DNA of 64,000 bases from Variovorax sp. RA8 (GTDB lineage Bacteria > Pseudomonadota > Gammaproteobacteria > Burkholderiales > Burkholderiaceae_C), in contig NZ_LR594662.1 of NCBI RefSeq assembly GCF_901827175.1, positions 5,766,001-5,830,000 on the forward strand. Direction: 5' to 3'. A program made the position numbers and the translations under genes. Under the pieces are notes generated by a model. The model was given only the letters and a program-made list of their open reading frames with translations. It searched no databases and was not told where the DNA came from. Shown one piece after another: positions 1-64,000 of the stretch. How positions within the stretch are numbered: the stretch's first letter is position 1; each line of letters opens with the position of its first letter.

Positions 1-595
1 GCACCTTGTGGCGGCGGCTGTCGATCAGCGCGCGCTTGCTCTGCGCATGCGATCCCCACAGCATGAACACCACCGGGCGCTCGCCCTCGGCCACTTGGCG
101 AATCACGGCATCGGTCAGCACTTCCCAGCCCCGGCCGGAATGACTGGCCGGCTGGCCCTCCTCTACCGTCAGGCAGGTGTTGAGCAGCAGCACGCCGTGG
201 GTGGCCCATTTGACCAGGCTGCCGCCCGGCTCGGGGAAGCGCGGCGGCGGGGTGCCCAGATCGCGCTCCAGCTCCTTGAAGATGTTGCGCAGCGACGGCG
301 GCAGGGCCACGCCCGGCGCCACGGAGAAGGCGAGTCCCTCGGCCTGGCCACGCCCGTGGTACGGATCCTGGCCCAGGATCACGACGCGCACGGCCTCCGG
401 CGGCGTGAGCTCGAGGGCTCGCAATGGCCGCGGCGGAAAGATGGCGGCGCCAGCCTTCAGCCGCTCATGCAGGAAGTCGATCAGCTTGAGGCCGGCCGGC
501 GAGCCGAAGAACTCGTCGACCAGGGGCTCCCACCCCGGCGCCACCGGCCAATCGGCCGGATCGCTGCTGGCCAGCTGGGTGGACGGCGCGCTCAT
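1..595 (-). CDS. ung: Uracil-DNA glycosylase, family 1 (3' end outside window)
   Basis: Removes uracil from DNA as the first step of base-excision repair. Reading from the ATG at 595, the family-1 signature GQDPYHG is at residues 75-81, with Asp77 as the water-activating residue. Further on come LLLNTCLTVEEGQPASH and the uracil/DNA-binding stretch with VVFMLWGSHAQSK, where family members have a conserved HPS/LWG-type loop. About 198 codons are present and the coding region runs off the left edge, so the last ~25-40 residues are missing. It lies 55 bp downstream of trpC on the same strand and could be read through from the trp operon, but has no functional link to it. Confidence 0.93.
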   Translation of the reverse strand, partial: MSAPSTQLASSDPADWPVAPGWEPLVDEFFGSPAGLKLIDFLHERLKAGAAIFPPRPLRALELTPPEAVRVVILGQDPYHGRGQAEGLAFSVAPGVALPPSLRNIFKELERDLGTPPPRFPEPGGSLVKWATHGVLLLNTCLTVEEGQPASHSGRGWEVLTDAVIRQVAEGERPVVFMLWGSHAQSKRALIDSRRHKV

Positions 596-650
596 ATGGC
601 AACCTCGGCCCTGCGGGCTGCGATATTCGCCTTGGGAACGGCCCGGCGGC

Positions 651-1451
651 TCATCGGAACAGATCGGCCAGCGCCTCGCCCGGCTCGTCAGCACGCATGA
701 AGGCTTCGCCCACCAGGAAGGCATGGACGCCGGCGGCACGCAGCGTCGCCACGTCCTCGCGCAACGTGATGCCGGACTCGGTGACGAGCAGGCGATCCGC
801 CGGAACCCTCGGCAGCAGCTCAAGCGTCGTCTGCACCGAGACCTCGAAGGTCCGCAGGTTACGGTTGTTGACACCGATAAGCGGGGTGCGCAGCTTCAGC
901 GCCCGCTCGAGCTCGGCCGCATCGTGCACCTCCACCAGCACCGCCATGCCCAGCCCTGTCGCGATCGCCTCGAAATCGCGCATCTGCGCGTCATCCAGGG
1001 AGGCGGCGATCAGCAGGATCGCATCGGCGCCGATGGCCCGCGATTCGTAGACCTGATAGGCATCGACGATGAAGTCCTTTCGCAGCACCGGCAGCTCGCA
1101 GGAGGCGCGCGCCTGCTTGAGGTAGTCGATGCCGCCCTGGAAGAACTGGCGATCGGTCAACACCGAGAGGCAAGCCGCATTGACGGTGCCGTCGCCCTCG
1201 GCATAGCTCTGCGCGATGTCGGCCGGGATGAAGTCGGCGCGCAACACGCCCTTGCTCGGACTGGCCTTCTTGATCTCCGCGATCACTGCTGCCTGGCCGC
1301 CCGCGATCTTGGTGCGCAGCGCGCCGATGAAGTCGCGCGTGAGCACCCGGCTCTCGGCATCTATGCGGATCGCCTCGAACGGGCGCATCTTGAGCGCCGC
1401 AGCCACCTCTTCCCGCTTGACGGCAACGATCTTCTCGAGGATGTCGGACAT
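651..1451 (-). CDS. trpC: Indole-3-glycerol phosphate synthase
   Basis: Cytosolic TIM-barrel enzyme that closes 1-(2-carboxyphenylamino)-1-deoxyribulose 5-phosphate to indole-3-glycerol phosphate, fourth reaction of tryptophan synthesis. The 266-residue length is normal for a monofunctional TrpC. The substrate-binding/catalytic lysine motif [11 protein letters not shown] lies around residues 58-68, and the conserved LLVTESGI segment and the phosphate-binding VGEAFM segment are near the C-terminus. It is the last trp gene in this cluster, 12 bp after trpD on the minus strand. The monofunctional form (not fused to TrpF) is usual for beta-proteobacteria. Confidence 0.97.
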
Positions 1452-1463
1452 GCTTTCCCCTCC

Positions 1464-2489
1464 TCAGCCCGCATTGGTCGCCTGGACCAGTTCGGCCAGC
1501 TTGGCCTTCGCCGCGCCCGACTCCAGCGCCGCACGGGCACGCGCGATCCCGCCCGCCATCGAGTCGACCAGGTCAGCCGCATAGAGCGCCGCCCCTGCGT
1601 TGAGAACCACGATGTCGCGCGCCGGTCCCGGCTGGTTGTCCAGCACGCCGAGCAGCATCGCCTTCGATTGCTCGGGCGTCTCGACGCGCAGCGTGCGGTT
1701 GCTCGACATGGCAAAGCCGAAATCCTCGGGATGCAGCTCGTACTCGCGCACCTCCCCGTTCTTCAGCTCGCCGACCATGGTGGCAGCGCCGAGCGAGATC
1801 TCGTCCATGCCGTCGCGCCCGTAGACCACCAGCGCATGCTCGGCGCCCAGCCGCTGCAGCGCGCGCACCTGGATGCCGACCAGGTCCGGATGGAACACGC
1901 CCATCAGGATGTTCGGCGCGCCGGCCGGGTTGGTGAGAGGCCCCAGGATGTTGAAGATGGTCTTGATACCCAGTTCCTTGCGCACCGGCGCGACGTTCTT
2001 CATCGCCGGATGGTGATTGGGCGCGAACATGAAGCCGATTCCCACGTCCTCGATGCACTTTGCGATCTGCTCGGGCTTCAGGTTGATGTTGACACCCAGC
2101 GACTCCAGCACATCGGCGCTGCCGGACTTGCTGCTCACGCTGCGCCCGCCGTGCTTGCTGACCTTGGCGCCCGCCGCGGCGGCCACGAACATCGAGCAGG
2201 TCGAGATGTTGAATGTGTGCGAGCCGTCGCCGCCGGTGCCGACGATGTCGACCAGGTGGCGGGTGTCGGCCACCGGCACCTTGGTCGAGACCTCGCGCAT
2301 TACCTGCGCGGCGGCGGTGATCTCGCCGATGGTTTCCTTCTTGACGCGCAGGCCGGTGATCAGCGCCGCCATCATCACCGGCGAGCACTCGCCGCTCATG
2401 ATCAGACGCACGATGTGCAGCATCTCGTCATGGAACACCTCGCGGTGCTCGATGGTGCGCTGCAGGGCTTCCTGGGGGGTGATGGGCAT
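1464..2489 (-). CDS. trpD: Anthranilate phosphoribosyltransferase
   Basis: Transfers the phosphoribosyl group of PRPP to anthranilate, second step of tryptophan synthesis. The 341-residue protein shows the PRPP/pyrophosphate-binding motif GTGGDGS at about residues 84-90, followed by NIST. The segment [19 protein letters not shown] and the anthranilate-site helix [22 protein letters not shown] are also present. It is translated independently of a TrpG domain; the glutaminase is encoded separately upstream. It sits between the LysE-type exporter (18 bp upstream) and trpC (12 bp downstream). Confidence 0.97.
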
Positions 2490-2507
2490 GATGAAGTCTC
2501 CCTTGGA

Positions 2508-3170
2508 TCAGTGAACGGATGAGGCCGCGCCCGGATTCTCTGCGAGCGCGAGCCGGATGCCAAAGCCGATGAACAGCGCGCTCGCGCCGCGCTCCAGCCA
2601 GTGCATGCCGCGGCGCACCGAGCTCACATGGCGCGCGGTCCAGCCTGCGAGCAGGGCCCAGCCGACATTCACGAAGATGGCGTTGAAGTTGAACAGCGTC
2701 CCGAGCAGGAAAAAAGCCAGCGGCTTGTTGGCCGTCTCGGGCGCGATGAACTGCGGCACGAAAGCCAGGAAGAACAGCGCCACCTTCGGATTGAGGACAT
2801 TGGTCCAGAAGCCGCCGAGGAAGACGCTCCTCAGGCCGGAACGCTCCGGCACGTCTTTGAACGGCAGGCCATCCTCCTTCGGCATGCGTGATACGAGCAT
2901 GCGGACGCCGACCCAGAGGAGGTAAGCCGCGCCGATCCACTTGAGTACCGTGAACAGCGCTGCCGAGGTCTGCATCAGCGCGCCCACGCCCACCGCGGCA
3001 GCAGTGATGTGCACGAAGCAGCCCGCCGTGATGCCCAGGCCGGCCACGATTCCGGCGCGTCCGCCCGAGCGCAATGCCCGGGTCACGATGTAGAGGACGT
3101 CCGGGCCAGGAGTCAGGTTCAACAGCAGGCCGGCAACGACGAAGAGCAGCAGCGAATGCGCCTCAGGCAT
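2508..3170 (-). CDS. LysE/RhtB family amino-acid exporter
   Basis: A 220-residue hydrophobic protein with the LysE-family layout: N-terminal membrane segment followed by NLTPGPDVLYIVTRALRSG, the family's conserved early loop, then FLGGFWTNVLNPKVALFF and further hydrophobic helices (about six in total). Family members export lysine, threonine, homoserine or leucine from the inner membrane. Its start overlaps the end of the threonine aldolase gene by 8 nt, so the two are probably translationally coupled. Pairing a threonine-degrading enzyme with a RhtB-like exporter suggests threonine or another small amino acid as substrate; that is inference. Its insertion between trpG and trpD is unusual for a trp operon. 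Confidence 0.88.
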   Translation of the reverse strand: MPEAHSLLLFVVAGLLLNLTPGPDVLYIVTRALRSGGRAGIVAGLGITAGCFVHITAAAVGVGALMQTSAALFTVLKWIGAAYLLWVGVRMLVSRMPKEDGLPFKDVPERSGLRSVFLGGFWTNVLNPKVALFFLAFVPQFIAPETANKPLAFFLLGTLFNFNAIFVNVGWALLAGWTARHVSSVRRGMHWLERGASALFIGFGIRLALAENPGAASSVH

Positions 3171-4212
3171 GGAAGAAGCTCCGTATGGCGGCGATGGCGC
3201 GGGCTATGCCGTCGGCGTCGACGTCAAGATGCGTCGCGAAACGCAGACGGTACAGCCCCGTGGCAAGCACGCCCTCGCGCTTCAGGTGCGCGAGCAGCTC
3301 GGCGGAGCGCGCCTGTGCCTCGCCCACCAGGTCGACGAAGAGCAGGTTGGTCTGCGGCACCTCGACTTGCAGGCCGTCGATTCCGGCCAGACCCTCGGCC
3401 AGCCGGCGCGCCAGCACGTGATCCTCGGCAAGGCGATCGATGTGGTGCTGCAGCGCATGCGACGCCGCGGCGGCCAGCATCCCGGCCTGGCGCATGCCGC
3501 CGCCGGCCATCTTGCGAATGCGGTGGGCGCGCGCGATCAGCTCGCGCGATCCGCACAGTGCCGAGCCGACCGGCGCGCCCAGCCCCTTGCTGAAGCAGAC
3601 CGAGACGCTGTCGAAGCAGCCTGCAATCCGCCGTGCCTCCTCCCGCGCATCGGTGCCGCGCCGCGCCGCCTGCGCCACCGCCGCGTTGAAGAGCCGCGCG
3701 CCGTCGAGATGCCGGGCCAGGCCCTTGCGCTGCGCAAGCTGCGTGGCCTGCTCCACATAGTCGAAAGGCAGCACCTTGCCGCCCAGCGTGTTCTCCAGTG
3801 CGAGCAGGCGGGTGCGGGCGAAGTGCGCGTCATCGGGCTTGATGGCCGCCTCGATGTCCTTCAGGGCCAGCGTCCCGTCCGGTTGATGGTCCAGCGGCTG
3901 CGGCTGCACGCTGCCGAACACCGCAGCGCCGCCGCCTTCCCAGCGGTAGCAGTGCGCCATCTGGCCGACGATGTACTCGTCGCCGCGCTGACAGTGGGCG
4001 AGGATCCCGCAGAAGTTGCTCTGCGTCCCCGTGGGGACGAAGAGTGCCGCCTCGAAGCCCAGCATTGCGGCGAGCTGCGCCTGCAGTGCGTTGACGCTCG
4101 GATCGTCGCCGAACACGTCGTCGCCCAGAGGAGCTTCGAGCATGGCCTCGCGCATTGCGGCGGTGGGCCGGGTGACGGTGTCGCTGCGCAGATCGACCAG
4201 GGGCCTGCTCAT
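3163..4212 (-). CDS. ltaA: Low-specificity L-threonine aldolase
   Basis: PLP-dependent fold-type I enzyme cleaving threonine or allo-threonine to glycine and acetaldehyde. The ATG at 4212 gives 349 residues starting MSRPLVDLRSDTVTRPT, the expected N-terminus, where RSDT contacts the cofactor; a longer reading frame runs upstream but overlaps trpG. The PLP-binding lysine is Lys209 in CFSKGLGAPVGS, and the segment LDGARLFNA contains the Asp and Arg that hold the pyridine ring. The start is 4 bp after the trpG stop and the end overlaps the exporter gene by 8 nt, so it is a cotranscribed passenger of the trp operon. Confidence 0.93.
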   Translation of the reverse strand: MSRPLVDLRSDTVTRPTAAMREAMLEAPLGDDVFGDDPSVNALQAQLAAMLGFEAALFVPTGTQSNFCGILAHCQRGDEYIVGQMAHCYRWEGGGAAVFGSVQPQPLDHQPDGTLALKDIEAAIKPDDAHFARTRLLALENTLGGKVLPFDYVEQATQLAQRKGLARHLDGARLFNAAVAQAARRGTDAREEARRIAGCFDSVSVCFSKGLGAPVGSALCGSRELIARAHRIRKMAGGGMRQAGMLAAAASHALQHHIDRLAEDHVLARRLAEGLAGIDGLQVEVPQTNLLFVDLVGEAQARSAELLAHLKREGVLATGLYRLRFATHLDVDADGIARAIAAIRSFFHA

Positions 4213-4216
4213 CGTT

Positions 4217-4801
4217 TCACTCCAGGAAGTTCTTGAGCATGGCATGGCCGTGCTCGGTGAGGATGGATTCGGGATGAAACTGCACGCCCTCGATGCGCGC
4301 CGCCTGCTCGAAACCGGTGTGGCGCACGCCCATGATCTCGCCGTCCTCGGTCCACGCCGTGAGCTTGAGTTCGCCCGGGCAGGAGTCGCGCTCGATGGAC
4401 AACGAGTGGTAGCGGTTGACCACGAACTTCTCGGGCAACCCGGCGAAGACGCCTTCGCGCGTGGTCGTGATCTCGCTGGTCTTGCCGTGCATGAGCTGCT
4501 GCGCACGCACGATGCGGGCGCCAAAGGCCGCGCCGATCGCCTGATGGCCCAGGCACACCCCCAGGATCGGCAGCTTGCCGGCGAATTCCCTGATCGCCGC
4601 GACAGAGATGCCGGCTTCGGCAGGCGAGCAAGGCCCCGGCGAAATCACCAGCCGCCCAACGCCGGCAGCGATGCGCTCACCCACCCCTTCGACCGTGATC
4701 TCGTCGTTGCGATGCACTTCCACCTCCGCGCCAAGCTCGCCGAAATACTGGACGAGGTTGTAGGTGAAGCTGTCGTAGTTGTCGATCATCAGCAGTTTCA
4801 T
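4217..4801 (-). CDS. trpG: Anthranilate synthase component II (glutamine amidotransferase)
   Basis: Class-I glutamine amidotransferase that supplies ammonia to TrpE for anthranilate formation; in many bacteria it also serves p-aminobenzoate synthase. The 194-residue protein begins [20 protein letters not shown] and has the full catalytic triad: Cys83 in [11 protein letters not shown], His176 and Glu178 in VQFHPESI. The oxyanion segment is [14 protein letters not shown]. Its ATG overlaps the stop of the GxxExxY gene by 4 nt (ATGA), so it is likely translationally coupled to that gene instead of directly to trpE. Confidence 0.97.
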
Positions 4802-5187
4802 GGCTTGGCTCCGATCCGATGCACGCCCTTGACCACCGGGAACACGTTGAAATTGACGAGCAGGCCCAGCGGCAGTCCCGACAGCCGCACCGTGGCCTGC
4901 GCCTGGGCACGATGCAGGTCGGTCAACGCATCGACCGCCTTCACTTCGACGACCACCGATTGCTCGACCACGAAGCCCGCGCGGCACACCTCGCCGAGCG
5001 AGCGGCCCTTGTAGCTGGCCGACACCGGCACGTCCCGCACGAAGCCGATCTCGCGCTCGGCGAGTTCGATCTCCAGCGCCGCGGCATACACCTCGGCCGG
5101 CAGGCCGATGCCGAGCACCCGTTGCACCTCGACCGCTGCGCCGATGATCTCGTGCGAGAAGTCGGTATTCTGAAACTCGTCGGCCAT
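4798..5187 (-). CDS. GxxExxY protein (PDDEXK-like) inside the trp operon
   Basis: A 129-residue protein of the GxxExxY family, which has a PD-(D/E)XK nuclease-like core but no established biological function. The hallmark [15 protein letters not shown] (G-x-x-E-x-x-Y pattern) lies near residues 28-42, followed by [11 protein letters not shown], which supplies the acidic/lysine core residues, and LLVNFNV near the end. A longer frame runs upstream into trpE, but the ATG at 5187 sits in a TGATG junction with the trpE stop (1-nt overlap), and its own stop overlaps the trpG start by 4 nt. It is therefore fully embedded between the two subunit genes of anthranilate synthase. Family assignment is firm; the role here is unknown. 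Confidence 0.88.
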
Positions 5188-6689
5188 CACTCGAGCCCTT
5201 CCTCGACCAGTTCGGCGGCGCGCAGCAGCGCCCGCGCCTTCGCCTCGGTTTCCTTCCACTCCAACTCGGGCACCGAATCGGCCACCACGCCCGCTGCCGC
5301 CTGCACGTGCAGCATCTGGTCCTTGACGATGCCGGTCCGGATGGCGATCGCAACGTCCATGTCGCCCGCGTAGCTGATGTAGCCGCAGGCACCGCCGTAG
5401 AGGCCGCGCTTGGTCGGCTCCAGCTGGTCGATCAGCTCCATGGCGTGTACCTTGGGCGCGCCGGTCAGGGTGCCGGCCGGAAAGGTGGCCTTCAGCACGT
5501 CGATCGCGGTCATGCCGTCCTTCAAGGTGCCCTCGACATTGCTCACGATGTGCATCACATGGCTGTAGCGTTCAATGGCAAAGGCCTCGGTCACCTTCAC
5601 GCTGCCGGTCTTGGCGATGCGGCCGATGTCGTTGCGCGCCAGGTCGATCAGCATCACATGCTCGGCACGCTCCTTGGGGTCGTTGATCAGCTCCTGCTCG
5701 GCCGCCTTGTCCTGCTCGGGCGAGGCGCCGCGCGGTCGCGTGCCGGCCAGCGGGCGAATGGTGATCTTCTGCTCGCCTCCGCCCGTTTGCTCCTGGCGCA
5801 CCAGGATCTCCGGCGAGGCGCCCACCACGTGGAAGTCGCCCAGGTCGTAGTAGTACATGTAGGGCGAGGGGTTGAGCGAACGCAGCGCACGGTAGAGCGA
5901 GAGCGGCGATTCGGTGTAGCGCTTGCTGATGCGCTGGCCCACCTGCACCTGCATGAAGTCTCCGGCTGCGATCAGTTCCTTGGCGCGCTCCACCGCCGCG
6001 AGGTAGTCGACCTTGGCAAAGCTGCGCTGCGGCGGATGCGCCTGGGTCGGCCGCACCTGCGGCGCGCTGACCGAGTACTTGAGCTGCTCGCGCAATTCGC
6101 GCAGGCGCCGCTTGGCATTGGCATAGGCCTCGGGCTGAGCCGGGTCGGCGTAGACGATCAGGTAGAGCTTGCCCGAGAGGTTGTCGATCACCGCCAGCTC
6201 CTCGCATTGCAGCAAGAGGATGTCGGGGCAGCCCAGCGTGTCGGGCGGGCAGCTCAGCGCCAGCTTCTTCTCGATATGGCGCACCGTGTCGTAGCCGAAG
6301 TAGCCTGCCAACCCGCCGCAAAAGCGCGGCAGGCCGGGCCGCAGGGCCACCTTGAAGCGCTTCTGGTAGGCCGCGACGAAGTCCAGCGGATTGCCGCGGA
6401 CCTCCTCGACCACCTTGCCGCCGGTGACGACCTGGGTCAACGCCTCGGTGCCGAAGCCGCTCGCGCGCAGCAGGGTGCGCGCCGGCAGGCCGATGAAGCT
6501 GTAGCGGCCGAAGCGCTCGCCGCCAACCACCGATTCCAGCAGGAAGCTGTGGCGGCCGCTCTCCTTGGCGTGGGCCAGCTTGAGATAGAGGGACAGCGGG
6601 GTTTCGAGGTCGGCAAAGGCCTCGACCATCAGCGGGATGCGGTTGTAGCCCTGCGCGCTGAGGCTCTTGAATTCGAGTTCGGTGATCAC
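5187..6689 (-). CDS. trpE: Anthranilate synthase component I
   Basis: Chorismate-binding subunit converting chorismate and ammonia to anthranilate, the committed step of tryptophan synthesis. The 500-residue protein has the N-terminal regulatory domain with the feedback-site segment [16 protein letters not shown] and the C-terminal catalytic domain with [26 protein letters not shown] and [16 protein letters not shown]. Full length for the family. First gene of the operon; it ends in a TGATG junction with the GxxExxY gene. A candidate promoter lies about 210 bp upstream (6896-6924). Confidence 0.97.
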
Positions 6690-6782
6690 GGGGTGGGGTC
6701 TCCGTCGGCCGGCGACGCCACGTGGTCGCCGGTGTCATTCACATGAGAGGTGGCCGCGTCGGGTTGGACCTCGGCCGTGGGC

Positions 6783-6800
6783 GCACGGCGTGCGCCGTGC
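6783..6800. other. 8-bp inverted repeat in the trpE leader
   Basis: The two arms GCACGGCG and CGCCGTGC are exact reverse complements separated by only TG, giving a compact hairpin in the ~205-nt leader between the candidate promoter and trpE. No U-run follows it on the minus strand and no Trp-rich leader peptide was seen, so it is not a classical attenuator. It may be incidental or a small structured element in the trpE leader RNA. Confidence 0.35.
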
Positions 6801-6895
6801 AATCAAACAGGCTGCAACGATGGCGTGCGCCAAGGCCAGGCTCCCCGGCCGCCTTGACCTGTCTGAATGACGTGATGAATGAACATGGAGGCGCG

Positions 6896-6924
6896 AGTTT
6901 ATCCCAGGGACACCGGCAACACAA
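6896..6924 (-). promoter_or_regulatory. Candidate sigma70 promoter for the trp operon
   Basis: On the minus strand TTGTGT (6919-6924) and TAAACT (6896-6901) are separated by exactly 17 nt, matching consensus -35/-10 boxes at 3/6 and 4/6 positions. It lies in the 333-bp gap between trpE and the MarR gene, in the least GC-rich part of the gap, and would give a leader of about 205 nt. No other convincing promoter was found in the gap. Confidence 0.35.
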
Positions 6925-7022
6925 AACAATGCCCTCGTCGCTTCACGCGCCCCGATCCGGATCTGCCCGGCCCGGCGCCGGAGGCCTGGAGGACTGCAAG
7001 AAGATGCGCGTCCCGGAAGGCG

Positions 7023-7529
7023 CTAGCGGACAAGGTGCACGCGCAGCGCCCCGAGCTGCGCATACAGCTGCTGCACCGCCTTCTCGTCCAGCCCCGCGAA
7101 GAGCTCCAGCAGCCATTCCTCGTGCGCCTTGGCCATGGCCTCGAAGCTGCGGCGGCCCTTGGGCGTCAGGCTCACGATCCAGGCTCGGCGGTCTTCCGGG
7201 CTGGGCGAGCGCTGGACCACGCCCTCGCGTTCGAGCTCGTCGGTCAGGCCGGTGACGTTGCCGCCGGTCACCATCAGGTAGCGCGACAGCACGCGCATCT
7301 TGAGGCCCTCGCGGTAGCGGTAGAGCTGCGCCATGTAGTCGAAGCGCGCGAGCGAGATGTCGAAGTTCTCGCGCAGCCGCTTGCGGATCTCGGCCTCGAT
7401 CTGCGTGGTGCTGGCCAGCATGCGCAGCCACAGCTTGAGGACCGCGTGGTCGCCGGTGCCGGCACGCGCCTCGTGCCCCAGCTCCTGCGCGTCGCTCAGG
7501 AGCGCATGCGAAGCGTCGTTCTGCTTCAT
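7023..7529 (-). CDS. MarR family transcriptional regulator (distal flank of catabolic island)
   Basis: A 168-residue winged-helix regulator. The wHTH runs from about residue 65 (FDYMAQLYRYREGLKMRVLS) through the recognition region GGNVTGLTDELEREGVVQR to the wing SPEDRRAWIVSLTPKGR, a typical MarR pattern (DRR...LT.KG). The ATG at 7529 overlaps the stop of the upstream SDR gene by 4 nt, so it is the last gene of the 13-gene transport/dioxygenase operon. MarR proteins of this type usually repress neighbouring catabolic genes and release DNA on binding an aromatic acid. The palindrome at 20595-20610 is its obvious candidate target; together with the MarR at 32939 it may control the whole island. 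Confidence 0.93.
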   Translation of the reverse strand: MKQNDASHALLSDAQELGHEARAGTGDHAVLKLWLRMLASTTQIEAEIRKRLRENFDISLARFDYMAQLYRYREGLKMRVLSRYLMVTGGNVTGLTDELEREGVVQRSPSPEDRRAWIVSLTPKGRRSFEAMAKAHEEWLLELFAGLDEKAVQQLYAQLGALRVHLVR

Positions 7530-8302
7530 GTGACCTCGCCGCCCGAGACCGAGATCGACTGGCCATTGACCGACACGGCGCCATCGCCGCAGAGCCAACG
7601 CACCGCATCCGCCACCTCGGCCGGCTGCACGATGCGTCGCTGCGGGTTGACCGCCGCGAACTCCGCCATTGCCTCGGCCTCGCTGCGCCCTGTCTTGCCG
7701 ACCACGTTGCTGACGCTGTCGCGCAGGATGTCGGTGTCGGTATAGCCGGGGCAGACGGCATTCACCGTCACGCCCTTGCGCGCCACCTCCAGCGCGAGCG
7801 AGCGCGTGAGCCCGATCACGCCGTGCTTGGCCGCCGTGTAGGCGCTGACATAGGCATAGCCCTTCTGCCCCGCCGTGCTCGCGATGTTGACGATGCGGCC
7901 CCAGCCCGCTTCGAGCATGCCCGGCAGCGCCGCCTGGGCGCAGAGGAAGCTGCCCGTCAGGTTGACGCTCAACATCCGCTGCCACAGCGCGACGGAGGTC
8001 TTCAGGAAAGGCGCGCTCTCGGCCGCGCCGGCGTTGTTGACGAGGATCGCGACCGGCCCGCGCTCGGCGCGCGCCTGCGCGAAGGCCGCTGCCACGGCCT
8101 CCGGGTCGGCCACGTCGGCGGTCACCACGCCATGGCCCGTGCCGGGCAGCGAGCCGGCCACGCGCAGCAGTGCGGCGCGGTCCCGCCCGAGCAGGGTCAG
8201 CACCGCACCCTCGGCCGCCAGGGTGCGCGCGATCTCGGCGCCGATGCCGCGCGCCGCGCCGGTCACGAGCGCGTGGCGGCCAGTCATTGAATGTGCTTGC
8301 AT
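7526..8302 (-). CDS. SDR family NAD(P)-dependent oxidoreductase
   Basis: Classical short-chain dehydrogenase with the cofactor motif TGAARGIG near residues 14-21, NNAG, the catalytic Ser in NIASTAGQKG, and YTAAK as the YxxxK pair; the C-terminal NGQSISVSGGEVT is typical. The ATG at 8302 (MQAHSMTGRHALVTG) gives 258 residues. An inner ATG at 8287 is also possible, and neither has a strong ribosome-binding site. It overlaps the MarR gene by 4 nt. The sequence resembles 3-hydroxybutyrate-dehydrogenase/FabG-like enzymes, so oxidation or reduction of a 3-hydroxyacyl intermediate is plausible; the actual substrate is unknown. Confidence 0.9.
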   Translation of the reverse strand: MQAHSMTGRHALVTGAARGIGAEIARTLAAEGAVLTLLGRDRAALLRVAGSLPGTGHGVVTADVADPEAVAAAFAQARAERGPVAILVNNAGAAESAPFLKTSVALWQRMLSVNLTGSFLCAQAALPGMLEAGWGRIVNIASTAGQKGYAYVSAYTAAKHGVIGLTRSLALEVARKGVTVNAVCPGYTDTDILRDSVSNVVGKTGRSEAEAMAEFAAVNPQRRIVQPAEVADAVRWLCGDGAVSVNGQSISVSGGEVT

Positions 8303-8357
8303 ACCTGAATTGTCCAGTTCTGAATCTTTATAGGGATCGGCGATGACAGGCGCCTGC

Positions 8358-9125
8358 TCAGCGCATGCGGCATCCACCGTTGAGGTCCAGCGTGGCGCCG
8401 GTCACGAAGGCCGCGGCCGGCGAGGCCAGGTAGACCACCGCCGCGGCCACCTCCTCCGGCTCGCCGAAGCGCCCGACCGGGATGCCGGCGACCAGCGTTC
8501 GCTGCCGCGCCTCATCCATCGCCTCGAGCATCGGGCTGCGCACCGCGGCCGGCGCCAGCGCGTTCACCGTCACCCCGTGCGGCGCGAGTTCTCGGGCAAA
8601 AGCGCGGGTCAGCGCGATCACGCCCGCCTTCGAGGCCGCGTAGTGCACGCCGGTGGCCGCGCTGGCCTGCTGCCCGGCGATCGAGCCGAGGTTGACGATG
8701 CGGCCCGCCCCGCGCTCGCGCATGTGGCGCCCGGCGATCCGGCAGCCGAAGAAGCTGCCGCGCAGATTGACGGCCAGCACCTCATCCCATTCCTCGGCGC
8801 CGATGTCCCACAGTGAGGTGGACGGCGTGCGGGCGGCGTTGTTGACCATCACGTCGACCCCGCCGAAGCGCTGCACGGCCGCGTCGAAGCACAGCTGGAA
8901 TGTGGCCTCGTCGCGCACGTCGAGCGGCATGGCAATGGCCTCGTGGCCCGCGTCGCGCAGGCCGGCCGCCACGGCCCCGACCGCCCGCTCGTCGATGTCG
9001 GTCAGCATCACGCGTGCGCCGGCCTCGGCCACCCCGCGCGCGATGGCCGCGCCAAGCCCTTGCCCCGCTCCGGTCACGAAGGCCGAGCGTCCGGCCAGCG
9101 AGAACAGCGCGGCAGGCGTCGGCAT
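8358..9125 (-). CDS. SDR family NAD(P)-dependent oxidoreductase
   Basis: A 255-residue classical SDR: cofactor motif TGAGQGLG at residues 18-25, DVRDEA, VNNAA, catalytic Ser in VNLGSIAGQQ, and YAASK as the YxxxK pair, ending TGATLDLNGGCRMR. It lies 3 bp after the AMP-dependent ligase gene and 55 bp before the next SDR, so it is part of the same transcript. The two adjacent SDRs are not close copies of each other, suggesting successive steps on different intermediates. Substrate not predictable from sequence alone. Confidence 0.92.
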   Translation of the reverse strand: MPTPAALFSLAGRSAFVTGAGQGLGAAIARGVAEAGARVMLTDIDERAVGAVAAGLRDAGHEAIAMPLDVRDEATFQLCFDAAVQRFGGVDVMVNNAARTPSTSLWDIGAEEWDEVLAVNLRGSFFGCRIAGRHMRERGAGRIVNLGSIAGQQASAATGVHYAASKAGVIALTRAFARELAPHGVTVNALAPAAVRSPMLEAMDEARQRTLVAGIPVGRFGEPEEVAAAVVYLASPAAAFVTGATLDLNGGCRMR

Positions 9126-9128
9126 GCC

Positions 9129-10719
9129 TCAGCCCCTGGCCGGCGTCCGACCGCCGGGCCCGCGGTCCCAGGTGACGGCCGTCACGCCGCGCTCGCGCAG
9201 CTTGTATTTCTGTACCTTGCCGTTCTCGGTGCGCGGCAGGTCAGGCAGCAGGTCGACGTAGCGCGGCAGCGCGAAGTACGGCAGCCGGGTCTCGCAGAAG
9301 GCAAGCAGCTCGGCCGGGTCGAGGCGCTGGCCCTCTCGCGCCACCAGTGCGGCCATCACCTCGTCCTCGGCCAGTTCGGAGCGCACCGGATAGACCGCAC
9401 AGGCGGCGACGCCGGGATGGCTCAGCAGCACCTGCTCGACCTCGAAGGAAGAGATGTTCTCCCCGCGCCGGCGTATCGCATCCTTGATGCGATCGACGAA
9501 GCGAAAGGCCCCATCCGCCTCGCGCACCACACGGTCGCCTGTGTGAAACCAGAGGTTGCGCCAGGCTTCGACCGTCTTCTCCGGCATGTTGAAGTAGCCG
9601 CTCGCGAAGGCATGGGGTTCGTCGGCGCGCAGCAGCAGTTCGCCGGCCTCGCCATCCGGCAGCGCGACATCGTCTTCATTCGCCACGCGCGCCTGGAAGC
9701 CGGGACGCAGCCAGCCCATCACGCCGCCTCGCGGCGAATCGGGCGCGGTGGCGATGGCGAAGTTGGTCTCGGTGGAGCCATAGCCCTCCAGCAGCCGCAC
9801 GCCGGTGCGTTCCAGGAAGGCCCGGCCCGCGGATTCCGGCACGCCGGGCCCCAGCCCGACGCGCACGCGGTGGTCGCGCTCGCCCGACCCTTCGGGCTGC
9901 GCCAGCAGGATGGGCACCATCGCACCCAGCAGGTAGACGACCGTCGCGCCCGAGGCCCGCATCGACGGCCAGAAGCCGGACGCCGAGAAGCGCGGCTCGA
10001 AGACGACTTCGCAACCCGTGATCGCCGCCTGCGCAAAGGTGTTGAGCGCATTGATGTGGAACAACGGCAACGTGGTGCACAGTACGTCCTCGGCGCCCAC
10101 GCCAAGCACATCCGCGCTGTTGACGCCCCACCAGTAGTACTGCGCATGCGGGCACACCACGCCCTTGGCCGGCCCGGTGGTGCCGGACGTGTAGAGGATG
10201 GCCAGGGGATCGCCCGGTTGCATCGCAGCCGGGGGGAGGCCCTCGAGCGCCGCAGGATAGGAAAGCGTGCGCACGTCCGGTGTTGCATCACCGGCGTGCA
10301 CATCCAGCACCCAGATCTCGCGCAGCGAGGTGCGCGCCAGATCCGCGGCCAGCAGGCGCTCGACGAAGGCCGCTTCGATGACCAGCAGCTTCGCCTCGCT
10401 GTTCTGCAGGAAGTACTCGATCTGCGGCCCCATCGAGGCCGTGTTGATCGGCACCATCGCCGCACCCAGCCAGCCGCAGCCTAGAAAGACTTCCAGAAAC
10501 TCGATGCGGTTGCCACTCATCACCGCCACGCGGTCGCCGCGCTGCACGCCGGCTTGCGCCAGCGCCGCGGCACGCCCGCCCGCAGCCCGCTGCGCGTCCG
10601 CGTGCGTCCATGAGCGGCCCGCAATGCGCAGCAGCGGCCGCTCCTCGAAGCGCGCCGCCTGGCGCTCGAGCATCGCAGGCAGCGTGCGTTGCGCCGGCGG
10701 CAGCGGACTGGCAGGGCGC

Positions 10720-10730
<11 letters not shown>
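9129..10730 (-). CDS. AMP-dependent acyl-CoA synthetase/ligase
   Basis: ANL-superfamily adenylating enzyme, 533 residues from the ATG at 10730. P-loop-like motif [10 protein letters not shown] at residues 181-190, the aromatic/acid-site [12 protein letters not shown], the hinge region with [21 protein letters not shown] and [14 protein letters not shown], and the C-terminal lysine segment [16 protein letters not shown]. It activates a carboxylic acid with ATP and CoA. The first 11 nt overlap the end of livF, so it is coupled to the transporter and probably activates the imported acid or a ring-cleavage product. A second ligase of the same family is encoded at 24672-26294. Confidence 0.92.
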
Positions 10731-11451
<721 letters not shown>

Positions 11452-11514
11452 TGGAAGGCCTTCTCGTGGCTCGTCACTTGGGGTTGTATTGCTTCCGCTC
11501 TCTGCGGTCGTGCT

Positions 11515-11544
11515 CCCTCTGCCTCTGCCTCTGCCTCTGCCTCA
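11515..11544. repeat. Hexamer simple repeat (GCCTCT)n
   Basis: About four to five tandem GCCTCT units (last ones degenerating to GCCTCA/GCTTCT) just upstream of livF, outside the inverted arms of the larger element. Non-coding. Confidence 0.85.
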
Positions 11545-11570
11545 GCTTCTGGGCTGAGGTGAGGGCACTG

Positions 11571-12305
<735 letters not shown>

Positions 12306-12307
12306 CC

Positions 12308-14155
12308 TCATACCACGCTCCCCAGATAAGCCGCCTGCACCCGCTCGTCCGCCCGCACCGCCGAAGGCACACCCTCCACCAGCTTGGACCCGAAGTTCAT
12401 CACCACCAGCCGATCCACCAGCTTCATCACGAAATCCATGTCGTGTTCGACGATCAGGATGGTCACGCCCTCCTCGCGCAGCTTGCGCAGCAGGTCGCCC
12501 AGCGCCATCTTCTCCTTGCGCCGCAGCCCCGCGGCCGGCTCGTCGAGCACGAGCAGCACCGGGTCCGCCGCGAGCGCGCGGGCGATCTCCAGGATGCGCT
12601 GCGTGCCCAGCGGCAGGCTGCCCGCGAGCTCGTGCGCGCGCTCGCCCAGGCCGATGCGGTCCAGCTGGCGCTGCGCCTCCTGCAGGATCTGGCGCTCCTC
12701 GGCGCGGTCCAACCGCAGGCCCGCCTTGAGCACGCCCGAACTCGTGCGGGCATACGCACCCAGCGCGACGTTGTCCAGCAGCGTCATGTGCGGGCGCAGC
12801 TTGACGTGCTGGAAGGTGCGCGCCAGCCCCAGCCGCGCCACCTTGCGCTGCGGCATGCCGCCGATGTCGTGGCCGAGGAAGCGCACCTGCCCGGCCGTCA
12901 TCGGCGCGGTGCAGGTCAGCAGGTTGAACATGGTCGACTTGCCCGCGCCGTTGGGCCCGATCAGGCCCATGATCTCGCCGGCCTTCACCTCGAAGCTCAC
13001 GTCGTTGACCGCCACCAGCCCGCCGAAGCGCTTGACAGCCCCCGTGACCGAGAGGATCGGCGAACCGCGCTCGGGCAGCGTGCGATGCGGCAACGGCTCG
13101 ACCGCCGCCAAGGGCTCGCGCGGCGCTTGCGCACGCGCACGCTTGTGGGTCCAGCGCCGCACGAAGCCCATCAGCCCGCCGCGCGCAAAGTGCAGCAGCA
13201 GGATGAAGAGCGTCGCGAAGGCCACGGCCTCCAGTTGCCCGGCACGCTGCGTCAAAAGCGGCAGCACGTCCTGCAGCCCGTTCTTGAGGATCAGCACCAG
13301 CGCCGAGCCGACCAGCGCGCCGGCCAGGTGCCCGAGCCCGCCGGCCACCGCCATCAGCAGGTACTCGATGCTGGCGCGCACGTCGAAGGGCGAGGGGCTC
13401 ACGAAGCGGTTCATGTGCGCATAGAGCCAGCCCGCGAGGCCGGCGAACAGCGCGGCCGTCACGAACAGCGTGAGCCGCACGCGGTAGGCATCGGCCCCCA
13501 CGCTGGCCAGCAGGATGGCGCCGCCGCGCAGGCTGCGGATCGCGCGGCCCGGCCGGGACTGCAGCAGGTTGTGGCTGAACAGCATGGCCAGGCCGACCAA
13601 CGCCCAGATCAGGTAGTAGATGGCGCGCGGATCGGCCAGCGACCAGGTGCCGATGCTGAGGGCCGGGATGTTCGACAGGCCCGTGTGGCGCCCCAGCGCA
13701 TCGACATTGCCGAACAGCATCGCGATCGACAGGCCCCAGGCGATGGTCGACAGCGGCAGGAAGTGCCCGCCCAGCCGGAGCGTGAGCATGCCGATGGCCA
13801 GCGCCGAGAGCCCGGTCAGGCCCAGCGCGAACACCAGCCCCAGCCACGGCGACAGGCCCTGCGCGGTGCTGAGCCAGGCCGTCGCGTAGGCGGCGATGCC
13901 GACGAAGGCCGCCTGCCCGAAGGAAGTCGCCCCGCCGATGCCGGTCAGCAGCACCAGCCCCAGCGCCACCAGCGCACCGATGCCGATGTCGTTGAGCAGC
14001 GAGACCGTGAAGTTGCCGGCGAGCAGCGGCACCAGCGCCAGCACCACGACGGCGAGGCCGATCCACAGCAGGCGCCTGGGGAGGCGCTTCGTCGATGCGC
14101 CTGCCGGCGTGCTGCTCACGGAGACGGCGCCTTCGGTCGTTTGCGCTGTGCTCAT
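12308..14155 (-). CDS. livM-livG: Fused LivM permease - LivG ATPase of Liv-type ABC importer
   Basis: A 615-residue natural fusion. Residues ~25-330 form the LivM permease: about nine membrane segments with the conserved LLTGIGGATSFGQAAFVGIAAY and the EAA-like cytoplasmic loop. A basic/proline linker (~335-370) follows, then the LivG ATPase with Walker A GPNGAGKST, LARTFQHVKL, signature LPLGTQRILEIARAL, Walker B LLVLDEPAAGL and EHDMDFVMKLVDR. Separate genes are usual, but this fusion recurs in proteobacterial aromatic-acid importers. It overlaps livH by 4 nt (ATGA). It carries an imported substrate across the inner membrane together with LivH and LivF. Confidence 0.94.
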   Translation of the reverse strand: MSTAQTTEGAVSVSSTPAGASTKRLPRRLLWIGLAVVVLALVPLLAGNFTVSLLNDIGIGALVALGLVLLTGIGGATSFGQAAFVGIAAYATAWLSTAQGLSPWLGLVFALGLTGLSALAIGMLTLRLGGHFLPLSTIAWGLSIAMLFGNVDALGRHTGLSNIPALSIGTWSLADPRAIYYLIWALVGLAMLFSHNLLQSRPGRAIRSLRGGAILLASVGADAYRVRLTLFVTAALFAGLAGWLYAHMNRFVSPSPFDVRASIEYLLMAVAGGLGHLAGALVGSALVLILKNGLQDVLPLLTQRAGQLEAVAFATLFILLLHFARGGLMGFVRRWTHKRARAQAPREPLAAVEPLPHRTLPERGSPILSVTGAVKRFGGLVAVNDVSFEVKAGEIMGLIGPNGAGKSTMFNLLTCTAPMTAGQVRFLGHDIGGMPQRKVARLGLARTFQHVKLRPHMTLLDNVALGAYARTSSGVLKAGLRLDRAEERQILQEAQRQLDRIGLGERAHELAGSLPLGTQRILEIARALAADPVLLVLDEPAAGLRRKEKMALGDLLRKLREEGVTILIVEHDMDFVMKLVDRLVVMNFGSKLVEGVPSAVRADERVQAAYLGSVV

Positions 14156-15207
14156 TGGTCCACCTCCTCTTCTTCCTCTTCCGCATGCACGCTCATGAAG
14201 GAGCGCAGCATCAGCACCGGGATCAGCAGGCTGAAGACGATCACGTCCTTCAGCGCGCCGCTCCAGAAGGAGGCGAAGCTCTCGACCACGCCCACCGCCA
14301 GCGCGCCGATGGCGGTCATCGGGTAGCTCACCAGGCCGCCGATGATCGCCGCCACGAAGGCCTTGAGCCCGATGATGAAGCCCGAGTCGTAGTACATGGT
14401 GGTGACCGGCGCGATCAGCACGCCGATCAGGCCGGCCAGCAGCGAGGCGCAGCCATAGGCCAGCAGCGCCGTGCGCGCCGGCCGGATGCCGATCAGACGC
14501 GCACCCACGCGGTTGACTGCCGTGGCGCGCAGCGCCTTGCCGGCGATCGTGCGCTCGAACACCAGGAAGAACAGGCCGCTGAGCACGACCGCCGATGCCA
14601 CCATCAGGATCACCTGCCCGCTGACCGTGAAGCCGTCGCCCAGCGGGAGCGAGCCGCTGGCCAGGGGCTGCGTGCGCGAGCCCTCGGGCCCGAAGAACAG
14701 CAGGCCCAGGCCCGACAGCAGGAAGTGCAGCGCCAGCGAGACGATCAGCAGCACCAGCACCGAGGCATCGGCGATCGGCTGGAACACCACGCGCGAAAGA
14801 AGCGGCGCGATCGGCACCACCAGCAGCACCGCCGAGGCGATGTGCAGCGGCGCCGGCACGCCCGGCCGGCTCGCCAGCCAGGCCAGCAGGCAGGGGACGA
14901 GCGGCAACACGCCCCAGCCCAGCAGGGCCTTGGGGATGCGGGCGCTTTCGCCGCGCCGCACCAGGCTGCCGATCTCGGTCGCAAGCGCGAGCGCGGTCAG
15001 CACCAGCACCAGGCCGATGGTGGGCGGCACGCGCCCGGTTTCGAAAGCGGCCAGCGACAGCGCGGCAAAGGCCGCGACATCGCCGAAGGGCACGAAGACC
15101 ACGCGCGTGACCGAGAAGATCAGCACCAGCCCCAGCCCGGCCAGGAGATAAACGGCGCCGTTCGCCAGGCCATCGATGCCCAGGATCAGTGCCACGTCGG
15201 GTGTCAT
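14152..15207 (-). CDS. livH: Liv-type ABC transporter permease (LivH)
   Basis: Inner-membrane permease of 351 residues, about 50 longer than E. coli LivH, with N-terminal GLANGAVYLLAGLGLVLIFSVTRVVFVPFGD and the conserved C-terminal region ALRATAVNRVGARLIGI...VAAIIGGLVSYPMTAIGALAVG. Extra hydrophobic sequence (residues ~75-135) accounts for the extra length. The C-terminus is a short acidic tail with six consecutive Glu. It lies 40 bp after a substrate-binding protein gene and overlaps livM-livG by 4 nt. Confidence 0.93.
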   Translation of the reverse strand: MTPDVALILGIDGLANGAVYLLAGLGLVLIFSVTRVVFVPFGDVAAFAALSLAAFETGRVPPTIGLVLVLTALALATEIGSLVRRGESARIPKALLGWGVLPLVPCLLAWLASRPGVPAPLHIASAVLLVVPIAPLLSRVVFQPIADASVLVLLIVSLALHFLLSGLGLLFFGPEGSRTQPLASGSLPLGDGFTVSGQVILMVASAVVLSGLFFLVFERTIAGKALRATAVNRVGARLIGIRPARTALLAYGCASLLAGLIGVLIAPVTTMYYDSGFIIGLKAFVAAIIGGLVSYPMTAIGALAVGVVESFASFWSGALKDVIVFSLLIPVLMLRSFMSVHAEEEEEEVDQ

Positions 15208-15247
15208 TGAGGAGTCCTCCGCTTCTTTCCGCTGCAGCCCGGGGGCT

Positions 15248-16408
15248 TCAGTTGGCGAGCTTCCACTGGCCGTTCTCGAGCTTCACGATCACGCGCGCGC
15301 GCTCGTCCACGCCGTAGAGATCGCCCGGCTTGAAGTTGTAGACCCCGTGCGTGCCCACCACCTCCTTGGTGCTGGCGATCGCGTCGCGCAGCGACAGCCT
15401 GAACTCGGGCGTGCCCGGCTCGCCCTTGGCGCGCGCCGCAGCGTTGGTGAACACCAGCCAGCCGTCGAAGGAGTAGGCCGAGAAGGCGTCGCTGGTGGGC
15501 GCGTTGTTGACCTTCTGGAAGGCGGCGCGGAAATCCATCGCGATCTTCTTGGTCGGGTAGTCGTTCGGCAGCTGCTCGGCCACGATCACCGGCCCGGTGG
15601 GCATCAGCGCGCCCTGGCCGGCAGCGCCGACCACGCGCACGAAGTCGGGGTTGATCAGGCCGTGCTGGCCGTACATCGGGCCCTTGAAGCCGCGCTCGCT
15701 CAGCGCCAGGAAGGGCAGCGCGCCCGGCGTGCCGGCGCCGCCGGTCATCACCGCATCCGGCTTCATCGCCAGCAGCTTGAGCACCTGGCCGGTGACGGAC
15801 GCGTCGGCCCGCGCATAGCGCTCGTTGCCCAGCACCTTGATGCCGGCCGTGGGCGCCGCCTTCATCAGCGCGTTGTAGACCAGATCCCCCCAGGCGTCGG
15901 AGAAGCCGATGTAGCCCACGGTCTTGACGCCGTCCTTCTTCATGCGCTCGACCACCGCGTCGATCATCAGCTGCGTGGGCTGCGCGACGGTGAAGACCCA
16001 GCCGTTCTCCGCCGGGTCGAGCTGGATCGGCGTGAGGCCGATCATCGGCACCTTCGCATCGCGGCCCACCTGCGCCATCGCGATCGCGGCCGGCACGCCG
16101 GAGGTGCCCATCAGCACATCGACCTTCTCCTCGTCCACCAGCTTGCGCGCGTTGCGGCCGGCGGTGGTCGGGTCGGAGCCGTCGTCGAGCACGATCAGCT
16201 GAATCTTGCGGCCGTTGACCTCGCCCTTGTAGGCCAGCGCGGCCTGCATGCCCTTGGCGTAGGGAACGCCCAGCGACGAGTTCGGACCGGAGAGCGAGAC
16301 GCTCAGCCCCACCTTGAGATCGGCCGCGAATGCGGTCATCGCGAATCCGGCGGCAAGGGCCGTGGCCAGCGCGTTGCGCGCCAGGGTCTTCATCAAGCTC
16401 TTCGTCAT
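15248..16408 (-). CDS. Liv-type periplasmic substrate-binding protein (copy 1)
   Basis: A 386-residue exported solute-binding protein. The signal peptide (residues 1-29) ends AMTAFAA before DLKVGLSVSLSGPNSSLG. The body is a type-I periplasmic-binding fold with GRNARKLVDEEKVDVLMGTSG and ADASVTGQVLKL, and the C-terminus is GVYNFKPGDLYGVDERARVIV. A GAGGAG ribosome-binding site precedes the ATG at 16408. It is one of three paralogues in this operon and the one directly before the permease genes. Family relatives in catabolic loci bind aromatic acids rather than branched-chain amino acids; specificity here is inferred only. Confidence 0.93.
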   Translation of the reverse strand: MTKSLMKTLARNALATALAAGFAMTAFAADLKVGLSVSLSGPNSSLGVPYAKGMQAALAYKGEVNGRKIQLIVLDDGSDPTTAGRNARKLVDEEKVDVLMGTSGVPAAIAMAQVGRDAKVPMIGLTPIQLDPAENGWVFTVAQPTQLMIDAVVERMKKDGVKTVGYIGFSDAWGDLVYNALMKAAPTAGIKVLGNERYARADASVTGQVLKLLAMKPDAVMTGGAGTPGALPFLALSERGFKGPMYGQHGLINPDFVRVVGAAGQGALMPTGPVIVAEQLPNDYPTKKIAMDFRAAFQKVNNAPTSDAFSAYSFDGWLVFTNAAARAKGEPGTPEFRLSLRDAIASTKEVVGTHGVYNFKPGDLYGVDERARVIVKLENGQWKLAN

Positions 16409-16440
16409 GTCGTGGCTCCTCGAGGGGTGGGTGGGATAGG

Positions 16441-16905
16441 TCAGATGAACAACTGGATGGCCGGCAGCGCGCCGCCTGCGTTGAGCAGGTCGATGCGCTT
16501 CTGGCGGATCAGGAAACTCTCGCCGTGCCGCACCAGCAGGTGGCGGCAGGTGCCGGCGAGCAGCAATTGCTCTTCGCCGCGCGCCTCCACATAGATGAAG
16601 GGCGTCGCGAGCGCGAGGCCGGTCTCGTCGTCCTGCTCGATCACGGAGCGCTGCAGCACATGCTGGCAATGGCTTCGGGGATGCTGCGAGTGGGCGCGCG
16701 GATTCTTCAGGCGCTCGATGCGCAGCTGCAGCAGCAGCCGGTCCTCGTAGGCGATGGAGTTGTGCGAGAGCGGATCGGCCTGCGCGGCACCCTGCAGCGG
16801 CACCCAGTAGTGGCCATCCTCGGCGAAGAGCGCGAGCCAGTCGTCGAAGCGAGCGGCATCGAGCAGGGCCGCCTCGTGCGCGACGAAGTCCTGGGCCTGC
16901 GTCAT
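16441..16905 (-). CDS. Aromatic-ring-hydroxylating dioxygenase, small (beta) subunit 1
   Basis: A 154-residue beta subunit of a Rieske non-heme-iron dioxygenase (NTF2-like cone fold). Typical features are the N-terminal helix VAHEAALLDAARFDDWLALFAEDGHYWVPL, the central IERLKNPRAHSQHPRS segment and the C-terminal KRIDLLNAGG...QLFI. It is structural; the metal centres are on the alpha subunit. The ATG overlaps the alpha-subunit stop by 4 nt. Its closest relative in the window is the beta subunit at 26302-26781. Confidence 0.93.
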   Translation of the reverse strand: MTQAQDFVAHEAALLDAARFDDWLALFAEDGHYWVPLQGAAQADPLSHNSIAYEDRLLLQLRIERLKNPRAHSQHPRSHCQHVLQRSVIEQDDETGLALATPFIYVEARGEEQLLLAGTCRHLLVRHGESFLIRQKRIDLLNAGGALPAIQLFI

Positions 16906-18218
16906 GCCGAAGGCTCCGTCATGTATCTGGCCCAGGCACGGAACTGGTTGCGCATCAGCAACTCGTTGGTGCCGTTGGTGCTGATCGTGTCCTGCGCGAG
17001 CTCGGCCGGATCGAAGTTGCGATGCAGGCTGACCCACTCGTTGCCCTCGGCCGCCAGGCCTCGCTGCATGCTTTCGAACAGGTGCACGTCGTCGTGCGCC
17101 ACCACCGACATGGGCGAGAAGACCAGGCGGTTGTACGTCATCGCGCGCTCGAAGAGCAGATCGGGTGCGCCCGCTGCGCGGAAGCTCCAGGCCTCGATCA
17201 GCGTGCGGTTCGCGGCCAGCGGCCGGATCACCCGGATGGCCTGCGGCGAACCCTTGACCGAGAGGCTGGGGAAGAGCACCGAGTTCTGCGGCGAGCGCTG
17301 CAGGATCTCCATCGCCCGCTCGGCGCCGTGCGCCTCGCGCATCGCGGCCTCGTAGTCGGGCAGCTGCGCGTAGTTCGAGTGGATGCTGAAGTTGATGCCC
17401 AGCACGCTGTGGCCGTTGGCGAACACACGCCCGCCCATCCTGTCGAAAAAGTCGTAGCCCGAGCCGAAAGGCAGGATCTGCTCCATCGCCATCGGCTTGG
17501 GCTCATCCGGCGAGCGGCCCTGCCACAGCGCATCGGCCGCCTGCGTGGCGGACTCGTGCGTGGACATCGGATGCACCGTATCGTTGATGTTCTCGAGGTA
17601 CATCTTCCAGTTGCAATGGATGATGTTGCGCAGCACGCCGCCGCCAACCGAGAGCCGGCCTTCGGGCGAGCGCTCGACCATGTTGTCGATGGCGCCCAGC
17701 ACCTCGCCGAAATAGTCCTCGAAGCGCGGGCCCCGCTCGGCGAGCCGCACGAACACGAAATCGCGGTAGACCGCCGTGTTCTTCAGCTCGACCAGCCCGC
17801 GCCCCGATTCGCATTCCTTCAGGCGCGTGCCCTCGTAGCCTGACTTCAGCGGGATCGCCAGCGGCGCGCCGTCCAGCTTGTAGGTCCAGGCGTGATAAGG
17901 GCAGCGGAAGAACTTGCCGGCATTGCCGCTCTCGTCCGTCACCAGCCGGCTGCCCTTGTGCGCGCAGCGGTTGTAGAACACGCGCACCGCGCCATCAGCC
18001 TGGCGCACCATCATCACGGGGCGGCCGGCGAGCTCCAGCGCCCAGTAGTCGCCGGGGTTCGGCACCTGGCTCGCGTGCCCCACGTAGAGCCAGGTGTTGG
18101 CGAAGAAGCGCTCCTGCTCCAGCGCGAACAGTTCCTCGCTCAGGTACAGATCGCGGTGCACGCGGTCGTCCTGGACCAGCGCGCGAATGGCGTCGGGTCG
18201 GTCGCGATAGGTGTTCAT
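16902..18218 (-). CDS. Aromatic-ring-hydroxylating dioxygenase, large (alpha) subunit 1
   Basis: Catalytic subunit of a two-subunit Rieske dioxygenase, 438 residues. Rieske [2Fe-2S] ligands are Cys85 and His87 (RCAHKGS) and Cys106 and His109 (CPYHAW). The mononuclear iron site is in NDTVHPMSTHES with His216 and His221, and Asp213 as the likely electron-transfer bridge. It inserts O2 into an aromatic substrate using electrons from a reductase; the only reductase in the island is at 28109-29092. It is encoded between binding-protein genes (28 bp after one). It may correspond to an iad-locus dioxygenase, but assignment to indole-3-acetate is inference. Confidence 0.94.
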   Translation of the reverse strand: MNTYRDRPDAIRALVQDDRVHRDLYLSEELFALEQERFFANTWLYVGHASQVPNPGDYWALELAGRPVMMVRQADGAVRVFYNRCAHKGSRLVTDESGNAGKFFRCPYHAWTYKLDGAPLAIPLKSGYEGTRLKECESGRGLVELKNTAVYRDFVFVRLAERGPRFEDYFGEVLGAIDNMVERSPEGRLSVGGGVLRNIIHCNWKMYLENINDTVHPMSTHESATQAADALWQGRSPDEPKPMAMEQILPFGSGYDFFDRMGGRVFANGHSVLGINFSIHSNYAQLPDYEAAMREAHGAERAMEILQRSPQNSVLFPSLSVKGSPQAIRVIRPLAANRTLIEAWSFRAAGAPDLLFERAMTYNRLVFSPMSVVAHDDVHLFESMQRGLAAEGNEWVSLHRNFDPAELAQDTISTNGTNELLMRNQFRAWARYMTEPSA

Positions 18219-18246
18219 CGCCGGGCGGCCTGTTCTTCCGGCGCGA

Positions 18247-19389
18247 CTAGGGCACCAGCTTCCACTGGCCCTTTTCCATGCGCACCACCACCACGGCGCG
18301 CTGGTCGGAGCCATAGCGGTTGTCGGGCTTGAAGTTGTAGACGCCGTGCGTGCCCACCAGCTCCTTGGTACTCACGATGGCATCACGCAGCGCCGTGCGA
18401 TAGGCCGGCGTGCCGGGCTCGCCCTTGGCGCGGGAGGCGGCATCGGCGAGCAGCAGGTAGGCGTCGTAGGTGTAGGAGGAGAAGGCGTCGGTCGGCACCG
18501 CACCGTGCACCTTCTGATAGGCGCTGCGGAAGTTCATCGACACCTTCTTGATCGGGTTGTCGGCCGGCAGCTGGTCGGCCACCAGCACCGGGCCGCTGGG
18601 CACCTGCAGGCCTTCGATCGAGGCCCCACCCACGCGCACGAAGTCGGCATTGATCAGCCCATGCGTCCCGTAGAGCCGGCCCTTGTAGCCACGCTCGGCG
18701 AGGCCCAGGTAGGGAAGCGCGCCAGGCGTGCCAGAGTTGCCGGCGAACACCGCGTCGGGCCGGCTCGCCATGATCTTCAGCACCTGTCCCGCGACCGAGG
18801 AGTCGGAACGCGCGTAGCGCTCGTTGGCCACCACCTTGATGCCGGCCGCCTCGGCGCTCTTCACCAGCGAGTCGTAGGCCAGGTCGCCCAGGGCGTCGGA
18901 GAAGCCGATGAAAGCCACCGTCTTCACGCCCGACTTCTTCATCTGCTCGACCACGCCGGCCACCATCAGCGGGAAGGGCTGCGAGACCGTCACCGTCCAG
19001 GCGCCCTCGGGCCCGGGAATGGTGACCGGCGTCGGCGAGATCAGCGGCGTGTTGAGCTCACGCGCCACGGCTGCGATGGCCATCGCGTTGGGCACGCCCG
19101 AGCTGCCGATCAGCACGTCGACCTTGTCCTCGGTCACGAGCTTGCGCGCATTGCGGCCGGCGGTGGTGGGGTCGGAGGCGTCGTCGAGCACGATCAGCTC
19201 GACCTTGTGCCCTGCCAGCTGCGGATGCTCCGCGATCGCGGCGCGAATGCCCTTCTCATAGGGAATGCCCAGCGCGGAGACGGGTCCCGACAGCGAGCTG
19301 ATGAAGCCGATCTTGAGATCGGCGGCCGTGGCTTGCGCCGTCGCCAAGGCGATCGCTGTGAGGCCGATGAGACGTGCGATGTTCTTCAT
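18247..19389 (-). CDS. Liv-type periplasmic substrate-binding protein (copy 2)
   Basis: A 380-residue exported binding protein: signal peptide MKNIARLIGLTAIALATAQA-TAA, then DLKIGFISSLSGPVSALGIPYEKG. It has the same fold and landmarks as its two neighbours (TAGRNARKLVTEDKVDVLIGSSG, GVYNFKPDNRYGSDQRAVVVV). The ATG at 19389 is 2 nt after the stop of copy 3; an earlier in-frame ATG would add only METGPLN. Recent tandem duplication with divergence is likely, perhaps to broaden the ligand range of a single LivHMGF complex. Confidence 0.92.
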   Translation of the reverse strand: MKNIARLIGLTAIALATAQATAADLKIGFISSLSGPVSALGIPYEKGIRAAIAEHPQLAGHKVELIVLDDASDPTTAGRNARKLVTEDKVDVLIGSSGVPNAMAIAAVARELNTPLISPTPVTIPGPEGAWTVTVSQPFPLMVAGVVEQMKKSGVKTVAFIGFSDALGDLAYDSLVKSAEAAGIKVVANERYARSDSSVAGQVLKIMASRPDAVFAGNSGTPGALPYLGLAERGYKGRLYGTHGLINADFVRVGGASIEGLQVPSGPVLVADQLPADNPIKKVSMNFRSAYQKVHGAVPTDAFSSYTYDAYLLLADAASRAKGEPGTPAYRTALRDAIVSTKELVGTHGVYNFKPDNRYGSDQRAVVVVRMEKGQWKLVP

Positions 19390-19391
19390 GT

Positions 19392-20549
19392 TCAGGGGAC
19401 CAGTTTCCATTGACCTTTTTCGAGCTTGACGACCACGCGCGAGCGCTCGTCCGAGCCGTAGCGGTTGTCCGGCTTGAAGTTGTAGACGCTGTGCGTGCCC
19501 ACCAGCTCCTTGGTGCTGACGATCGCATCGCGCAGTGCCACGCGATACGCCGGCGTGCCCGGCTCGCCCTTGGCGCGCTGTGCGGCATCGAGGAACAGCA
19601 GCCAGGCGTCGAAGGTGTAGGCGGAGAAGGCGTCGGTCGGCGCCGCGCCGTTGGCCTTCTGGTAGGCCGCGCGGAAGTCCATCGACGTTTTGCGGATCGG
19701 GTTGGAATCAGGCAGTTGCTCGGCCACGATCACCGGCCCGGTGGGTGCCAGCAGGCCTTCGACCGCACTGCCGCCGACGCGCACGAAGTCGGGGTTGATC
19801 AACGCATGCATGCCGTAGATCTGGCCCTTGTAGCCGCGCTCCGAGAGCGCCAGGTAGGGCAGCGCGCCCGGCGTGCCGGAGGTGCCGGTGATCACCGCGT
19901 CGGGACGCAGCGCGACGATCTTCAGCACCTGGCCGGTCACCGAGGCATCGGCGCGCGCGTAGCGCTCGTTGCTCACCACCTTGATGCCGGCCGCCGGCGC
20001 GCTCTTGGTGAGCGCGTCATAGACCAGGTCGCCCCAGGCGTCGGAAAAGCCGATGTAGCCCACGGTCTTCACGCCGGACTTCTTCATCTGCTCGACCACC
20101 GCGTCCAGCATCAGCGGCGCTGGCTGCGGCAGCGTGACCATCCACGCGCCTTCCTCGCCCGGCAGGTTGGCGTTGGCGATGGAGATCAGCGGCGTCTTCG
20201 TCTCGCGCGCCACCGCGGCGATGGCCAGCGCGCCGGGCGAGCCGGCCGTGCCGATGATGACGTCGACCTTGTCCTCGTCGATCATCTTGCGTGCATTGCG
20301 CGCGGCGGTCGACGGATCGGAGGCGTCGTCGAGCTGCACCAGCTGGATCTTGCGGCCGTTCAACTCCGACTTGTACGCCAGCGCAGCCTTCATGCCCTTG
20401 TCGTAGGGAATGCCCAGCGAGGACACAGGCCCCGACAGCGAGGTAATGAAGCCGACCTTGTAGTCGGCAGCCCAGGCACTGGCCGCGCTCAGCGCGCCGA
20501 TGCCGAGGACGATGCCCGCCAGGGCGCGGATGGGGCTTGGAACTTTCAT
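19392..20549 (-). CDS. Liv-type periplasmic substrate-binding protein (copy 3, operon head)
   Basis: First gene of the transport/dioxygenase operon, 385 residues with signal peptide ending SAASAWA before ADYKVGFITSLSGPVSSLG. It carries the family landmarks AARNARKMIDEDKVDVIIGTAG and GHGVYNF-type C-terminus (here HSVYNFKPDNRYGSDERSR). A clear GGAGG ribosome-binding site lies just before the ATG. The promoter and operator at 20595-20639 are 46-90 nt upstream. Similarity to copies 1 and 2 is high throughout. Confidence 0.94.
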   Translation of the reverse strand: MKVPSPIRALAGIVLGIGALSAASAWAADYKVGFITSLSGPVSSLGIPYDKGMKAALAYKSELNGRKIQLVQLDDASDPSTAARNARKMIDEDKVDVIIGTAGSPGALAIAAVARETKTPLISIANANLPGEEGAWMVTLPQPAPLMLDAVVEQMKKSGVKTVGYIGFSDAWGDLVYDALTKSAPAAGIKVVSNERYARADASVTGQVLKIVALRPDAVITGTSGTPGALPYLALSERGYKGQIYGMHALINPDFVRVGGSAVEGLLAPTGPVIVAEQLPDSNPIRKTSMDFRAAYQKANGAAPTDAFSAYTFDAWLLFLDAAQRAKGEPGTPAYRVALRDAIVSTKELVGTHSVYNFKPDNRYGSDERSRVVVKLEKGQWKLVP

Positions 20550-20594
20550 GACGATCCTCCGGAAGTTGAAGTGGTCTGAAGATGATTTGTGAAA

Positions 20595-20610
20595 TGTTTA
20601 GACCTAAACA
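20595..20610. promoter_or_regulatory. Perfect operator palindrome, MarR-type
   Basis: TGTTTAG-AC-CTAAACA: two exact 7-nt half-sites separated by 2 nt. On the minus strand it begins immediately after the -10 box (20611-20616), covering the transcription start of the operon headed by the binding-protein gene at 20549. Size, symmetry and TTTAG half-sites fit MarR-family operators, and two MarR genes bracket the island. Binding itself is inferred. Confidence 0.75.
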
Positions 20611-20639
20611 ATACTAGCGAGACGACAGTGCAATGACAA
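20611..20639 (-). promoter_or_regulatory. Sigma70 promoter of the transport/dioxygenase operon
   Basis: TTGTCA (20634-20639, 5/6 to consensus) and TAGTAT (20611-20616, 4/6) are separated by exactly 17 nt on the minus strand, and the operator palindrome follows at once. It would drive about 13 genes from 20549 down to the MarR gene ending at 7023, unless the repeat at 11.6-12.3 kb interrupts the message. Confidence 0.7.
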
Positions 20640-20683
20640 GGGAGACAACGAGGGTTTCGGGTAAAGGAGCGCGCAACGCACCG

Positions 20684-21415
20684 CTACAGGGCCAGGCTGC
20701 CCACGCTGGTGCCGCCGCACACATAGAGCACCTGGCCGGTGACGAAGCCGTTGGCCGGGTCGACGAAGAAGCGCACGGCCCGTGCCACATCGGCCGCCTC
20801 GCCCAGGCGCTGCACCGGCACCGAGGCGGCGAGCCGGCGCTCCTTCTCGCTGCCGGCTTCCACCACGTCGTAGAACATGTCCGTGCGGATCGGCCCTGGC
20901 GCCACCACGTTCACGGTGATGCCCTCGGCCGCGAGCTCGAGCGCCCAGGTGCGCGCCATGCCCAGCATGCCGGCCTTGGTGGCGGAGTAGCTCGTGCGCG
21001 TGGCCAGGCCCACCGCGGCGCGCGAGGACATGAGCACGATGCGGCCGAAGCGCTCGGCCCGCATCGCCGGCAGCGCGGCCTGCACCAGCTGGATGGCGCA
21101 GCCCAGATGCAGTTCGACCAGCGCGTCGAGATCCTCGAGCTGGACCTCGGGCAACAGCGCCGGCCGGATCACGCCCGCGTTGTGCACCACGGTCCTGACT
21201 TCGAAGCGCCGCGCCATCTCCTGCGCGGCCTGCGCGGTGGCGGCGCGGTCCATCAGGTCGACTTCGATGCTGAAGAGCTTGGGGTGGTTGATCTCGCATC
21301 GGCGCCGCGCCAGCGACACCACCTCGTAGCCTTGGGCGAGCAGGTCCGCGCAGATCGCCTTGCCGATGCCGGCACTGCCGCCGGTGACGGCGGCGACGGG
21401 ATGCGTGAGGTTCAT
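20684..21415 (-). CDS. SDR family NAD(P)-dependent oxidoreductase
   Basis: A 243-residue classical SDR: TGGSAGIGKAI near residues 11-21, VHNAG in place of NNAG, Ser in VLMSSRAAVG, YSATK as the YxxxK pair, and VTGQVLYVCGGTSVGSLAL at the end. It is the last gene of the upstream half of the island (IorA to SDR), 19 bp after the cyclase gene. The 134-bp gap downstream holds the promoter/operator of the next operon. Substrate not predictable. Confidence 0.92.
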   Translation of the reverse strand: MNLTHPVAAVTGGSAGIGKAICADLLAQGYEVVSLARRRCEINHPKLFSIEVDLMDRAATAQAAQEMARRFEVRTVVHNAGVIRPALLPEVQLEDLDALVELHLGCAIQLVQAALPAMRAERFGRIVLMSSRAAVGLATRTSYSATKAGMLGMARTWALELAAEGITVNVVAPGPIRTDMFYDVVEAGSEKERRLAASVPVQRLGEAADVARAVRFFVDPANGFVTGQVLYVCGGTSVGSLAL

Positions 21416-21434
21416 CGTGGTCTCCTGTTATGGC

Positions 21435-22244
21435 TCAAGCAGCATCCCCCACCAGCGCCAGCACGCGCAACGGGCTGCCGCTGCCCTTCTCGATCTTGAG
21501 CGGCGGGCAGATCAGCACCGCGCCGGTCGGCGGCAGCAGGTCGAGGTTGCTCAGGCACTGCAGGCCATAGCGGCCCGCGCCGTGCATGAAGTAGTGGCAG
21601 GGATAGGGCGGGCGCAGGTGGTAGCCCTGGCCCGCATCGGTGCCGATGGCTTCGGAGCCGAAGCCCAGCACATCGCGCTGCTCGACCAGGAAGCGCACCG
21701 CCTCCGTGCTCGGGCCCGGCGTGTGCTGGCCGGTCTCGTCGAAGTTCTGGTAGGCCTCGGGGTCCTGCCGCTTCGACCAGTCCGTGCGCATCAGCACCCA
21801 CGCGCCCTTGGGGATGCGGCCGTGCTTTGCCTCGAAGCGCTCGATGTCCTCCACCGTCATCAGGTAGTCGGGATCGGACTTCACCTGCTCCGAGCAATCG
21901 ATCACGCAGGCCGGCGCCACGAAGTGCTGCACGGGGATGGTGTCGACCGAGTTGTTCGGCAGGTCGCGGCCCGAGATCCAGTGGATGGGCGCGTCGAAGT
22001 GCGTGCCCGTGTGCTCGCCGCACGAAAAGTTGTTCCAGTACCAGCCGGGCCCGCGCTCGTCGTACTTCGACACCTCCTCGATGCGGAAGGGCCAGCACTG
22101 GCCCATCTCGGGCGGCAGCGCGATCTGCGGGAACTCGGGCGTGAGCGTCTGCGTGAGGTCGACCACGCGGATACGGCCCGTGGCCATGGCGCCGACCAGG
22201 CCGCCGAGGATCTCGGCGGTAGACATCAGTTCGGTTGTCGTCAT
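21435..22244 (-). CDS. Cyclase family metal-dependent hydrolase (kynurenine formamidase / isatin hydrolase type)
   Basis: A 269-residue member of the cyclase family (PF04199). The metal-binding hallmark HTGTHFDAPIHW (H-x-G-T-H-x-D-x-P-x-H) is at about residues 75-86, and there is a conserved C-terminal acidic/His region including GTDAGQGYHLRPPYPCHYFMHGAG. Known relatives hydrolyse cyclic amides or formamides: isatin hydrolase gives isatinate and kynurenine formamidase gives kynurenine. In an island that also holds dioxygenases and IorAB, an isatin-like indole catabolic intermediate is a good hypothesis, which would lead towards anthranilate. It is 14 bp after the DUF35-SDR fusion gene. Confidence 0.88.
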   Translation of the reverse strand: MTTTELMSTAEILGGLVGAMATGRIRVVDLTQTLTPEFPQIALPPEMGQCWPFRIEEVSKYDERGPGWYWNNFSCGEHTGTHFDAPIHWISGRDLPNNSVDTIPVQHFVAPACVIDCSEQVKSDPDYLMTVEDIERFEAKHGRIPKGAWVLMRTDWSKRQDPEAYQNFDETGQHTPGPSTEAVRFLVEQRDVLGFGSEAIGTDAGQGYHLRPPYPCHYFMHGAGRYGLQCLSNLDLLPPTGAVLICPPLKIEKGSGSPLRVLALVGDAA

Positions 22245-22258
22245 TGTGTTGCTCCTGT

Positions 22259-23509
22259 TCAGCCGCCAGCAGCCAGCTCGCGTTCGAGCACCTTGGGGTT
22301 GTCGCGCCAGCGCTCCAGCCATTCCTGCGCCACGTCGCCCGGGTACACATCCTCGAGCCCTTCGCGCAGCGCCTTGACGATCGCGTTGGCGAGCGCGCCG
22401 GGTGTCACCTTCGGCGGCGGCATGTGCTGGTTCCATTCGTCGTCGATCGGCCCCGGGAACACGTTGACAACGCGAATGCCGGCCGGCCGCATTTCGGCGC
22501 GCAGGCATTGCGCCAGCGAATACGCCGCCGCTTTCGAGGCGCTGAAGGTGCCGTGCGGCGGGAAGTTCGCGAGCGCGTAGATCGACAGCAGGTTGACCCA
22601 GGCCGTGGCGCTGGTCACGCCATCGGCCGAGCGGCCCTTGAGCGCCGGCCCGAATTCCTGCGCCAGCCGCAGCAGGCCGAAGTAGTTGATGTCCATCTCG
22701 GCCTTGGCCACGTCGGTGCCGCGGCGCGCGCCGATGCCGAAGGTGCGGTGCACCTCGGCGTTGTTGATCACGATGTCGACCTTGCCGCCGATCTCGCCGG
22801 CCAGCTCGCTGACCGAACGGCCGTTGGTCAGGTCCAGCGGCACCAGCGTCACCTGCGGCAGGGCCGTGATGTCGTCCATTCCGCCGAGCTTCTTCCAGGG
22901 CTCGGCATGGCCGACCCAGACGATGTCTGCACCGGCCTTCACCAGGGCACGCACCAGGGCCTGCCCCACCGGGGTCTTGCCATCGGTGACCAGCGCCTTG
23001 CGGTACTTCGGGTCGCTGGTCATCTCGCGCAGCATCTTGTCGTCGGCCATATGGGCACTCCCTTCGTTCGGAAATCCAATGAGGACGGCCTGTCCCGCGC
23101 GGTCCAGGCGCGCGCCCACGCGCACCCGCGCCGGCGCATCGCCGACCTCGCCGTGCAGGTGGACCATGAGCGTCGGGCCGGTGTCGAGGTGCACCAGGCC
23201 CAGGCGCCAGGGCAGGCGCTCGCGGAAGAACAGGTCGTTGCTGTGATGCAGCGTGGTGGTGCTGATGAGCTCGCCTTCGCCGGTCTGCTCGCGCCAGTGC
23301 AGGCGCGGCGAAAGGCACTTGTGGCAGGCCTCGCGCGGCGGGTACTGCACCGTGCCGCAGTCCTTGCAGGTCTGCAGTTCGAAGCGGCCTTCGGCGGCCG
23401 CGGCCGTCATGCCCAGCGCGACGCGGCCGCGGGAACCCGGCGGCAGGTTCATCTGCCGCGTGCGCAGGATCGGGTTCTTGCGCTTGGGGCGCATCAGGGG
23501 CATGGTCAT
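22259..23509 (-). CDS. DUF35 (Zn-ribbon/OB-fold) - SDR fusion protein
   Basis: A 416-residue two-domain protein. Residues 1-~150 are a DUF35 module: zinc-ribbon cysteines 48, 51, 62 and 65 (CKDC...CHKC), then an OB-fold. DUF35 proteins normally form a separate chain that pairs with an SCP-x-like thiolase. Residues ~168-416 are an SDR domain, but with degraded motifs: TDGKTPVG replaces TGxxxGIG, NNAE replaces NNAG, and the catalytic Tyr is Phe322 (FSASK) although Lys326 and the Ser in LLSIYA remain. The ATG at 23509 overlaps the thiolase stop by 4 nt. Redox activity is doubtful; the SDR part may bind an acyl-CoA or act structurally. Confidence 0.87.
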   Translation of the reverse strand: MTMPLMRPKRKNPILRTRQMNLPPGSRGRVALGMTAAAAEGRFELQTCKDCGTVQYPPREACHKCLSPRLHWREQTGEGELISTTTLHHSNDLFFRERLPWRLGLVHLDTGPTLMVHLHGEVGDAPARVRVGARLDRAGQAVLIGFPNEGSAHMADDKMLREMTSDPKYRKALVTDGKTPVGQALVRALVKAGADIVWVGHAEPWKKLGGMDDITALPQVTLVPLDLTNGRSVSELAGEIGGKVDIVINNAEVHRTFGIGARRGTDVAKAEMDINYFGLLRLAQEFGPALKGRSADGVTSATAWVNLLSIYALANFPPHGTFSASKAAAYSLAQCLRAEMRPAGIRVVNVFPGPIDDEWNQHMPPPKVTPGALANAIVKALREGLEDVYPGDVAQEWLERWRDNPKVLERELAAGG

Positions 23510-24675
23510 GACGGTCTTCCGAGGATGACCGCGCCGGTGCAGAGGCAGCGGTCGTAGGTGACCATGCCGAAGCCCGCGACCAGGCCGAGCTTCGCATCGG
23601 GCACGGCGCGGGGGCCGGCCGCATCGGTGAGCTGGCGGATCGCCTCCACCATGCCGAGAAAGCCACCGGCCGCGCCGGCCTGACCGGCCGAGAGCTGGCC
23701 GCCGCTGGTGTTGTTGGGAAAGCTGCCGTCGAAGGTCATGGTGTTCGCGCGCACGAATTCCGGGCCCTCGCCCTTCTCGCAGAAGCCCAGGTCTTCGAAC
23801 TGCATCATCACGATCACCGGGTAGTCGTCGTAGGTCTGGACGAAGTCCAGGTCGGGGGGCGTGACGCCGGCCTGTGCGTAGAGGTCGTCGCGGTCCTTGC
23901 GCCAGCCGCCCTGCACCATCACCGGGTCTTCGGCATAGGCGTTGTGGCGCTCGATGGCGCCGCGGATCACCGCATGCGGCAGGCCCAGGTCGCGGGCACG
24001 CGCCTCGCTCATCACGAGGAAGGCATCCGCACCCGCGCAGGGCATCACGCAGTCGAACAAGTGGATCGGGTCGGAGATGGGCCGCGCATCCATGTATTCC
24101 TCGAGCGTGAGCGGCTTCTTGAACACGGCGTTCGGGTTGCCCAGCGCATTGGTGCGCTGGTCCACCGCGATGCGGCCGAAGTCCTCGCGCTTGGCGCCGT
24201 AGGTGCGCATGTAGTTCGCGGTGATCATCGCGAAGATCGAATTCGGCCCGCCGGAGCCGTAGGGGTAGCTCGCATCGCGCGCAAAGTTGCTGAAGCTGCC
24301 CAGGGTCAGGCGGAAGGAGTCGACATGGTTGGTGTCGGCACCCACGCAGGCCACGATGTCGGCGTCGCCTGCCTGCACGGCGCGCGCGGCGCGGCGCAGG
24401 CACATCACGCCCGAGGCGCCGCCGGTGGGCATGTGGTCCAGCCAGCGCGGCGACAGGCCCAGGTGCTGCGTCACGCCGACGGCCGTATCGGGCGCGAGCG
24501 AGAAGCTGCTGAGGCTCAGGCCGTCGATGTCTTCCTTGGCGACGCCGCTGGCCTTGACCAGCGCATCGAGGGCCTGGCCGATGAACCAGTGCGCACTGCG
24601 CGTGGAATAGCGTGCATAGGGCACGGTGACGGGGACCGCCACCGCGACGCCTTCGTAGGAAAGGCGCTTGCTCAT
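23506..24675 (-). CDS. Thiolase-like protein (SCP-x / acetyl-CoA acetyltransferase family)
   Basis: A 389-residue thiolase-fold protein: MSKRLSYEGVAVAVPVTVPY, the nucleophile region SGVMCLRRAARAVQAGDAD, and the C-terminal active-site segment NNTSGGQLSAGQAGAAGGFLGMVEA (NxSGG in place of the classical NxxGG). This subgroup usually forms complexes with DUF35 proteins and catalyses C-C cleavage (aldolase or thiolase) in side-chain shortening of CoA esters. The DUF35 partner is encoded immediately downstream with a 4-nt overlap. Upstream it overlaps the CoA ligase by 4 nt, so ligase, thiolase and DUF35-SDR form one coupled module. Confidence 0.9.
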   Translation of the reverse strand: MSKRLSYEGVAVAVPVTVPYARYSTRSAHWFIGQALDALVKASGVAKEDIDGLSLSSFSLAPDTAVGVTQHLGLSPRWLDHMPTGGASGVMCLRRAARAVQAGDADIVACVGADTNHVDSFRLTLGSFSNFARDASYPYGSGGPNSIFAMITANYMRTYGAKREDFGRIAVDQRTNALGNPNAVFKKPLTLEEYMDARPISDPIHLFDCVMPCAGADAFLVMSEARARDLGLPHAVIRGAIERHNAYAEDPVMVQGGWRKDRDDLYAQAGVTPPDLDFVQTYDDYPVIVMMQFEDLGFCEKGEGPEFVRANTMTFDGSFPNNTSGGQLSAGQAGAAGGFLGMVEAIRQLTDAAGPRAVPDAKLGLVAGFGMVTYDRCLCTGAVILGRPS

Positions 24676-26294
24676 GCCTGCCTCTTCTTCATCGCACGGG
24701 TGTCGATGCAATGCGGCTGGCCGGGCAGCGCCTGGGCCAGCTCGCGCAGTTGCCCGCGCTGGATCTTCTGCGAGGCGGTGAGCGGCAATGCATCGACGAA
24801 GGCGACATAGCCCGGCGCCTTGTAGTAGGCCAACTGCGCCAGCGCATGCTCGACGATGCTGCCGGCGATTCGGGCGCGCTCCGAGGCATCCACGCCATCG
24901 CGCACCACGATGCAAGCCAGCACCTCGTCGCCGCGCACCGGGTCAGGCGTGGCGGCCACGGCAGAACTCTTGACGGCCGGGTGCTGGTTCAGCACGCTCT
25001 CGACCTCTACCGCGGAGATGTTCTCGCCGCTTCGGCGGATCACGTTCTTCTTGCGATCGACGAAGAAGAAGTTGCCTTCGGCATCGCGCCGCACCAGGTC
25101 GCCGGTATGGAACCAGCCGCCGGCCCAGGCTTCGCGCGTGGCCTCCTCGTCCTTCAGGTAGCCGGAGAAGAAGTAGCGGCGCGGGTCGGTGCCTGCGGAG
25201 CGCACCAGCAGCTCGCCAGGCGTGTCGGCGGGCACGTCGCGGCCTTCGTCGTCCAGCAGCCGGACCTCGACGTAGTCCTGCTGGCGGCCGAAGCAGCTCG
25301 TGCCCACCTGGCGCGGCTCGCGGTTGGCCATGATGCAGGCGCCGGCACCGGTCTCGGTCATCGCCCAGGCCTCGACCAGAGGGAAGCCGAAGCGGGCCTC
25401 GAAAGGCGCGTGGTTCTTGCGGTCCACGCCGGCGCCGAAGCCCCAGCGGATCGCATGGTCCTTGTCGGCCGGCGAATCGGGCGCGGCCAGCAGCATCGCC
25501 GGCATCACGCCCAGGTAATGCACGATGGTGGCGCGGCTCTCTCGCGCGCTCGCGAGCCAGGTCTTCGGATGGAAGCGGTCCAGCTGCACCAGGCAGCCGC
25601 CGGCCACCAGCACCACCATCGTGGAGAAGGCCATCGCGTTCATGTGGTTGAGCGGCAGCGGCGTGATCACGCGCTCGGCATCGGGACGGATGGCGCACAC
25701 GCCGTCGAGGGCCGCGTACCACTCGCCCGCGCGCAGGAAGTACGCGTTGCTCAGGATGCAGCCCTTGGGCCGGCCGGTGGTCCCGGAGGTGTAGAGCAGC
25801 GCGCATTCGGTGTCGAGGCCAATCGCTTCGTGAGGGCGCGGCGGCGCCGTGGCAGCAGGCGGGACCACGTCGTCCGGTCCCATGGTCTCGAAGGCGATGC
25901 CGGCCAGTGCCGCCGCGGCACGCAGATCGGCCACGCGCTCCGGCAAGGTCACGGCCAGGCCGATCTCGCTGTGGCCGATCAGATAGACGAGCTCGGCCGA
26001 ACGCATCTCGGCATTGATGGGCACCACGCTCACGCCCAGCGCGTTCAGGGCGAACCAGTGCAGCAGGAAGGCAGGCCGGTTCTCCAGCAGCAGTCCCACG
26101 CGGTGGCCGTGGCCGTAACCCGCAGCCTGGTAGGCCAGGCGCAGGCGCTCGACCTCGGCGGCAGCCTCGCCCCAGCGGATGGCGCCCGGTGCGATGCCGT
26201 AGGCCGCGGCGGTCACCGATTCGGTAAACAGGAACTCCGCATCCGGCGTGCGCGCCGCGGTGGCTGCGAAGCATTGGTAGACCGACGTGTGCAT
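24672..26294 (-). CDS. AMP-dependent acyl-CoA synthetase/ligase
   Basis: Adenylate-forming ligase of 540 residues with TSGTTGRPKG at 169-178, the motif VEAWAMTETGAGA, GWFHTGDLVRRDAEGNFFFVDRKKNVIRRSGENISAVEVE and the C-terminal SQKIQRGQLR with the catalytic Lys. It activates a carboxylate with ATP and CoA. It is coupled to the thiolase by a 4-nt overlap and lies 7 bp after the dioxygenase beta subunit. It is related to but clearly distinct from the ligase at 9129-10730, implying two different acids are activated in the pathway. Confidence 0.92.
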   Translation of the reverse strand: MHTSVYQCFAATAARTPDAEFLFTESVTAAAYGIAPGAIRWGEAAAEVERLRLAYQAAGYGHGHRVGLLLENRPAFLLHWFALNALGVSVVPINAEMRSAELVYLIGHSEIGLAVTLPERVADLRAAAALAGIAFETMGPDDVVPPAATAPPRPHEAIGLDTECALLYTSGTTGRPKGCILSNAYFLRAGEWYAALDGVCAIRPDAERVITPLPLNHMNAMAFSTMVVLVAGGCLVQLDRFHPKTWLASARESRATIVHYLGVMPAMLLAAPDSPADKDHAIRWGFGAGVDRKNHAPFEARFGFPLVEAWAMTETGAGACIMANREPRQVGTSCFGRQQDYVEVRLLDDEGRDVPADTPGELLVRSAGTDPRRYFFSGYLKDEEATREAWAGGWFHTGDLVRRDAEGNFFFVDRKKNVIRRSGENISAVEVESVLNQHPAVKSSAVAATPDPVRGDEVLACIVVRDGVDASERARIAGSIVEHALAQLAYYKAPGYVAFVDALPLTASQKIQRGQLRELAQALPGQPHCIDTRAMKKRQA

Positions 26295-26301
26295 CGCGTC
26301 C

Positions 26302-26781
26302 CTAGATGAAAAGCTGCACCGCAGGCAGTGCCGCGTCGCAGTTGAGCAGGTTCACGCGCTTGAGCGTCATGCGCAGTTGGCCATCCACCTGCGTCAGGTG
26401 GTGGAAGAAGGTGCCGACATAGAACTGCAGCTCGTCGCCTTGCGATTCGGTGTAGTGGAACTCCGTGCGCACCACGAAGGCATTGCCCGCCTCGTCGAAC
26501 AGCTCGACCGTGGGCATCTGCAGCAGGTGATGGCAGCGGCTCGGCGGCTGCTGCGAGAAGGCGCGCGGGCTCTTCAGGCGCTCGATGCGCAGGTCGCGCA
26601 GGAGCTTGTCCTCGTACAGATGCGAGCAGTGGTTGAGCCCGTCCTCCTGGTCCGGCGTCGCCGGCACCCAGTAGTAGGCGTCGTCGGCGAAGAGCGCATT
26701 CCATTCCTCGTAGCGCTTGGCATCGAGCTGGCGGCACTCGTGCACGACGAAGTCGATCAGGTCCTGGTGCAAGACGGCCAT
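26302..26781 (-). CDS. Aromatic-ring-hydroxylating dioxygenase, small (beta) subunit 2
   Basis: A 159-residue NTF2-like beta subunit with the helix VVHECRQLDAKRYEEWNALFADDAYYWVP, central IERLKSPRAFSQQPPSR and terminal KRVNLLNCDAALPAVQLFI. Start at 26781 shares one nucleotide with the alpha-subunit stop (TAATG), a tight translational coupling. Paralogous to the beta subunit at 16441-16905. Confidence 0.93.
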   Translation of the reverse strand: MAVLHQDLIDFVVHECRQLDAKRYEEWNALFADDAYYWVPATPDQEDGLNHCSHLYEDKLLRDLRIERLKSPRAFSQQPPSRCHHLLQMPTVELFDEAGNAFVVRTEFHYTESQGDELQFYVGTFFHHLTQVDGQLRMTLKRVNLLNCDAALPAVQLFI

Positions 26782-28094
26782 TACATCGTCTCCGTCATGT
26801 AGCGCGCCCAAGACCGATACTGGTTGCGCATCGGCAGCTCGTTGGTGCCGCCGGTGGTGATCTCGCCGCCCTTGAGCTCCTCGGGATCGTAGTTGCGGTG
26901 CAGGCTGACCCACTCGTTGCCGGTCGCGTGCAGACCCGCCTGCATGCCCCGATAGGCCTGCAGGTCGTCGTGGCCGACCACCGAGAAGGGCGAGTTGATG
27001 AGCCGGTTGTACATGGCAGTGCGCTGCAGCAGCTCGGGCGGCGCGCCCTTCAGGCGGAAGGTCCAGCTCTCGATCAGGGTCTTGTCGGCCGCGATCGGCT
27101 TGACCACGCGAATCGCCTGGATCGCGCCCTTGATCGTGAGGTTGGGGTAGTACACCGTGTTGTGGCGCGCCATGCCGAGGATCTGCGCGGTGCGCTCCTC
27201 ACCGTACTTCGCCTTCATCGCGTCGTCGTATTCGGGGATCGCCTTGTACTTGCTGTGGATGCTGAAGTGCACGCCGGTGAAGCTGTGGCCGTTGTCGTAG
27301 GTCCGGATGCCCATGTCCTCGAAGAACTTGTAGTCCGACATGAAGGGCACGAACTGCTCGATGGCCATGGGCTTGGGCTCGTCGGCCGGCTTGTCGGCCC
27401 ACATGCGCTTGGCGGTGCCGGCCGAGGACTCGTGCGCCACCATCGGATGCATGGTGTCGTTGAGGTTCTCGACGAACATCTTCCAGTTGCACTGGTGCAT
27501 GAAGCGCAGGCAGCCGCCGGCGATCTCCAGCTCGCCTTCGGGCGAGCGGTCGGCCATGTTGTCGATGGAGCTCAGCGAGTCGCCGAAATATTCCTCGAAG
27601 TCCGGGCCGACGTCGTTGATCTTGACGAAGATGAAGCCGCGGTGGCTGCGCACGTTGCGGATGGAGGTCAGTCCCTTGGCCGACTCGCATTCGTGCAGCT
27701 GGGTGCCCTCGTAGCCGTTCTTCAGCGGAATGGCCAGCAGCGCGCCGTCGGTCTTGAAAGTCCAGGCGTGATAGGGACAGCGGAAGAACTTGCCGGTGTT
27801 GCCGCAGGGCGCGTTCACCAGCCGCGAACCCTTGTGGGCGCAGCGGTTCATCATCGCGCGCAGCGAGCCGTCGGTGTGGCGCACCACGATCAGCGGGCGG
27901 CCGGCGATCTCGTTGCTGATGTAGTCGCCCGGCCTGGGCAGCTGGCTCTCGTGGCCGACGTAGTTCCAGGTGTTGGCAAAGAAGTGCTCCTGCTCCAGCT
28001 CGAACAGCTCCTGGCTGACGTAGAGGTCGCGGTGCACCCGGTCGTTCTGCACCAATGCACGAACCGCGTCGGGATTGCCTCGGTAGGACGTCAT
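26781..28094 (-). CDS. Aromatic-ring-hydroxylating dioxygenase, large (alpha) subunit 2
   Basis: A 437-residue Rieske oxygenase alpha subunit. Rieske ligands Cys85, His87 (RCAHKGS), Cys106 and His109 (CPYHAW) occupy the same positions as in the paralogue at 16902-18218. The iron site is NDTMHPMVAHES with the two His ligands. N-terminal sequences of the two alphas are nearly superimposable (RALVQ-DRVHRDLY), so they are paralogues within one subfamily, probably acting on related substrates or successive intermediates. The reductase gene lies 14 bp upstream, so this pair is the one directly associated with an electron-transfer partner. Confidence 0.95.
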   Translation of the reverse strand: MTSYRGNPDAVRALVQNDRVHRDLYVSQELFELEQEHFFANTWNYVGHESQLPRPGDYISNEIAGRPLIVVRHTDGSLRAMMNRCAHKGSRLVNAPCGNTGKFFRCPYHAWTFKTDGALLAIPLKNGYEGTQLHECESAKGLTSIRNVRSHRGFIFVKINDVGPDFEEYFGDSLSSIDNMADRSPEGELEIAGGCLRFMHQCNWKMFVENLNDTMHPMVAHESSAGTAKRMWADKPADEPKPMAIEQFVPFMSDYKFFEDMGIRTYDNGHSFTGVHFSIHSKYKAIPEYDDAMKAKYGEERTAQILGMARHNTVYYPNLTIKGAIQAIRVVKPIAADKTLIESWTFRLKGAPPELLQRTAMYNRLINSPFSVVGHDDLQAYRGMQAGLHATGNEWVSLHRNYDPEELKGGEITTGGTNELPMRNQYRSWARYMTETM

Positions 28095-28108
28095 CGTTTC
28101 TCTCTCCT

Positions 28109-29092
28109 TCAGATGTCCAGCACCAGCCGCGGGCCCTTGGCGCGCGAGATGCAGATCTGCATGACGTTGCCTTCTGCCTTCTCGCGTGCACTCAGCACAT
28201 AGTCGCGATGGTCGATCTCGCCTTCAAGCACCGGCGTCGCGCACACGCCGCATTCGCCGCGCTTGCAGTCGTACAGCGGGTCGCAGCCATGCTCGATCAG
28301 GCAGTCAAGGATGCTCTGATCCGCGGGCACCGTAAAGCGCTGTCCCGACTGCGCGAGCTCCACCTCGATGGGCTGGTCGCCTGCCTCGGCGACCGGCGTG
28401 GTGAAGAGCTCGAAGTGCACGCGGTCGTGTTCCCAGCCGCGCGCCTGGGTGCGGGCCAGCACGGCGTCGAGCATGACCTTGGGGCCGCAGACGTAGAGCC
28501 GGTCCCCGGCGGGCACGTCGTCGAGCACCGCATCGATGTCCAGCGGGCCTCCGGCGTCGGCGTCGGCGTGCACGCGCAGGTCCCCGCCCAGCAGCGCGTG
28601 CAGTTCGGGCAGGAAGGCCATCAGCTCGCGGCTGCGGCCGGCATAGTGCAGGCGGACGGGTGCGCCCTCGGCGCGCCGGCGCGCGGCCATGCTGGCCAGC
28701 GGGGTGATGCCGATGCCGCCCGCAATCAGCACCGTGCCGCCCGGACCGGTATGCAGCGGGAAGTCGTTCTTCGGCGGCTCGATGGTGATCAGGTCTCCCT
28801 GCTTCAGGCGCTCGTGCATGAAGCGCGACCCACCGCGGCCCTCGTCCTCCTTGCGCACGGCGATCACGTAGCGGGTGGGCGCGTTGGTCGCATTGCGCTC
28901 GATCGCGAAGTTGATCAGCGAGTAGTGGCGCCAGTCCTTCGCACCATCGGGCAGTTCAACCTGCACGCGGACATGGGCGCCGGCGCTGTAGCCCGGCAGC
29001 GCATGGTTGTCGTCGGCGCGCAGCACGAACATGCGGATCAGCGGGTTCAGCTCGCAGGCCTCGGCGACGCGCAGTTGAAGTGTGTGGGTCAT
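28109..29092 (-). CDS. Oxygenase reductase: FNR-type flavin/NAD domains with C-terminal plant-type [2Fe-2S] ferredoxin
   Basis: A 327-residue phthalate-dioxygenase-reductase-like protein. The N-terminal flavin domain (RHYSLIN motif), then the NAD domain starting at about residue 115 with IAGGIGITPLASMA, and YVCGP. The C-terminal ferredoxin domain has ligands Cys276, Cys281, Cys284 and Cys314 (CKRGECGVC...C). It moves electrons from NAD(P)H through flavin to a Rieske centre; as the only such reductase in the island it probably serves both dioxygenases. It lies between iorB (22 bp) and dioxygenase alpha 2 (14 bp). Confidence 0.94.
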   Translation of the reverse strand: MTHTLQLRVAEACELNPLIRMFVLRADDNHALPGYSAGAHVRVQVELPDGAKDWRHYSLINFAIERNATNAPTRYVIAVRKEDEGRGGSRFMHERLKQGDLITIEPPKNDFPLHTGPGGTVLIAGGIGITPLASMAARRRAEGAPVRLHYAGRSRELMAFLPELHALLGGDLRVHADADAGGPLDIDAVLDDVPAGDRLYVCGPKVMLDAVLARTQARGWEHDRVHFELFTTPVAEAGDQPIEVELAQSGQRFTVPADQSILDCLIEHGCDPLYDCKRGECGVCATPVLEGEIDHRDYVLSAREKAEGNVMQICISRAKGPRLVLDI

Positions 29093-29114
29093 GCGTGTCT
29101 CTCTTGTTCTCTAT

Positions 29115-30614
29115 TCAAGCCAGCGCGTGCCGTGACAGCGCCGCATGCAGCTGGTGGCCCTGTTCATCGGCCAGCGCCGCATCGCGCAGCTCGCGCAGCG
29201 TGGCGGGCGCCATGCGGGTGCCTGCGCGCTGGAAGGCGGCCATCAGCGTGTCGTAGTTGCGCAGGCCGCGTTCGTGCGTGTCGCTGTAGCCCTTGACCAG
29301 GCGCTGGCACTGGGCGAGCTCGATCGCCAGCTCGGGATGCTGCACGGCCGTGCCGGCGACGCGCTGCAACCATTCCTCGATGCGGCGGTTCTCCTCGGCA
29401 TAGCGCAGGGTGCTGCGGCGCCAGCGTTTCATGGCGGCGACGGCGGAGAGCATCAGGTAGCCGTGCAGCGAGCTGGTACGGATCACGCGGCCCTTGCGGG
29501 TCATGCGCTCCACCAGGCGGCGCGGCCAGCCCGAGCCCATCAGCCACCTGCCGAGGCCACTGGGCAGGGTCTCGCAGATCTCCTGCAGCCGGGGATGCAT
29601 GTACTCGTTAATCGCGAGCAATTGCCCTTCCTGCACGCCCGCCTCGCCGCGCACGCGATCGAAGCGCGAGGCGCGGGTCTTGAGCGCCGCGACGCGGGCC
29701 GTGTCCTCGTAGGACATCCACAGCGCCAGGTGGCGGGCAGTCTCGCGCTGCAGGCGATGGTCCTCGCCCGCCGGGAGTGCGGCGATCGTGGCCATGCGGT
29801 CGAGGTAGAGGCCTGCGTAGTCCGGGTCCTGGTAGTCGATCAGGCGCCGCACGCCTTCGAAGAGGACGGGGTGCAGCGTCGGCGCGAAGTCGCGCTGGAC
29901 GCGTTCGACCAGGGCGCGCACCGCGGGGTGGCTGGGCTGCGGCGCGGCAGCGGAGGCCGGCACCGGCTTCTCGTCCTCGCCCGCGCCCTGGGCCCGCGCG
30001 AAGCCAACGCTGAAGGCCTTCAGGCTGGGCTTCACGCCCACGCCGCCACGCTCGACGGTGGCCTCGAACTGGGCGCGGCTGAAAGGCAGCACGCCGGAGC
30101 CGGCCAGCGCGCCGAAGAGCACGGCGCTGATGACGCTGCCCGAAGCCTCGGCGGCCTGCGCCATGTCGAAGCGGATGAAGCGCTTGGCGGCCTGGTCGGC
30201 GTGCGACAGCAGCTCGGCGCTGTCGACCCGCCCGTCGCCCATGGCGCTCTTCTCGGCAATGGAGTACACGCGATGGGTGGAGGCGATCAGCGTGCTGCGG
30301 TCCTTGGTCACCAGCCCGCGCTGCACGGCGCGGCCGGCTTCCATCAGCTCCGAGGCGAGCACCACGTCGACGTCGCCCGGCAGCGGCATCAGCGCCAGCA
30401 CCGGCCGGCCGCCATCGGCCTGGGCCTGCGCCTCGGGATAGAGCTCGACGTAGTAGATGGTCGCGCCGGTGCGCTGGGCCACGCCGGGCACCGAGGTGGT
30501 CTGCGCGACGTATCCGTTGGCCTCGCCCATGTCGACGATCCAGTCGGCCAGCACGCCGCCGCCCTCGCCGCCCATGGCGAGGATCGCGATCTTGATAGGT
30601 TGTGTCTTGCTCAT
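29115..30614 (-). CDS. iorB: Indolepyruvate oxidoreductase beta subunit, long form with DUF6537-like C-terminus
   Basis: A 499-residue IorB-type protein. Residues 1-~200 form the gamma/beta-like 2-oxoacid oxidoreductase domain beginning KIAILAMGGEGGGVLADWI, which binds CoA or substrate; the C-terminal ~260 residues are an added helical domain found in long IorB proteins. Start is 3 nt after the iorA stop, so the two subunits are made together. IorAB oxidatively decarboxylates arylpyruvates such as indole-3-pyruvate to the acyl-CoA with ferredoxin. In this island it may feed indole-3-acetyl-CoA or act on a related 2-oxo acid. Confidence 0.9.
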   Translation of the reverse strand: MSKTQPIKIAILAMGGEGGGVLADWIVDMGEANGYVAQTTSVPGVAQRTGATIYYVELYPEAQAQADGGRPVLALMPLPGDVDVVLASELMEAGRAVQRGLVTKDRSTLIASTHRVYSIAEKSAMGDGRVDSAELLSHADQAAKRFIRFDMAQAAEASGSVISAVLFGALAGSGVLPFSRAQFEATVERGGVGVKPSLKAFSVGFARAQGAGEDEKPVPASAAAPQPSHPAVRALVERVQRDFAPTLHPVLFEGVRRLIDYQDPDYAGLYLDRMATIAALPAGEDHRLQRETARHLALWMSYEDTARVAALKTRASRFDRVRGEAGVQEGQLLAINEYMHPRLQEICETLPSGLGRWLMGSGWPRRLVERMTRKGRVIRTSSLHGYLMLSAVAAMKRWRRSTLRYAEENRRIEEWLQRVAGTAVQHPELAIELAQCQRLVKGYSDTHERGLRNYDTLMAAFQRAGTRMAPATLRELRDAALADEQGHQLHAALSRHALA

Positions 30615-30617
30615 GGA

Positions 30618-32801
30618 TCAGAACGCGTAGGCAGCGCGGCGCCTGGCCTCGCCGCGCTGCAGCCATCCGATCACGCCGGCGCGCACACGCTCGCGGAACC
30701 GGTCCCAGCCCGTCGGATTGCTCACGATCTGCGCCTTGTAGAAGGACGGGCAGAGCACGGCGGCATGCGAGACGTCGCCGCAGTTGCCGCAGCCCACGCA
30801 GCTGTCGAGCACGGTGGCAACGGGATCGGTGCGCAGCGGATCGGGATTCGCCTTGATCGAGAGCGAGGGGCAGCCCGAGAGGCGGATGCAGGAATGGTCA
30901 CCGGTGCAGGTGTCCTCGTCGACCCCGAACTTGTCGCGCACCATGCGCTTGCCTTCGGCGATGGCCTTGCGCACCAGCGGCTTCTCGCGGCGCTGCTTGT
31001 TGAGCATGCACTCCGATTGCGCGATCAGGACCTTGGGGCCCTTCTGCTTCGTCGTCAGCGCTTCCTTGATCACGTCGCGCATACCGGCAACGTCGTAGGT
31101 GCGGCGCATCGTGCGCACCCATTCCACGCCCACGCCGCGGACGGCGCGCTCGATCGCGTGGCCGGTGCTGCGCGTCGCGTTATGTGCCTTCGAAGAGAGG
31201 ATGTCCTGGCCGCCGGTGGCCGAGGTGTAGTTGTTGTCGACCACGATGGTCAGGTTGTCGCTCCGGTTGAAGACGGCGTTGGCCACGCCGCTGGTCAGCC
31301 CGTTGTGCCAGAACCCGCCGTCGCCCATCATCGAGATCGCGCGCTTGCCTGCAGGCGCGTTCAGCGCGGCGGCGCCGGCGCCGCCCAGGCCGTAGCCCAT
31401 CGTCGTGTTGCCGATGTTGAAGGGCGGCAGGATGGAGAACAGGTGGCAGCCGATGTCGGCGCTCACGTGGTGCGGGCCGAGCTCGCGCTCCACCAGCTTC
31501 ATCGCGCTGAAGATCGGCCGCTCCGGGCAGCCGGTGCAGAAGCCCGGCGGGCGGGCGTGGACGCTGTGGCCCAGCGGCAGGGCCGGCTCGGGCGCGCCAT
31601 CGACGCCGATCTCGGCCACTTCCCTGAGCGGGATCACCTTGCGCACCGGCGCCGGGACCGGCAGGGGCTGCAGCCGGCCATAGCGCTCGCCGAAGGTGCG
31701 TGCGCCTTTGAGCAGCTCGGCCGCCGTGTATTCGCCCGCGACCGGCAGCATGTCCTTGCCGTGCAGTGCGGTGGTGGAGCCGGCCTGGCGCAGGATGGTG
31801 GCGAGGTTCTGCTCGACGAAGTTGGGCTGCCCCTCCTCCACCACCAGCACCGCGCGCTTGCCTTCGCAGAAGCGCAGCACTTCGTTGTCGACCAGCGGGT
31901 AGGCCACATTCATCACGTAGAGCGGCACCTGCGTGTTGCCGTAGACATCGGCCAGGCCCAGCCGTTCGAGGGCGCGCAGCAGGGTGTTGTAGCTGCCGCC
32001 CTGGACGATGATGCCGATGTCGTCGGCGTCTTCCGAGAAGAACTCGTTGAGTTTGTGCTCCTCGATGAAGCGCAGCGCGGCGGGCCAGCGCTCCGTCACC
32101 TTCTCCTGCTCATGCACGAAGCTGGCCGGCGGCAGCACGATGCGGCTGACGTCGCGCTGCGGGTTCTCCAGTGCGTCCTTCAGCGTGAAGGTGGGCCGGC
32201 GATTGGCACCCGCCACGAAGTGCCCGTGCACGTGGCAGGCACGGATGCGCAGCTGCAGCATCACCGGCGTGTGGCTGGCTTCGGACAGCTCGAAGCCTTT
32301 CTTCACCGCCTCGACGATGGAGGGCAGGTTGGGGCGCGGATCGAGCAGCCAGATCTGCGACTTCATCGCGAAGGCGTGGCTGCGCTCCTGCATGATCGAG
32401 GAGCCTTCGCCGTAGTCCTCGCCCACGATGATCAAGGCGCCACCGGTCACGCCGCCCGATGCCAGGTTCGCCAGCGCGTCGGAAGCCACGTTGGTGCCCA
32501 CCGTCGCCTTGAAGGTGACGGCGCCGCGCAGCGGATAGTTGACCGAGGCAGCCAGCGTGGCGGCGGCCGTGGCCTCGCTCGCGCTGTTCTCGAAGCGGAT
32601 GCCCTGCTCGGCCAGGATGTCCTGGGCGTCGGCCAGCACATCCATGAGGTGCGAGATGGGCGCGCCCTGGTAGCCGGCCACATAGGAAACACCCGATTCG
32701 AGCAGGGCCTTGGTGACTGCCAGAATGCCTTCACCCCGGAACACTTCGCCCTCGGCGAGCCGAAGCTTCTTTACTTCCTCGACGAAAGATCGTTCAGCCA
32801 T
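30618..32801 (-). CDS. iorA: Indolepyruvate ferredoxin oxidoreductase alpha subunit
   Basis: A 727-residue fused 2-oxoacid:ferredoxin oxidoreductase with the pyrimidine-binding domain at the N-terminus and the TPP-binding domain near the middle (MGDGGFWHNGLTSGVANAV...DNNYTSATGG, the GDG-N motif). The C-terminal iron-sulfur region has CTGDHSCIRLSGCPS and CVGCGNCGDVSHAAVLCPSF, consistent with 4Fe-4S clusters. First gene of the upstream half of the island; the 137-bp gap to the divergent MarR gene holds the control region (32853-32875). Usual for the family is ~620 residues, so this is somewhat longer. Confidence 0.92.
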   Translation of the reverse strand: MAERSFVEEVKKLRLAEGEVFRGEGILAVTKALLESGVSYVAGYQGAPISHLMDVLADAQDILAEQGIRFENSASEATAAATLAASVNYPLRGAVTFKATVGTNVASDALANLASGGVTGGALIIVGEDYGEGSSIMQERSHAFAMKSQIWLLDPRPNLPSIVEAVKKGFELSEASHTPVMLQLRIRACHVHGHFVAGANRRPTFTLKDALENPQRDVSRIVLPPASFVHEQEKVTERWPAALRFIEEHKLNEFFSEDADDIGIIVQGGSYNTLLRALERLGLADVYGNTQVPLYVMNVAYPLVDNEVLRFCEGKRAVLVVEEGQPNFVEQNLATILRQAGSTTALHGKDMLPVAGEYTAAELLKGARTFGERYGRLQPLPVPAPVRKVIPLREVAEIGVDGAPEPALPLGHSVHARPPGFCTGCPERPIFSAMKLVERELGPHHVSADIGCHLFSILPPFNIGNTTMGYGLGGAGAAALNAPAGKRAISMMGDGGFWHNGLTSGVANAVFNRSDNLTIVVDNNYTSATGGQDILSSKAHNATRSTGHAIERAVRGVGVEWVRTMRRTYDVAGMRDVIKEALTTKQKGPKVLIAQSECMLNKQRREKPLVRKAIAEGKRMVRDKFGVDEDTCTGDHSCIRLSGCPSLSIKANPDPLRTDPVATVLDSCVGCGNCGDVSHAAVLCPSFYKAQIVSNPTGWDRFRERVRAGVIGWLQRGEARRRAAYAF

Positions 32802-32852
32802 GGTTTGTTTCTTTCCCGTTTCGGCGTGGGAGCCGCTTCATCGCACGGTCTC

Positions 32853-32875
32853 TATAATGTTTACAAGTGAATGTA
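32853..32875. promoter_or_regulatory. Divergent control region between iorA and marR
   Basis: On the plus strand a perfect -10 box TATAAT (32853-32858) precedes the MarR gene, though no good -35 was found. On the minus strand TTGTGG-17 nt-CATTAT could serve iorA. Overlapping both is TGTTTA (32858-32863), identical to a half-site of the 20595-20610 operator, and a TACA-N6-TGTA dyad (32862-32875). A MarR repressor bound here would block both directions. The second half-site is poorly conserved, so this is weaker than the 20.6-kb operator. Confidence 0.45.
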
Positions 32876-32938
32876 TCCACAATCATGAATAACCCTAGAC
32901 ACGCAAGCTGCGTGCCTGCCTGAACCGAGGGACGCAAC

Positions 32939-33427
32939 ATGGCCACTGCCGCCTCCAAGAAGAAGGCCTTGCGCTTCGTCGACGACTACCTTCCCGCATT
33001 GCTCGCGCAGGCCAGCCAGCTGATTTCCTCGGAGTTCCACGTGGTGGCGCGCCAGCACGGCTTCTCGGTGTCGGAGTGGCGGGTGATGGCGTCGCTGGCA
33101 GGCGGCGAGCCCATCAGCATCGGCCAGCTGGCCCAGGTCACGGTGACCAAGCAGCCGACGGTCACCCGCCTGCTGGATCGCATGGAGTCCAAGGGCCAGG
33201 TCGAGCGCCTGCCCCACGACAGTGACCGGCGCGTCACGCTGGTGCGCATCACCCGCAAGGGCGCCAAGACGGTGGAACGGCTGATGGAACTGGCGCTGGA
33301 GCACGAGCGGCGCGTGCTCGAGCCCTTCGGGCTGCTGCGCGCCGAGGAGTTGAAGACGACGCTGCGGCAGATGATCGAGCTGCACGCCCGCGCGCCGGGA
33401 GAGGCAGACGAGGCGGAAGAGGAGTAG
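32939..33427 (+). CDS. MarR family transcriptional regulator (proximal flank of catabolic island)
   Basis: A 162-residue winged-helix regulator: FSVSEWRVMASLAGGEPISIGQLAQVTVTKQPTVTRLLDRMESKGQVERL covers helix-turn-helix and recognition helix, followed by the wing DSDRRVTLVRITRKG. Divergently transcribed from iorA, the arrangement expected of a repressor controlling both itself and the catabolic operon. It is only moderately similar to the MarR gene at 7023-7529, so the two probably have different sites or ligands. It ends 3 bp before the convergent psuG gene. Confidence 0.94.
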   Translation: MATAASKKKALRFVDDYLPALLAQASQLISSEFHVVARQHGFSVSEWRVMASLAGGEPISIGQLAQVTVTKQPTVTRLLDRMESKGQVERLPHDSDRRVTLVRITRKGAKTVERLMELALEHERRVLEPFGLLRAEELKTTLRQMIELHARAPGEADEAEEE

Positions 33428-33430
33428 CGC

Positions 33431-34357
33431 CTACACGCGCGCCAACGCCAGCGCCAGCCGGGCGCCCACCTCGGCGTTGTGCTTCACGAGCGCGATGTTG
33501 GTCGCCAGGCTGCGCCCGCCCGTCAGCGCCTTGATGCGGGTGAGCAGGAAAGGCGTGACGGCCTTGCCGGCGACGCCCTGCGCTGCAGCCTCGGCCAGCG
33601 CCTGCTCGATGATCGCATCGATCTCCTCGCGCGGCAGTGCCGCGGCTTGCGGCACCGGTGTGCTCAGCACCACGCCACCCGCGAGGCCCAGGGCCCACTT
33701 GGCGCGGATGAAGCGAGCCTGCGCCTGCGCATCGTCCAGCCTGTAGTCGGCGCGAAAGCCGCTGTCGCGCGTGTAGAAGGCCGCGAAGTTGTCGTGGCCG
33801 CAGCTGAGCACCGGGACACCATGCGTCTCCAGGTACTCCAGCGTGAGCCCGATGTCCAGGATTGACTTGGCGCCGGCGCACACCACCGCGACCGAAGTCC
33901 TCGCCAGCTCCTGCAGGTCGGCGGAGATGTCGAAGCTCTGCGACGCACCGCGATGCACGCCGCCGATGCCGCCGGTGACGAAGACCTCGATGCCGGCCAG
34001 CGCCGCGCAGATCATGGTGCCGGCCACGGTCGTGGCGCCGAGCTCGCCGCTGGCGAGCACGGCCGGCAGGTCGCGCCGGCTGACCTTGTGCGCCTGGCCG
34101 GAGCGCCCGAGCAGTTCCAGTTCATCGTCCGACAGGCCGATGCGGATGCGCCCGCCCACCAGCGCGATGGTCGCGGGCTCGGCGCCCAGGCCGCGGATCA
34201 CGGCCTCCACCTCGCGCGCCGTGCGCACGTTCTCAGGGTAGGGCATGCCGTGCGCGATGATGGTCGACTCGAGTGCGACGAGGGGACGGCCGGCCGCGCG
34301 CGCGGCGGCCACTGGCGCGCTCAGGGTGAGCCAGGACTGGGCAAGCTGGGCGTCCAT
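33431..34357 (-). CDS. psuG: Pseudouridine-5'-phosphate glycosidase
   Basis: Cleaves the C-glycosidic bond of pseudouridine 5'-phosphate to uracil and ribose 5-phosphate. The 308-residue length is standard. Family signatures: VALESTIIAHGMPYPENV at residues ~29-46, SRRDLPAVLASGELGATTVAGTMICA with the catalytic Lys/Asp neighbourhood, VFVTGGIGGVHRGA, and VCAGAKSILDIGLTLEYLETHGVPV. The usual partner kinase psuK is not adjacent: the neighbours are a MarR gene and a quinone-oxidoreductase-like gene. Confidence 0.95.
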   Translation of the reverse strand: MDAQLAQSWLTLSAPVAAARAAGRPLVALESTIIAHGMPYPENVRTAREVEAVIRGLGAEPATIALVGGRIRIGLSDDELELLGRSGQAHKVSRRDLPAVLASGELGATTVAGTMICAALAGIEVFVTGGIGGVHRGASQSFDISADLQELARTSVAVVCAGAKSILDIGLTLEYLETHGVPVLSCGHDNFAAFYTRDSGFRADYRLDDAQAQARFIRAKWALGLAGGVVLSTPVPQAAALPREEIDAIIEQALAEAAAQGVAGKAVTPFLLTRIKALTGGRSLATNIALVKHNAEVGARLALALARV

Positions 34358-34426
34358 GTCGATGCTTTCTCGAGGCGGGTTGATGCGGTGCGCAAGGATC
34401 TCAGATCCCGCCGCCGCGCACCACTC

Positions 34427-35302
34427 TCAGGGCACCAGGACCGCCCTGCCCCGGTGCCCGCGCTGCGTGATCCATTCGAGCGCCGCGGCGGCTTCGCCGA
34501 GGGCGAAGCGCTGCACCTGGAGCGTCAGCCTCCCGTCCGCCAGCCGCGCCAGCAGCTGGGGCACTGCGGCACGGCCGGCCGCTTCGCGCCGGAACATGTT
34601 GAGCGGCAGCAGCGCCACGTCGCGCTGCAGGAAATGGGCGATGTTCAAGGGCAGCATGTTGCCGGCCGTATAGCCGACCAGCACCGCGCGGCCGCCGGGC
34701 GCGACGCAGGGCAGCGCGGCCTCCAGCACCGGACCACCGACGGTATCGACCAGGAGCTCGACGGGCTGTTGCTGCTGCGCGGCTTCCTCGGCGCGCGTGA
34801 GCACGATGGCGCCCGCCTCGCGCGCCAGTTGCACCGTCATCGACCCCACCGCACCGCTGGCGCCGGTCACGAGCACGCGCTCGCCCCGCTGCAGCTTCGC
34901 GACCTCGTGCAACGCGACCCAGGCCGAGGTGCAGGGCGAGAAGAAGGCCGCGCCGAGCGCCATGTCGAGCCCGTCGGGCAGCAGGCCCAGCGCCTCGTCG
35001 GGCGCATCGATCAACTCGCACCAGGTGCCGTTCTCGGTCGTGCCCAGCCCGCTGCCGCGCAGCCACACGCGCTGGCCCGCCGGATAGCTCCCGCTCGCGA
35101 CCACGGTTCCCGCGGCCTCGACGCCGGGGATGTAGGGCAGCGGCGGATGCTTGAGAAAGGCGCCGCTCCAGACGGTGCGGTCGATGTGGCCGACGGTGGC
35201 TGCGGCCATGCGCACGATCGTGCGGCCGGCACGCGGCTGCGGATCGGCCTCTTGCCCCAGCACCGGCCCCGCGTCGAAGGCCGGAATGCGCACGGCCTTC
35301 AC
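34427..35302 (-). CDS. MDR-type zinc-independent alcohol dehydrogenase / quinone oxidoreductase-like
   Basis: A 291-residue medium-chain dehydrogenase/reductase. The GroES-like N-terminal half (IPGVEAAGTVVASG, GQRVWLRG) is followed by a Rossmann half with VLVTGASGAVGSMTVQLA and ALVGYTAGN-type C-terminal sequence. Structural zinc cysteines are absent, as in quinone oxidoreductases, and it is shorter than the usual ~325 residues. The start is GTG at 35302, whose GTGA overlaps the hydrolase stop; no ATG is better placed. It is the last gene of a four-gene coupled operon. Confidence 0.85.
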   Translation of the reverse strand: MKAVRIPAFDAGPVLGQEADPQPRAGRTIVRMAAATVGHIDRTVWSGAFLKHPPLPYIPGVEAAGTVVASGSYPAGQRVWLRGSGLGTTENGTWCELIDAPDEALGLLPDGLDMALGAAFFSPCTSAWVALHEVAKLQRGERVLVTGASGAVGSMTVQLAREAGAIVLTRAEEAAQQQQPVELLVDTVGGPVLEAALPCVAPGGRAVLVGYTAGNMLPLNIAHFLQRDVALLPLNMFRREAAGRAAVPQLLARLADGRLTLQVQRFALGEAAAALEWITQRGHRGRAVLVP

Positions 35303-36102
35303 GGCAGCGTCTCCAGAAAATCCACCACGGCGTTCGCGAAAGCCTCGGGCATCTGGTCGGGCAGCGGCACCATGCCGCCTTCGATGTCGACGATGCGGGC
35401 CTGCGGGATGTGCGCCTTCAATTCCTGCGCGTGCGGAGCTGCGAAGGGGTCGTCGGTCGCGCAGAGGATCAGCGTGGGCTGACGCACTTTCGCGATGCGC
35501 TCCTCCATCCGATAGGCAGCCACGGCACGGTGTCCCTCTTCCATCCGGCCGCTCACCTTGAGCGCATCCAGCACGAAGGCCTCCAGCAGCTCGGGCCGCC
35601 CTGCCGGATAGAAGCCCGCGCGCTTCTGCCACAAGGCCGCAAGATGGCTGCCGTCGTCGCTCATCGCCACTTCGTCGATGGGCGGGCGCTCGGCCCGCGC
35701 GCGGCGGAAGGCCGCATCCGTGTACGGCGTCGAGGACAGCACCAGCCCGTGCACGCGTGCGCCGAAGGTGCTCGCCAACTCGACGCCGATCACGCCGCCC
35801 GTGTGATGGCCCACCACATGCGTGCGAGCGATGCCCAGCGCATCGAGCAGCTCGATCGCCACGCGCGCCCATTGCTCGATGCTGGCGGGCACGGCGCCGT
35901 CGTCGGAATCGCCGAAGCCCGCGGTGTCCATCGCCACGGCTCGGAAGCGCCGTCCGATCAGCGGCAGGACGTGCCGGTACTCGGCCCAGCTGCGCGGCGA
36001 CTGGTGCAGCAGCAGCACCGTCTCGCCGCGCGGATCGCCGCAGCTCGCGTAGTGGACCTGCCCGACCGACAGATCGGCGAAGGCGCGGCGGATGCTCCTC
36101 AT
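35299..36102 (-). CDS. Alpha/beta hydrolase with His at the nucleophile position
   Basis: A 267-residue alpha/beta-hydrolase-fold protein: VLLLHQSPRSWAEYRHVLPLI gives the oxyanion region and AMDTAGFGDSD the conserved loop after strand 4. The nucleophile elbow is G98-H-H100-T-G102, so His stands where Ser, Asp or Cys is expected. Late acid/base residues are less clear (CATDDPF, EGGMVPLP; the usual late His is not obvious). It is coupled by 4 nt to both neighbours. Catalysis by another route or a non-hydrolytic role is possible; I do not assign a substrate. Confidence 0.85.
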   Translation of the reverse strand: MRSIRRAFADLSVGQVHYASCGDPRGETVLLLHQSPRSWAEYRHVLPLIGRRFRAVAMDTAGFGDSDDGAVPASIEQWARVAIELLDALGIARTHVVGHHTGGVIGVELASTFGARVHGLVLSSTPYTDAAFRRARAERPPIDEVAMSDDGSHLAALWQKRAGFYPAGRPELLEAFVLDALKVSGRMEEGHRAVAAYRMEERIAKVRQPTLILCATDDPFAAPHAQELKAHIPQARIVDIEGGMVPLPDQMPEAFANAVVDFLETLP

Positions 36103-37103
36103 GGCTGCGTCCGCTCGGCCGGCGGCCGCCAGAGCCCGGCGTGCTTCAGCATGCCGAGGGTGCGCGCCAGCACATCGCGCCGGTAGGCGCCCACGTCGCG
36201 ACCCGCGTAGTCGTAGAAGCCGCTGCCGCTCTTCAGGCCCAGCCGGCCCTCTTCCATCATGCGGTCGAGGATGGCCGGCGCGGCATAGCGTGCGGGATCG
36301 ATCGAACCCGACATCTCGCGGCTCGCATGGTGCAGGATGTCGGCGCCGCCGAAGTCGATGAACTCCACCACGCCCAGCGCAGCGAAGCGAAGGCCGAGGC
36401 CGTAGCGCGTGGCCTTGTCGATCTCCTCGGCAGTGGCGGCGCCCTCCTCGACCATGCGAGCGGCCTCGTTCATCACCAGCGCCTGCAGGCGCGGGACGAT
36501 GTAGCCGGGGGTCGGGCCGCAGACCACGGGCAGCTTGCCGATCGATTCCATCAGCGCCTTGGCGCGCGCCAGGACCGCGGGATCGGTGCCCGGGTGGCAA
36601 CTGAGCTCCACCACCGGGATCACGTAGGCCGGGTTGAGCCAATGCATGTTGAGGAAGCGCTCCGGCCTCTTCACCAGCGCGGCGATCTGGGTGACCAGGA
36701 TGCTGCTGGTGGTGGAGGTGAGGATGGCATCCTCGTGGCAATGGCGGTTGAGCTGCTCGAAGGCCTCGCGCTTGGCGTCCAGCGTTTCCGGCACGCCCTC
36801 GAAGATCAACTCGGCGCCTGCCAGCGCGCGCGGCGCTTCGGCGGCGGGGACGAGCTCGACGCGCGCCGCGATCGCCGGCACCTGCGCCGCATCGAGCACC
36901 CCCAGCTGCGCCAGGCCTGCGAGGCTGGCTTCGATCTCCGTGCGCGCCTCGGCGCGCAGCTTCTGCCAGGCCTCTTCGCTGCGCACGCGCAGATCGACGA
37001 GCGAGATGCGGTGGCCCGCATACGCGAAGGCGATCGCGATGCCACGCCCCATGCGGCCAGCGCCGACGGCAGCGAAGCGCGGCGCTGCGGCCTCATTCGC
37101 CAT
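36099..37103 (-). CDS. 3-hydroxyacyl-CoA dehydrogenase family protein
   Basis: A 334-residue NAD-dependent enzyme: N-terminal Rossmann fold with VGAGRMGRGIAIAFAYAGH, then IFEGVPETLDAKREAFEQLNRH, the catalytic-region TTSSILVTQIAA, and MHWLNPAYVIPVVELSCHP, followed by the helical C-terminal domain with GLGLRFAALGVVEF. Closest in style to 3-hydroxybutyryl-CoA or L-carnitine dehydrogenases. Its start overlaps the octopine-dehydrogenase-like gene by 11 nt and its end the hydrolase by 4 nt. Confidence 0.92.
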   Translation of the reverse strand: MANEAAAPRFAAVGAGRMGRGIAIAFAYAGHRISLVDLRVRSEEAWQKLRAEARTEIEASLAGLAQLGVLDAAQVPAIAARVELVPAAEAPRALAGAELIFEGVPETLDAKREAFEQLNRHCHEDAILTSTTSSILVTQIAALVKRPERFLNMHWLNPAYVIPVVELSCHPGTDPAVLARAKALMESIGKLPVVCGPTPGYIVPRLQALVMNEAARMVEEGAATAEEIDKATRYGLGLRFAALGVVEFIDFGGADILHHASREMSGSIDPARYAAPAILDRMMEEGRLGLKSGSGFYDYAGRDVGAYRRDVLARTLGMLKHAGLWRPPAERTQP

Positions 37104-38166
37104 CGTGCAGCCTCTTCTTCAGCTCGGACTGGCTCAGCCCGGCCAGGCCCAGCGCCTCGAAGGTGCGCGGGCCCTTGCGCAAGTCGCGGCCCAGGAAGCC
37201 GCCGACGATGGCCAGCAGGCCATGCGCGATGGGCGCATCCACGCCCGCATGCCGCGCCGCCGATGCCAGGAAGGCCAGGCCCAGCTCCGTGTCCTCGGTG
37301 ATGTAGCGGTGGGCGTAGAGGTCGATGTTCTCGCGCCAGTCGCCCGACTTCACCAGCTGCTTGTGGGCATCGCCGTACATCCATTGGTCGTTGTTGTAGT
37401 GGTCGGCCAACGGATAGTGCGGCGCGACATGGCCGAAGGCTTCGCGCACCGCGATGCGCTCCTGGTCCAGCCGATCGGTCACGTCGCGCACCGCGCGCTG
37501 CGTGCCCTCGTTGTGGATGTCCCAGCGCTCGAAGTGCTGCAGGGGCGCGGCATTCATCACCATCAGCGGCGGGTGGATGATCGGACCTGCATTCATCAAG
37601 GCCCCCGAGAGCGCATCGCCGCAGCCGTGCACGCTCGGATAGGCCTGGCGGATCACCTCCAGCGCCTGGCCTTCCTTGCGCGCCGGATAGACGCCGGTCG
37701 GCAGGCGGATCGCGCGGATCGTGACGTTGACTTCGCGCTCCCCATGCTTGCGCGCGAGGTAGGGCAGCGTGCCGGTCTCGGCCCAGGCCACGTCGGCGCG
37801 GCTGCCGGCCTGCTTGACGATGCGCGCCATCACGAAACTGCCGAAGGTGCCGGGGGGCAGGAACACCACCTGCCCGTCGACCAGGTGCGGCGCCATGGCC
37901 CGGGCGATGTCCTCCTGCGCGATCGCGGGCGTGGGGAGCACGATCAGCGAGGCGCCGCGCAACGCCTCGCCGATGTCGGCCGTGGCCAGCGCGATGGGCA
38001 CGTCGCGCGCGCCGCGCGCGTCCTTCAAACGGATGGAGCCAGCCTGGCGCACGGGCGCCAGCGCATCGGCATCACGCCGCCAGAGGCGCACCGAATGGCC
38101 GGCTTCGGACAGGTCGGCAGCGGCGGCATAGCAGCCATGGCCGCCGCCCAGGATCGCGATGTTCAT
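37093..38166 (-). CDS. NAD/NADP octopine/nopaline dehydrogenase family protein
   Basis: A 357-residue protein with the N-terminal cofactor motif MNIAILGGGHGCYAAAADL, the middle signature IVLPTPAIAQEDIARAMAP, and the C-terminal opine-dehydrogenase domain with MNAGPIIHPPLMVMNAA, which contains the conserved catalytic His-Pro and Asn. Octopine-type enzymes reductively join an amino acid with a 2-oxo acid or run the reverse. A GTG at 38190 would add eight residues, but the N-terminus at 38166 fits the fold better. It heads the four-gene coupled operon; the 95-bp gap upstream should contain the promoter. Confidence 0.9.
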   Translation of the reverse strand: MNIAILGGGHGCYAAAADLSEAGHSVRLWRRDADALAPVRQAGSIRLKDARGARDVPIALATADIGEALRGASLIVLPTPAIAQEDIARAMAPHLVDGQVVFLPPGTFGSFVMARIVKQAGSRADVAWAETGTLPYLARKHGEREVNVTIRAIRLPTGVYPARKEGQALEVIRQAYPSVHGCGDALSGALMNAGPIIHPPLMVMNAAPLQHFERWDIHNEGTQRAVRDVTDRLDQERIAVREAFGHVAPHYPLADHYNNDQWMYGDAHKQLVKSGDWRENIDLYAHRYITEDTELGLAFLASAARHAGVDAPIAHGLLAIVGGFLGRDLRKGPRTFEALGLAGLSQSELKKRLHDGE

Positions 38167-38261
38167 AGAGCAAAAAGTGTTGTGGGCCACGGGCCGCCGA
38201 CATCCAGAGCGGCGGGCTCATAGGTACATTACTTTTCATCAATTCGGCTGTCAACTATCAT

Positions 38262-38966
38262 CTACCCCGAGCCCAGCAGGCGATCGAGCTCGGCCAGCGA
38301 ATCGACGAAGCCGTCGGCGTCCACCTCGCGCACCGGCTGGCCGTGGTTGTAGCCGTAGCTCACCAGCACTACAGGACATCCGGCCGCGCGCGCGGCCTTC
38401 GCGTCGTTGCTCGAATCACCGACCATCAGCGTGCGCGCCGGCGCGCTGCCCAGCGCCTCGCAGGTCTTCAGGAGCGGCAGCGGATCGGGCTTCTTGCGCT
38501 CGAAGGCCTCGCCGCCGAACAGATGCTCGAAGTAGCCGTCGAGGCCCTTGGCCTCCAGCAGCGGGCGCGCGAAGGCGATGGGCTTGTTGGTGAGGCAGGC
38601 CAGGCGCAGGCCGCGTGCGCGCAGCGCGGCCAGGCCTTCGACGACGCCGGCGTAGATCGACGCATGCTGGCCGTTGATGGCAAGGTAGTGGTGCACATAG
38701 CGGGGCCAGGCCGCCTCGAAGAGCGCGGCATCGGCTTCGCGATCGTCGCGCACCTGGCGCAACACGGAGCGGATCAGGTGCTCGGAGCCCTTGCCGATCA
38801 TCTGGCCGATCGCCTCGGCCGTGATCGGCGGCAATGCGAGTTCGTCGAGCATGCGGTTGAGCGCCACGACGAAGTCACCGAGCGTGTCGATCATCGTGCC
38901 ATCGAGATCGACGATGGCTGCCTCGAGGCGCGGACGGCGCAGGGCCGCAAGATCGGGGGAGTGCAA
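38262..38966 (-). CDS. gph: Phosphoglycolate phosphatase (HAD family)
   Basis: HAD-superfamily phosphatase, 234 residues: motif I IVDLDGTMIDT (nucleophile Asp), helical cap domain with MLDELALPPITAEAIGQMIGKGSEHLIRS, motif II LACLTNKP, and motif IV VGDSSNDAKAARAAG. It dephosphorylates 2-phosphoglycolate produced by DNA-end repair or oxygenation reactions. In many beta-proteobacteria gph sits next to trpE, but here it is 32 kb away. It is divergent from the luxR-type gene. Confidence 0.92.
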   Translation of the reverse strand: MHSPDLAALRRPRLEAAIVDLDGTMIDTLGDFVVALNRMLDELALPPITAEAIGQMIGKGSEHLIRSVLRQVRDDREADAALFEAAWPRYVHHYLAINGQHASIYAGVVEGLAALRARGLRLACLTNKPIAFARPLLEAKGLDGYFEHLFGGEAFERKKPDPLPLLKTCEALGSAPARTLMVGDSSNDAKAARAAGCPVVLVSYGYNHGQPVREVDADGFVDSLAELDRLLGSG

Positions 38967-39067
38967 ACTAGATCTCCAAAATGGGGATTATTTCTGACTG
39001 CGAAGTCATGCAGAACAAGAGGGCTGGCAAACTGTTCGCGATCCAGAGTCCTTCAGGGAGGCGCGTC

Positions 39068-39775
39068 ATGAAAAACTGGCAAGAAGATTTGCTGCGCATC
39101 ATCGCCGTTGCGCCCGGCGAGCAGAAGATCTTCGACGAAATCGTTAGTGCCGCGCACGGACTGGGCTTCGAGTACTGCAGCTACGGACTTCGATTCCCAT
39201 TCCCGATGTCGAATCCCAAGGTACTAACCTTGTTCGAATATCCGCGCGCATGGGCCGAGCGCTACCATGATGCTGGCTACGTCAGCACCGACCCCACGGT
39301 CCTGCATGGCCGGCGCAGCAGGATGCCCGTGGTCTGGAGCGATGCGCTGTTCGCGTCCGCCCCGCAGCTCTGGTCAGAGGCGCAGTCCTACGGGCTACGC
39401 GTCGGGTGGGCCCAGTCGAGCCTGGACGCCAACGGCGTCGTGGGCATGCTGACCTTGGCGCGCTCGGGCGAGCAGCTTTCGACCACCGAACTCGAGTCCA
39501 AGGAACCGCGGATGCGATGGCTGGTCAACGTCGCGCACCTGGCACTCACCCAGGCTTTGACGCCAACGCTGGTCCAGGATGTCCACCTGACCAGCCGTGA
39601 ACTCGAGATCCTGAAATGGACCGCCGACGGCAAGACCTCGGGCGAGATCGCGCAGATACTCGCCATCTCCTCCGACACAGTCAACTTCCATGTGAGCAAT
39701 GCCACTGCCAAACTCGGCACTGCGAACAAGACAGCCGCGGTCGTACGGGCCGTGATGCTCGGATTGCTCAATTGA
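39068..39775 (+). CDS. luxR: LuxR family acyl-homoserine-lactone-responsive regulator
   Basis: A 235-residue quorum-sensing regulator. The autoinducer-binding domain has the key residues Trp62, Tyr66, Asp75, Pro76, Trp90 and Gly113 in the TraR-like pattern (AWAERYHDAGYVSTDP, VVWSD, YGLRVG). The C-terminal GerE-type HTH begins LTSRELEILKWTADGKTSGEIAQ and continues SSDTVNFHVSNATAKL. The ATG at 39068 has a GGAGG ribosome-binding site 9 nt upstream; an earlier start at 38981 is in frame but unsupported. It is next to an RsaM-like gene and a luxI gene, forming a canonical synthase-receptor set. Confidence 0.93.
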   Translation: MKNWQEDLLRIIAVAPGEQKIFDEIVSAAHGLGFEYCSYGLRFPFPMSNPKVLTLFEYPRAWAERYHDAGYVSTDPTVLHGRRSRMPVVWSDALFASAPQLWSEAQSYGLRVGWAQSSLDANGVVGMLTLARSGEQLSTTELESKEPRMRWLVNVAHLALTQALTPTLVQDVHLTSRELEILKWTADGKTSGEIAQILAISSDTVNFHVSNATAKLGTANKTAAVVRAVMLGLLN

Positions 39776-39850
39776 CGTGCCCGCCGAGCGTCACTGTGTT
39801 CCAGCGGCACGATCGGCGCGAACGGGGCAAACGCGCAGAGAGTCCATTCA

Positions 39851-40264
39851 ATGAAAGATCTCGCCTTTGATGCACCGATGTATTCCGATGGCCTGCTGCG
39901 CCTTTCGAACCCGGCGCTGCAGACACTGCAGCTGACACACCTGGTATCGGGCATTTACGACGAGCCGGCGTTGCAGACATGCGGTCGACCCACCACGATC
40001 ACGGGCTACACGGAATGGGTCGATGCAGCGGGATCGCCCGCAACGCTGGGGTGGGACTGGGAGATTCGCTGCATGCCCGGCCAGGTCCGATGGCATCGCC
40101 TGAGCCTCCCTTTCACCAATGTGCTGCTGGTCAACGAGGATCAGCGGGACTTCTCATGGCAACGCAACCTGCAACGCCTTGCAGAGTGGGTGGACACTCT
40201 GGCATGGACCGAGCCGCTACGTACCGCGTTGATCCTTCGATACGCCTGCCATTCCGGCCACTAA
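39851..40264 (+). CDS. RsaM-like (DUF4902-type) quorum-sensing modulator
   Basis: A 137-residue protein located exactly between luxR and luxI, where RsaM/TofM regulators occur in Burkholderia and Pseudomonas fuscovaginae. It lacks an obvious DNA-binding motif and is rich in aromatic residues: GYTEWVDAAGSPATLGWDW near residues 52-70 and SWQRNLQRLAEWVDTLAW near the end, a pattern I recall from RsaM relatives. RsaM usually restrains the synthase gene. Family assignment rests on position and these motifs, not on a database search. The low-GC codon use matches luxR and luxI. Confidence 0.7.
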   Translation: MKDLAFDAPMYSDGLLRLSNPALQTLQLTHLVSGIYDEPALQTCGRPTTITGYTEWVDAAGSPATLGWDWEIRCMPGQVRWHRLSLPFTNVLLVNEDQRDFSWQRNLQRLAEWVDTLAWTEPLRTALILRYACHSGH

Positions 40265-40286
40265 CTATTTGGTTGGCCCAGTTGTC

Positions 40287-40302
40287 CTACCAACATTGGT
40301 AG
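40287..40302. promoter_or_regulatory. lux-box-like palindrome upstream of luxI
   Basis: CTACCAA-CA-TTGGTAG, two exact 7-nt half-sites 2 nt apart, centred about 60 nt before the luxI start. Length and dyad fit a LuxR-type target; the half-site CTACCAA departs from the CTG-N-CC core of known lux boxes but shares the outer CT/AG pair. It is the only strong dyad in this gap and makes LuxR control of luxI likely. Confidence 0.65.
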
Positions 40303-40355
40303 TTTCCATCCGCCTCCGGTTTGGGTGAAATACCACCCACTACAAAGGAGTCAGG

Positions 40356-40925
40356 GTGGAATTCACTACAGGAACATCACGCGACTTGCCCGACGAAGTT
40401 CTCATCGGGCTCGCTCAATACCGGCACAAGGTATTTGTCGAAACCTTGGGGTGGGACCTGCCCACGCAAGCCGGGTTGGAACTCGATCAATTCGATCGTC
40501 CGGACACTCTCTATGTGGCCGCGCGTGAAGAGGGGCGCTATATCGGCGTCGCCCGATTGCTGCCTACCGTGCGACCGTATCTTCTCAGTGAGGTCTTCCC
40601 TGAGTTGATGGGCGATGCACCGCCACCCCAGTCCTCCGATGTCTGGGAGCTCTCGCGGTTCGCTGCGATCGACTTTCATTCCAACGTTCTTTCGGGCCCG
40701 TTCTCATCTCCAACGACCGTCGGCTTGTTGGAGGCCGTCCAGTCCTGCGCGCTTCGGCATGGCGCGAGCCGTCTCATCACCACCCTGTCCTCCCCCGGCA
40801 TCGAGCGATTGCTCCGAAAACTAGGCTTCCTGGCCTACCGCGCAGCCCCGCCCCAAATCATCAACGGACATCCTCTTTTCGCATGCTGGATCGAACTGAA
40901 CAACACGTCGAACGTGCGCAGCTGA
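40356..40925 (+). CDS. luxI: Acyl-homoserine-lactone synthase (LuxI family)
   Basis: A 189-residue AHL synthase joining an acyl group from acyl-ACP to S-adenosylmethionine. The conserved set is present: Arg23, Phe27 and Trp33 (YRHKVFVETLGW), Asp44 and Asp47, Arg67 (GVARLLPT), Glu98 and Arg101 (WELSRFA). The start codon is GTG at 40356 with the ribosome-binding site AAAGGAG at 40344-40350; no ATG fits as well. A lux-box-like palindrome lies upstream. Signal chain length cannot be deduced. Confidence 0.95.
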   Translation: MEFTTGTSRDLPDEVLIGLAQYRHKVFVETLGWDLPTQAGLELDQFDRPDTLYVAAREEGRYIGVARLLPTVRPYLLSEVFPELMGDAPPPQSSDVWELSRFAAIDFHSNVLSGPFSSPTTVGLLEAVQSCALRHGASRLITTLSSPGIERLLRKLGFLAYRAAPPQIINGHPLFACWIELNNTSNVRS

Positions 40926-41566
40926 GGGGCACTCCTCCCCGCTGCGCCGATCGGCCGTCCCGCATCGCGAACGATGCGATGAAGCCGCTCGCGCGCATGG
41001 TGGCACGCTTCTGCGGCACGCTGGCCAGACTCCCGGAACGCGAGGCACCATCTGCCCGTTCCAGTGCGTGTGCCAGAACGTTGGGTTATGCCGCACCCCC
41101 AGACTTGTACAACCAGGCTGTCCAGATCCGGCGGCATCTCGTCGATCTGGGCGTTGGCATCGACCTGGCCCGAAGCGGAACGGTGACGAGCACACAACGC
41201 GCGTTGCAACAGCTCCAACACGCATACCGCAACCTGCAGGGCTTGATGATCGGCGTGCCTGAACGGCTGCTGGACGTTCAACCGGAATCCGAGCGACGCA
41301 GCGCGCGCCAACTGCTGCAGACCGCATTGTCCGGATCTCGCCTGCAAGCACCGACGCTGCACGCCACCGGTTCGGCGGCAGCGTCTCCCTGCCGATCCGG
41401 CTCCGGTGCGCTGTCTGCGATGTTCGAGTCCGGCGAGCTGAATCATCGCTCCTTGGTCGAAACGTGTCGCGACATGCCGGACCGGACGCGCCAGCATTCC
41501 TCAAAGGACGGTGGGGCGCTGGCCACCCTCATCATCAATGGCCGATGCGCCGTTCCCAATGGCTAA
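40883..41566 (+). CDS. Unrecognised protein downstream of luxI
   Basis: A possible 227-residue protein whose start overlaps the luxI 3' end by 43 nt. The stretch PPDLYNQAVQIRRHLVDLGV...TSTQRALQQLQHAYRNLQGLM (about residues 72-120) looks like a genuine helical segment, and codons from about 40970 to 41330 favour G/C at the third position. The N-terminal ~35 and C-terminal ~50 residues look less protein-like, and the end overlaps the antisense autotransporter remnant. I do not recognise a family. It may be a decayed or small lineage-specific gene cotranscribed with luxI. Confidence 0.4.
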   Translation: MLDRTEQHVERAQLRGTPPRCADRPSRIANDAMKPLARMVARFCGTLARLPEREAPSARSSACARTLGYAAPPDLYNQAVQIRRHLVDLGVGIDLARSGTVTSTQRALQQLQHAYRNLQGLMIGVPERLLDVQPESERRSARQLLQTALSGSRLQAPTLHATGSAAASPCRSGSGALSAMFESGELNHRSLVETCRDMPDRTRQHSSKDGGALATLIINGRCAVPNG

Positions 41567-41958
41567 CGCAGCGCCATAGTTGCTGAGATTTGACGCGAAA
41601 GCGTTTACGCCAATTGCGAGGCTCTCGCCAACAGTAATAGTGCTGTTAATGAGGCCGTCCGCGGTTGGTACGGTTGTAAAAACCGCAGTCGCACCGCATC
41701 CGATCGCAATGCTGTTAGTGCCTGCATTTGAGGTGTCGCAAGTGTCGCCAGAAATAGCTGTTGCGGATCCATTAGCAGCAATACCTCCCCCAAGCGACTG
41801 CGCCCCGGCCCCACTCGCCCCCCCAACGCCACCAGCACCACCGCAGCGGCCACCACCGCACCCGAACGACTCCGCTTCCCTCTCGCCTTGGTAATCTCCG
41901 AGGCCGCGACCCAGGCACCGAGCGCTTCGTTCCACACGGTGCGGTATGACTTGTTCAT
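41501..41958 (-). pseudogene. Frameshifted, truncated trimeric autotransporter adhesin (ESPR + YadA-like head)
   Basis: From the ATG at 41958 the frame encodes an extended signal peptide (ESPR): MNKSYRTVWNEALGAWVAAS, then a basic and hydrophobic stretch ending VLVALGG. At the G7 tract on the minus strand (41818-41824) the frame is lost; one more G would join it to ASGAGAQSLGGGIAANGS and three YadA-head-like repeats (SIAIGCGATA, SLAIGVNAFA, ALAIGNGASA) before a stop at 41501. The stalk and C-terminal membrane anchor are absent. So this is either a degraded gene or a remnant with a possibly slippery tract; with no anchor, a working adhesin is not encoded here. Confidence 0.8.
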
Positions 41959-42281
41959 GCTGCTTGACATCCTTTTTGTAGCAATGAGCGGAAGGGCTTG
42001 CCCCTCGCTGATGCGGGCAGCGCGCCTCATTGCCACTGCATACGTGCCCACCACTCCCGGAAAGGCGTGGATGATGCCGAGCCATGTCAATACCGTGCGT
42101 TTAGCGTCACAATTTGCCAGATTGGTCTCTCCGGCAGCCAAGGCCGGATCCGGCACCCTCCTCGTTGCGCAGCGAGGGGGCGAGTTCGAACAGGCAAGGC
42201 GCAACAATTTACGAGATTTGGGCTCGTAAAAAGAGGAAGAATCCGGCCCACTTCCTGCTGAGCCACGAGACGAAAGAACCC
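41959..42281. other. Intergenic region between adhesin remnant and OmpR-type regulator
   Basis: This 323-bp stretch has no convincing gene on either strand. It contains the perfect 12-nt palindrome GCCGGATCCGGC at 42143-42154 and must hold the promoter for the regulator starting at 42282, but no clear -35/-10 pair was found. Confidence 0.5.
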
Positions 42282-43076
42282 ATGCGTATCGCAGTACTTG
42301 ACGACGATCCGACCCAGCTGGGCTACCTGGTCCATGCGTTGAAGCGCGGGCTCGATACGGGCGAGGAATCCATCACCTGCGTGCCCTTCGACAAAGGCGA
42401 GACACTGCGCAGGTCGCTGCGGCAGGAAACCTTCGACCTGCTGGTGCTCGACTGGAACGTGCCCGACCTGGACGGCGTCGAGTTGCTCCACTGGCTGCGC
42501 AGCTTCCAGAAGAGCGACGTGCCGGTCATCATGCTGAGTTCGCGCAGCGCCGAGCGCGACGTGGCCGGCGCGCTCGGCATCGGCGCGGACGACTACGTGG
42601 TGAAACCCTTCCGCACGATGGAGCTGTGCGCCCGCATCCGCCGCCTCCTGACTCGCCAGCCGAGCCTGACTGCGGCCGCCGAGCAGGAGCGCTTCGGCGC
42701 CTGGAGATTCGACCAGCCAAACCTGTGCGTGCACTTCAAGGCGAAGGACGGCACGCTCTCGCGAATCGCCCTCACGGACCGGGAATTCCGCCTGGCGCTG
42801 GCGCTGTTCCGCCACATGGGGCATGCGGTTTCGCGTACCTACCTGCTCGAGAAGTTGGGCGTGCACGGCGAGGAAATGCCCTCCCGCGCGCTCGACAGCC
42901 ACATCTACCGGCTGCGCAGCAAGCTGGGCCTGCACAGCGCCAGCGGGCTGCGCCTGCAGACCGTCTACGGGCGCGGCTACCGGCTGGAGCGCGTCACAGG
43001 CGACCAGAGCGAAGCGAACACCATTGCCCCCCCCGGCGGCCGTTCCGACGACATCGATGACAAAGCCGGCGCCTAG
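42282..43076 (+). CDS. OmpR/PhoB family response regulator
   Basis: A 264-residue two-component regulator. The receiver domain has the acidic pocket DDD at residues 7-9, the phosphoacceptor Asp57 (LLVLDWNVPDLDG) and Lys108 (DYVVKPF), all intact. The winged-helix output domain covers roughly residues 145-235 (LTDREFRLALALFRHMGHAVSRTYLLEKLG...LDSHIYRLRSKLG...TVYGRGYRL). It is followed with a 20-nt overlap by the FecR/LysM gene and then a CHASE2 histidine kinase, its likely partner. Confidence 0.93.
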   Translation: MRIAVLDDDPTQLGYLVHALKRGLDTGEESITCVPFDKGETLRRSLRQETFDLLVLDWNVPDLDGVELLHWLRSFQKSDVPVIMLSSRSAERDVAGALGIGADDYVVKPFRTMELCARIRRLLTRQPSLTAAAEQERFGAWRFDQPNLCVHFKAKDGTLSRIALTDREFRLALALFRHMGHAVSRTYLLEKLGVHGEEMPSRALDSHIYRLRSKLGLHSASGLRLQTVYGRGYRLERVTGDQSEANTIAPPGGRSDDIDDKAGA

Positions 43077-44346
43077 GATTTCCAGACGCCGCTGGCTCAT
43101 TGCAGCCCTTGTTTGCCTCGCCGGGCTGCCTGCGCCGCGCGCGCATGCGCAGGCGGCAAAGGTGCCGCGGGGTCCCGTGTCGACCTACCTGGTCCAGCCG
43201 GGCGACACCCTGTGGGGGCTGGCACGCAGATACATGGAGTCAGCGCATCGCTGGCCCGAGCTTCAGCGCGGTAATGCGGTGCCGGTACCCGAGCGTCTGC
43301 GTGCGGGCCAACTGTTGAATTTGGGCGGCTCCGCCGCGGTGCTGCATGTCTCGGGCAGCGTGTTGCTCCAGCGCGCCGCCAATCCGGAGCAGCAGCTCGC
43401 CGCCGGCGCGGCGCTCGCGCCGGGCGACGTGCTGACCACCGGGCGCGACAGCTTCCTGACGGTGGGCTTCGCGGACGGGAGCCGTGTGGTGCTGCCCTCG
43501 AGCAGCTCGGCCCGCCTGGTCGAGGCACATGGCCAACGGACCCAGCTGGAGCTGCTCAGTGGCCGGGTCGAATCGTACGTGGAGAAGCAGAGGGAGCGGG
43601 AGTTCGAGATCCGCACCCGCAGCTTCGCGCTGGGCGTGAAGGGAACGCATTTCCGCGTCCGGTCGGAAGGCGGGGTGCAAGCAGTGGAGGTGCTCGAAGG
43701 CAAGGTGCAGGCGACCGAGCTGGGCGCTGGCGGCCGCAGCACCGAGGTGGCGGCGCTCGAAGGCATGCCGCTGGTCGCCGCGGGCTCCGTCCTCGAGGTG
43801 CGCAGCCTGCTGCCGGCGCCGGCACAGCGCGCACCGGTCGACCGGAACACGGTTGCGGCGGAAGCGGTGGCAGGCGCGGCCGCGTACCGCCTGCAACTGG
43901 CGGCCGACGCGAACTTCCTGCGCCCGGCGGCGGAGTCGCGCGAGCCGGTGCCGCGCTTCGCGTTGCGGGGCTCGCTGTCGCCGGGCTTCTATCACACGCG
44001 GGTCTCCGCCCTCGACGGGCAAGGGGTCGAAGGGCGGGCGAGCGAGGGCGTGACCTTCGTGACGCCGCCGCAAGCCCCGATGACCAGCGAGGTACGCGCA
44101 GCGGGCAACGGCCTATGGCAGATCCGCTGGACAACACGTCAAGGGCAACGTCATACTTTCGAACTCGCGCGCACGCCCGACTTCGCGTCGCCCCTGGTGG
44201 CCGAATCGGGGACCTACATGAGCGGCGTGACGGTCGGCCCGCTCGAAGGTCCCGCACGCTACTACTGGCGATGTCGCGAACAAGCCGAGGGGGAGTCGTC
44301 GCCGCCGGCCGAATGGGGGGGCAGCTTCGAAGTAACCTCCCCTTGA
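43057..44346 (+). CDS. Exported LysM + FecR domain protein
   Basis: A 429-residue exported protein: signal peptide (residues ~1-31) with RRRWLIAALVCLAGLPAPRAHAQ, a LysM peptidoglycan-binding domain at ~42-92 (YLVQPGDTLWGLARRYMESAHRWPELQ), and a FecR domain at ~105-215 (LAPGDVLTTGRDSFLTVGFADGSRVVLPSSSSARL...FALGVKGTHFRVRSEGG). The C-terminal half contains fibronectin-III-like repeats. Such proteins sit in the periplasm beside CHASE2 kinases and probably relay or shape the envelope signal. It overlaps the response-regulator gene by 20 nt. Confidence 0.9.
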   Translation: MTKPAPRISRRRWLIAALVCLAGLPAPRAHAQAAKVPRGPVSTYLVQPGDTLWGLARRYMESAHRWPELQRGNAVPVPERLRAGQLLNLGGSAAVLHVSGSVLLQRAANPEQQLAAGAALAPGDVLTTGRDSFLTVGFADGSRVVLPSSSSARLVEAHGQRTQLELLSGRVESYVEKQREREFEIRTRSFALGVKGTHFRVRSEGGVQAVEVLEGKVQATELGAGGRSTEVAALEGMPLVAAGSVLEVRSLLPAPAQRAPVDRNTVAAEAVAGAAAYRLQLAADANFLRPAAESREPVPRFALRGSLSPGFYHTRVSALDGQGVEGRASEGVTFVTPPQAPMTSEVRAAGNGLWQIRWTTRQGQRHTFELARTPDFASPLVAESGTYMSGVTVGPLEGPARYYWRCREQAEGESSPPAEWGGSFEVTSP

Positions 44347-44372
44347 ACCGGGGAGTCGAGACGGGTGGGTAC

Positions 44373-46775
44373 ATGCAGCGACTGCGCCGTCGCTACTTGT
44401 TCGAGTGGATGCTGATGTTGCTGCTGCTGCCGCCGACCATGGTCTGGCTGGACGGCAAACCGGGACTTGTCGAAGCCAACGCGGCCATCTACGACAAGAT
44501 GCTGCTCGACAGCGCACAGCGGCCGGCCCGGGACATCCTGATCATCGGCATCGACAATCGCACGCTGGATGTCTTGGGCCCCTGGCCGCTTCCGCGCTCG
44601 ACGCACGCACAGTTGCTCGAGCGACTGGCCACGCATGCGCCGCGCGCGGTGCTGCTGGACCTGTTCTTCGACACGCCGTCCGCCGAACCCGCACAGGACC
44701 AGGCGCTCGCCACCGCAATGTCGAAGCTGCCGGTCTACCTGCCGCTCGACTACGCCGCACCGCCGATCGGCCTGCCCCGGGGTGAGCCCGCCTTCAAGCT
44801 TCCCATCCCGGAACTGGCGCAGCGCGCGCGCGGGCTGGGGCACGCCAACGCCGCACCGGATGCGGATGGCCTGGTGCGCGCGCTGTGGCGCTACGAGGGC
44901 CGGCCGGACAAGGTCTGGCCCTATGTGGGACTCGAGATCGCCATGCAGGCGGTCGAGCCGGGGCCGGGGGAAGTCCGGGGTTTGCAGGCCACTGACGGCT
45001 GGGTCCGCAGGGGGCGCTTCGGCGTCGACTTCGCGGGCGCCGCGGGCAGCTATCCGACGGTGTCCTACCTCGACATGCTGCGCGGCGATTTCACCGACGA
45101 GCTCGTGCGCGGCAAGCTGGTGCTGGTGGGCGCACTGGCCAACGCCGGCCTGGGCGACACGATGCCGGTGGCAGGCATCGGCGCGCTCACGAGCCTGCCA
45201 GGCGTCGAGATCCACGCCAATGCGTTGGATGCGCTGCTCACCGGCCGCACGATCGACATCCCGACCGACTGGCGACGGGTGCTGTGGATCTCGGCACCGA
45301 TCTGGTTGGTGCTGATGCTGTTCCTGATCAGCGCGAGCCACGCGGTGATCTGGACCTTCGCGGTGTTACTCGCTTGCATTGTGCTGGACTACCTGGCGCT
45401 GGTGCACTGGCGTGTCGCCTTGCCGCTCGCCTCGCCGCTGTGCGGGGTGATCGCGTCCTATGTGCTTTGGAGCTGGCGCCGCCTGGATGCCCTGCTGGTG
45501 TTCTTCCGCCAGCGCGCGGCGCTGCTGAACGCCGTCCCGGCGGGCGCCTTCGAGCCACCGTTGCCCCTGCACCCGGCGCCGCTGGACTCGGTGGAGCGCC
45601 GTGCCAATGCGCTCGATCTTGCGATCGAGCGCCTGACGCGCCTCCAAGCGCTGCTGACCGAGGGCATGTGGAGCTTGCCCGTGCCGGTGCTGATCTGCCG
45701 CGACGACGGCACCGTGAGCCAGAGCAACGCGGCCGCCCAGAATCTTCTCGCCACGGCGCTGGTGCTGTCCTCCACGGGTGCGGTGTCACGGCCCGCCGCA
45801 GGCGGTATCGACCACCTCAAGGGCATCGACCTGCTGCGGCTGCTCGCCGATATGCAAAAGGCCGAGATCGCAGGCGCGCCCGGTGCGCGCGCAACGACGG
45901 TCTGGGAAGAGGCGATGGGCATCGAGTACACGACCGAGCAGGGAAGCGTGTTCACGCTGCGGGCGGCGTCGCTCGGGGAGGTGGGGTCGGGCGCGGCCGC
46001 ATCGCGCGCCTGGGTGGTGGTACTCAACGACATCACCACCGAGCGCCGTGCCCAGCGCGAACGCGAGCAGTGGTTCAGCTTTCTCTCGCACGACGTACGC
46101 GGCCCGCAGGTCACCATGCTCAGCCTTCTGGCGCTGTACGTGGAGGGCGCTTCCAACGTCAGCATGCAGAACGTGATCGACGGCGTGGGCCGAGAGGCGC
46201 GGCGCACGATCCAGCTCGCCGAGAGCTTCATGGACATGCTGGAGGCGGAATCGAAGGTCTACCGCTTCGCGCCGACTTTCGCCGGCTCGGTGGTGCTCGA
46301 TGCCATCGATGCCACCTGGGCCACGGCCCATGCCCGCGGGCTGGTTGTGAAGCCGCGGCTGGGCGCTGCGGAAGCATCGCTCTCGGCCGATGCATCGCTG
46401 CTGACGCGGGCCCTCGTGAACTTGCTGCACAACGCAATCCGCCATAGCAAGCCCGATAGCGCCATCCATATCTGCGTCGAGACCAACTTTGAGGCAAACG
46501 CCCCCTATGGCGAGGTGCTGATTTCGTTGCAGGACAGCGGGAGCGGCATGGACGAGCCGCAGCTGGCAAAGTTGATGACCCCCAACAAGGGCCGCCGGTG
46601 GAGCGCAAATGCCGATCCCGAGGCAGGACACGGCTGGGGCCTCGGCTTGACGATCGTGCACACCGTCGTGGCGCGCCACGGCGGCTGGATCGATGTCATC
46701 AGCGCACCGAACGCGGGGACGACCTTCTTCATCGGCCTTCCCCTGAGCCCGGAAGAGCCGCCCCTCGAGCCCTGA
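44373..46775 (+). CDS. CHASE2-domain sensor histidine kinase
   Basis: An 800-residue inner-membrane sensor kinase. A membrane segment (~10-28) precedes a periplasmic CHASE2 domain (~35-290: DILIIGIDNRTLDVLGPWPLPRS, LLDLFFDTPS), then three hydrophobic segments (~305-375). A cytoplasmic PAS-like region follows, with a dimerisation helix carrying the phospho-acceptor His573 in FLSHDVRGPQ. The ATPase domain has the N box LVNLLHNAIRHSKP, G1 DSGSGM and G2 GHGWGLGLTI. The ATG at 44373 follows the FecR gene by 26 bp; upstream in-frame sequence overlaps FecR and is not used. It is probably cognate to the regulator at 42282. Confidence 0.93.
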   Translation: MQRLRRRYLFEWMLMLLLLPPTMVWLDGKPGLVEANAAIYDKMLLDSAQRPARDILIIGIDNRTLDVLGPWPLPRSTHAQLLERLATHAPRAVLLDLFFDTPSAEPAQDQALATAMSKLPVYLPLDYAAPPIGLPRGEPAFKLPIPELAQRARGLGHANAAPDADGLVRALWRYEGRPDKVWPYVGLEIAMQAVEPGPGEVRGLQATDGWVRRGRFGVDFAGAAGSYPTVSYLDMLRGDFTDELVRGKLVLVGALANAGLGDTMPVAGIGALTSLPGVEIHANALDALLTGRTIDIPTDWRRVLWISAPIWLVLMLFLISASHAVIWTFAVLLACIVLDYLALVHWRVALPLASPLCGVIASYVLWSWRRLDALLVFFRQRAALLNAVPAGAFEPPLPLHPAPLDSVERRANALDLAIERLTRLQALLTEGMWSLPVPVLICRDDGTVSQSNAAAQNLLATALVLSSTGAVSRPAAGGIDHLKGIDLLRLLADMQKAEIAGAPGARATTVWEEAMGIEYTTEQGSVFTLRAASLGEVGSGAAASRAWVVVLNDITTERRAQREREQWFSFLSHDVRGPQVTMLSLLALYVEGASNVSMQNVIDGVGREARRTIQLAESFMDMLEAESKVYRFAPTFAGSVVLDAIDATWATAHARGLVVKPRLGAAEASLSADASLLTRALVNLLHNAIRHSKPDSAIHICVETNFEANAPYGEVLISLQDSGSGMDEPQLAKLMTPNKGRRWSANADPEAGHGWGLGLTIVHTVVARHGGWIDVISAPNAGTTFFIGLPLSPEEPPLEP

Positions 46776-46792
46776 GGGGGGCGGGCATTTTC
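46762..46792 (+). terminator. Weak terminator between convergent kinase and regulator genes
   Basis: CCCCTC and GAGGGG (46762-46767 and 46775-46780) form a 6-bp stem around a 7-nt loop overlapping the kinase stop codon. A TTTT run (46789-46792) follows after a short GC-rich stretch. It is the only stem in the 15-bp gap. The stem is short and the T-run distant, so termination efficiency is doubtful. Confidence 0.3.
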
Positions 46793-47582
46793 AGAACCCG
46801 AGGACGGGAGACGCCTCGAGCTTCAGGTCCCGCGCCGACAAGGTCACCAACCTCGGTGCTTTCTTGCCGGGGCTTCGGCTGAGCTTGAACCCGGCATAGC
46901 GAATGGTGCTGAGCTTCCATTCGCAGCCGTGGAAAGCGATGAGTCCGAGTTGGCTGCGCAGGCGTCCCACGCTGGCGTCCAGCCACCGGCCACCCGTTTC
47001 CGGCGCCAGCCCCGCCGCCATGGTGCGCAGCCAATCGCGCGACAGTACGTGTTCGATGTTGTGGAAGAACTCCAGCGCGAGCTCGAAGTCCAGCGGACGC
47101 ATGCCGATCTCGGTCCCGTCGAGCACCACGGATTCCCTGGATGGCACGAAGCGATAGCCGCCCCACTCCAGGCCAGCATGGTCGGCAGCGAGCGAGTGCT
47201 GCGCGAAGAATGCCTTCATCCCCTTGTAGACGTCCGCGAAAGACAAGGGCGCCGCGAGGACCACGTCTCCCGCGGAGCAGCGCAGCGTCTCGGCGGCCTT
47301 GACGGGGTTCTCTCGCGCCAGGAAGAGCAAGGGCACATCGGGGCCGACCAGGCTCCTGGCGGCGCGGATCCAGGCCTGTTGCTCGATCGGGTTCTGGGGC
47401 AGGCCAACGCACAGGGCCGAGCAGCGCAGGAGGCTCCCGCGCAGCGGGAGCAGTTCCTCCAGATCATTGAATACGAGCGGCGCATGGCCCAGGGCGCGGA
47501 TGGCGCGGCGCATGTGTTCCCGCGAGCGAAGCATGGGGTCGAGCACGGCGACTCTTCGACGCAGTTCATTTCTGGCAGACAT
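46791..47582 (-). CDS. Winged-helix regulator with degenerate receiver domain
   Basis: A 263-residue protein organised like an OmpR-type regulator but with an eroded receiver. RRRVAVLDPMLRSREHMRRAIRALGH keeps one acidic-pocket Asp, while the phosphoacceptor region reads SALCVGLPQN with no Asp, and the conserved Lys is also gone. The output domain runs from about residue 150 (DGTEIGMRPLDFELALEFFHNIEHVLSRDWL) to KLSTIRYAGFKL. It therefore acts without classical phosphorylation. The ATG at 47582 has a GGAG ribosome-binding site; an upstream frame is in phase to 47654. It is convergent with the CHASE2 kinase. Confidence 0.85.
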   Translation of the reverse strand: MSARNELRRRVAVLDPMLRSREHMRRAIRALGHAPLVFNDLEELLPLRGSLLRCSALCVGLPQNPIEQQAWIRAARSLVGPDVPLLFLARENPVKAAETLRCSAGDVVLAAPLSFADVYKGMKAFFAQHSLAADHAGLEWGGYRFVPSRESVVLDGTEIGMRPLDFELALEFFHNIEHVLSRDWLRTMAAGLAPETGGRWLDASVGRLRSQLGLIAFHGCEWKLSTIRYAGFKLSRSPGKKAPRLVTLSARDLKLEASPVLGF

Positions 47583-47999
47583 GTCATTGAGCTCCAGTGA
47601 ATGCGTGGGTACTCGCAAAGAAGTGAAACACAGGAGCTTCCTTGTCGCCGCCACGCGTGATGTAAGACTTAAGGATTGCGATAGTGCCGAGCAACAAAAG
47701 TCGCGTGGATGCGTTGTGACAATTGATCAGGATTGGGTCGCACGGAAACAAGGGTTTCCAACAGCCTTCACGAAATGAGGCCGCGAGCGACTGGATCTGC
47801 GCATCTGCGGGGCGTGGGCATCGCCCGGACGCGCGGGCGCGATCGTCACGCGCCATCACAACCTGATGAATTGTCGCGTCCGGCGAGCCTCGCCCCGGTT
47901 GCAGCCCTAACCTGCCAGCCGCGATCGAGACAAGGGCTCCTCCACTGGCCCAGCGGCTTTCAGCAGCAAACGGAGTGGCTTCTTTCTGATTGTGGTTCC
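47583..47999. other. Intergenic region between divergent regulator and TPR gene
   Basis: This 417-bp stretch carries no gene I trust. The sequence around 47660-47740 is the least GC-rich and probably holds the promoters for the two divergent genes. I see no perfect palindrome or clear -35/-10 pair. The frame of the TPR gene is open from 47733, but the predicted residues there are basic and low in quality, unlike the protein after 48000. Confidence 0.5.
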
Positions 48000-50006
48000 A
48001 TGTCACTGTCCACGATGATCGGGGCGCCGCATTCCCCCTCGCATTCACCCTCGCAGTTGTCAGGGCGCGCATTCGGCGCCCTCCACCCTCCTGCACCGCG
48101 GCCGTCCGTACTGCGCTTCGTCGCCGCGCTTCCCTTTCGCAACCAAACGGGCCGGGACGCACTGGTCTGGGTCGAGTTCTGCATGGCGGCCCTGCTGAAC
48201 CGGGAGCTCGAAGCGCAGCAGGCCCTTACCGTGCTGCCGCTCGTCGACGTGGTCACCGCGCTCAAGGGAAGCGGCGACGGTCCTTCGAGCGCCCGTGCCA
48301 TCGAGCAGGTCCGTGCACTCGGTGCCCGGACGGTGATCGCTGCCCAGGTGCACGCGCACGAGAACGGCTTCGAGCTGCGCTACCAACTGCACGGCGAGAT
48401 GGCCCTTGCCGATTCCAGCCCGCTGCGCGGCGGTGACCTGACGCAGCTGACCATCGCCCTCGGCCGGAAGCTGGCCCGCGCGCTTGTCGACGAGGAGCCG
48501 GCACGCGTCCCCACCGACACCTTCACGAACGAGGCCTTCGCGCGCGCCATGCACGCCGCCAGGGAACAGCGCTACCAGGTGGCGCAGGACTACCTGCAGG
48601 TCTGTGTCGCTTCGCAGCCGCATGCGCTCGACATGGATGTCGAGCACGTCGAGAGCCTGGCCGCGACCGAACACCCCGAGACCGCGCCGAAGGCCCAGCG
48701 CCTGCTGGCGCGCGCGGCCGCATCGGCCGATGTGGCGACGCAGGCACGGGTGCTGCGCGCACTCGCCGCCTACCACCGCGCGCTCGAAAACAACGAGCTT
48801 GCCCGAACGCTCATCCACCAGGCCCTGACGCTGCTCGAAACGAACGGCGACGAAGCGCTGAAGGCGGCGGTGCTGCTGGAGCGCTGCGAGTTGGCGATCG
48901 CGGATCGCGAGTTCGAGCTCGCGCAAAGCATCGGCCGACGTGTTCTCGCCGCGGCGCAGGGAGGAGGCCATGACCGGCTGACGGCGCAATGCCTGCGGCA
49001 GGAAGGCATCATCGCGCACCTGCGCGGCCAGGCAGAGCCCGCGCTGGAGGCCCTGCACCGTTCGGCGCAGCTCAGCCGCACCCCGCACCCGCAGCACGCA
49101 GACCTCGCGCATACCCTCTACCAGATCGCAATCGCCTACCGCGATGCCGGGCGCATGCGCGATGCGGCCCTGGCAATCGACGAAGCGGTGGACTGCGCGA
49201 AGCTGGCCGGCACGCCGGTACGCCATGCGCTCACGCTCGCGTTGCAGTTCACGGTTCACAGCTACGCGGGCAACCAGGAGGTCGCACACGCGGCGCAGGG
49301 CAAGCTGGCATCGGCGTCGATGCAGCAGTCTCGGGCTGGCCGGTTTCTATCGCAGCTGACGGAAGCCTGGCTCTACTGGCGCAGCGGCCGGATCGGCGAC
49401 GCGCTGCAGCGCATGGAGCAGGTGCGCAAGCTCGGACGCGAAGCACGGCGCTTCTGGCTCAGCTTTGCGATCGCCATGCACACGGGCATGGCCATCGCCG
49501 GCGGGCGCTACGACCTGGCGCACGACCTGATCGCCGAGATCGAGGCCAATCGGCGCTTCTACGAAGGCACTTGCCTGCACGGTTCCGCCACCTTCTTCAG
49601 AGCCGCGCTGGCCCACGCGAGAGGCGACCGGCAACAGGCGTGGCGCAGGCTGCGCGAGACCATGGCGGTCTCTTCTGTCGGTATGGTCCGCTCCAACGCC
49701 TGCCTGGCGGCCGCCTGGCTTGCCTGCGAGGATCGCGCGCTGCACGAAGTCCAGGGCTGGCTCGACCAGGTGCCCGCATGGACCGCGGAGCATCCGAACG
49801 GCATCATGGCACTCGCGCGCTACCGCTTCGAGCAGGGGGACTGGGCCGCGGCCGTGGAAAATCAGGCGCGCTACGTGGAGCGCTGGCCGGCCGACGAAGT
49901 CACATTGCACCAGCGACGGCTACTGCACGACTATCGCGAGGCGATGCGTACGGGAAGGGCCTTCGCGATCCCGCGCCTGCCGCACTTGCTGACCTTGCGC
50001 TTCTGA
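48000..50006 (+). CDS. Large TPR-type protein, possible output domain of a CadC/BTAD-like regulator
   Basis: A 668-residue cytosolic helical protein. Residues ~35-150 (FVAALPFRNQTGRDALVWVEFCMAALLNRELEAQ...RALGARTVIAAQVHAHEN) resemble the TolB/FlgO-like module that follows the DNA-binding domain in CadC-type regulators. The remainder is a chain of TPR-like helical pairs (AYHRALENNELARTLIHQALTLLE, IAYRDAGRMRDAALAIDEAVDCA). No winged helix or membrane segment is visible. Start chosen at ATG 48000, after which sequence quality improves; the ribosome-binding site is weak. It may work with the receiver-degenerate regulator next door. Confidence 0.75.
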   Translation: MSLSTMIGAPHSPSHSPSQLSGRAFGALHPPAPRPSVLRFVAALPFRNQTGRDALVWVEFCMAALLNRELEAQQALTVLPLVDVVTALKGSGDGPSSARAIEQVRALGARTVIAAQVHAHENGFELRYQLHGEMALADSSPLRGGDLTQLTIALGRKLARALVDEEPARVPTDTFTNEAFARAMHAAREQRYQVAQDYLQVCVASQPHALDMDVEHVESLAATEHPETAPKAQRLLARAAASADVATQARVLRALAAYHRALENNELARTLIHQALTLLETNGDEALKAAVLLERCELAIADREFELAQSIGRRVLAAAQGGGHDRLTAQCLRQEGIIAHLRGQAEPALEALHRSAQLSRTPHPQHADLAHTLYQIAIAYRDAGRMRDAALAIDEAVDCAKLAGTPVRHALTLALQFTVHSYAGNQEVAHAAQGKLASASMQQSRAGRFLSQLTEAWLYWRSGRIGDALQRMEQVRKLGREARRFWLSFAIAMHTGMAIAGGRYDLAHDLIAEIEANRRFYEGTCLHGSATFFRAALAHARGDRQQAWRRLRETMAVSSVGMVRSNACLAAAWLACEDRALHEVQGWLDQVPAWTAEHPNGIMALARYRFEQGDWAAAVENQARYVERWPADEVTLHQRRLLHDYREAMRTGRAFAIPRLPHLLTLRF

Positions 50007-50057
50007 GACAGCGCCCGCCGGCAACCGCAGCCGCGGCGGCGGCCGGGAAGAAGAGGC

Positions 50058-50741
50058 TCAGGCCTCCGCCGTCAGCGTCTGCGCCGCAACGACTGCCTCC
50101 GTGCGGTTGCGCACGTTGAGCGCACGGAAAATGGCCGCCAGATGAATCTTTACAGTGCCCTCGCTGATGCCGAGCGCACGCCCGATCAGCTTGTTGGGCT
50201 TGCCTTGCGACAGCAGCTGCAGCACTTCGACCTGGCGCTCGGTAAGCACGGTGCGCAGGTGCTCGAGGGTCTGGGCGGTAGCGGCGGATGAGGCACGCTG
50301 CGCAGCCTCGCCGGCACCGGGCGGCACGCCGGCCACCACGCCCGGCGGTACCGCCGACAACAGCATCGGCGGCACATAGACGCCACCGGCCAGCACCAGC
50401 CGCACGGCCGACAGCATGACCTCGGGCGAGTAGGCCTTGGGAATGAAGCCCAGCACGCCACGCTCCAGCGCCGACCGCATGATGGCCGGGTCCTCGTAGC
50501 CCGAGAGCACGATGACCGGCACGGCCGGGTGGCGGCGCCGGATCTCGTCCACATGGGCCTGTCCCTCGGCACCGGGCATGTTGAGATCGATCACGGCCAA
50601 GTCGATGTCATCGGAGGCGCAGGCGAGCAGTTCGTCGACGCTCATCGCCAGAACGAACTCGATGCCGGGCTCGATCTCCGACAGCTTGGCCTTGACCGCC
50701 TCGATGACGAGCCTGTGGTCGTCGGCGATCAGGATTTTCAT
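50058..50741 (-). CDS. NarL/FixJ family response regulator
   Basis: A 227-residue two-component regulator: receiver with DDH (residues 7-9), phosphoacceptor Asp52 (LAVIDLNMPG) and Lys102 (GFIPKAYS). A flexible Ala/Pro/Gly linker precedes the LuxR-type HTH (LTERQVEVLQLLSQGKPNKLIGRALGISEGTVKIHLAAIFRALNV). ATG at 50741. No histidine kinase is adjacent, and the divergent neighbour is the T6SS gene tssL, so control of the T6SS locus is possible. The 256-bp gap between the two starts should contain both promoters. Confidence 0.93.
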   Translation of the reverse strand: MKILIADDHRLVIEAVKAKLSEIEPGIEFVLAMSVDELLACASDDIDLAVIDLNMPGAEGQAHVDEIRRRHPAVPVIVLSGYEDPAIMRSALERGVLGFIPKAYSPEVMLSAVRLVLAGGVYVPPMLLSAVPPGVVAGVPPGAGEAAQRASSAATAQTLEHLRTVLTERQVEVLQLLSQGKPNKLIGRALGISEGTVKIHLAAIFRALNVRNRTEAVVAAQTLTAEA

Positions 50742-50997
50742 GGCAGGCCTTAATAGATTAAGCGTAATGCACGCAGTCAACTCAACGAGTAGCACGAAAG
50801 ATAACGGTGAACGCCCAGCCCTGCAAGGCTCGCCGGCTCCACGAACGACATAGTCCCCAAGCGGTATGGCAGCTGTCCAGGGGCGTTGAAAGAATCGATC
50901 CAAGATCCACCGCTTCAACAGGGACATAGGCATGTGCCATCGAGACAGGCGCAAACCCAGGGCTCCCGTTGCCACCGAAGAATAGCGCGAGCGCTTC

Positions 50998-52323
50998 ATG
51001 GCTCGGCTGTTCGACTGCTTCAGCGCACTCTTCTCGTTCGGCCTCGAGCTCGACGCGGCCATCGCGGCCGGCCGTGCCGCGCCCGCGCCCGAAGCCGCCC
51101 AGCGGCGCGCGCTCCAGTTGCTCGACCAGGCCCGTGCCGCGGCCCGCGAGGCCGGCAGCACGCAGGCGCACGTCGAATCGGCCTCCTTCGCGGTGGTCGC
51201 CTGGCTCGACGAGGTGATCGCGCGCCATCCGGCGTGGAACACCGGCGCGACGCCGCTGCAGGTGCGGCTCTTCAACTCCAACAACGCGCACAGCGAGTTC
51301 TTCCATCACCTGTCCGCCCTGCAGCCGGACGACGGCGAGGTGCGCGAGATCTACTGGCATGCGCTGGTCCACGGCTTCAAGGGCCAGTACTACTTCGAGA
51401 GCGGCGACGGCGGCGAGCTCGGCAAGCTCAAGGAGCTGCACGGGCGGCAGCTGCCCGTGCGCCCGCTGGCGCTCGACACGCTGGCCGAGGACCGTATCAC
51501 GCCGCAGCCCTATGGCGTGCCCGATCCACCGGGCCCGCGCGTGCCCGAGCGGCGCGAGCGCGCGCTGCTGCGCGCCGCCGGCGCGATGGCGCTGCTCGTC
51601 CCGCTGGCCTACCTGCTATGGGCCATGCTGGGCGGCGCACGCGAGACGGCACCCACGCCGGCCCAGGCCGTCGACCAGCGGCTGCAGGCCGTTGCCTGCG
51701 CGGACCTCACCGTGGCGGTGGGCGACGACGGCACGGCGCGGGTGAGCGGCTTCGTCCCGACGGCGGAGGACATGGCGCGCGTGGAGCGCGAGGTGCGCGC
51801 CATGCCCGGCATGGCGACGGCGAACTTCGCGCTCCGGCTGCGCGTCTGGCCCCATTGCGAGGTCGTGGCCATCCTCAAGCCCTACCAGGCACGCAACCAG
51901 GAGAAGCGGCAACCGCTGAAGGTCGCCGCGCTCACCGCGCAGGAGGGTCGGGTGCGCGAGGGCGACACGGTGGTGGTGCGCGTCACCAACGCGGACCACG
52001 AGGGCTACCTGCGCGTCGACTACTACACGGCCGATGGCGCCGTCATGCACCTGCACGCGAACCGCGGCCAGCAGCCCCTGCGCCCCGGTGAAGTCCTGGA
52101 GCTGGGCCGCGACATTCCCTCGAGCTGGCTGGTGAGCCCGCCCTTCGGCACGGTGCTGATCACCGCCTTGTCGTCGACCACGCCACTGGCCGACACCGCC
52201 GGCACGCCGCCTTTCGAGCTGGCCTCGGCCTACCTGCAGCGCCTGCGCGAAGCGCTGGCCTCCAGCGAGGCCGCGGGCCGGCCGATCGCCGACTTCGTGT
52301 TCCTCGAAACCGTCTCACGCTGA
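50998..52323 (+). CDS. tssL: T6SS membrane-complex protein TssL (DotU) with extra periplasmic BON-like/DUF4384 region
   Basis: A 441-residue TssL. Residues 1-~165 are the cytoplasmic DotU domain (LFDCFSALFSFGLELDAA, VAWLDEVIARHPAWN, QVRLFNSNNAHSEFFHHL, YYFESGDGGELGKLKEL). The membrane anchor is at ~194-213 (AGAMALLVPLAYLLWAML). The periplasmic tail is unusual: a BON-like fold (~225-285) and then a DUF4384-type beta domain (~300-395, GDTVVVRVTNADHEGYLRVDYYTADG). It replaces the OmpA-like tail seen in many extended TssLs. With TssM and TssJ it forms the baseplate-docking membrane complex. Confidence 0.88.
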   Translation: MARLFDCFSALFSFGLELDAAIAAGRAAPAPEAAQRRALQLLDQARAAAREAGSTQAHVESASFAVVAWLDEVIARHPAWNTGATPLQVRLFNSNNAHSEFFHHLSALQPDDGEVREIYWHALVHGFKGQYYFESGDGGELGKLKELHGRQLPVRPLALDTLAEDRITPQPYGVPDPPGPRVPERRERALLRAAGAMALLVPLAYLLWAMLGGARETAPTPAQAVDQRLQAVACADLTVAVGDDGTARVSGFVPTAEDMARVEREVRAMPGMATANFALRLRVWPHCEVVAILKPYQARNQEKRQPLKVAALTAQEGRVREGDTVVVRVTNADHEGYLRVDYYTADGAVMHLHANRGQQPLRPGEVLELGRDIPSSWLVSPPFGTVLITALSSTTPLADTAGTPPFELASAYLQRLREALASSEAAGRPIADFVFLETVSR

Positions 52324-52345
52324 GACCGCGACATCCCGCCCTCGC

Positions 52346-53428
52346 ATGAACATGCTGTACCCGCTGCCCGCCCACTACGGCGCCCTGCTGGTGCTGTGCA
52401 TGGCGGGGCTGCTCGCACTGTGGTGGTTCATGCTGGGCTCGCGCTACCTCGCGCGGCGGCGCCTGCTGCGCCGCCGCATCGAGGCCCTGGCCACGCCTTC
52501 GGATACGGCGCCGCCCGAGCCCTTCGCCGAGCCCCGCGCCGCGGTCGCGCATGCGCGCGAGCACCTGCTTTGCTCACCCGCGCTGCGCGCGCTGCATCAC
52601 CCGCTCTATGACCTGCCCTGGCTGCTGTTCATCGGCGACGAGGACGCCGGCCTCCGGGCGCTGCTCGCCGCGGCCCGTCGCGAAGCCTCCGTGCCGCCGG
52701 GGCAGGGCATGGACGAGGGCGGAAACTTCTGGCGCTGGCATTTCTTGCCGACCCTTGTCGCCATCGAGACCCGTGCCGCCGCGGTGCACGAGCCGGCCAC
52801 GCCGCACGAGCGCGGCCTCTGGTACCGGGCCCTGCTGGCGCTCGCCGAGCAGCGCGAGCGCCTGCCGCTCAACGGCATCGTGGTCTGCGTGAACGCGGCC
52901 CGCCTGCTGGGCGACGCGCAGCACGTGGCCGCCGATGCGGCACGCCTGCGCCAGCGTGTCGACGAGGCGGCCGAACTCCTGCGCTTGCAGCTGCCCATCT
53001 ACCTGCTGGTGACCGGGCTGGAGCGGCTGGCGGGTTACGAGGTGATGCGCGAAGCCCTGCCGCGTGCGGTGCGTGCCCAGGCCCTGGGCCATCGCCTGCC
53101 CGACGTCGCCGCGGCCGCGGCGCGCCCTGATGCGCTGTTCGAGCCACTGGCGCTGCGCCTGCATGCCTTGCGCATGGGCCTGCTGCGCAGGCAGCCGGAC
53201 CCGGCGCGCCGCCAGGCGATCCATGCCTTCGTCGAGCAGGTGCGCGCATTGCAGCCCGGATTGCGCGCCTTCGCACAGCAGCTCTTCGAGGCCCCGCGCA
53301 GCAGCCATGCCGGCGCGCGCTGGCGCGGTCTGTACCTCGTGGCAGCGCCGGGCAACAGCGACCAGTCGGCCTTCGTCTCCGACCTGTTCCAACGCTTCCT
53401 GCCCGCCGACCAACCGCTAGCGAGATAG
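52346..53428 (+). CDS. Short TssM/IcmF-like protein (N-terminal region only)
   Basis: A 360-residue protein with an N-terminal membrane segment (~13-31), resembling the cytoplasmic N-terminal region of TssM: HHPLYDLPWLLFIGDEDAGLRALL, LPLNGIVVCVNAARLLGD, RLRQRVDEAAELLRLQLPIYLLVTGLERLAGYEVMREALP. The Walker-A loop GPPGSGKT of TssM is replaced by GDEDAG, so no nucleotide binding is expected, and the large periplasmic part (~700 residues) is missing. It follows tssL by 22 bp. It may be an accessory of the membrane complex, with full-length TssM encoded outside this window. Confidence 0.7.
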   Translation: MNMLYPLPAHYGALLVLCMAGLLALWWFMLGSRYLARRRLLRRRIEALATPSDTAPPEPFAEPRAAVAHAREHLLCSPALRALHHPLYDLPWLLFIGDEDAGLRALLAAARREASVPPGQGMDEGGNFWRWHFLPTLVAIETRAAAVHEPATPHERGLWYRALLALAEQRERLPLNGIVVCVNAARLLGDAQHVAADAARLRQRVDEAAELLRLQLPIYLLVTGLERLAGYEVMREALPRAVRAQALGHRLPDVAAAAARPDALFEPLALRLHALRMGLLRRQPDPARRQAIHAFVEQVRALQPGLRAFAQQLFEAPRSSHAGARWRGLYLVAAPGNSDQSAFVSDLFQRFLPADQPLAR

Positions 53429-53447
53429 CCGATTGCCTCGCGGCCGG

Positions 53448-53969
53448 CTAACGGATGCTTATCTGGCGCGCGCCGAAGGTGGCGGTCAGCACCAGCGGCT
53501 TGCCCGGCTCGACCACGCGCACCTCGCGCCAGCGTGCGCGATCCAGGTCGCGGTACGCGGCCATCACACCGATCGCCTTGATGTCGGCGGCCAGTGTCAT
53601 CTCCAGCTTCTTGCTGTCGCCCGGGCGCAGCAGCAGTTCTTCGCGCTGCGCCATCTCCGCGCCCAGCGTGGCCTGGTCCTTCTCGAACAGCGAGAAGAAG
53701 TCGGCCGACTCGAAGGCGCCACGGGTCTTGAGCGCATAGACGCGCACCGTGAGCGGCGAGGCCCGGCCGCGCGCATCGGGATTGGCATCGGCACCGGCCA
53801 CCAGCGTCATCGCCACCGGCGTCGTGACCGGTGGCGGCGGCGGCTTGGCGCAACCGGTCACCAGCAGGCCCGCGGCCAGCAGGCCCAGGCTCCAGCCCGA
53901 CAGCACGCGGCGGCGGTCCGCGTTGCGCAGGCGTCCATAGGACGAACGGCGTGTACCCAGCTCACTCAT
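53448..53969 (-). CDS. tssJ: T6SS outer-membrane lipoprotein TssJ
   Basis: A 173-residue lipoprotein with a long N-terminus (from ATG 53969) before the lipobox LLVTGC, Cys40 being the likely acylated residue. A proline-rich linker follows and then the TssJ beta-sandwich (ANPDARGRASPLTVRVYALKTRGAFESADFFSLFEKDQATLGAEM...LLRPGDSKKLEMTLAAD). TssJ anchors TssM to the outer membrane. It is the only gene in this stretch on the minus strand, convergent with the TssM-like gene and divergent from tssA. Confidence 0.92.
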   Translation of the reverse strand: MSELGTRRSSYGRLRNADRRRVLSGWSLGLLAAGLLVTGCAKPPPPPVTTPVAMTLVAGADANPDARGRASPLTVRVYALKTRGAFESADFFSLFEKDQATLGAEMAQREELLLRPGDSKKLEMTLAADIKAIGVMAAYRDLDRARWREVRVVEPGKPLVLTATFGARQISIR

Positions 53970-54106
53970 GCTATTCCCTTCGTTGCATTGACCCGCCCCG
54001 GGGCATCTTTGATTATCACCAGCGTCTGTCGACACATGAATCAGCCGGAGGGCCGGGGGGAAGGAAATCCTCATGCCGACGGGCTCTGTCCATCCCAACA
54101 GGCAAC

Positions 54107-55144
54107 ATGCTGACACCCGAACTCGTCGATGCACTGCAAGCTCCCGTCAGCCAGGCATCGCCATGCGGCGACGATCTGGAATACGACCCGGCCTTCACCG
54201 CGCTCGAGGCTGCCGCGCAGGGCAAGGCCGAGCAGCAGTTCGGCGACACGGTGATCCCCGCGGTGGAGCCCGAGTGGCGCGCGGTCGCCGACCAGGCACA
54301 GGCACTGCTCGCGCGAACCAAGGACGTGCGGCCCGCCGTGCTGCTGCTGCGGGCAAGCACCCGGCTCCAGGGCGCGTCCGGCTTCGGCCTGGGGCTGCAG
54401 TTGCTGAGCGGCCTGCTCGAGCGCCACTGGGACGGCATACATCCAAAGCTGGATGCCGACGACGACAACGACCCCACCATGCGCCTCAACGCGCTCGCCC
54501 CGCTCGCCGACGAGGGCATGGTGCTGCGCGACCTGTACGACGCCCAGGTCGGCATCGCGCGCGGCGTAGGCCCGATCCGCGTGCGCGACATCGCGATCGC
54601 GCACAACGCGCTGGCCGCCGTGGGTGGCGACGCCGCCTACTCGCAGGCGCAGGTGCAGGGCGGGCTCGAAGCCATCCACGCCGAGACGCCTGACATGCTG
54701 CGTGCGCTGATGGCCACGCCAGCGCAGGTCTCCCGGCTGCAGACGCTGATCACCGAGCGCACCGGCCGTGCCGATGCCATCGATCTCTCTCGTCTGCGCG
54801 CGATCGGGCAGGTGCTGCACAAGGCCTGCGCGGCCGTGGCCGGCGCGGCAGGGCCCGCCGAGGCCGCGGCCGATGCCGGCGAACAGCCCGCCACGGCCGA
54901 GGGCAACGCACCGGCGCAGCGCGCCGCCGCGCCCGGCGAACTCCGCACCCGCCAGGACGTGCTCCAGACCCTGGACCGCGTGATCCGCTATCTCGAACAG
55001 ACCGAGCCGGGCAACCCGGCGCCGCTCCTGATCGCGCGCGCCAAGAAGCTGATCGGCGTGAGCTTCCTCGAGATCATGGCCGACCTCGCGCCGAACGCGC
55101 TCGACACCATCGAAGCCGTGACCGGCAAGCAGACCACCGAGTAA
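54107..55144 (+). CDS. tssA: T6SS protein TssA (ImpA family)
   Basis: A 345-residue TssA with the N-terminal ImpA domain: PVSQASPCGDDLEYDPAFTALEAAAQGKAEQQFGDTVIPAVEPEWRAV, RLQGASGFGLGLQLLSGLLERHWDGIHPKLD, and a C-terminal LLIARAKKLIGVSFLEIMADLAPNALDTI. It organises the baseplate and caps sheath/tail polymerisation. ATG at 54107; an in-frame extension upstream reaches 53831 but overlaps the tssJ start region. It leads the tssA-tssB-tssC-hcp block. Confidence 0.93.
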   Translation: MLTPELVDALQAPVSQASPCGDDLEYDPAFTALEAAAQGKAEQQFGDTVIPAVEPEWRAVADQAQALLARTKDVRPAVLLLRASTRLQGASGFGLGLQLLSGLLERHWDGIHPKLDADDDNDPTMRLNALAPLADEGMVLRDLYDAQVGIARGVGPIRVRDIAIAHNALAAVGGDAAYSQAQVQGGLEAIHAETPDMLRALMATPAQVSRLQTLITERTGRADAIDLSRLRAIGQVLHKACAAVAGAAGPAEAAADAGEQPATAEGNAPAQRAAAPGELRTRQDVLQTLDRVIRYLEQTEPGNPAPLLIARAKKLIGVSFLEIMADLAPNALDTIEAVTGKQTTE

Positions 55145-55195
55145 GGCCCCTGCCGCCGCGCTCGTCTTCCCATCCATCCTGCAAGGAGTTCCTCC

Positions 55196-55723
55196 ATGTC
55201 CACCAAGAGCAGCCAGAAGTTCATCGCCCGCAACCGGGCGCCGCGCGTCCAGATCGAGTACGACGTGGAGCTCTACGGCGCCGAGAAGAAGATCCAGCTG
55301 CCCTTCGTGATGGGCGTTCTGGCGGACCTCTCCGGCAAGCCGGCGGACCCGCTGGCGCCGGTCACCGACCGCAAGTTCCTCGAGTTCGACGTCGACAACT
55401 TCGACGCCCGCATGAAGGCCATGAAGCCGCGCGCCGCCTTCTCTGTGCCGAACACGCTGACCGGCGAGGGCGAGCTCAAGGTCGACATCAGCTTCGAGAA
55501 CATGGACGACTTCTCGCCCGCCGCGGTCGCCCGCAAGGTGGATGCGCTCAACAAGCTGCTCGAGGCCCGCACTCAGCTGTCGAACCTGGTCACCTACATG
55601 GATGGCAAGGGCGGCGCCGAAGACCTGCTGGCCAAGGTGCTGGAGGACCCGGCCCTGCTGCAGACGCTCGCCGGCAGCAGGAAGCCCGAAGAGGGCGCCC
55701 CGTCCACGGCTTCCGCCGCCTGA
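55196..55723 (+). CDS. tssB: T6SS contractile sheath small subunit TssB
   Basis: A 175-residue VipA-type sheath protein: SSQKFIARNRAPRVQIEYDVE, KKIQLPFVMGVLADLSGKP, DRKFLEFDVDNFDARMKAMKPR, and the sheath-forming helix near the C-terminus (LLEARTQLSNLVTYMDGKGGAEDLL). An AAGGAG ribosome-binding site precedes the ATG by 7 nt. It pairs with TssC downstream (34-bp gap). Confidence 0.96.
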   Translation: MSTKSSQKFIARNRAPRVQIEYDVELYGAEKKIQLPFVMGVLADLSGKPADPLAPVTDRKFLEFDVDNFDARMKAMKPRAAFSVPNTLTGEGELKVDISFENMDDFSPAAVARKVDALNKLLEARTQLSNLVTYMDGKGGAEDLLAKVLEDPALLQTLAGSRKPEEGAPSTASAA

Positions 55724-55757
55724 CGCCCCACGAAACGAATCACGAGGAGAAAGCAAC

Positions 55758-57254
55758 ATGGCCGAAGCACTCGAACAGCAGAGCGCACTGAAAGACGTCG
55801 CCTACGGGGGCAGCGACTTCGCGTCGCTGCTGCAGAAGGAATTCAAGCCGCGCAGCGACGAGGCGAAGAGCGCCGTGGAGGCGGCCGTGCTCACGCTGGC
55901 GCAGCAGGCGCTGGCGAACACGCAGGTCATCGGCAAGGACGTGACCAAGTCGATCCAGGCCATGATCGCCGCGATCGACCAGAAGCTCACCGAGCAGGTC
56001 AACAAGATCCTGCACCACGAGGACTTCCAGAAGCTCGAGAGCGCCTGGCGCGGCCTGCACTACATGGTGAACAACACCGAGACCGACGAGAACCTCAAGA
56101 TCCGCGTGATGGACGTCTCGAAGAAGGAGCTGCACAAGACCCTGAAGAAGTTCAAGGGCGCGGCCTGGGACCAGAGCCCGCTGTTCAAGAAGATCTACGA
56201 GCAGGAGTACGGCCAGTTCGGCGGCGAGCCCTTCGGCGCCATCGTGGGCGACTACCACTTCGACCAGAGCCCGCCCGACGTGGAGCTCCTGGGCGAGATG
56301 GCCAAGATCGCGGCTTCGGCCCACGCGCCCTTCATCACCGGCGCCAGCCCCAACCTGATGCAGATGGAGTCCTGGCAGGAACTCGCCAACCCGCGCGACC
56401 TGACCAAGATCTTCTCCACCCCCGAGTACGCCGGCTGGCGCAGCCTGCGCGAGTCGGACGACTCCAAGTACATCGGCCTGTGCATGCCGCGCTTCCTGGC
56501 GCGCACGCCCTACGGCGCCAAGACCAACCCGGTTGAGGACTTCGACTTCGAGGAAGACGTCGCCGGCGCCGACCACAGCAAGTACGCCTGGGCCAACGCG
56601 GCCTACGCCATGGCCACCAACATCAACCGCTCCTACAAGCTCTACGGCTGGGGCTCGCGCATCCGCGGCATCGAATCGGGCGGCGCGGTCGAGAACCTGC
56701 CGCTGCACACCTTCCCGAGCGACGACGGCGGCGTGGACCAGAAGTGCCCGACCGAGATCGCCATCAGCGACCGGCGCGAGGCCGAGCTGTCCAAGGCCGG
56801 CCTGCTCTCGCTGATCCACCGCAAGAACTCCGACTTCGCGGCCTTCATCGGCTCGCAGTCGCTCAACAAGCCGACCGAGTACGACGACCCCGACGCCACC
56901 GCCAACGCCAACCTCGCCGCGCGCCTGCCCTACCTCTTCGCCTGCAACCGCTTCGCGCACTACCTCAAGTGCATCGTGCGCGACAAGGTCGGCAGCTTCA
57001 AGGAGCGCGATGAGATGCAGCGCTGGCTCAACAAGTGGATCACCAACTACGTGGACGGCGACCCCGTCAACTCCTCCGAGGAGACCAAGGCGCGCAAGCC
57101 GCTGGCGGCGGCCGAGGTGGTGGTGGAGGAGGTCGAGGGCAACCCCGGCTACTACACCTCCAAGTTCTTCCTGCGCCCGCACTACCAGCTCGAAGGGCTG
57201 ACGGTGTCGCTGCGCCTGGTGTCCAAGCTGCCGTCCGTCAAGGGCGGCAAGTAG
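55758..57254 (+). CDS. tssC: T6SS contractile sheath large subunit TssC
   Basis: A 498-residue VipB-type protein: SAWRGLHYMVNNTETDENLKIRVMDVSKKEL, EEYGQFGGEPFGAIVGDYHF-type core, FIGSQSLNKP and the C-terminal DRRLVSKL-like segment SLRLVSKLPSVKGGK. It forms the outer layer of the sheath around the Hcp tube and is disassembled by ClpV. The ATG at 55758 has a GAGGAG ribosome-binding site. Confidence 0.96.
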   Translation: MAEALEQQSALKDVAYGGSDFASLLQKEFKPRSDEAKSAVEAAVLTLAQQALANTQVIGKDVTKSIQAMIAAIDQKLTEQVNKILHHEDFQKLESAWRGLHYMVNNTETDENLKIRVMDVSKKELHKTLKKFKGAAWDQSPLFKKIYEQEYGQFGGEPFGAIVGDYHFDQSPPDVELLGEMAKIAASAHAPFITGASPNLMQMESWQELANPRDLTKIFSTPEYAGWRSLRESDDSKYIGLCMPRFLARTPYGAKTNPVEDFDFEEDVAGADHSKYAWANAAYAMATNINRSYKLYGWGSRIRGIESGGAVENLPLHTFPSDDGGVDQKCPTEIAISDRREAELSKAGLLSLIHRKNSDFAAFIGSQSLNKPTEYDDPDATANANLAARLPYLFACNRFAHYLKCIVRDKVGSFKERDEMQRWLNKWITNYVDGDPVNSSEETKARKPLAAAEVVVEEVEGNPGYYTSKFFLRPHYQLEGLTVSLRLVSKLPSVKGGK

Positions 57255-57335
57255 CACGTGACGAAGCGCAGCTTGCTCTGCAGTTGCCGATCAACCCCCC
57301 GCCCGCCGCAACGGGTTTCCTGAAGGAGCATCGAG

Positions 57336-57815
57336 ATGAGTTCTGACTATTTCGCCAAGATCACGAAGGCCGACGGCGAGTCGAAGAAGGAAGGCCACGT
57401 CAACGAGATCGAGGTCCTGAGCTGGAGCTGGGGCGTCTCGAACGCCTCCAGCGCCGGCGTGGGCGGCGGCGCCGGCAAGGGCAAGGCCACGCCCTCCGAG
57501 CTCACCTTCATGCACAACTACGACAAGGCCTCGCCCGTGCTGGCCAGCTTCTGCGCCAAGGGCACGCACATCGACGAGATCAAGCTCACCGCCCGCAAGT
57601 CCGGCGATGGCCAGGAGGACTATCTCATCATCACCCTGAACGGCGCCTTCATCACCAGCACGCAGTTCAGCGGCGGAGGCGGCGGCGACATGGTCGAGAG
57701 CGTGTCCTGCGCCTTCAAGAAGATCAAGATCGAATACAAGCTCCAGGACGACAAGGGCAAGCTCAGCGCCGGCCCCGAGATGACCTGGGACCTCGAAGCC
57801 AACAAGGTCACCTGA
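57336..57815 (+). CDS. hcp: T6SS inner-tube protein Hcp
   Basis: A 159-residue Hcp: YFAKITKADGESKKEGHVNEIEVLSWSWGVSNASS, DEIKLTARKSGDGQEDYLIITLNGAFITSTQFSGGGGGDMVESVSCAF and EYKLQDDKGKLSAGPEMTWDLEANKVT. It hexamerises into the tube stacked inside the sheath and is the secreted T6SS marker. An AAGGAG ribosome-binding site lies before the ATG. 81 bp follow tssC, so it may also be separately expressed at high level. Confidence 0.96.
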   Translation: MSSDYFAKITKADGESKKEGHVNEIEVLSWSWGVSNASSAGVGGGAGKGKATPSELTFMHNYDKASPVLASFCAKGTHIDEIKLTARKSGDGQEDYLIITLNGAFITSTQFSGGGGGDMVESVSCAFKKIKIEYKLQDDKGKLSAGPEMTWDLEANKVT

Positions 57816-57906
57816 GGCCACTACCTGGCCACCCGGCCACCACCCGACCCATCGCGAAGCCCGGGCCGTCGCCGGGCGATAGCAGCATCATCGAGGTCGA
57901 CGGCTG

Positions 57907-58125
57907 GTGGGGCCCGACCCGTACCGCGACGCGCCCTGGACGCCGTCCACCATCTCCAGGACCACCTACGCGCTGGTCGTGCTGGTGCAGCGATGCCACC
58001 GGCTGTGCGAACAGAACCGCGAGACCTACTACCAGGACCTGCCCAACCGGCAGGACATGCCGCTGCAGCTGCGCAACGCGCTGAAGACGGTCAAGACCCG
58101 AGCCGACAAGTACAAGTACAAGTAA
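57907..58125 (+). CDS. Small 72-residue protein of unknown function
   Basis: A short frame with GTG start and TAA stop. Nearly all codons end in G or C, as expected for coding sequence here, and the peptide has plausible composition: TTYALVVLVQRCHRLCEQNRETYYQDLPNRQDMPLQLRNALKTVKT and a Lys/Tyr tail. An in-frame stop lies upstream, so it cannot extend to hcp. No ribosome-binding site or known family is apparent. It may be a small T6SS-associated protein or the remnant of a larger gene. Convergent with the PP2C gene. Confidence 0.4.
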   Translation: MGPDPYRDAPWTPSTISRTTYALVVLVQRCHRLCEQNRETYYQDLPNRQDMPLQLRNALKTVKTRADKYKYK

Positions 58126-58150
58126 AAGCCAGGCGGGCGACCGCGCGGCG

Positions 58151-58939
58151 CTACGGCCGAGGCGGTTCGGGCAGCGGCCGCGTGACCTCGTCGTCCTCGC
58201 CGTCCTCGTGCAGCCATAGCACGACCGCCGTGTAGTTGTCGTGCCCGGGCTTGGCGCGTGCGCGAATCTCGGCGTCGAGCTGCTCCACCCATCGGCTGGG
58301 GTCCTGCGAGGCCTGCAGCGTCTCGCACAGGCACGCGTCGCCCAGCGGCTCCCAGACGCCGTCGCTGCACAGCAGCAGCACATCGTCCACGGCGAGTGGC
58401 ATGCGCTCGGAAACGGTGATCTCCGGCAGCGACTCGAGCGAGCCCAGCGCCGACAGCAGCATGTTGCGCTTCGGATGCAGGCGCGCGGCCTCCTCGTCGA
58501 TCATGCCGCCCGCCACCATCTGCTGGACCAGGCTGTGGTCGATGGTGCGCGCCACCGGCGCGCCGGCGCGGAACAGGTAGGCGCGGCTGTCGCCGCTGTG
58601 GGCCCAGACCACCGCGTTCTCGTGCAGGTCGATGGCGGCCAGCACCACGGTGGAGCGCATGGCCGCCAGCTTGCCGCCTTCGGCCTGGCGCGCGACCACG
58701 TCGCGGTTGGCCTGCTCCAGCAGGCGCCGCAGGCCTTCGGCATCCAGCCCCGGCGCCGCCGCGAAGCCGCCGAGCACGCTGCTGCGCACGATCGACGCGG
58801 CCACGTCGCCGCCGCCGTGGCCACCCGCGCCATCGGCCACCAGGCAGGCCAGGAAGCGGCCGTCGTTCCACTGGCCGAACACGTCCTCGTTGTAGCTGCG
58901 GCCGCCCTGCCTCGACAGGGTGACGATCTCGATCTCCAT
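58151..58939 (-). CDS. PP2C family Ser/Thr phosphatase of the T6SS
   Basis: A 262-residue PPM-family phosphatase: ACLVADGAGGHGGGDVAASIV supplies the first metal-binding Asp pair, ALGSLESLPEI and LLLCSDGVWEPLGD the others, and GHDNYTAVVLWL the C-terminal Asp. In T6SS loci such proteins (PppA type) dephosphorylate FHA proteins and act against a PpkA kinase; no kinase gene is in this window. It is encoded next to the FHA protein. The 52-bp gap upstream contains hexamer repeats (58963-58990). Confidence 0.92.
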   Translation of the reverse strand: MEIEIVTLSRQGGRSYNEDVFGQWNDGRFLACLVADGAGGHGGGDVAASIVRSSVLGGFAAAPGLDAEGLRRLLEQANRDVVARQAEGGKLAAMRSTVVLAAIDLHENAVVWAHSGDSRAYLFRAGAPVARTIDHSLVQQMVAGGMIDEEAARLHPKRNMLLSALGSLESLPEITVSERMPLAVDDVLLLCSDGVWEPLGDACLCETLQASQDPSRWVEQLDAEIRARAKPGHDNYTAVVLWLHEDGEDDEVTRPLPEPPRP

Positions 58940-58962
58940 GGGGCCTCCCTCGTCCTCGTCCC

Positions 58963-58990
58963 TCTTGCTCTTGCACTTGCTCTTGCTCTT
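58963..58990. repeat. Hexamer simple repeat (CTCTTG)n between FHA and PP2C genes
   Basis: About four to five CTCTTG units (one degenerate, CACTTG) fill the gap between the FHA stop and the PP2C start. On the minus strand this is a purine-rich GAGCAAG tract 25-50 nt before the PP2C ATG, so copy-number change could alter spacing. Similar hexamer tracts occur at 11515 and 11914. Confidence 0.75.
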
Positions 58991-58991
58991 G

Positions 58992-60545
58992 CTATTTGCG
59001 GCCTTCGCCCGACTTCAGGCGTGCCATCTGTTCCTCGTAGGCCTGCACGAAGGCCTTGCCGAAGAGGGTGTGGAAATCGTCCTCCGCCTCGCTCGCGATG
59101 CCGGCGTAGAGCGCAACGAACTGGTCCCACAGCTTGGCCTTCCGGTTGGCGGCGAACAGGCTGTCGAGGGCGGACTTCGCGGCGATCTTCTTCTCGAGCT
59201 CGCCGGGTTCGAAGCGCTCGATGAGTTGGGCCAGCGCGGCGCGCATGCCGACCATCACGCCGAACTGGTGCGCGCGCAGGTCGTCGAAGGCATCGCGCAT
59301 CGCCGCCTCGGCCGGCATGAAGCCGCGCACGCCGGGCCCCAGCAGATGCGCCAGCGCGACCTCGGCGGTGGGCGAGAACTTGAGCGGGTTGTTGGCCTGC
59401 GCCGCGATCATCGTCACCTCGGCGCGCAGCTCGCGCTTGAATTCCTGGCGTGTCAGCAGCAGCTGCAGCGTGCCCTCGGTGGCCGAGCGCAGCAGCACGC
59501 CGATGCGCTCCATCAGCCCCGGCGTCAGCAGCTCCGGCATCTGGTGCGTGCTGCCGAGGCCGCGCAGGAGGGCGGCGAGCAGCGCGTCGGGTGAGGTGGC
59601 GCCCATCGGAGCCGAGGCCGGGCCCGGCGGCGGCGAGGCCAGGACCGGCTCGCCCGTCATGTCGTCGAAGCGCGGCGCGGACGAAGGCGCGACGGCCGGC
59701 ACTTCGCGCGGCGGCGCATAGCCGAATTGCCCGATCGGAAGATGGTCGGCGCGTGGCGCCGCGGCCGCGGGCGGCGTGCCCTGCAACGCCGCAAACGGAT
59801 CGGCCGCCGCGGCCGTGTTGGGCTGGCGCAGCGGGTCTGCCAGCGGCGACAGCGCGAGCGGATCGCCGCCGAGGCCCGCGCCAGCGCCGCCGCCGAACAG
59901 CTCGTCGATGCCCGTCCCCTTGGCCGCAGGCGACACCAGGCCCAGGTCGGAGAAGTCGTCATCGAGCAGGCCGCGCGCCGGTGTCGCGACACCGGGCGCG
60001 GCCGGCGACGGCGCCAGGAGATCCGCGAAGGGATCCTCGGCCGAGGCCGCGGGACGCCCGGCGCCCAGCGGATCGCCGAGCGGAAGGTCCGGCACGGCCG
60101 AAGCCGCAGCCGGCGCCGGCGCGGCAGGCCCGAGCCCGGCAAGCAGGTCGGCAAAGGGGTCGTCCTCCGCAGGCCTCGCGACGGCGGCCGGCGCTGCGGC
60201 AAGAGCCGCGGCAGCGCCTGCGGACGCCGCGGAAGGCGCCGCCTCCACCACCAGCTCGAAGCCACCGATGACCAGCCGCATCCCTTGCGACAGCGCGGCC
60301 TCGTTGCCCGCGCCCAGCGGCCGGCCATTGCACAGCATCGGATTGCTGCCGCGGTCGACGATGAAGTACTGCCCGTCGCGGCACAGCACCTGCGCATGCA
60401 CGCGCGACACCGTCCGGTCGGGATCGTCAAGCACCAGCGTGTTGGCCGGCGCGCGCCCGATGGTGCCGCCCTGCACGTCGAATTGCGCGCTCAGCGCGCG
60501 GCCCGCACGGGCGCCCTGGGGGGTGAGGACCGATATGCGAATCAC
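58992..60545 (-). CDS. tagH: T6SS-associated FHA domain protein
   Basis: A 517-residue protein: N-terminal FHA domain (residues ~1-100: GGTIGRAPANTLVLDDPDRTVSRVHAQV with the phosphothreonine-binding Arg/Ser/His). A long Ala/Pro-rich disordered linker (~105-325) with repeats of DPFADLLA follows, then a C-terminal helical T6SS FHA domain (LLRSATEGTLQLLLTRQEFKRELRAEVTMIAAQANNPLKFS...FGKAFVQAYEEQMARL). It scaffolds phosphorylation-dependent activation of the T6SS. The PP2C gene is next downstream. Confidence 0.92.
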   Translation of the reverse strand: MIRISVLTPQGARAGRALSAQFDVQGGTIGRAPANTLVLDDPDRTVSRVHAQVLCRDGQYFIVDRGSNPMLCNGRPLGAGNEAALSQGMRLVIGGFELVVEAAPSAASAGAAAALAAAPAAVARPAEDDPFADLLAGLGPAAPAPAAASAVPDLPLGDPLGAGRPAASAEDPFADLLAPSPAAPGVATPARGLLDDDFSDLGLVSPAAKGTGIDELFGGGAGAGLGGDPLALSPLADPLRQPNTAAAADPFAALQGTPPAAAAPRADHLPIGQFGYAPPREVPAVAPSSAPRFDDMTGEPVLASPPPGPASAPMGATSPDALLAALLRGLGSTHQMPELLTPGLMERIGVLLRSATEGTLQLLLTRQEFKRELRAEVTMIAAQANNPLKFSPTAEVALAHLLGPGVRGFMPAEAAMRDAFDDLRAHQFGVMVGMRAALAQLIERFEPGELEKKIAAKSALDSLFAANRKAKLWDQFVALYAGIASEAEDDFHTLFGKAFVQAYEEQMARLKSGEGRK

Positions 60546-60588
60546 GATCGTGGCTCCGTCGAGTGAGGCCTGCGCCTGGGCACCTTCG

Positions 60589-60990
60589 TCATGGCGCCAG
60601 CATCAGGACCAGCGCCTGGCTGGGCACGACGCGCGCGCCCGGGCAGTTGGTGCTGTTCTGCAGCGACATGCTGGTGAGGCGCGTCGCCGGCATGCCCATG
60701 TAGAGCACCGTGAAGGCGCCCGTCAGGTGGCGGCTCGGGCCCATCACCGTGCCCGAGGCCACACCGGTCGCCACGCCGGGGTTGTCGCCGTTGGTCATGG
60801 GAATGGTGGTCGCGAGGTTGTGCACCGGCATGCCCATGATCAGGATGTTCGGGCAGTTGGGAACCGCCATCGGCCCCATGGCGATGTTGGGATAGGGGAT
60901 GGGGATCGGCGAGGGCGAAGGCGGCGCGGGCGTGAGGCACACGTCCGGGAAGCCCATGTCGGTGCCCATCATCTGGCAGTTGGCGAACAT
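60589..60990 (-). CDS. PAAR-like protein (DUF4150)
   Basis: A 133-residue PAAR-like protein: MFANCQMMGTDMGFPDVCLTP, PIPIPYPNIAMGPMAVPNCPNILIMGMPVHNLATTIPMTNGDNPG and GPSRHLTGAFTVLYMGMPATRLTSMS. Such cones sharpen the VgrG spike tip and carry effectors. It begins 4 bp after the DUF3540 gene stop and precedes the FHA gene by 43 bp. Free-standing, with no toxin domain attached. Confidence 0.9.
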   Translation of the reverse strand: MFANCQMMGTDMGFPDVCLTPAPPSPSPIPIPYPNIAMGPMAVPNCPNILIMGMPVHNLATTIPMTNGDNPGVATGVASGTVMGPSRHLTGAFTVLYMGMPATRLTSMSLQNSTNCPGARVVPSQALVLMLAP

Positions 60991-60994
60991 GGCG

Positions 60995-61621
60995 TCACCC
61001 GAAGTGGATCTGCCCGCCGCGGGTCTTGACCAGCTTGCCGCCGTTGATCAGCGCATGCTCGCCCGACAGCCTCAGCAGTTGGTCGGCCTCGATCTCCAGG
61101 TGCGTGGCCTGCACCCGGTCGATGCCCTGGGTGGTGCGCAGGTGATGCTTGCTGAAATGCGTGACCCGATCGAAGACGCTGTTCAACGCCAGGCCCACCA
61201 GCTTGATCGCACCCGCCACCACGCGCAGCCGGCTGCTGCTGAACTCGGCCTCGCCCACCACCATCTCGGCGCGCGCGGCGCGCAGTTCAAAACGCGTGAT
61301 TTCGAAGCTGAGCTCGGGCGCCTCGATCTTGAGCGGCGCCCCGCTGCGCAGCAGGTGCGCCGCGCCCTCCTCGCGCTGCAGGACGGCCACCACCCAGAGC
61401 TCGTCCGGCGCCACCAGCAGGCAGGCGACCGTGTCGCCCGCCACCGGCTCCAGCAGGCAACTCGCGGCACGCCGCCCGACGGCTTCGAGCCCGCCGCTGC
61501 GGATGGAGAAGGCCCGGCCGGCGACGCCGGTCACCAGGCCGACGCAGGACTGCGCCGGCGTCGCGCCGCCCGGCACGCCACGCCGGGCCGGCTGCCCGGC
61601 GATGGATGTGGAATCGCTCAT
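60995..61621 (-). CDS. DUF3540 domain protein (T6SS effector-module component)
   Basis: A 208-residue protein matching the DUF3540 family found beside VgrG, DUF2169 and DUF4150 genes: GLVTGVAGRAFSIRSGGLEAVGRRAASCLLEPVAGDTVACLLVAPDELWVVAVLQREEG. The C-terminal half is beta-repeat-like, similar to gp5/VgrG needle sequences (ELSFEITRFELRAARAEMVVGEAEF). Probably part of loading or spike assembly; no direct function is established for the family. Confidence 0.85.
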   Translation of the reverse strand: MSDSTSIAGQPARRGVPGGATPAQSCVGLVTGVAGRAFSIRSGGLEAVGRRAASCLLEPVAGDTVACLLVAPDELWVVAVLQREEGAAHLLRSGAPLKIEAPELSFEITRFELRAARAEMVVGEAEFSSSRLRVVAGAIKLVGLALNSVFDRVTHFSKHHLRTTQGIDRVQATHLEIEADQLLRLSGEHALINGGKLVKTRGGQIHFG

Positions 61622-61682
61622 GGTCGCGTGCTCCTTGTCATTTCCTGGTCATTGCCTGTCATTTGCTTGTGCTGCATCCGAT

Positions 61683-62735
61683 TCAGCCCCCCACCGGCTG
61701 CCAGTCCTCCGCCTGCGCCAGCGCGGGATCGGTCTCCAGGGCACGGACGCGGTCGGGCAACTGCGCATGCTCCGTGGCCGCGCGGTGCAGCACGGTGCGG
61801 AAAAGCGTCGCCTCGCGCGCATCCACCGCGCGCAGGTCGGCATGGCTGAAGTCCGCATAGGTCAGTTCGGCGCCGCGCAGCACCGCACCTGGCAGCTGCG
61901 CGCGCGCGAAATGGCACTGGTAGAGATCCGCGCCATCGAAGCGCGCGGCCGGAAAGATGCTGGCGGTGAACAGCGCCTGGCGCAGCCGGGCACCCGCGAA
62001 GCTCACGCCCGTTCCGCGGGCCTCGCAGAACACGGCGCCGTTCGCCTGCACGCCGGCGAAGTCGGCACCCTCCAGCGTCGCGCCCTGGAAGTTGCACTGC
62101 GGCATCGCCACCTGCGCGAAGCGCGCGCCGCTCAGGTCGAGGCAGGAGAACTGGCAGCCGTCCAGCGCCAGCCCGGCGAAGGACTTCTGCGCCAGCCCGG
62201 TCTTGTGGAAGATCACGCGGCGCAGGCTGGCGCGCTCCCAGCTCAGGCGCGCCAGGTCGCATTCCATCACCGAGGTGTGCAGCCAGCGGCTGTCGTCGGC
62301 GTTGACGTCGACCAGGCTGCTGCCCAGGAAGGCGGCCGATTCGAGCGAGCAGCCGGCCAGCGCCGCGTGGTCGAGCCGGCAGGCGGAAAAGGTCGCCATG
62401 TCGAGCGCCGCGCGGGCGAGCTGCCCATGCGGGAGCCGGCAGCCGGTGAAGGTGGCGCCGTGCAGGTTGGCCTCGCGGAAATCCACGTGCTCGAGCTCGC
62501 ACTGGTTGAAGACGGCGCGGCGCAGGTTGGCGCCGTTGAAGAGCGCGCCGCGCAGGTCGCACTGGTCGAACAGGGTCTCGCGCGCATCGGCGCCGCGGAA
62601 GTCGGCCTGCGCCAGCTGCGTGCGCGTGAAGATGCCGCCGCCGAGGTAGCTCTTCGCGAAGGAGCCCTTGCGCAGGTCCTGGCCTTCGATCGGTTCGCCC
62701 AGCGCGGCGGCATAGGCCAGCAGTTGCGCCTTCAT
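61683..62735 (-). CDS. Pentapeptide-repeat protein (complete)
   Basis: A 350-residue protein made almost entirely of pentapeptide repeats A(D/N)LXX (e.g. ADFRGADARETLFDQCDLRGALFNGANLRRAVFNQCELEHVDF), predicted to form a right-handed quadrilateral beta-helix. The C-terminal ~35 residues are non-repeat. The ATG at 62735 overlaps the next gene by 4 nt. Placed in a VgrG-type effector module; such proteins can be structural/adaptor or effector-associated, and no toxin motif is visible. Confidence 0.9.
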   Translation of the reverse strand: MKAQLLAYAAALGEPIEGQDLRKGSFAKSYLGGGIFTRTQLAQADFRGADARETLFDQCDLRGALFNGANLRRAVFNQCELEHVDFREANLHGATFTGCRLPHGQLARAALDMATFSACRLDHAALAGCSLESAAFLGSSLVDVNADDSRWLHTSVMECDLARLSWERASLRRVIFHKTGLAQKSFAGLALDGCQFSCLDLSGARFAQVAMPQCNFQGATLEGADFAGVQANGAVFCEARGTGVSFAGARLRQALFTASIFPAARFDGADLYQCHFARAQLPGAVLRGAELTYADFSHADLRAVDAREATLFRTVLHRAATEHAQLPDRVRALETDPALAQAEDWQPVGG

Positions 62736-64000
62736 GGCGTGCCCCCCGCATGCTGCTCCGGCGCCAGCCGCGGCCAGGTGCGGGCCCGCTGCAGCAGCGC
62801 GCCTTCGAGGCGCGCATCGCCGTCGAGCCGGATGCGCGACAGGTCGGCGCCGAACAGGTTGGCGTTGCGCAGATCGGCGCCGCGCAGGTCGGCGCGCTGC
62901 AGGATCGCGTCCTTGAAGTCCACGCCCGCGAGCCGCGCCCGCGCCAGCACCGCCTTGCGCAGCAGCGCGCCCTTGGCGCTTGCCAGCCGCGCATCGCAAT
63001 CGGTCAGTTGCGCCATGCCGAGGTTGGCCCCGTCGAGCCGGGCGCGCACCAGCCGCGCGCCGGTGAGATTGCATTCGCCGAGGTTGGCGCCCTGCAGGCC
63101 GGCGCCCGTGAAGTCGGCGTGCGCCAGGGTGGTGGCCTGCACGAAGCTCGCGCCGGCCAAGTGCGCGCCACTGAAATCGGCACGTTCGAGCCGGCACCCG
63201 ATGAAGTTGCTGCCCGCCAGCTTCGCACCGCGGAAGTCCAGCCCCTGCAGGTCGCATTCGATGAAGTTGCACGCGGCCAACTCGGCCTCGGCCAGCACCA
63301 CACCCTTCATGTCCAGCTTGTAGAAGAGCAGGCCCGGGCCCACCGCGCCGCTCCAGTCGGCCGCGCCCCAGCGCGTGTCCATCAGCTCGGCGCCGGCCAG
63401 GCGGGCCTGGCGCAGCTGGGTCGCCTCGAAGCTGCAGTACTGCAGGTTGGCACCCGAGAACTCGGCTCGGTCGAAGACGGCACCGCGCAGCTGCGCGCGG
63501 CCCAGGTTGGCGGCCTGGAAGACGGTCTCGATCGCGATCGCGCCGCGCAGGTCGGCATGGGCCAGCACGGCGGCGCGGAAGTTCGCACCCGACAGGTTGG
63601 CGCCCGCGAGCCGGGCGCTTTCGAGCCAGGCGCCGGTGAAGTCGATGCCACGCAGGTCGAGATTGGAAAAGTCCGCGCCGGTGAAGTCCGCACCCGGCAG
63701 CTGCTTCGTGCCGCGCGCGAGCAGCCATTCGATCTCGCGCCGGGCCTCGGCCGCACGCTCGCCCGCAAGCGGCGCGACCGGCGGCTGCATGTGGGCGTTC
63801 TTCAGGTAGTCGAGGTGGTGCGCCATTTCCTGCAGCACGAGCTGCGGTGCCATCGTCGCCCGGTCGAAGACGCGCTCGCCCAGCGCGAAGCCCTTCTCGA
63901 TCTCGGCCAGCTGCGCGCTCGCGCGGTAGCTGGGCGGCCCGCGATGCACCAGCCGCTCGGGGTCGAGCTTCTTCTCGCGCATGAAGGCCTGTGCGTTCTC
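62732..64000 (-). CDS. Pentapeptide-repeat C-terminal part of a DUF2169-type T6SS protein (5' end outside window)
   Basis: Open to the right edge, at least 422 residues. Near the edge (EKKLDPERLVHRGPPSYRASAQLAEIEKGFALGERVFDRATMAPQLVLQEMAHHLDYLKN) is non-repeat sequence, then from about residue 100 onwards pentapeptide repeats (GADFTGADFSNLDLRGIDFTG...) to the end. In comparable loci DUF2169 adaptor proteins are long with a pentapeptide-repeat C-terminus, so the N-terminal DUF2169 domain is expected outside the window; that is inference. An internal ATG at 63982 is not preferred because the frame stays open. Confidence 0.75.
   Translation of the reverse strand, partial: ENAQAFMREKKLDPERLVHRGPPSYRASAQLAEIEKGFALGERVFDRATMAPQLVLQEMAHHLDYLKNAHMQPPVAPLAGERAAEARREIEWLLARGTKQLPGADFTGADFSNLDLRGIDFTGAWLESARLAGANLSGANFRAAVLAHADLRGAIAIETVFQAANLGRAQLRGAVFDRAEFSGANLQYCSFEATQLRQARLAGAELMDTRWGAADWSGAVGPGLLFYKLDMKGVVLAEAELAACNFIECDLQGLDFRGAKLAGSNFIGCRLERADFSGAHLAGASFVQATTLAHADFTGAGLQGANLGECNLTGARLVRARLDGANLGMAQLTDCDARLASAKGALLRKAVLARARLAGVDFKDAILQRADLRGADLRNANLFGADLSRIRLDGDARLEGALLQRARTWPRLAPEQHAGGTP

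Follow-up and report, generated by a model that had tools for sequence, protein, structure and literature searches.

The indole-3-acetic acid degradation locus of Variovorax sp. RA8 and a second MarR regulator with a predicted operator in common with a putative anthranilate lower pathway

Results

Organization of the locus

We analyzed a 64,000-nucleotide stretch of DNA from Variovorax sp. RA8 (hereafter, the window). Judged by its sequence, the region at positions 7023-33427 is the published Variovorax iad locus for indole-3-acetic acid (IAA) degradation. Counting both MarR genes that bracket it, i.e., iadR2 (7023-7529, minus strand) and iadR (32939-33427, plus strand), it has 22 protein genes; the initial annotation had tallied 23, and its gene content and coordinates were confirmed.

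All genes other than iadR are on the minus strand. Starting from the iadR end, these are iadA, coding for an IorA-like protein (30618-32801; Pfam TPP_enzyme_C; order as in iad loci); iadB, IorB-like (29115-30614; POR and DUF6537); the reductase gene iadC (28109-29092; 638 bits to 7ylr_A); iadD and iadE for the Rieske oxygenase alpha (26781-28094; 937 bits to 7yls_B with the shorter start) and beta (26302-26781; 301 bits to 7yls_A) subunits; the CoA ligase gene iadF (24672-26294; AMP-binding); the thiolase gene iadG (23506-24675; Thiolase_C_1); iadH, a fusion of a DUF35 (ChsH2) domain with an SDR (22259-23509; OB_ChsH2_C and adh_short); iadI, of the cyclase/kynurenine formamidase family (21435-22244; Cyclase); the SDR gene iadJ (20684-21415); iadK2, for an IAA-binding protein (19392-20549; 713 bits to 7ylt_B); and iadK3, for a paralogous binding protein (18247-19410; 568 bits to 7ylt_B). 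The start of IadD is better placed at 28094, so that the protein has 437 amino acids and is as long as the solved chain 7yls_B; its ligands and pocket do not vary across 64 alignment rows. IadK3 carries the Leu and Val residues reported for this protein, which according to the literature is a weak binder of oxIAA. For IadI, the initial annotation had put forward an isatin-to-isatinate step as a possible role; it may instead be a broad-specificity amidase, as suggested by a 2025 preprint.

The remaining genes encode a second Rieske alpha subunit (16902-18218; 60% identity to IadD), in which Q replaces H311 in 39 of 39 rows, and its beta subunit (16441-16905), a third binding protein (15248-16408), a LivH-type permease (14152-15207), a protein whose length and LivG match at residues 366-613 suggest a LivM-LivG fusion (12308-14155), a LivF-type ATPase (10720-11451), a second CoA ligase, lig53 (9129-10673; NCBIfam PRK06155, 842 against a cut-off of 722), and two SDRs, sdr52 (8358-9125) and sdr51 (7526-8287). 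The latter adjoins iadR2 and, by gene order, is likely the counterpart of gene 51 of V. paradoxus CL14. Between livG and livF lies a repeat element with two inverted arms (11452-12307), which occurs nearly full-length at seven places in the genome, the window's copy included. A hidden gene in this interval was considered and rejected: no gene was called there, the single minus-strand frame scanned gave no Pfam match, and the repeat arms are present instead.

Identity and distribution of the iad locus

The initial annotation had proposed an iad locus from gene content, and this reading held: the solved Iad proteins are matched far above other chains, and gene order and IadR contact residues agree. 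It had named identity below 40% and a different gene order as arguments against; in V. paradoxus NBRC 15149, iadR and the genes from iadA to iadK2 are 83-93% identical to those in the window, in the same order. Since this order recurs in many Variovorax loci, the arrangement is not due to chance. IadD was found at an identity of at least 83% in 89 of 100 Variovorax genomes; by this distribution the locus is an ordinary one for the genus and, as the genome is a Variovorax, a point that the initial annotation had overlooked, expected here. A plasmid origin was rejected, all plasmid matches to IadD being below 60% identity.

With the iad locus (HS33) of V. paradoxus CL14, as presented in the portions of PMC9613470, PMC10374108 and PMC12633357 that we used, the locus has in common gene families, IadCDE, IadR with its IAA contacts, the IadK2/IadK3 pair and a MarR at each end. 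Features of the window that were set against CL14, which is known to us from papers alone, are an iadR2 abutting trpE, psuG beside iadR, livG and livF split by the repeat, and an ACMR-type palindrome (see below) in the iadK2 promoter. By orthology with CL14, we infer that the window's locus converts IAA to anthranilate. It would share aerobic IAA degradation under a MarR with iac-type loci (Pseudomonas putida 1290; known from papers), but the iac pathway ends in catechol (PMC9613470), whereas the window carries the iad gene set instead.

A putative lower pathway for anthranilate

A separate chromosomal cluster of the same genome encodes a 2-aminobenzoyl-CoA monooxygenase/reductase-like protein (ACMR) that has both a hydroxylase and a reductase part. 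Its predicted place is downstream of anthranilate, the end product of iad. The cluster also codes for an enoyl-CoA hydratase, an acyl-CoA dehydrogenase, an aryl-CoA ligase (358, below the family cut-off of 375), a RidA-like protein and a MarR (10909-11385 of locus L127), and contains beta-oxidation genes. Compared by description with the 2-aminobenzoyl-CoA pathway of Azoarcus evansii (excerpts of PMC4539516 and PMC3534580), an ACMR-like flavoprotein, an aryl-CoA ligase and beta-oxidation enzymes are common to both, but NCBIfam names the enzyme of this genome after salicylyl-CoA. No anthranilate 1,2-dioxygenase was found above cut-off in this genome.

IadR and IadR2

IadR (267 bits to 7kfo_A) is the orthologue of the IAA-responsive repressor MarR_73 and, in an alignment, keeps all seven IAA-contact residues listed for it. 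The iadR-iadA promoter holds a conserved IadR-type block (32870-32893, minus strand), which is present in 49 of 68 iadR-iadA regions and is the top match of the block model in the window (47.8, versus 13.8 for the next). In CL14, IAA induction was still seen without MarR_73 (PMC9613470).

IadR2 is by position the counterpart of MarR_50, for which PMC9613470 gives no ligand and no DNA site and reports that IAA binding was not found, and whose deletion raised gene 51. In a tree, IadR2 and the ACMR-linked MarRs form one clade apart from IadR (100/100 split, with long branches joining the two sides); on these sequences IadR2 groups with the ACMR-linked MarR as its paralogue and is not close kin of IadR. 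The DNA-reading helix, compared by eye in the alignment, is near-identical in IadR2 and ACMR-linked MarRs and differs in IadR. The two-MarR bracket noted initially is literally present, but only one of its members belongs with the known IAA sensor: because IadR2 falls in the other clade and the literature reports no IAA binding for its counterpart, a role as second IAA sensor was rejected. Among the matches listed, 69 of 71 MarR rows (65 at about 50% identity and six at about 75%) had the MarR gene within 450 bp of an ACMR gene; the exceptions are a second copy in one genome (G035) and a genome with the hits on different contigs (G049). The sdr51-iadR2 pair is retained in two genomes without an IadD match. 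In the open-licence PMC literature, we recognized no link of MarR_50 to aryl-CoA metabolism and found no published regulon for the ACMR-linked MarR family, the portion of PMC6449761 that we used included.

Predicted ACMR-type operators

A predicted operator with the palindrome GTTYAG-NN-CTRAAY was found in 46 of 46 ACMR promoters examined, all from a single genus and drawn from 98 ACMR matches listed; the 46 reduce to 20 distinct 22-mers. The site model was trained on ACMR promoters alone, with its seed picked after inspection of six promoters and with six B-type ACMR promoters left out. In both one-strand and symmetrized scans, its top match in the window was in the iadK2 promoter, where a predicted ACMR-type MarR operator (20592-20613) contains a near-perfect 16-bp palindrome at 20595-20610. 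The exact core GTTTANNNNTAAAC occurs at two places in the 7.42-Mb genome, i.e., the ACMR and iadK2 promoters, and 11 of 100 genomes contain TGTTTANNNCTAAACA, each as a single copy 6.1-6.6 kb from iadD. The iadK2 site was best in locus (score of at least 7.5 and rank 1) in 25 of 50 loci; L014 (0.4) and L060 (-0.5), which rank first, were not counted, L050 and L121 were excluded for an iadJ-iadK2 distance above 1500 bp, and L033 and L113 represent one genome. In this survey, the site was absent in several named species, including V. paradoxus NBRC 15149.

A predicted IadR2 operator before sdr51 (8308-8329) ranked third in the symmetrized scan with a weak score of 2.8. With a cut of 2, set with the window's 2.8 already known, 26 of the 37 sdr51 promoters that lie next to iadR2 scored at or above it and 11 below, as against none of four without iadR2 and none of 2883 random stretches above it; 20 of the 37 were added by distance from iadR2 with sdr51 presence unchecked, and L173 may cut the site. 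The second-ranked place in the symmetrized scan (4.4), a weak site in the iadA promoter (32855-32884), may be just the IadR-type block, since the two overlap. The one-strand scan placed an unrelated position, 50752 (8.0), above the sdr51 (5.1) and iadA (2.7) places.

Discussion

The identity of IadR2, its clade and the predicted operator it would share appear to be the new part of an otherwise known locus. In the scheme that we propose, IAA uptake would be aided by IadK2 and probably also by the Liv transporter, IadC-IadDE would oxygenate IAA, and IadJ, IadF, IadG, IadH and IadI would carry the product on to anthranilate, with IadR repressing until IAA is bound; apart from the Liv link, these steps come from the literature on V. 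paradoxus CL14 and apply here by orthology. IadR2 would not watch IAA but would read the same palindrome as its ACMR-linked paralogue, at sites before sdr51-iadR2 and, in this clade, also before iadK2 and the transporter/second-oxygenase half. Both regulators would be released by a metabolite that follows anthranilate in the pathway, with anthraniloyl-CoA as the likeliest candidate, and successful IAA degradation would therefore raise uptake and downstream steps together. A precedent is CouR, a MarR repressor of p-hydroxycinnamate catabolism that, according to the portion of PMC4737184 that we used, senses an aryl-CoA thioester rather than the free acid; however, the two are not close relatives (6c28 scored 27 bits, with many other MarRs ahead), and anthraniloyl-CoA is a ligand that we infer for IadR2.

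That the locus is an iad locus in which IadR2 forms a product-sensing layer, sharing an operator with the ACMR-linked MarR, is the reading we favor, and we regard it as reasonably probable. A broader version, to which we would give even chances, is that auxin destruction in Variovorax forms one stage within a larger, single regulon. In it, IadR2 and the ACMR-linked paralogue would sense anthraniloyl-CoA via one operator that they share and would thereby link, in a feed-forward manner, the uptake of IAA (from iadK2 on) with the accessory oxygenase and with the lower pathway that destroys the ring. The sdr51-iadR2-thioesterase group, which several genomes have at the far end of the iad locus, would then have been displaced from the lower-pathway cluster for anthranilate.

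Alternatively, the iadK2 site could be a second IadR operator, in which case IAA alone would control the two halves of the locus, with only sdr51 left to IadR2. MarR operators can look alike, and IadR sites can resemble ACMR-type sites, since the ACMR model gives a score of 15.4 for iadR-iadA regions of Achromobacter; 63 of 68 iadR-iadA regions also pass the 99% level of random stretches, and in CL14 genes downstream of iadD rise upon MarR_73 deletion (PMC9613470). However, with the model of the IadR-type block the iadK2 promoter comes just 21st in the window, IadR is unlike IadR2 and the ACMR-linked MarR in its DNA-reading helix, and the exact iadK2 core recurs in the genome only at the ACMR promoter, so that we consider this explanation unlikely. 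We are similarly doubtful of a reading in which salicylate (salicylyl-CoA) is what the ACMR cluster and its MarR family are for, with the iad link reflecting regulatory cross-talk or chance neighborhood. The NCBIfam name, salicylyl-CoA 5-hydroxylase/oxidoreductase, is assigned well above cut-off, and 97 of 100 Variovorax genomes carry ACMR, some of them without iadD, which makes its presence independent of iad. Yet anthranilate is the iad product, and in three other loci (L066, L054 and L040) iad genes have ACMR, sdr51 or iadR2 as neighbors. Outside Variovorax, ACMR occurs in 4 of 6 IadD genomes (two of which match at just 47-50% identity) versus 27 of 243 others (one-sided p 0.0025), but in just 2 of 4 when IadD identity is at least 60%.

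The genes next to iadR2 raise another explanation, in which anthranilate from IAA is destined for tryptophan by feeding TrpD, as trpE, trpG, trpD and trpC homologues adjoin iadR2 in the window. In 11 of 100 genomes, trpE and iadD are no more than about 21 kb apart, but all except one of these (the window's own genome counted among the ten) are the window's close kin by identity, and the other genomes with both genes have trpE elsewhere or on another contig. Given this narrow distribution, tryptophan recycling was rejected as the main story and appears quite improbable. The protein families present (Rieske, SDR, ligase and Liv) are widespread, which would suit a generic aromatic-acid island, but five proteins score far higher against solved Iad proteins than against other chains, with gene order and contact residues in agreement, and this explanation is exceedingly improbable.

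For the favored reading, that IadR2 is a product-sensing regulator, a direct test is at hand, because a 22-bp site, a sister regulator and a short ligand list are named. Root bacteria with iad loci disarm auxin from neighbors, and iad loci are now being introduced into commensals, as described in the portion of PMC12633357 that we used. If the reading is true, full use of auxin as food would require, besides the iad locus, a second cluster elsewhere on the chromosome.

Results

Identity of the locus

The initial annotation read the island at 7023–33427 as an auxin degradation (iad) locus. This reading was borne out by protein matches and recurring gene order: IadD, IadE, IadC, IadK2 and IadR all match solved Iad structures, and named loci of Variovorax, Pseudacidovorax and Xenophilus repeat the order iadR, iadA-J, K2, K3 and second oxygenase alpha gene. 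Its identity as the known Variovorax iad locus is thus confirmed. The window (G000:C1:5766001-5830000) comes from a 7.42 Mb genome. In a search of 100 same-genus genomes, IadD was 96–97% identical in the nearest ones, the closest named record being Variovorax sp. WS11 (locus L001, 97%). IadD matches occurred in 90 of the 100 genomes, 89 of them with at least 83% identity; in G075 and G021 the matches at that level cover part of the protein only, and the sole match in the incomplete genome G068 is a 59% paralogue.

IadR (32939–33427) retains all seven of the residues that contact indole-3-acetic acid (IAA) in MarR_73, its Variovorax paradoxus CL14 orthologue, as listed in PMC9613470. Going by the specificity residues described in PMC10374108, IadK2 keeps the Trp and Ser linked to IAA specificity, and IadK3 carries Leu and Val, as does published IadK3. 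The metal ligands and pocket residues of IadD are invariant in 64/64 rows. The second alpha, from the oxygenase pair at 16441–18218, retains every metal ligand as well as N210, F251, K322, R329 and Y362, with H311 replaced by Q in all 39 rows and I or V in place of L211. It is probably an active oxygenase acting on a relative of IAA.

The liv operon contains a repeat with two inverted arms of ~220 bp (11452–12307), one of seven near-full-length places in the genome (83–100%); livF and livMG are contiguous in G051 (L100) and separated by 673 bp in G007 (L099). In four loci (L121, at 9284–14019, L027, L032 and L056) iadJ is flanked by a different Liv set together with a binding protein resembling K2 (~35–38% identity), so that uptake genes may have been swapped as a module there. 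Homologues of trpC, trpD, trpG and trpE (651–6689) adjoin iadR2; trpE lies within ~21 kb of iadD in 11/100 genomes, and G039, not among the close kin, has the trp neighbourhood without iadR2. An Indigoidine_A-type (pseudouridine glycosidase-like) gene (33431–34357) separates iadR from an alcohol dehydrogenase gene; within L001-L080 it was seen only in L001 and L015. The alcohol dehydrogenase, hydrolase, 3-hydroxyacyl-CoA dehydrogenase and octopine-dehydrogenase-like genes (34427–38166) adjoin iadR in many relatives. Type VI secretion genes (ImpA_N, VipA, VipB, Hcp; 54107–57815) and pentapeptide-repeat proteins (61683–63982) were also present.

IadR2 and the ACMR-linked regulators

IadR2 (7023–7529), the counterpart of MarR_50, matches IadR at ~35 bits. 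The IadR2 search of the 100 genomes also found a second MarR of ~50% identity. Among the matches listed (71 MarR rows, 65 of this kind and six of ~75% identity), 69 had a gene for a flavoprotein, ACMR, no more than 450 bp away. A tree of 40 chosen MarRs split 14 IadR from 26 IadR2 and ACMR-linked sequences (100/100); the tool warned of long branches between these groups, and the tree is rooted for display only. At the DNA-binding helix, published as residues 70–83 of MarR_73, IadR2 and the ACMR-linked MarRs are near-identical and IadR differs (alignment, by eye). According to the same source (PMC9613470), MarR_50 does not bind IAA, gene 51 is up in its deletion, and induction by IAA persists without MarR_73.

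The ACMR product (~785 aa) bears the NCBIfam name bifunctional salicylyl-CoA 5-hydroxylase/oxidoreductase. The label ACMR refers to a putative likeness to 2-aminobenzoyl-CoA monooxygenase/reductase, which is supported by PMC3534580 and PMC4539516. In the window's own genome (L127) the order is ACMR, MarR, enoyl-CoA hydratase, acyl-CoA dehydrogenase, benzoate-type CoA ligase and RidA-like, identical in the five other genomes read. ACMR was found in 97/100 Variovorax genomes and is therefore a trait of the genus, whether or not a genome has iad. The tool also drew 249 genomes from the rest of the Burkholderiales: 6 had IadD (E 1e-130 or better), 31 had ACMR (1e-200) and 4 had the two together (p 0.0025, one-sided Fisher test); two of the six IadD genomes match at 47–50% only, and leaving these out, ACMR was present in 2/4. 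No anthranilate 1,2-dioxygenase alpha exceeded its cut-off in the window's genome.

Predicted operator

A palindrome resembling TTGTTTA-NNN-(C/T)TAAACTATT was present in all 46 ACMR promoters examined (10 to 12 of 12 seed positions). A matrix was built from ACMR promoters only (20 distinct sites), and each strand of the window was searched with it; the top match (32.0) fell at 20592–20613, between iadJ and iadK2, followed by 50752 (elsewhere), the sdr51 promoter (5.1; sdr51 is the SDR gene beside iadR2) and the iadA promoter (2.7). With the symmetrised matrix, the top three were the iadK2 (37.4), iadA (4.4) and sdr51 (2.8) promoters. The match at 50752–50773, near the gene at 50058–50741, is weak and unrelated (8.0 one-strand, falling to 0.1 symmetrised). 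The iadA match overlaps an IadR-type block and may be that block alone; a model of this block scored the iadA promoter highest in the window (47.8, with 13.8 for the runner-up) and placed the iadK2 promoter 21st.

Genome-wide, GTTTANNNNTAAAC occurred in two places, the ACMR and iadK2 promoters, and its control in none. TGTTTANNNCTAAACA was found in 11/100 genomes, one copy each, always 6.1–6.6 kb from iadD; its reversed control pattern gave two matches across the 100. For the window, L001, L002, L010, L015 and L016 its position at iadK2 was observed directly, and its distance to iadD suggests the same position in the remaining genomes. Scores of at least 2 were obtained for 26/37 sdr51 promoters beside iadR2, 0/4 without iadR2 and 0/2883 random 210-bp stretches of the window. 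The iadK2 site was top-scoring in its own locus in 25 of the 50 loci scanned, and was missing in, e.g., V. boronicumulans, V. gossypii, V. beijingensis, V. guangxiensis and V. paradoxus NBRC 15149; a strain named V. paradoxus ISL-79 has it. In L066 (Rhodocyclaceae) a strong site (36.8) lies ~40 bp upstream of ACMR. An ACMR-type site also precedes the alcohol dehydrogenase-to-octopine-dehydrogenase-like gene set in L025, L048, L049 and L052.

Discussion

The link between IadR2 and the ACMR regulator is well supported as a sequence pattern, and our search of open-licence PMC papers found no earlier report of it; the mechanism is a proposal. The iadC-K2 region turns IAA into anthranilate, and IAA derepresses IadR (PMC9613470, PMC12633357). 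IadR2 and its ACMR-linked paralogue would bind the shared predicted operator, and anthraniloyl-CoA or a close product would release both, a ligand release for which CouR is a precedent (PMC4737184). Against this mechanism, ACMR bears a salicylyl-CoA name, the sdr51 site is weak in the window, the iadK2 site is absent from half of the loci, and the published genetics come from CL14, a strain outside the sequences compared. The odds of the explanation are slightly lowered by this last point, the 50752 match and the iadA overlap.

Gene arrangements elsewhere point to the iadR2 end of the locus as a separable module. In G067 and G090, sdr51-iadR2 is kept, followed by a thioesterase gene, though IadD has no match at cut-off. 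In G035, G078 and G091 the iad locus terminates in sdr51-thioesterase without iadR2, and the IadR2-like MarR is located within an ACMR cluster. In L066, iadJ is followed by ACMR, sdr51 and a hydratase; in L054, iadR-iadA adjoins an acyl-CoA dehydrogenase-hydratase-MarR-ACMR cluster; and in L040 an ACMR piece, sdr51, iadR2, thioesterase and RidA come after the iad genes. At its far end, the Variovorax iad locus therefore seems to carry a piece displaced from the lower pathway.
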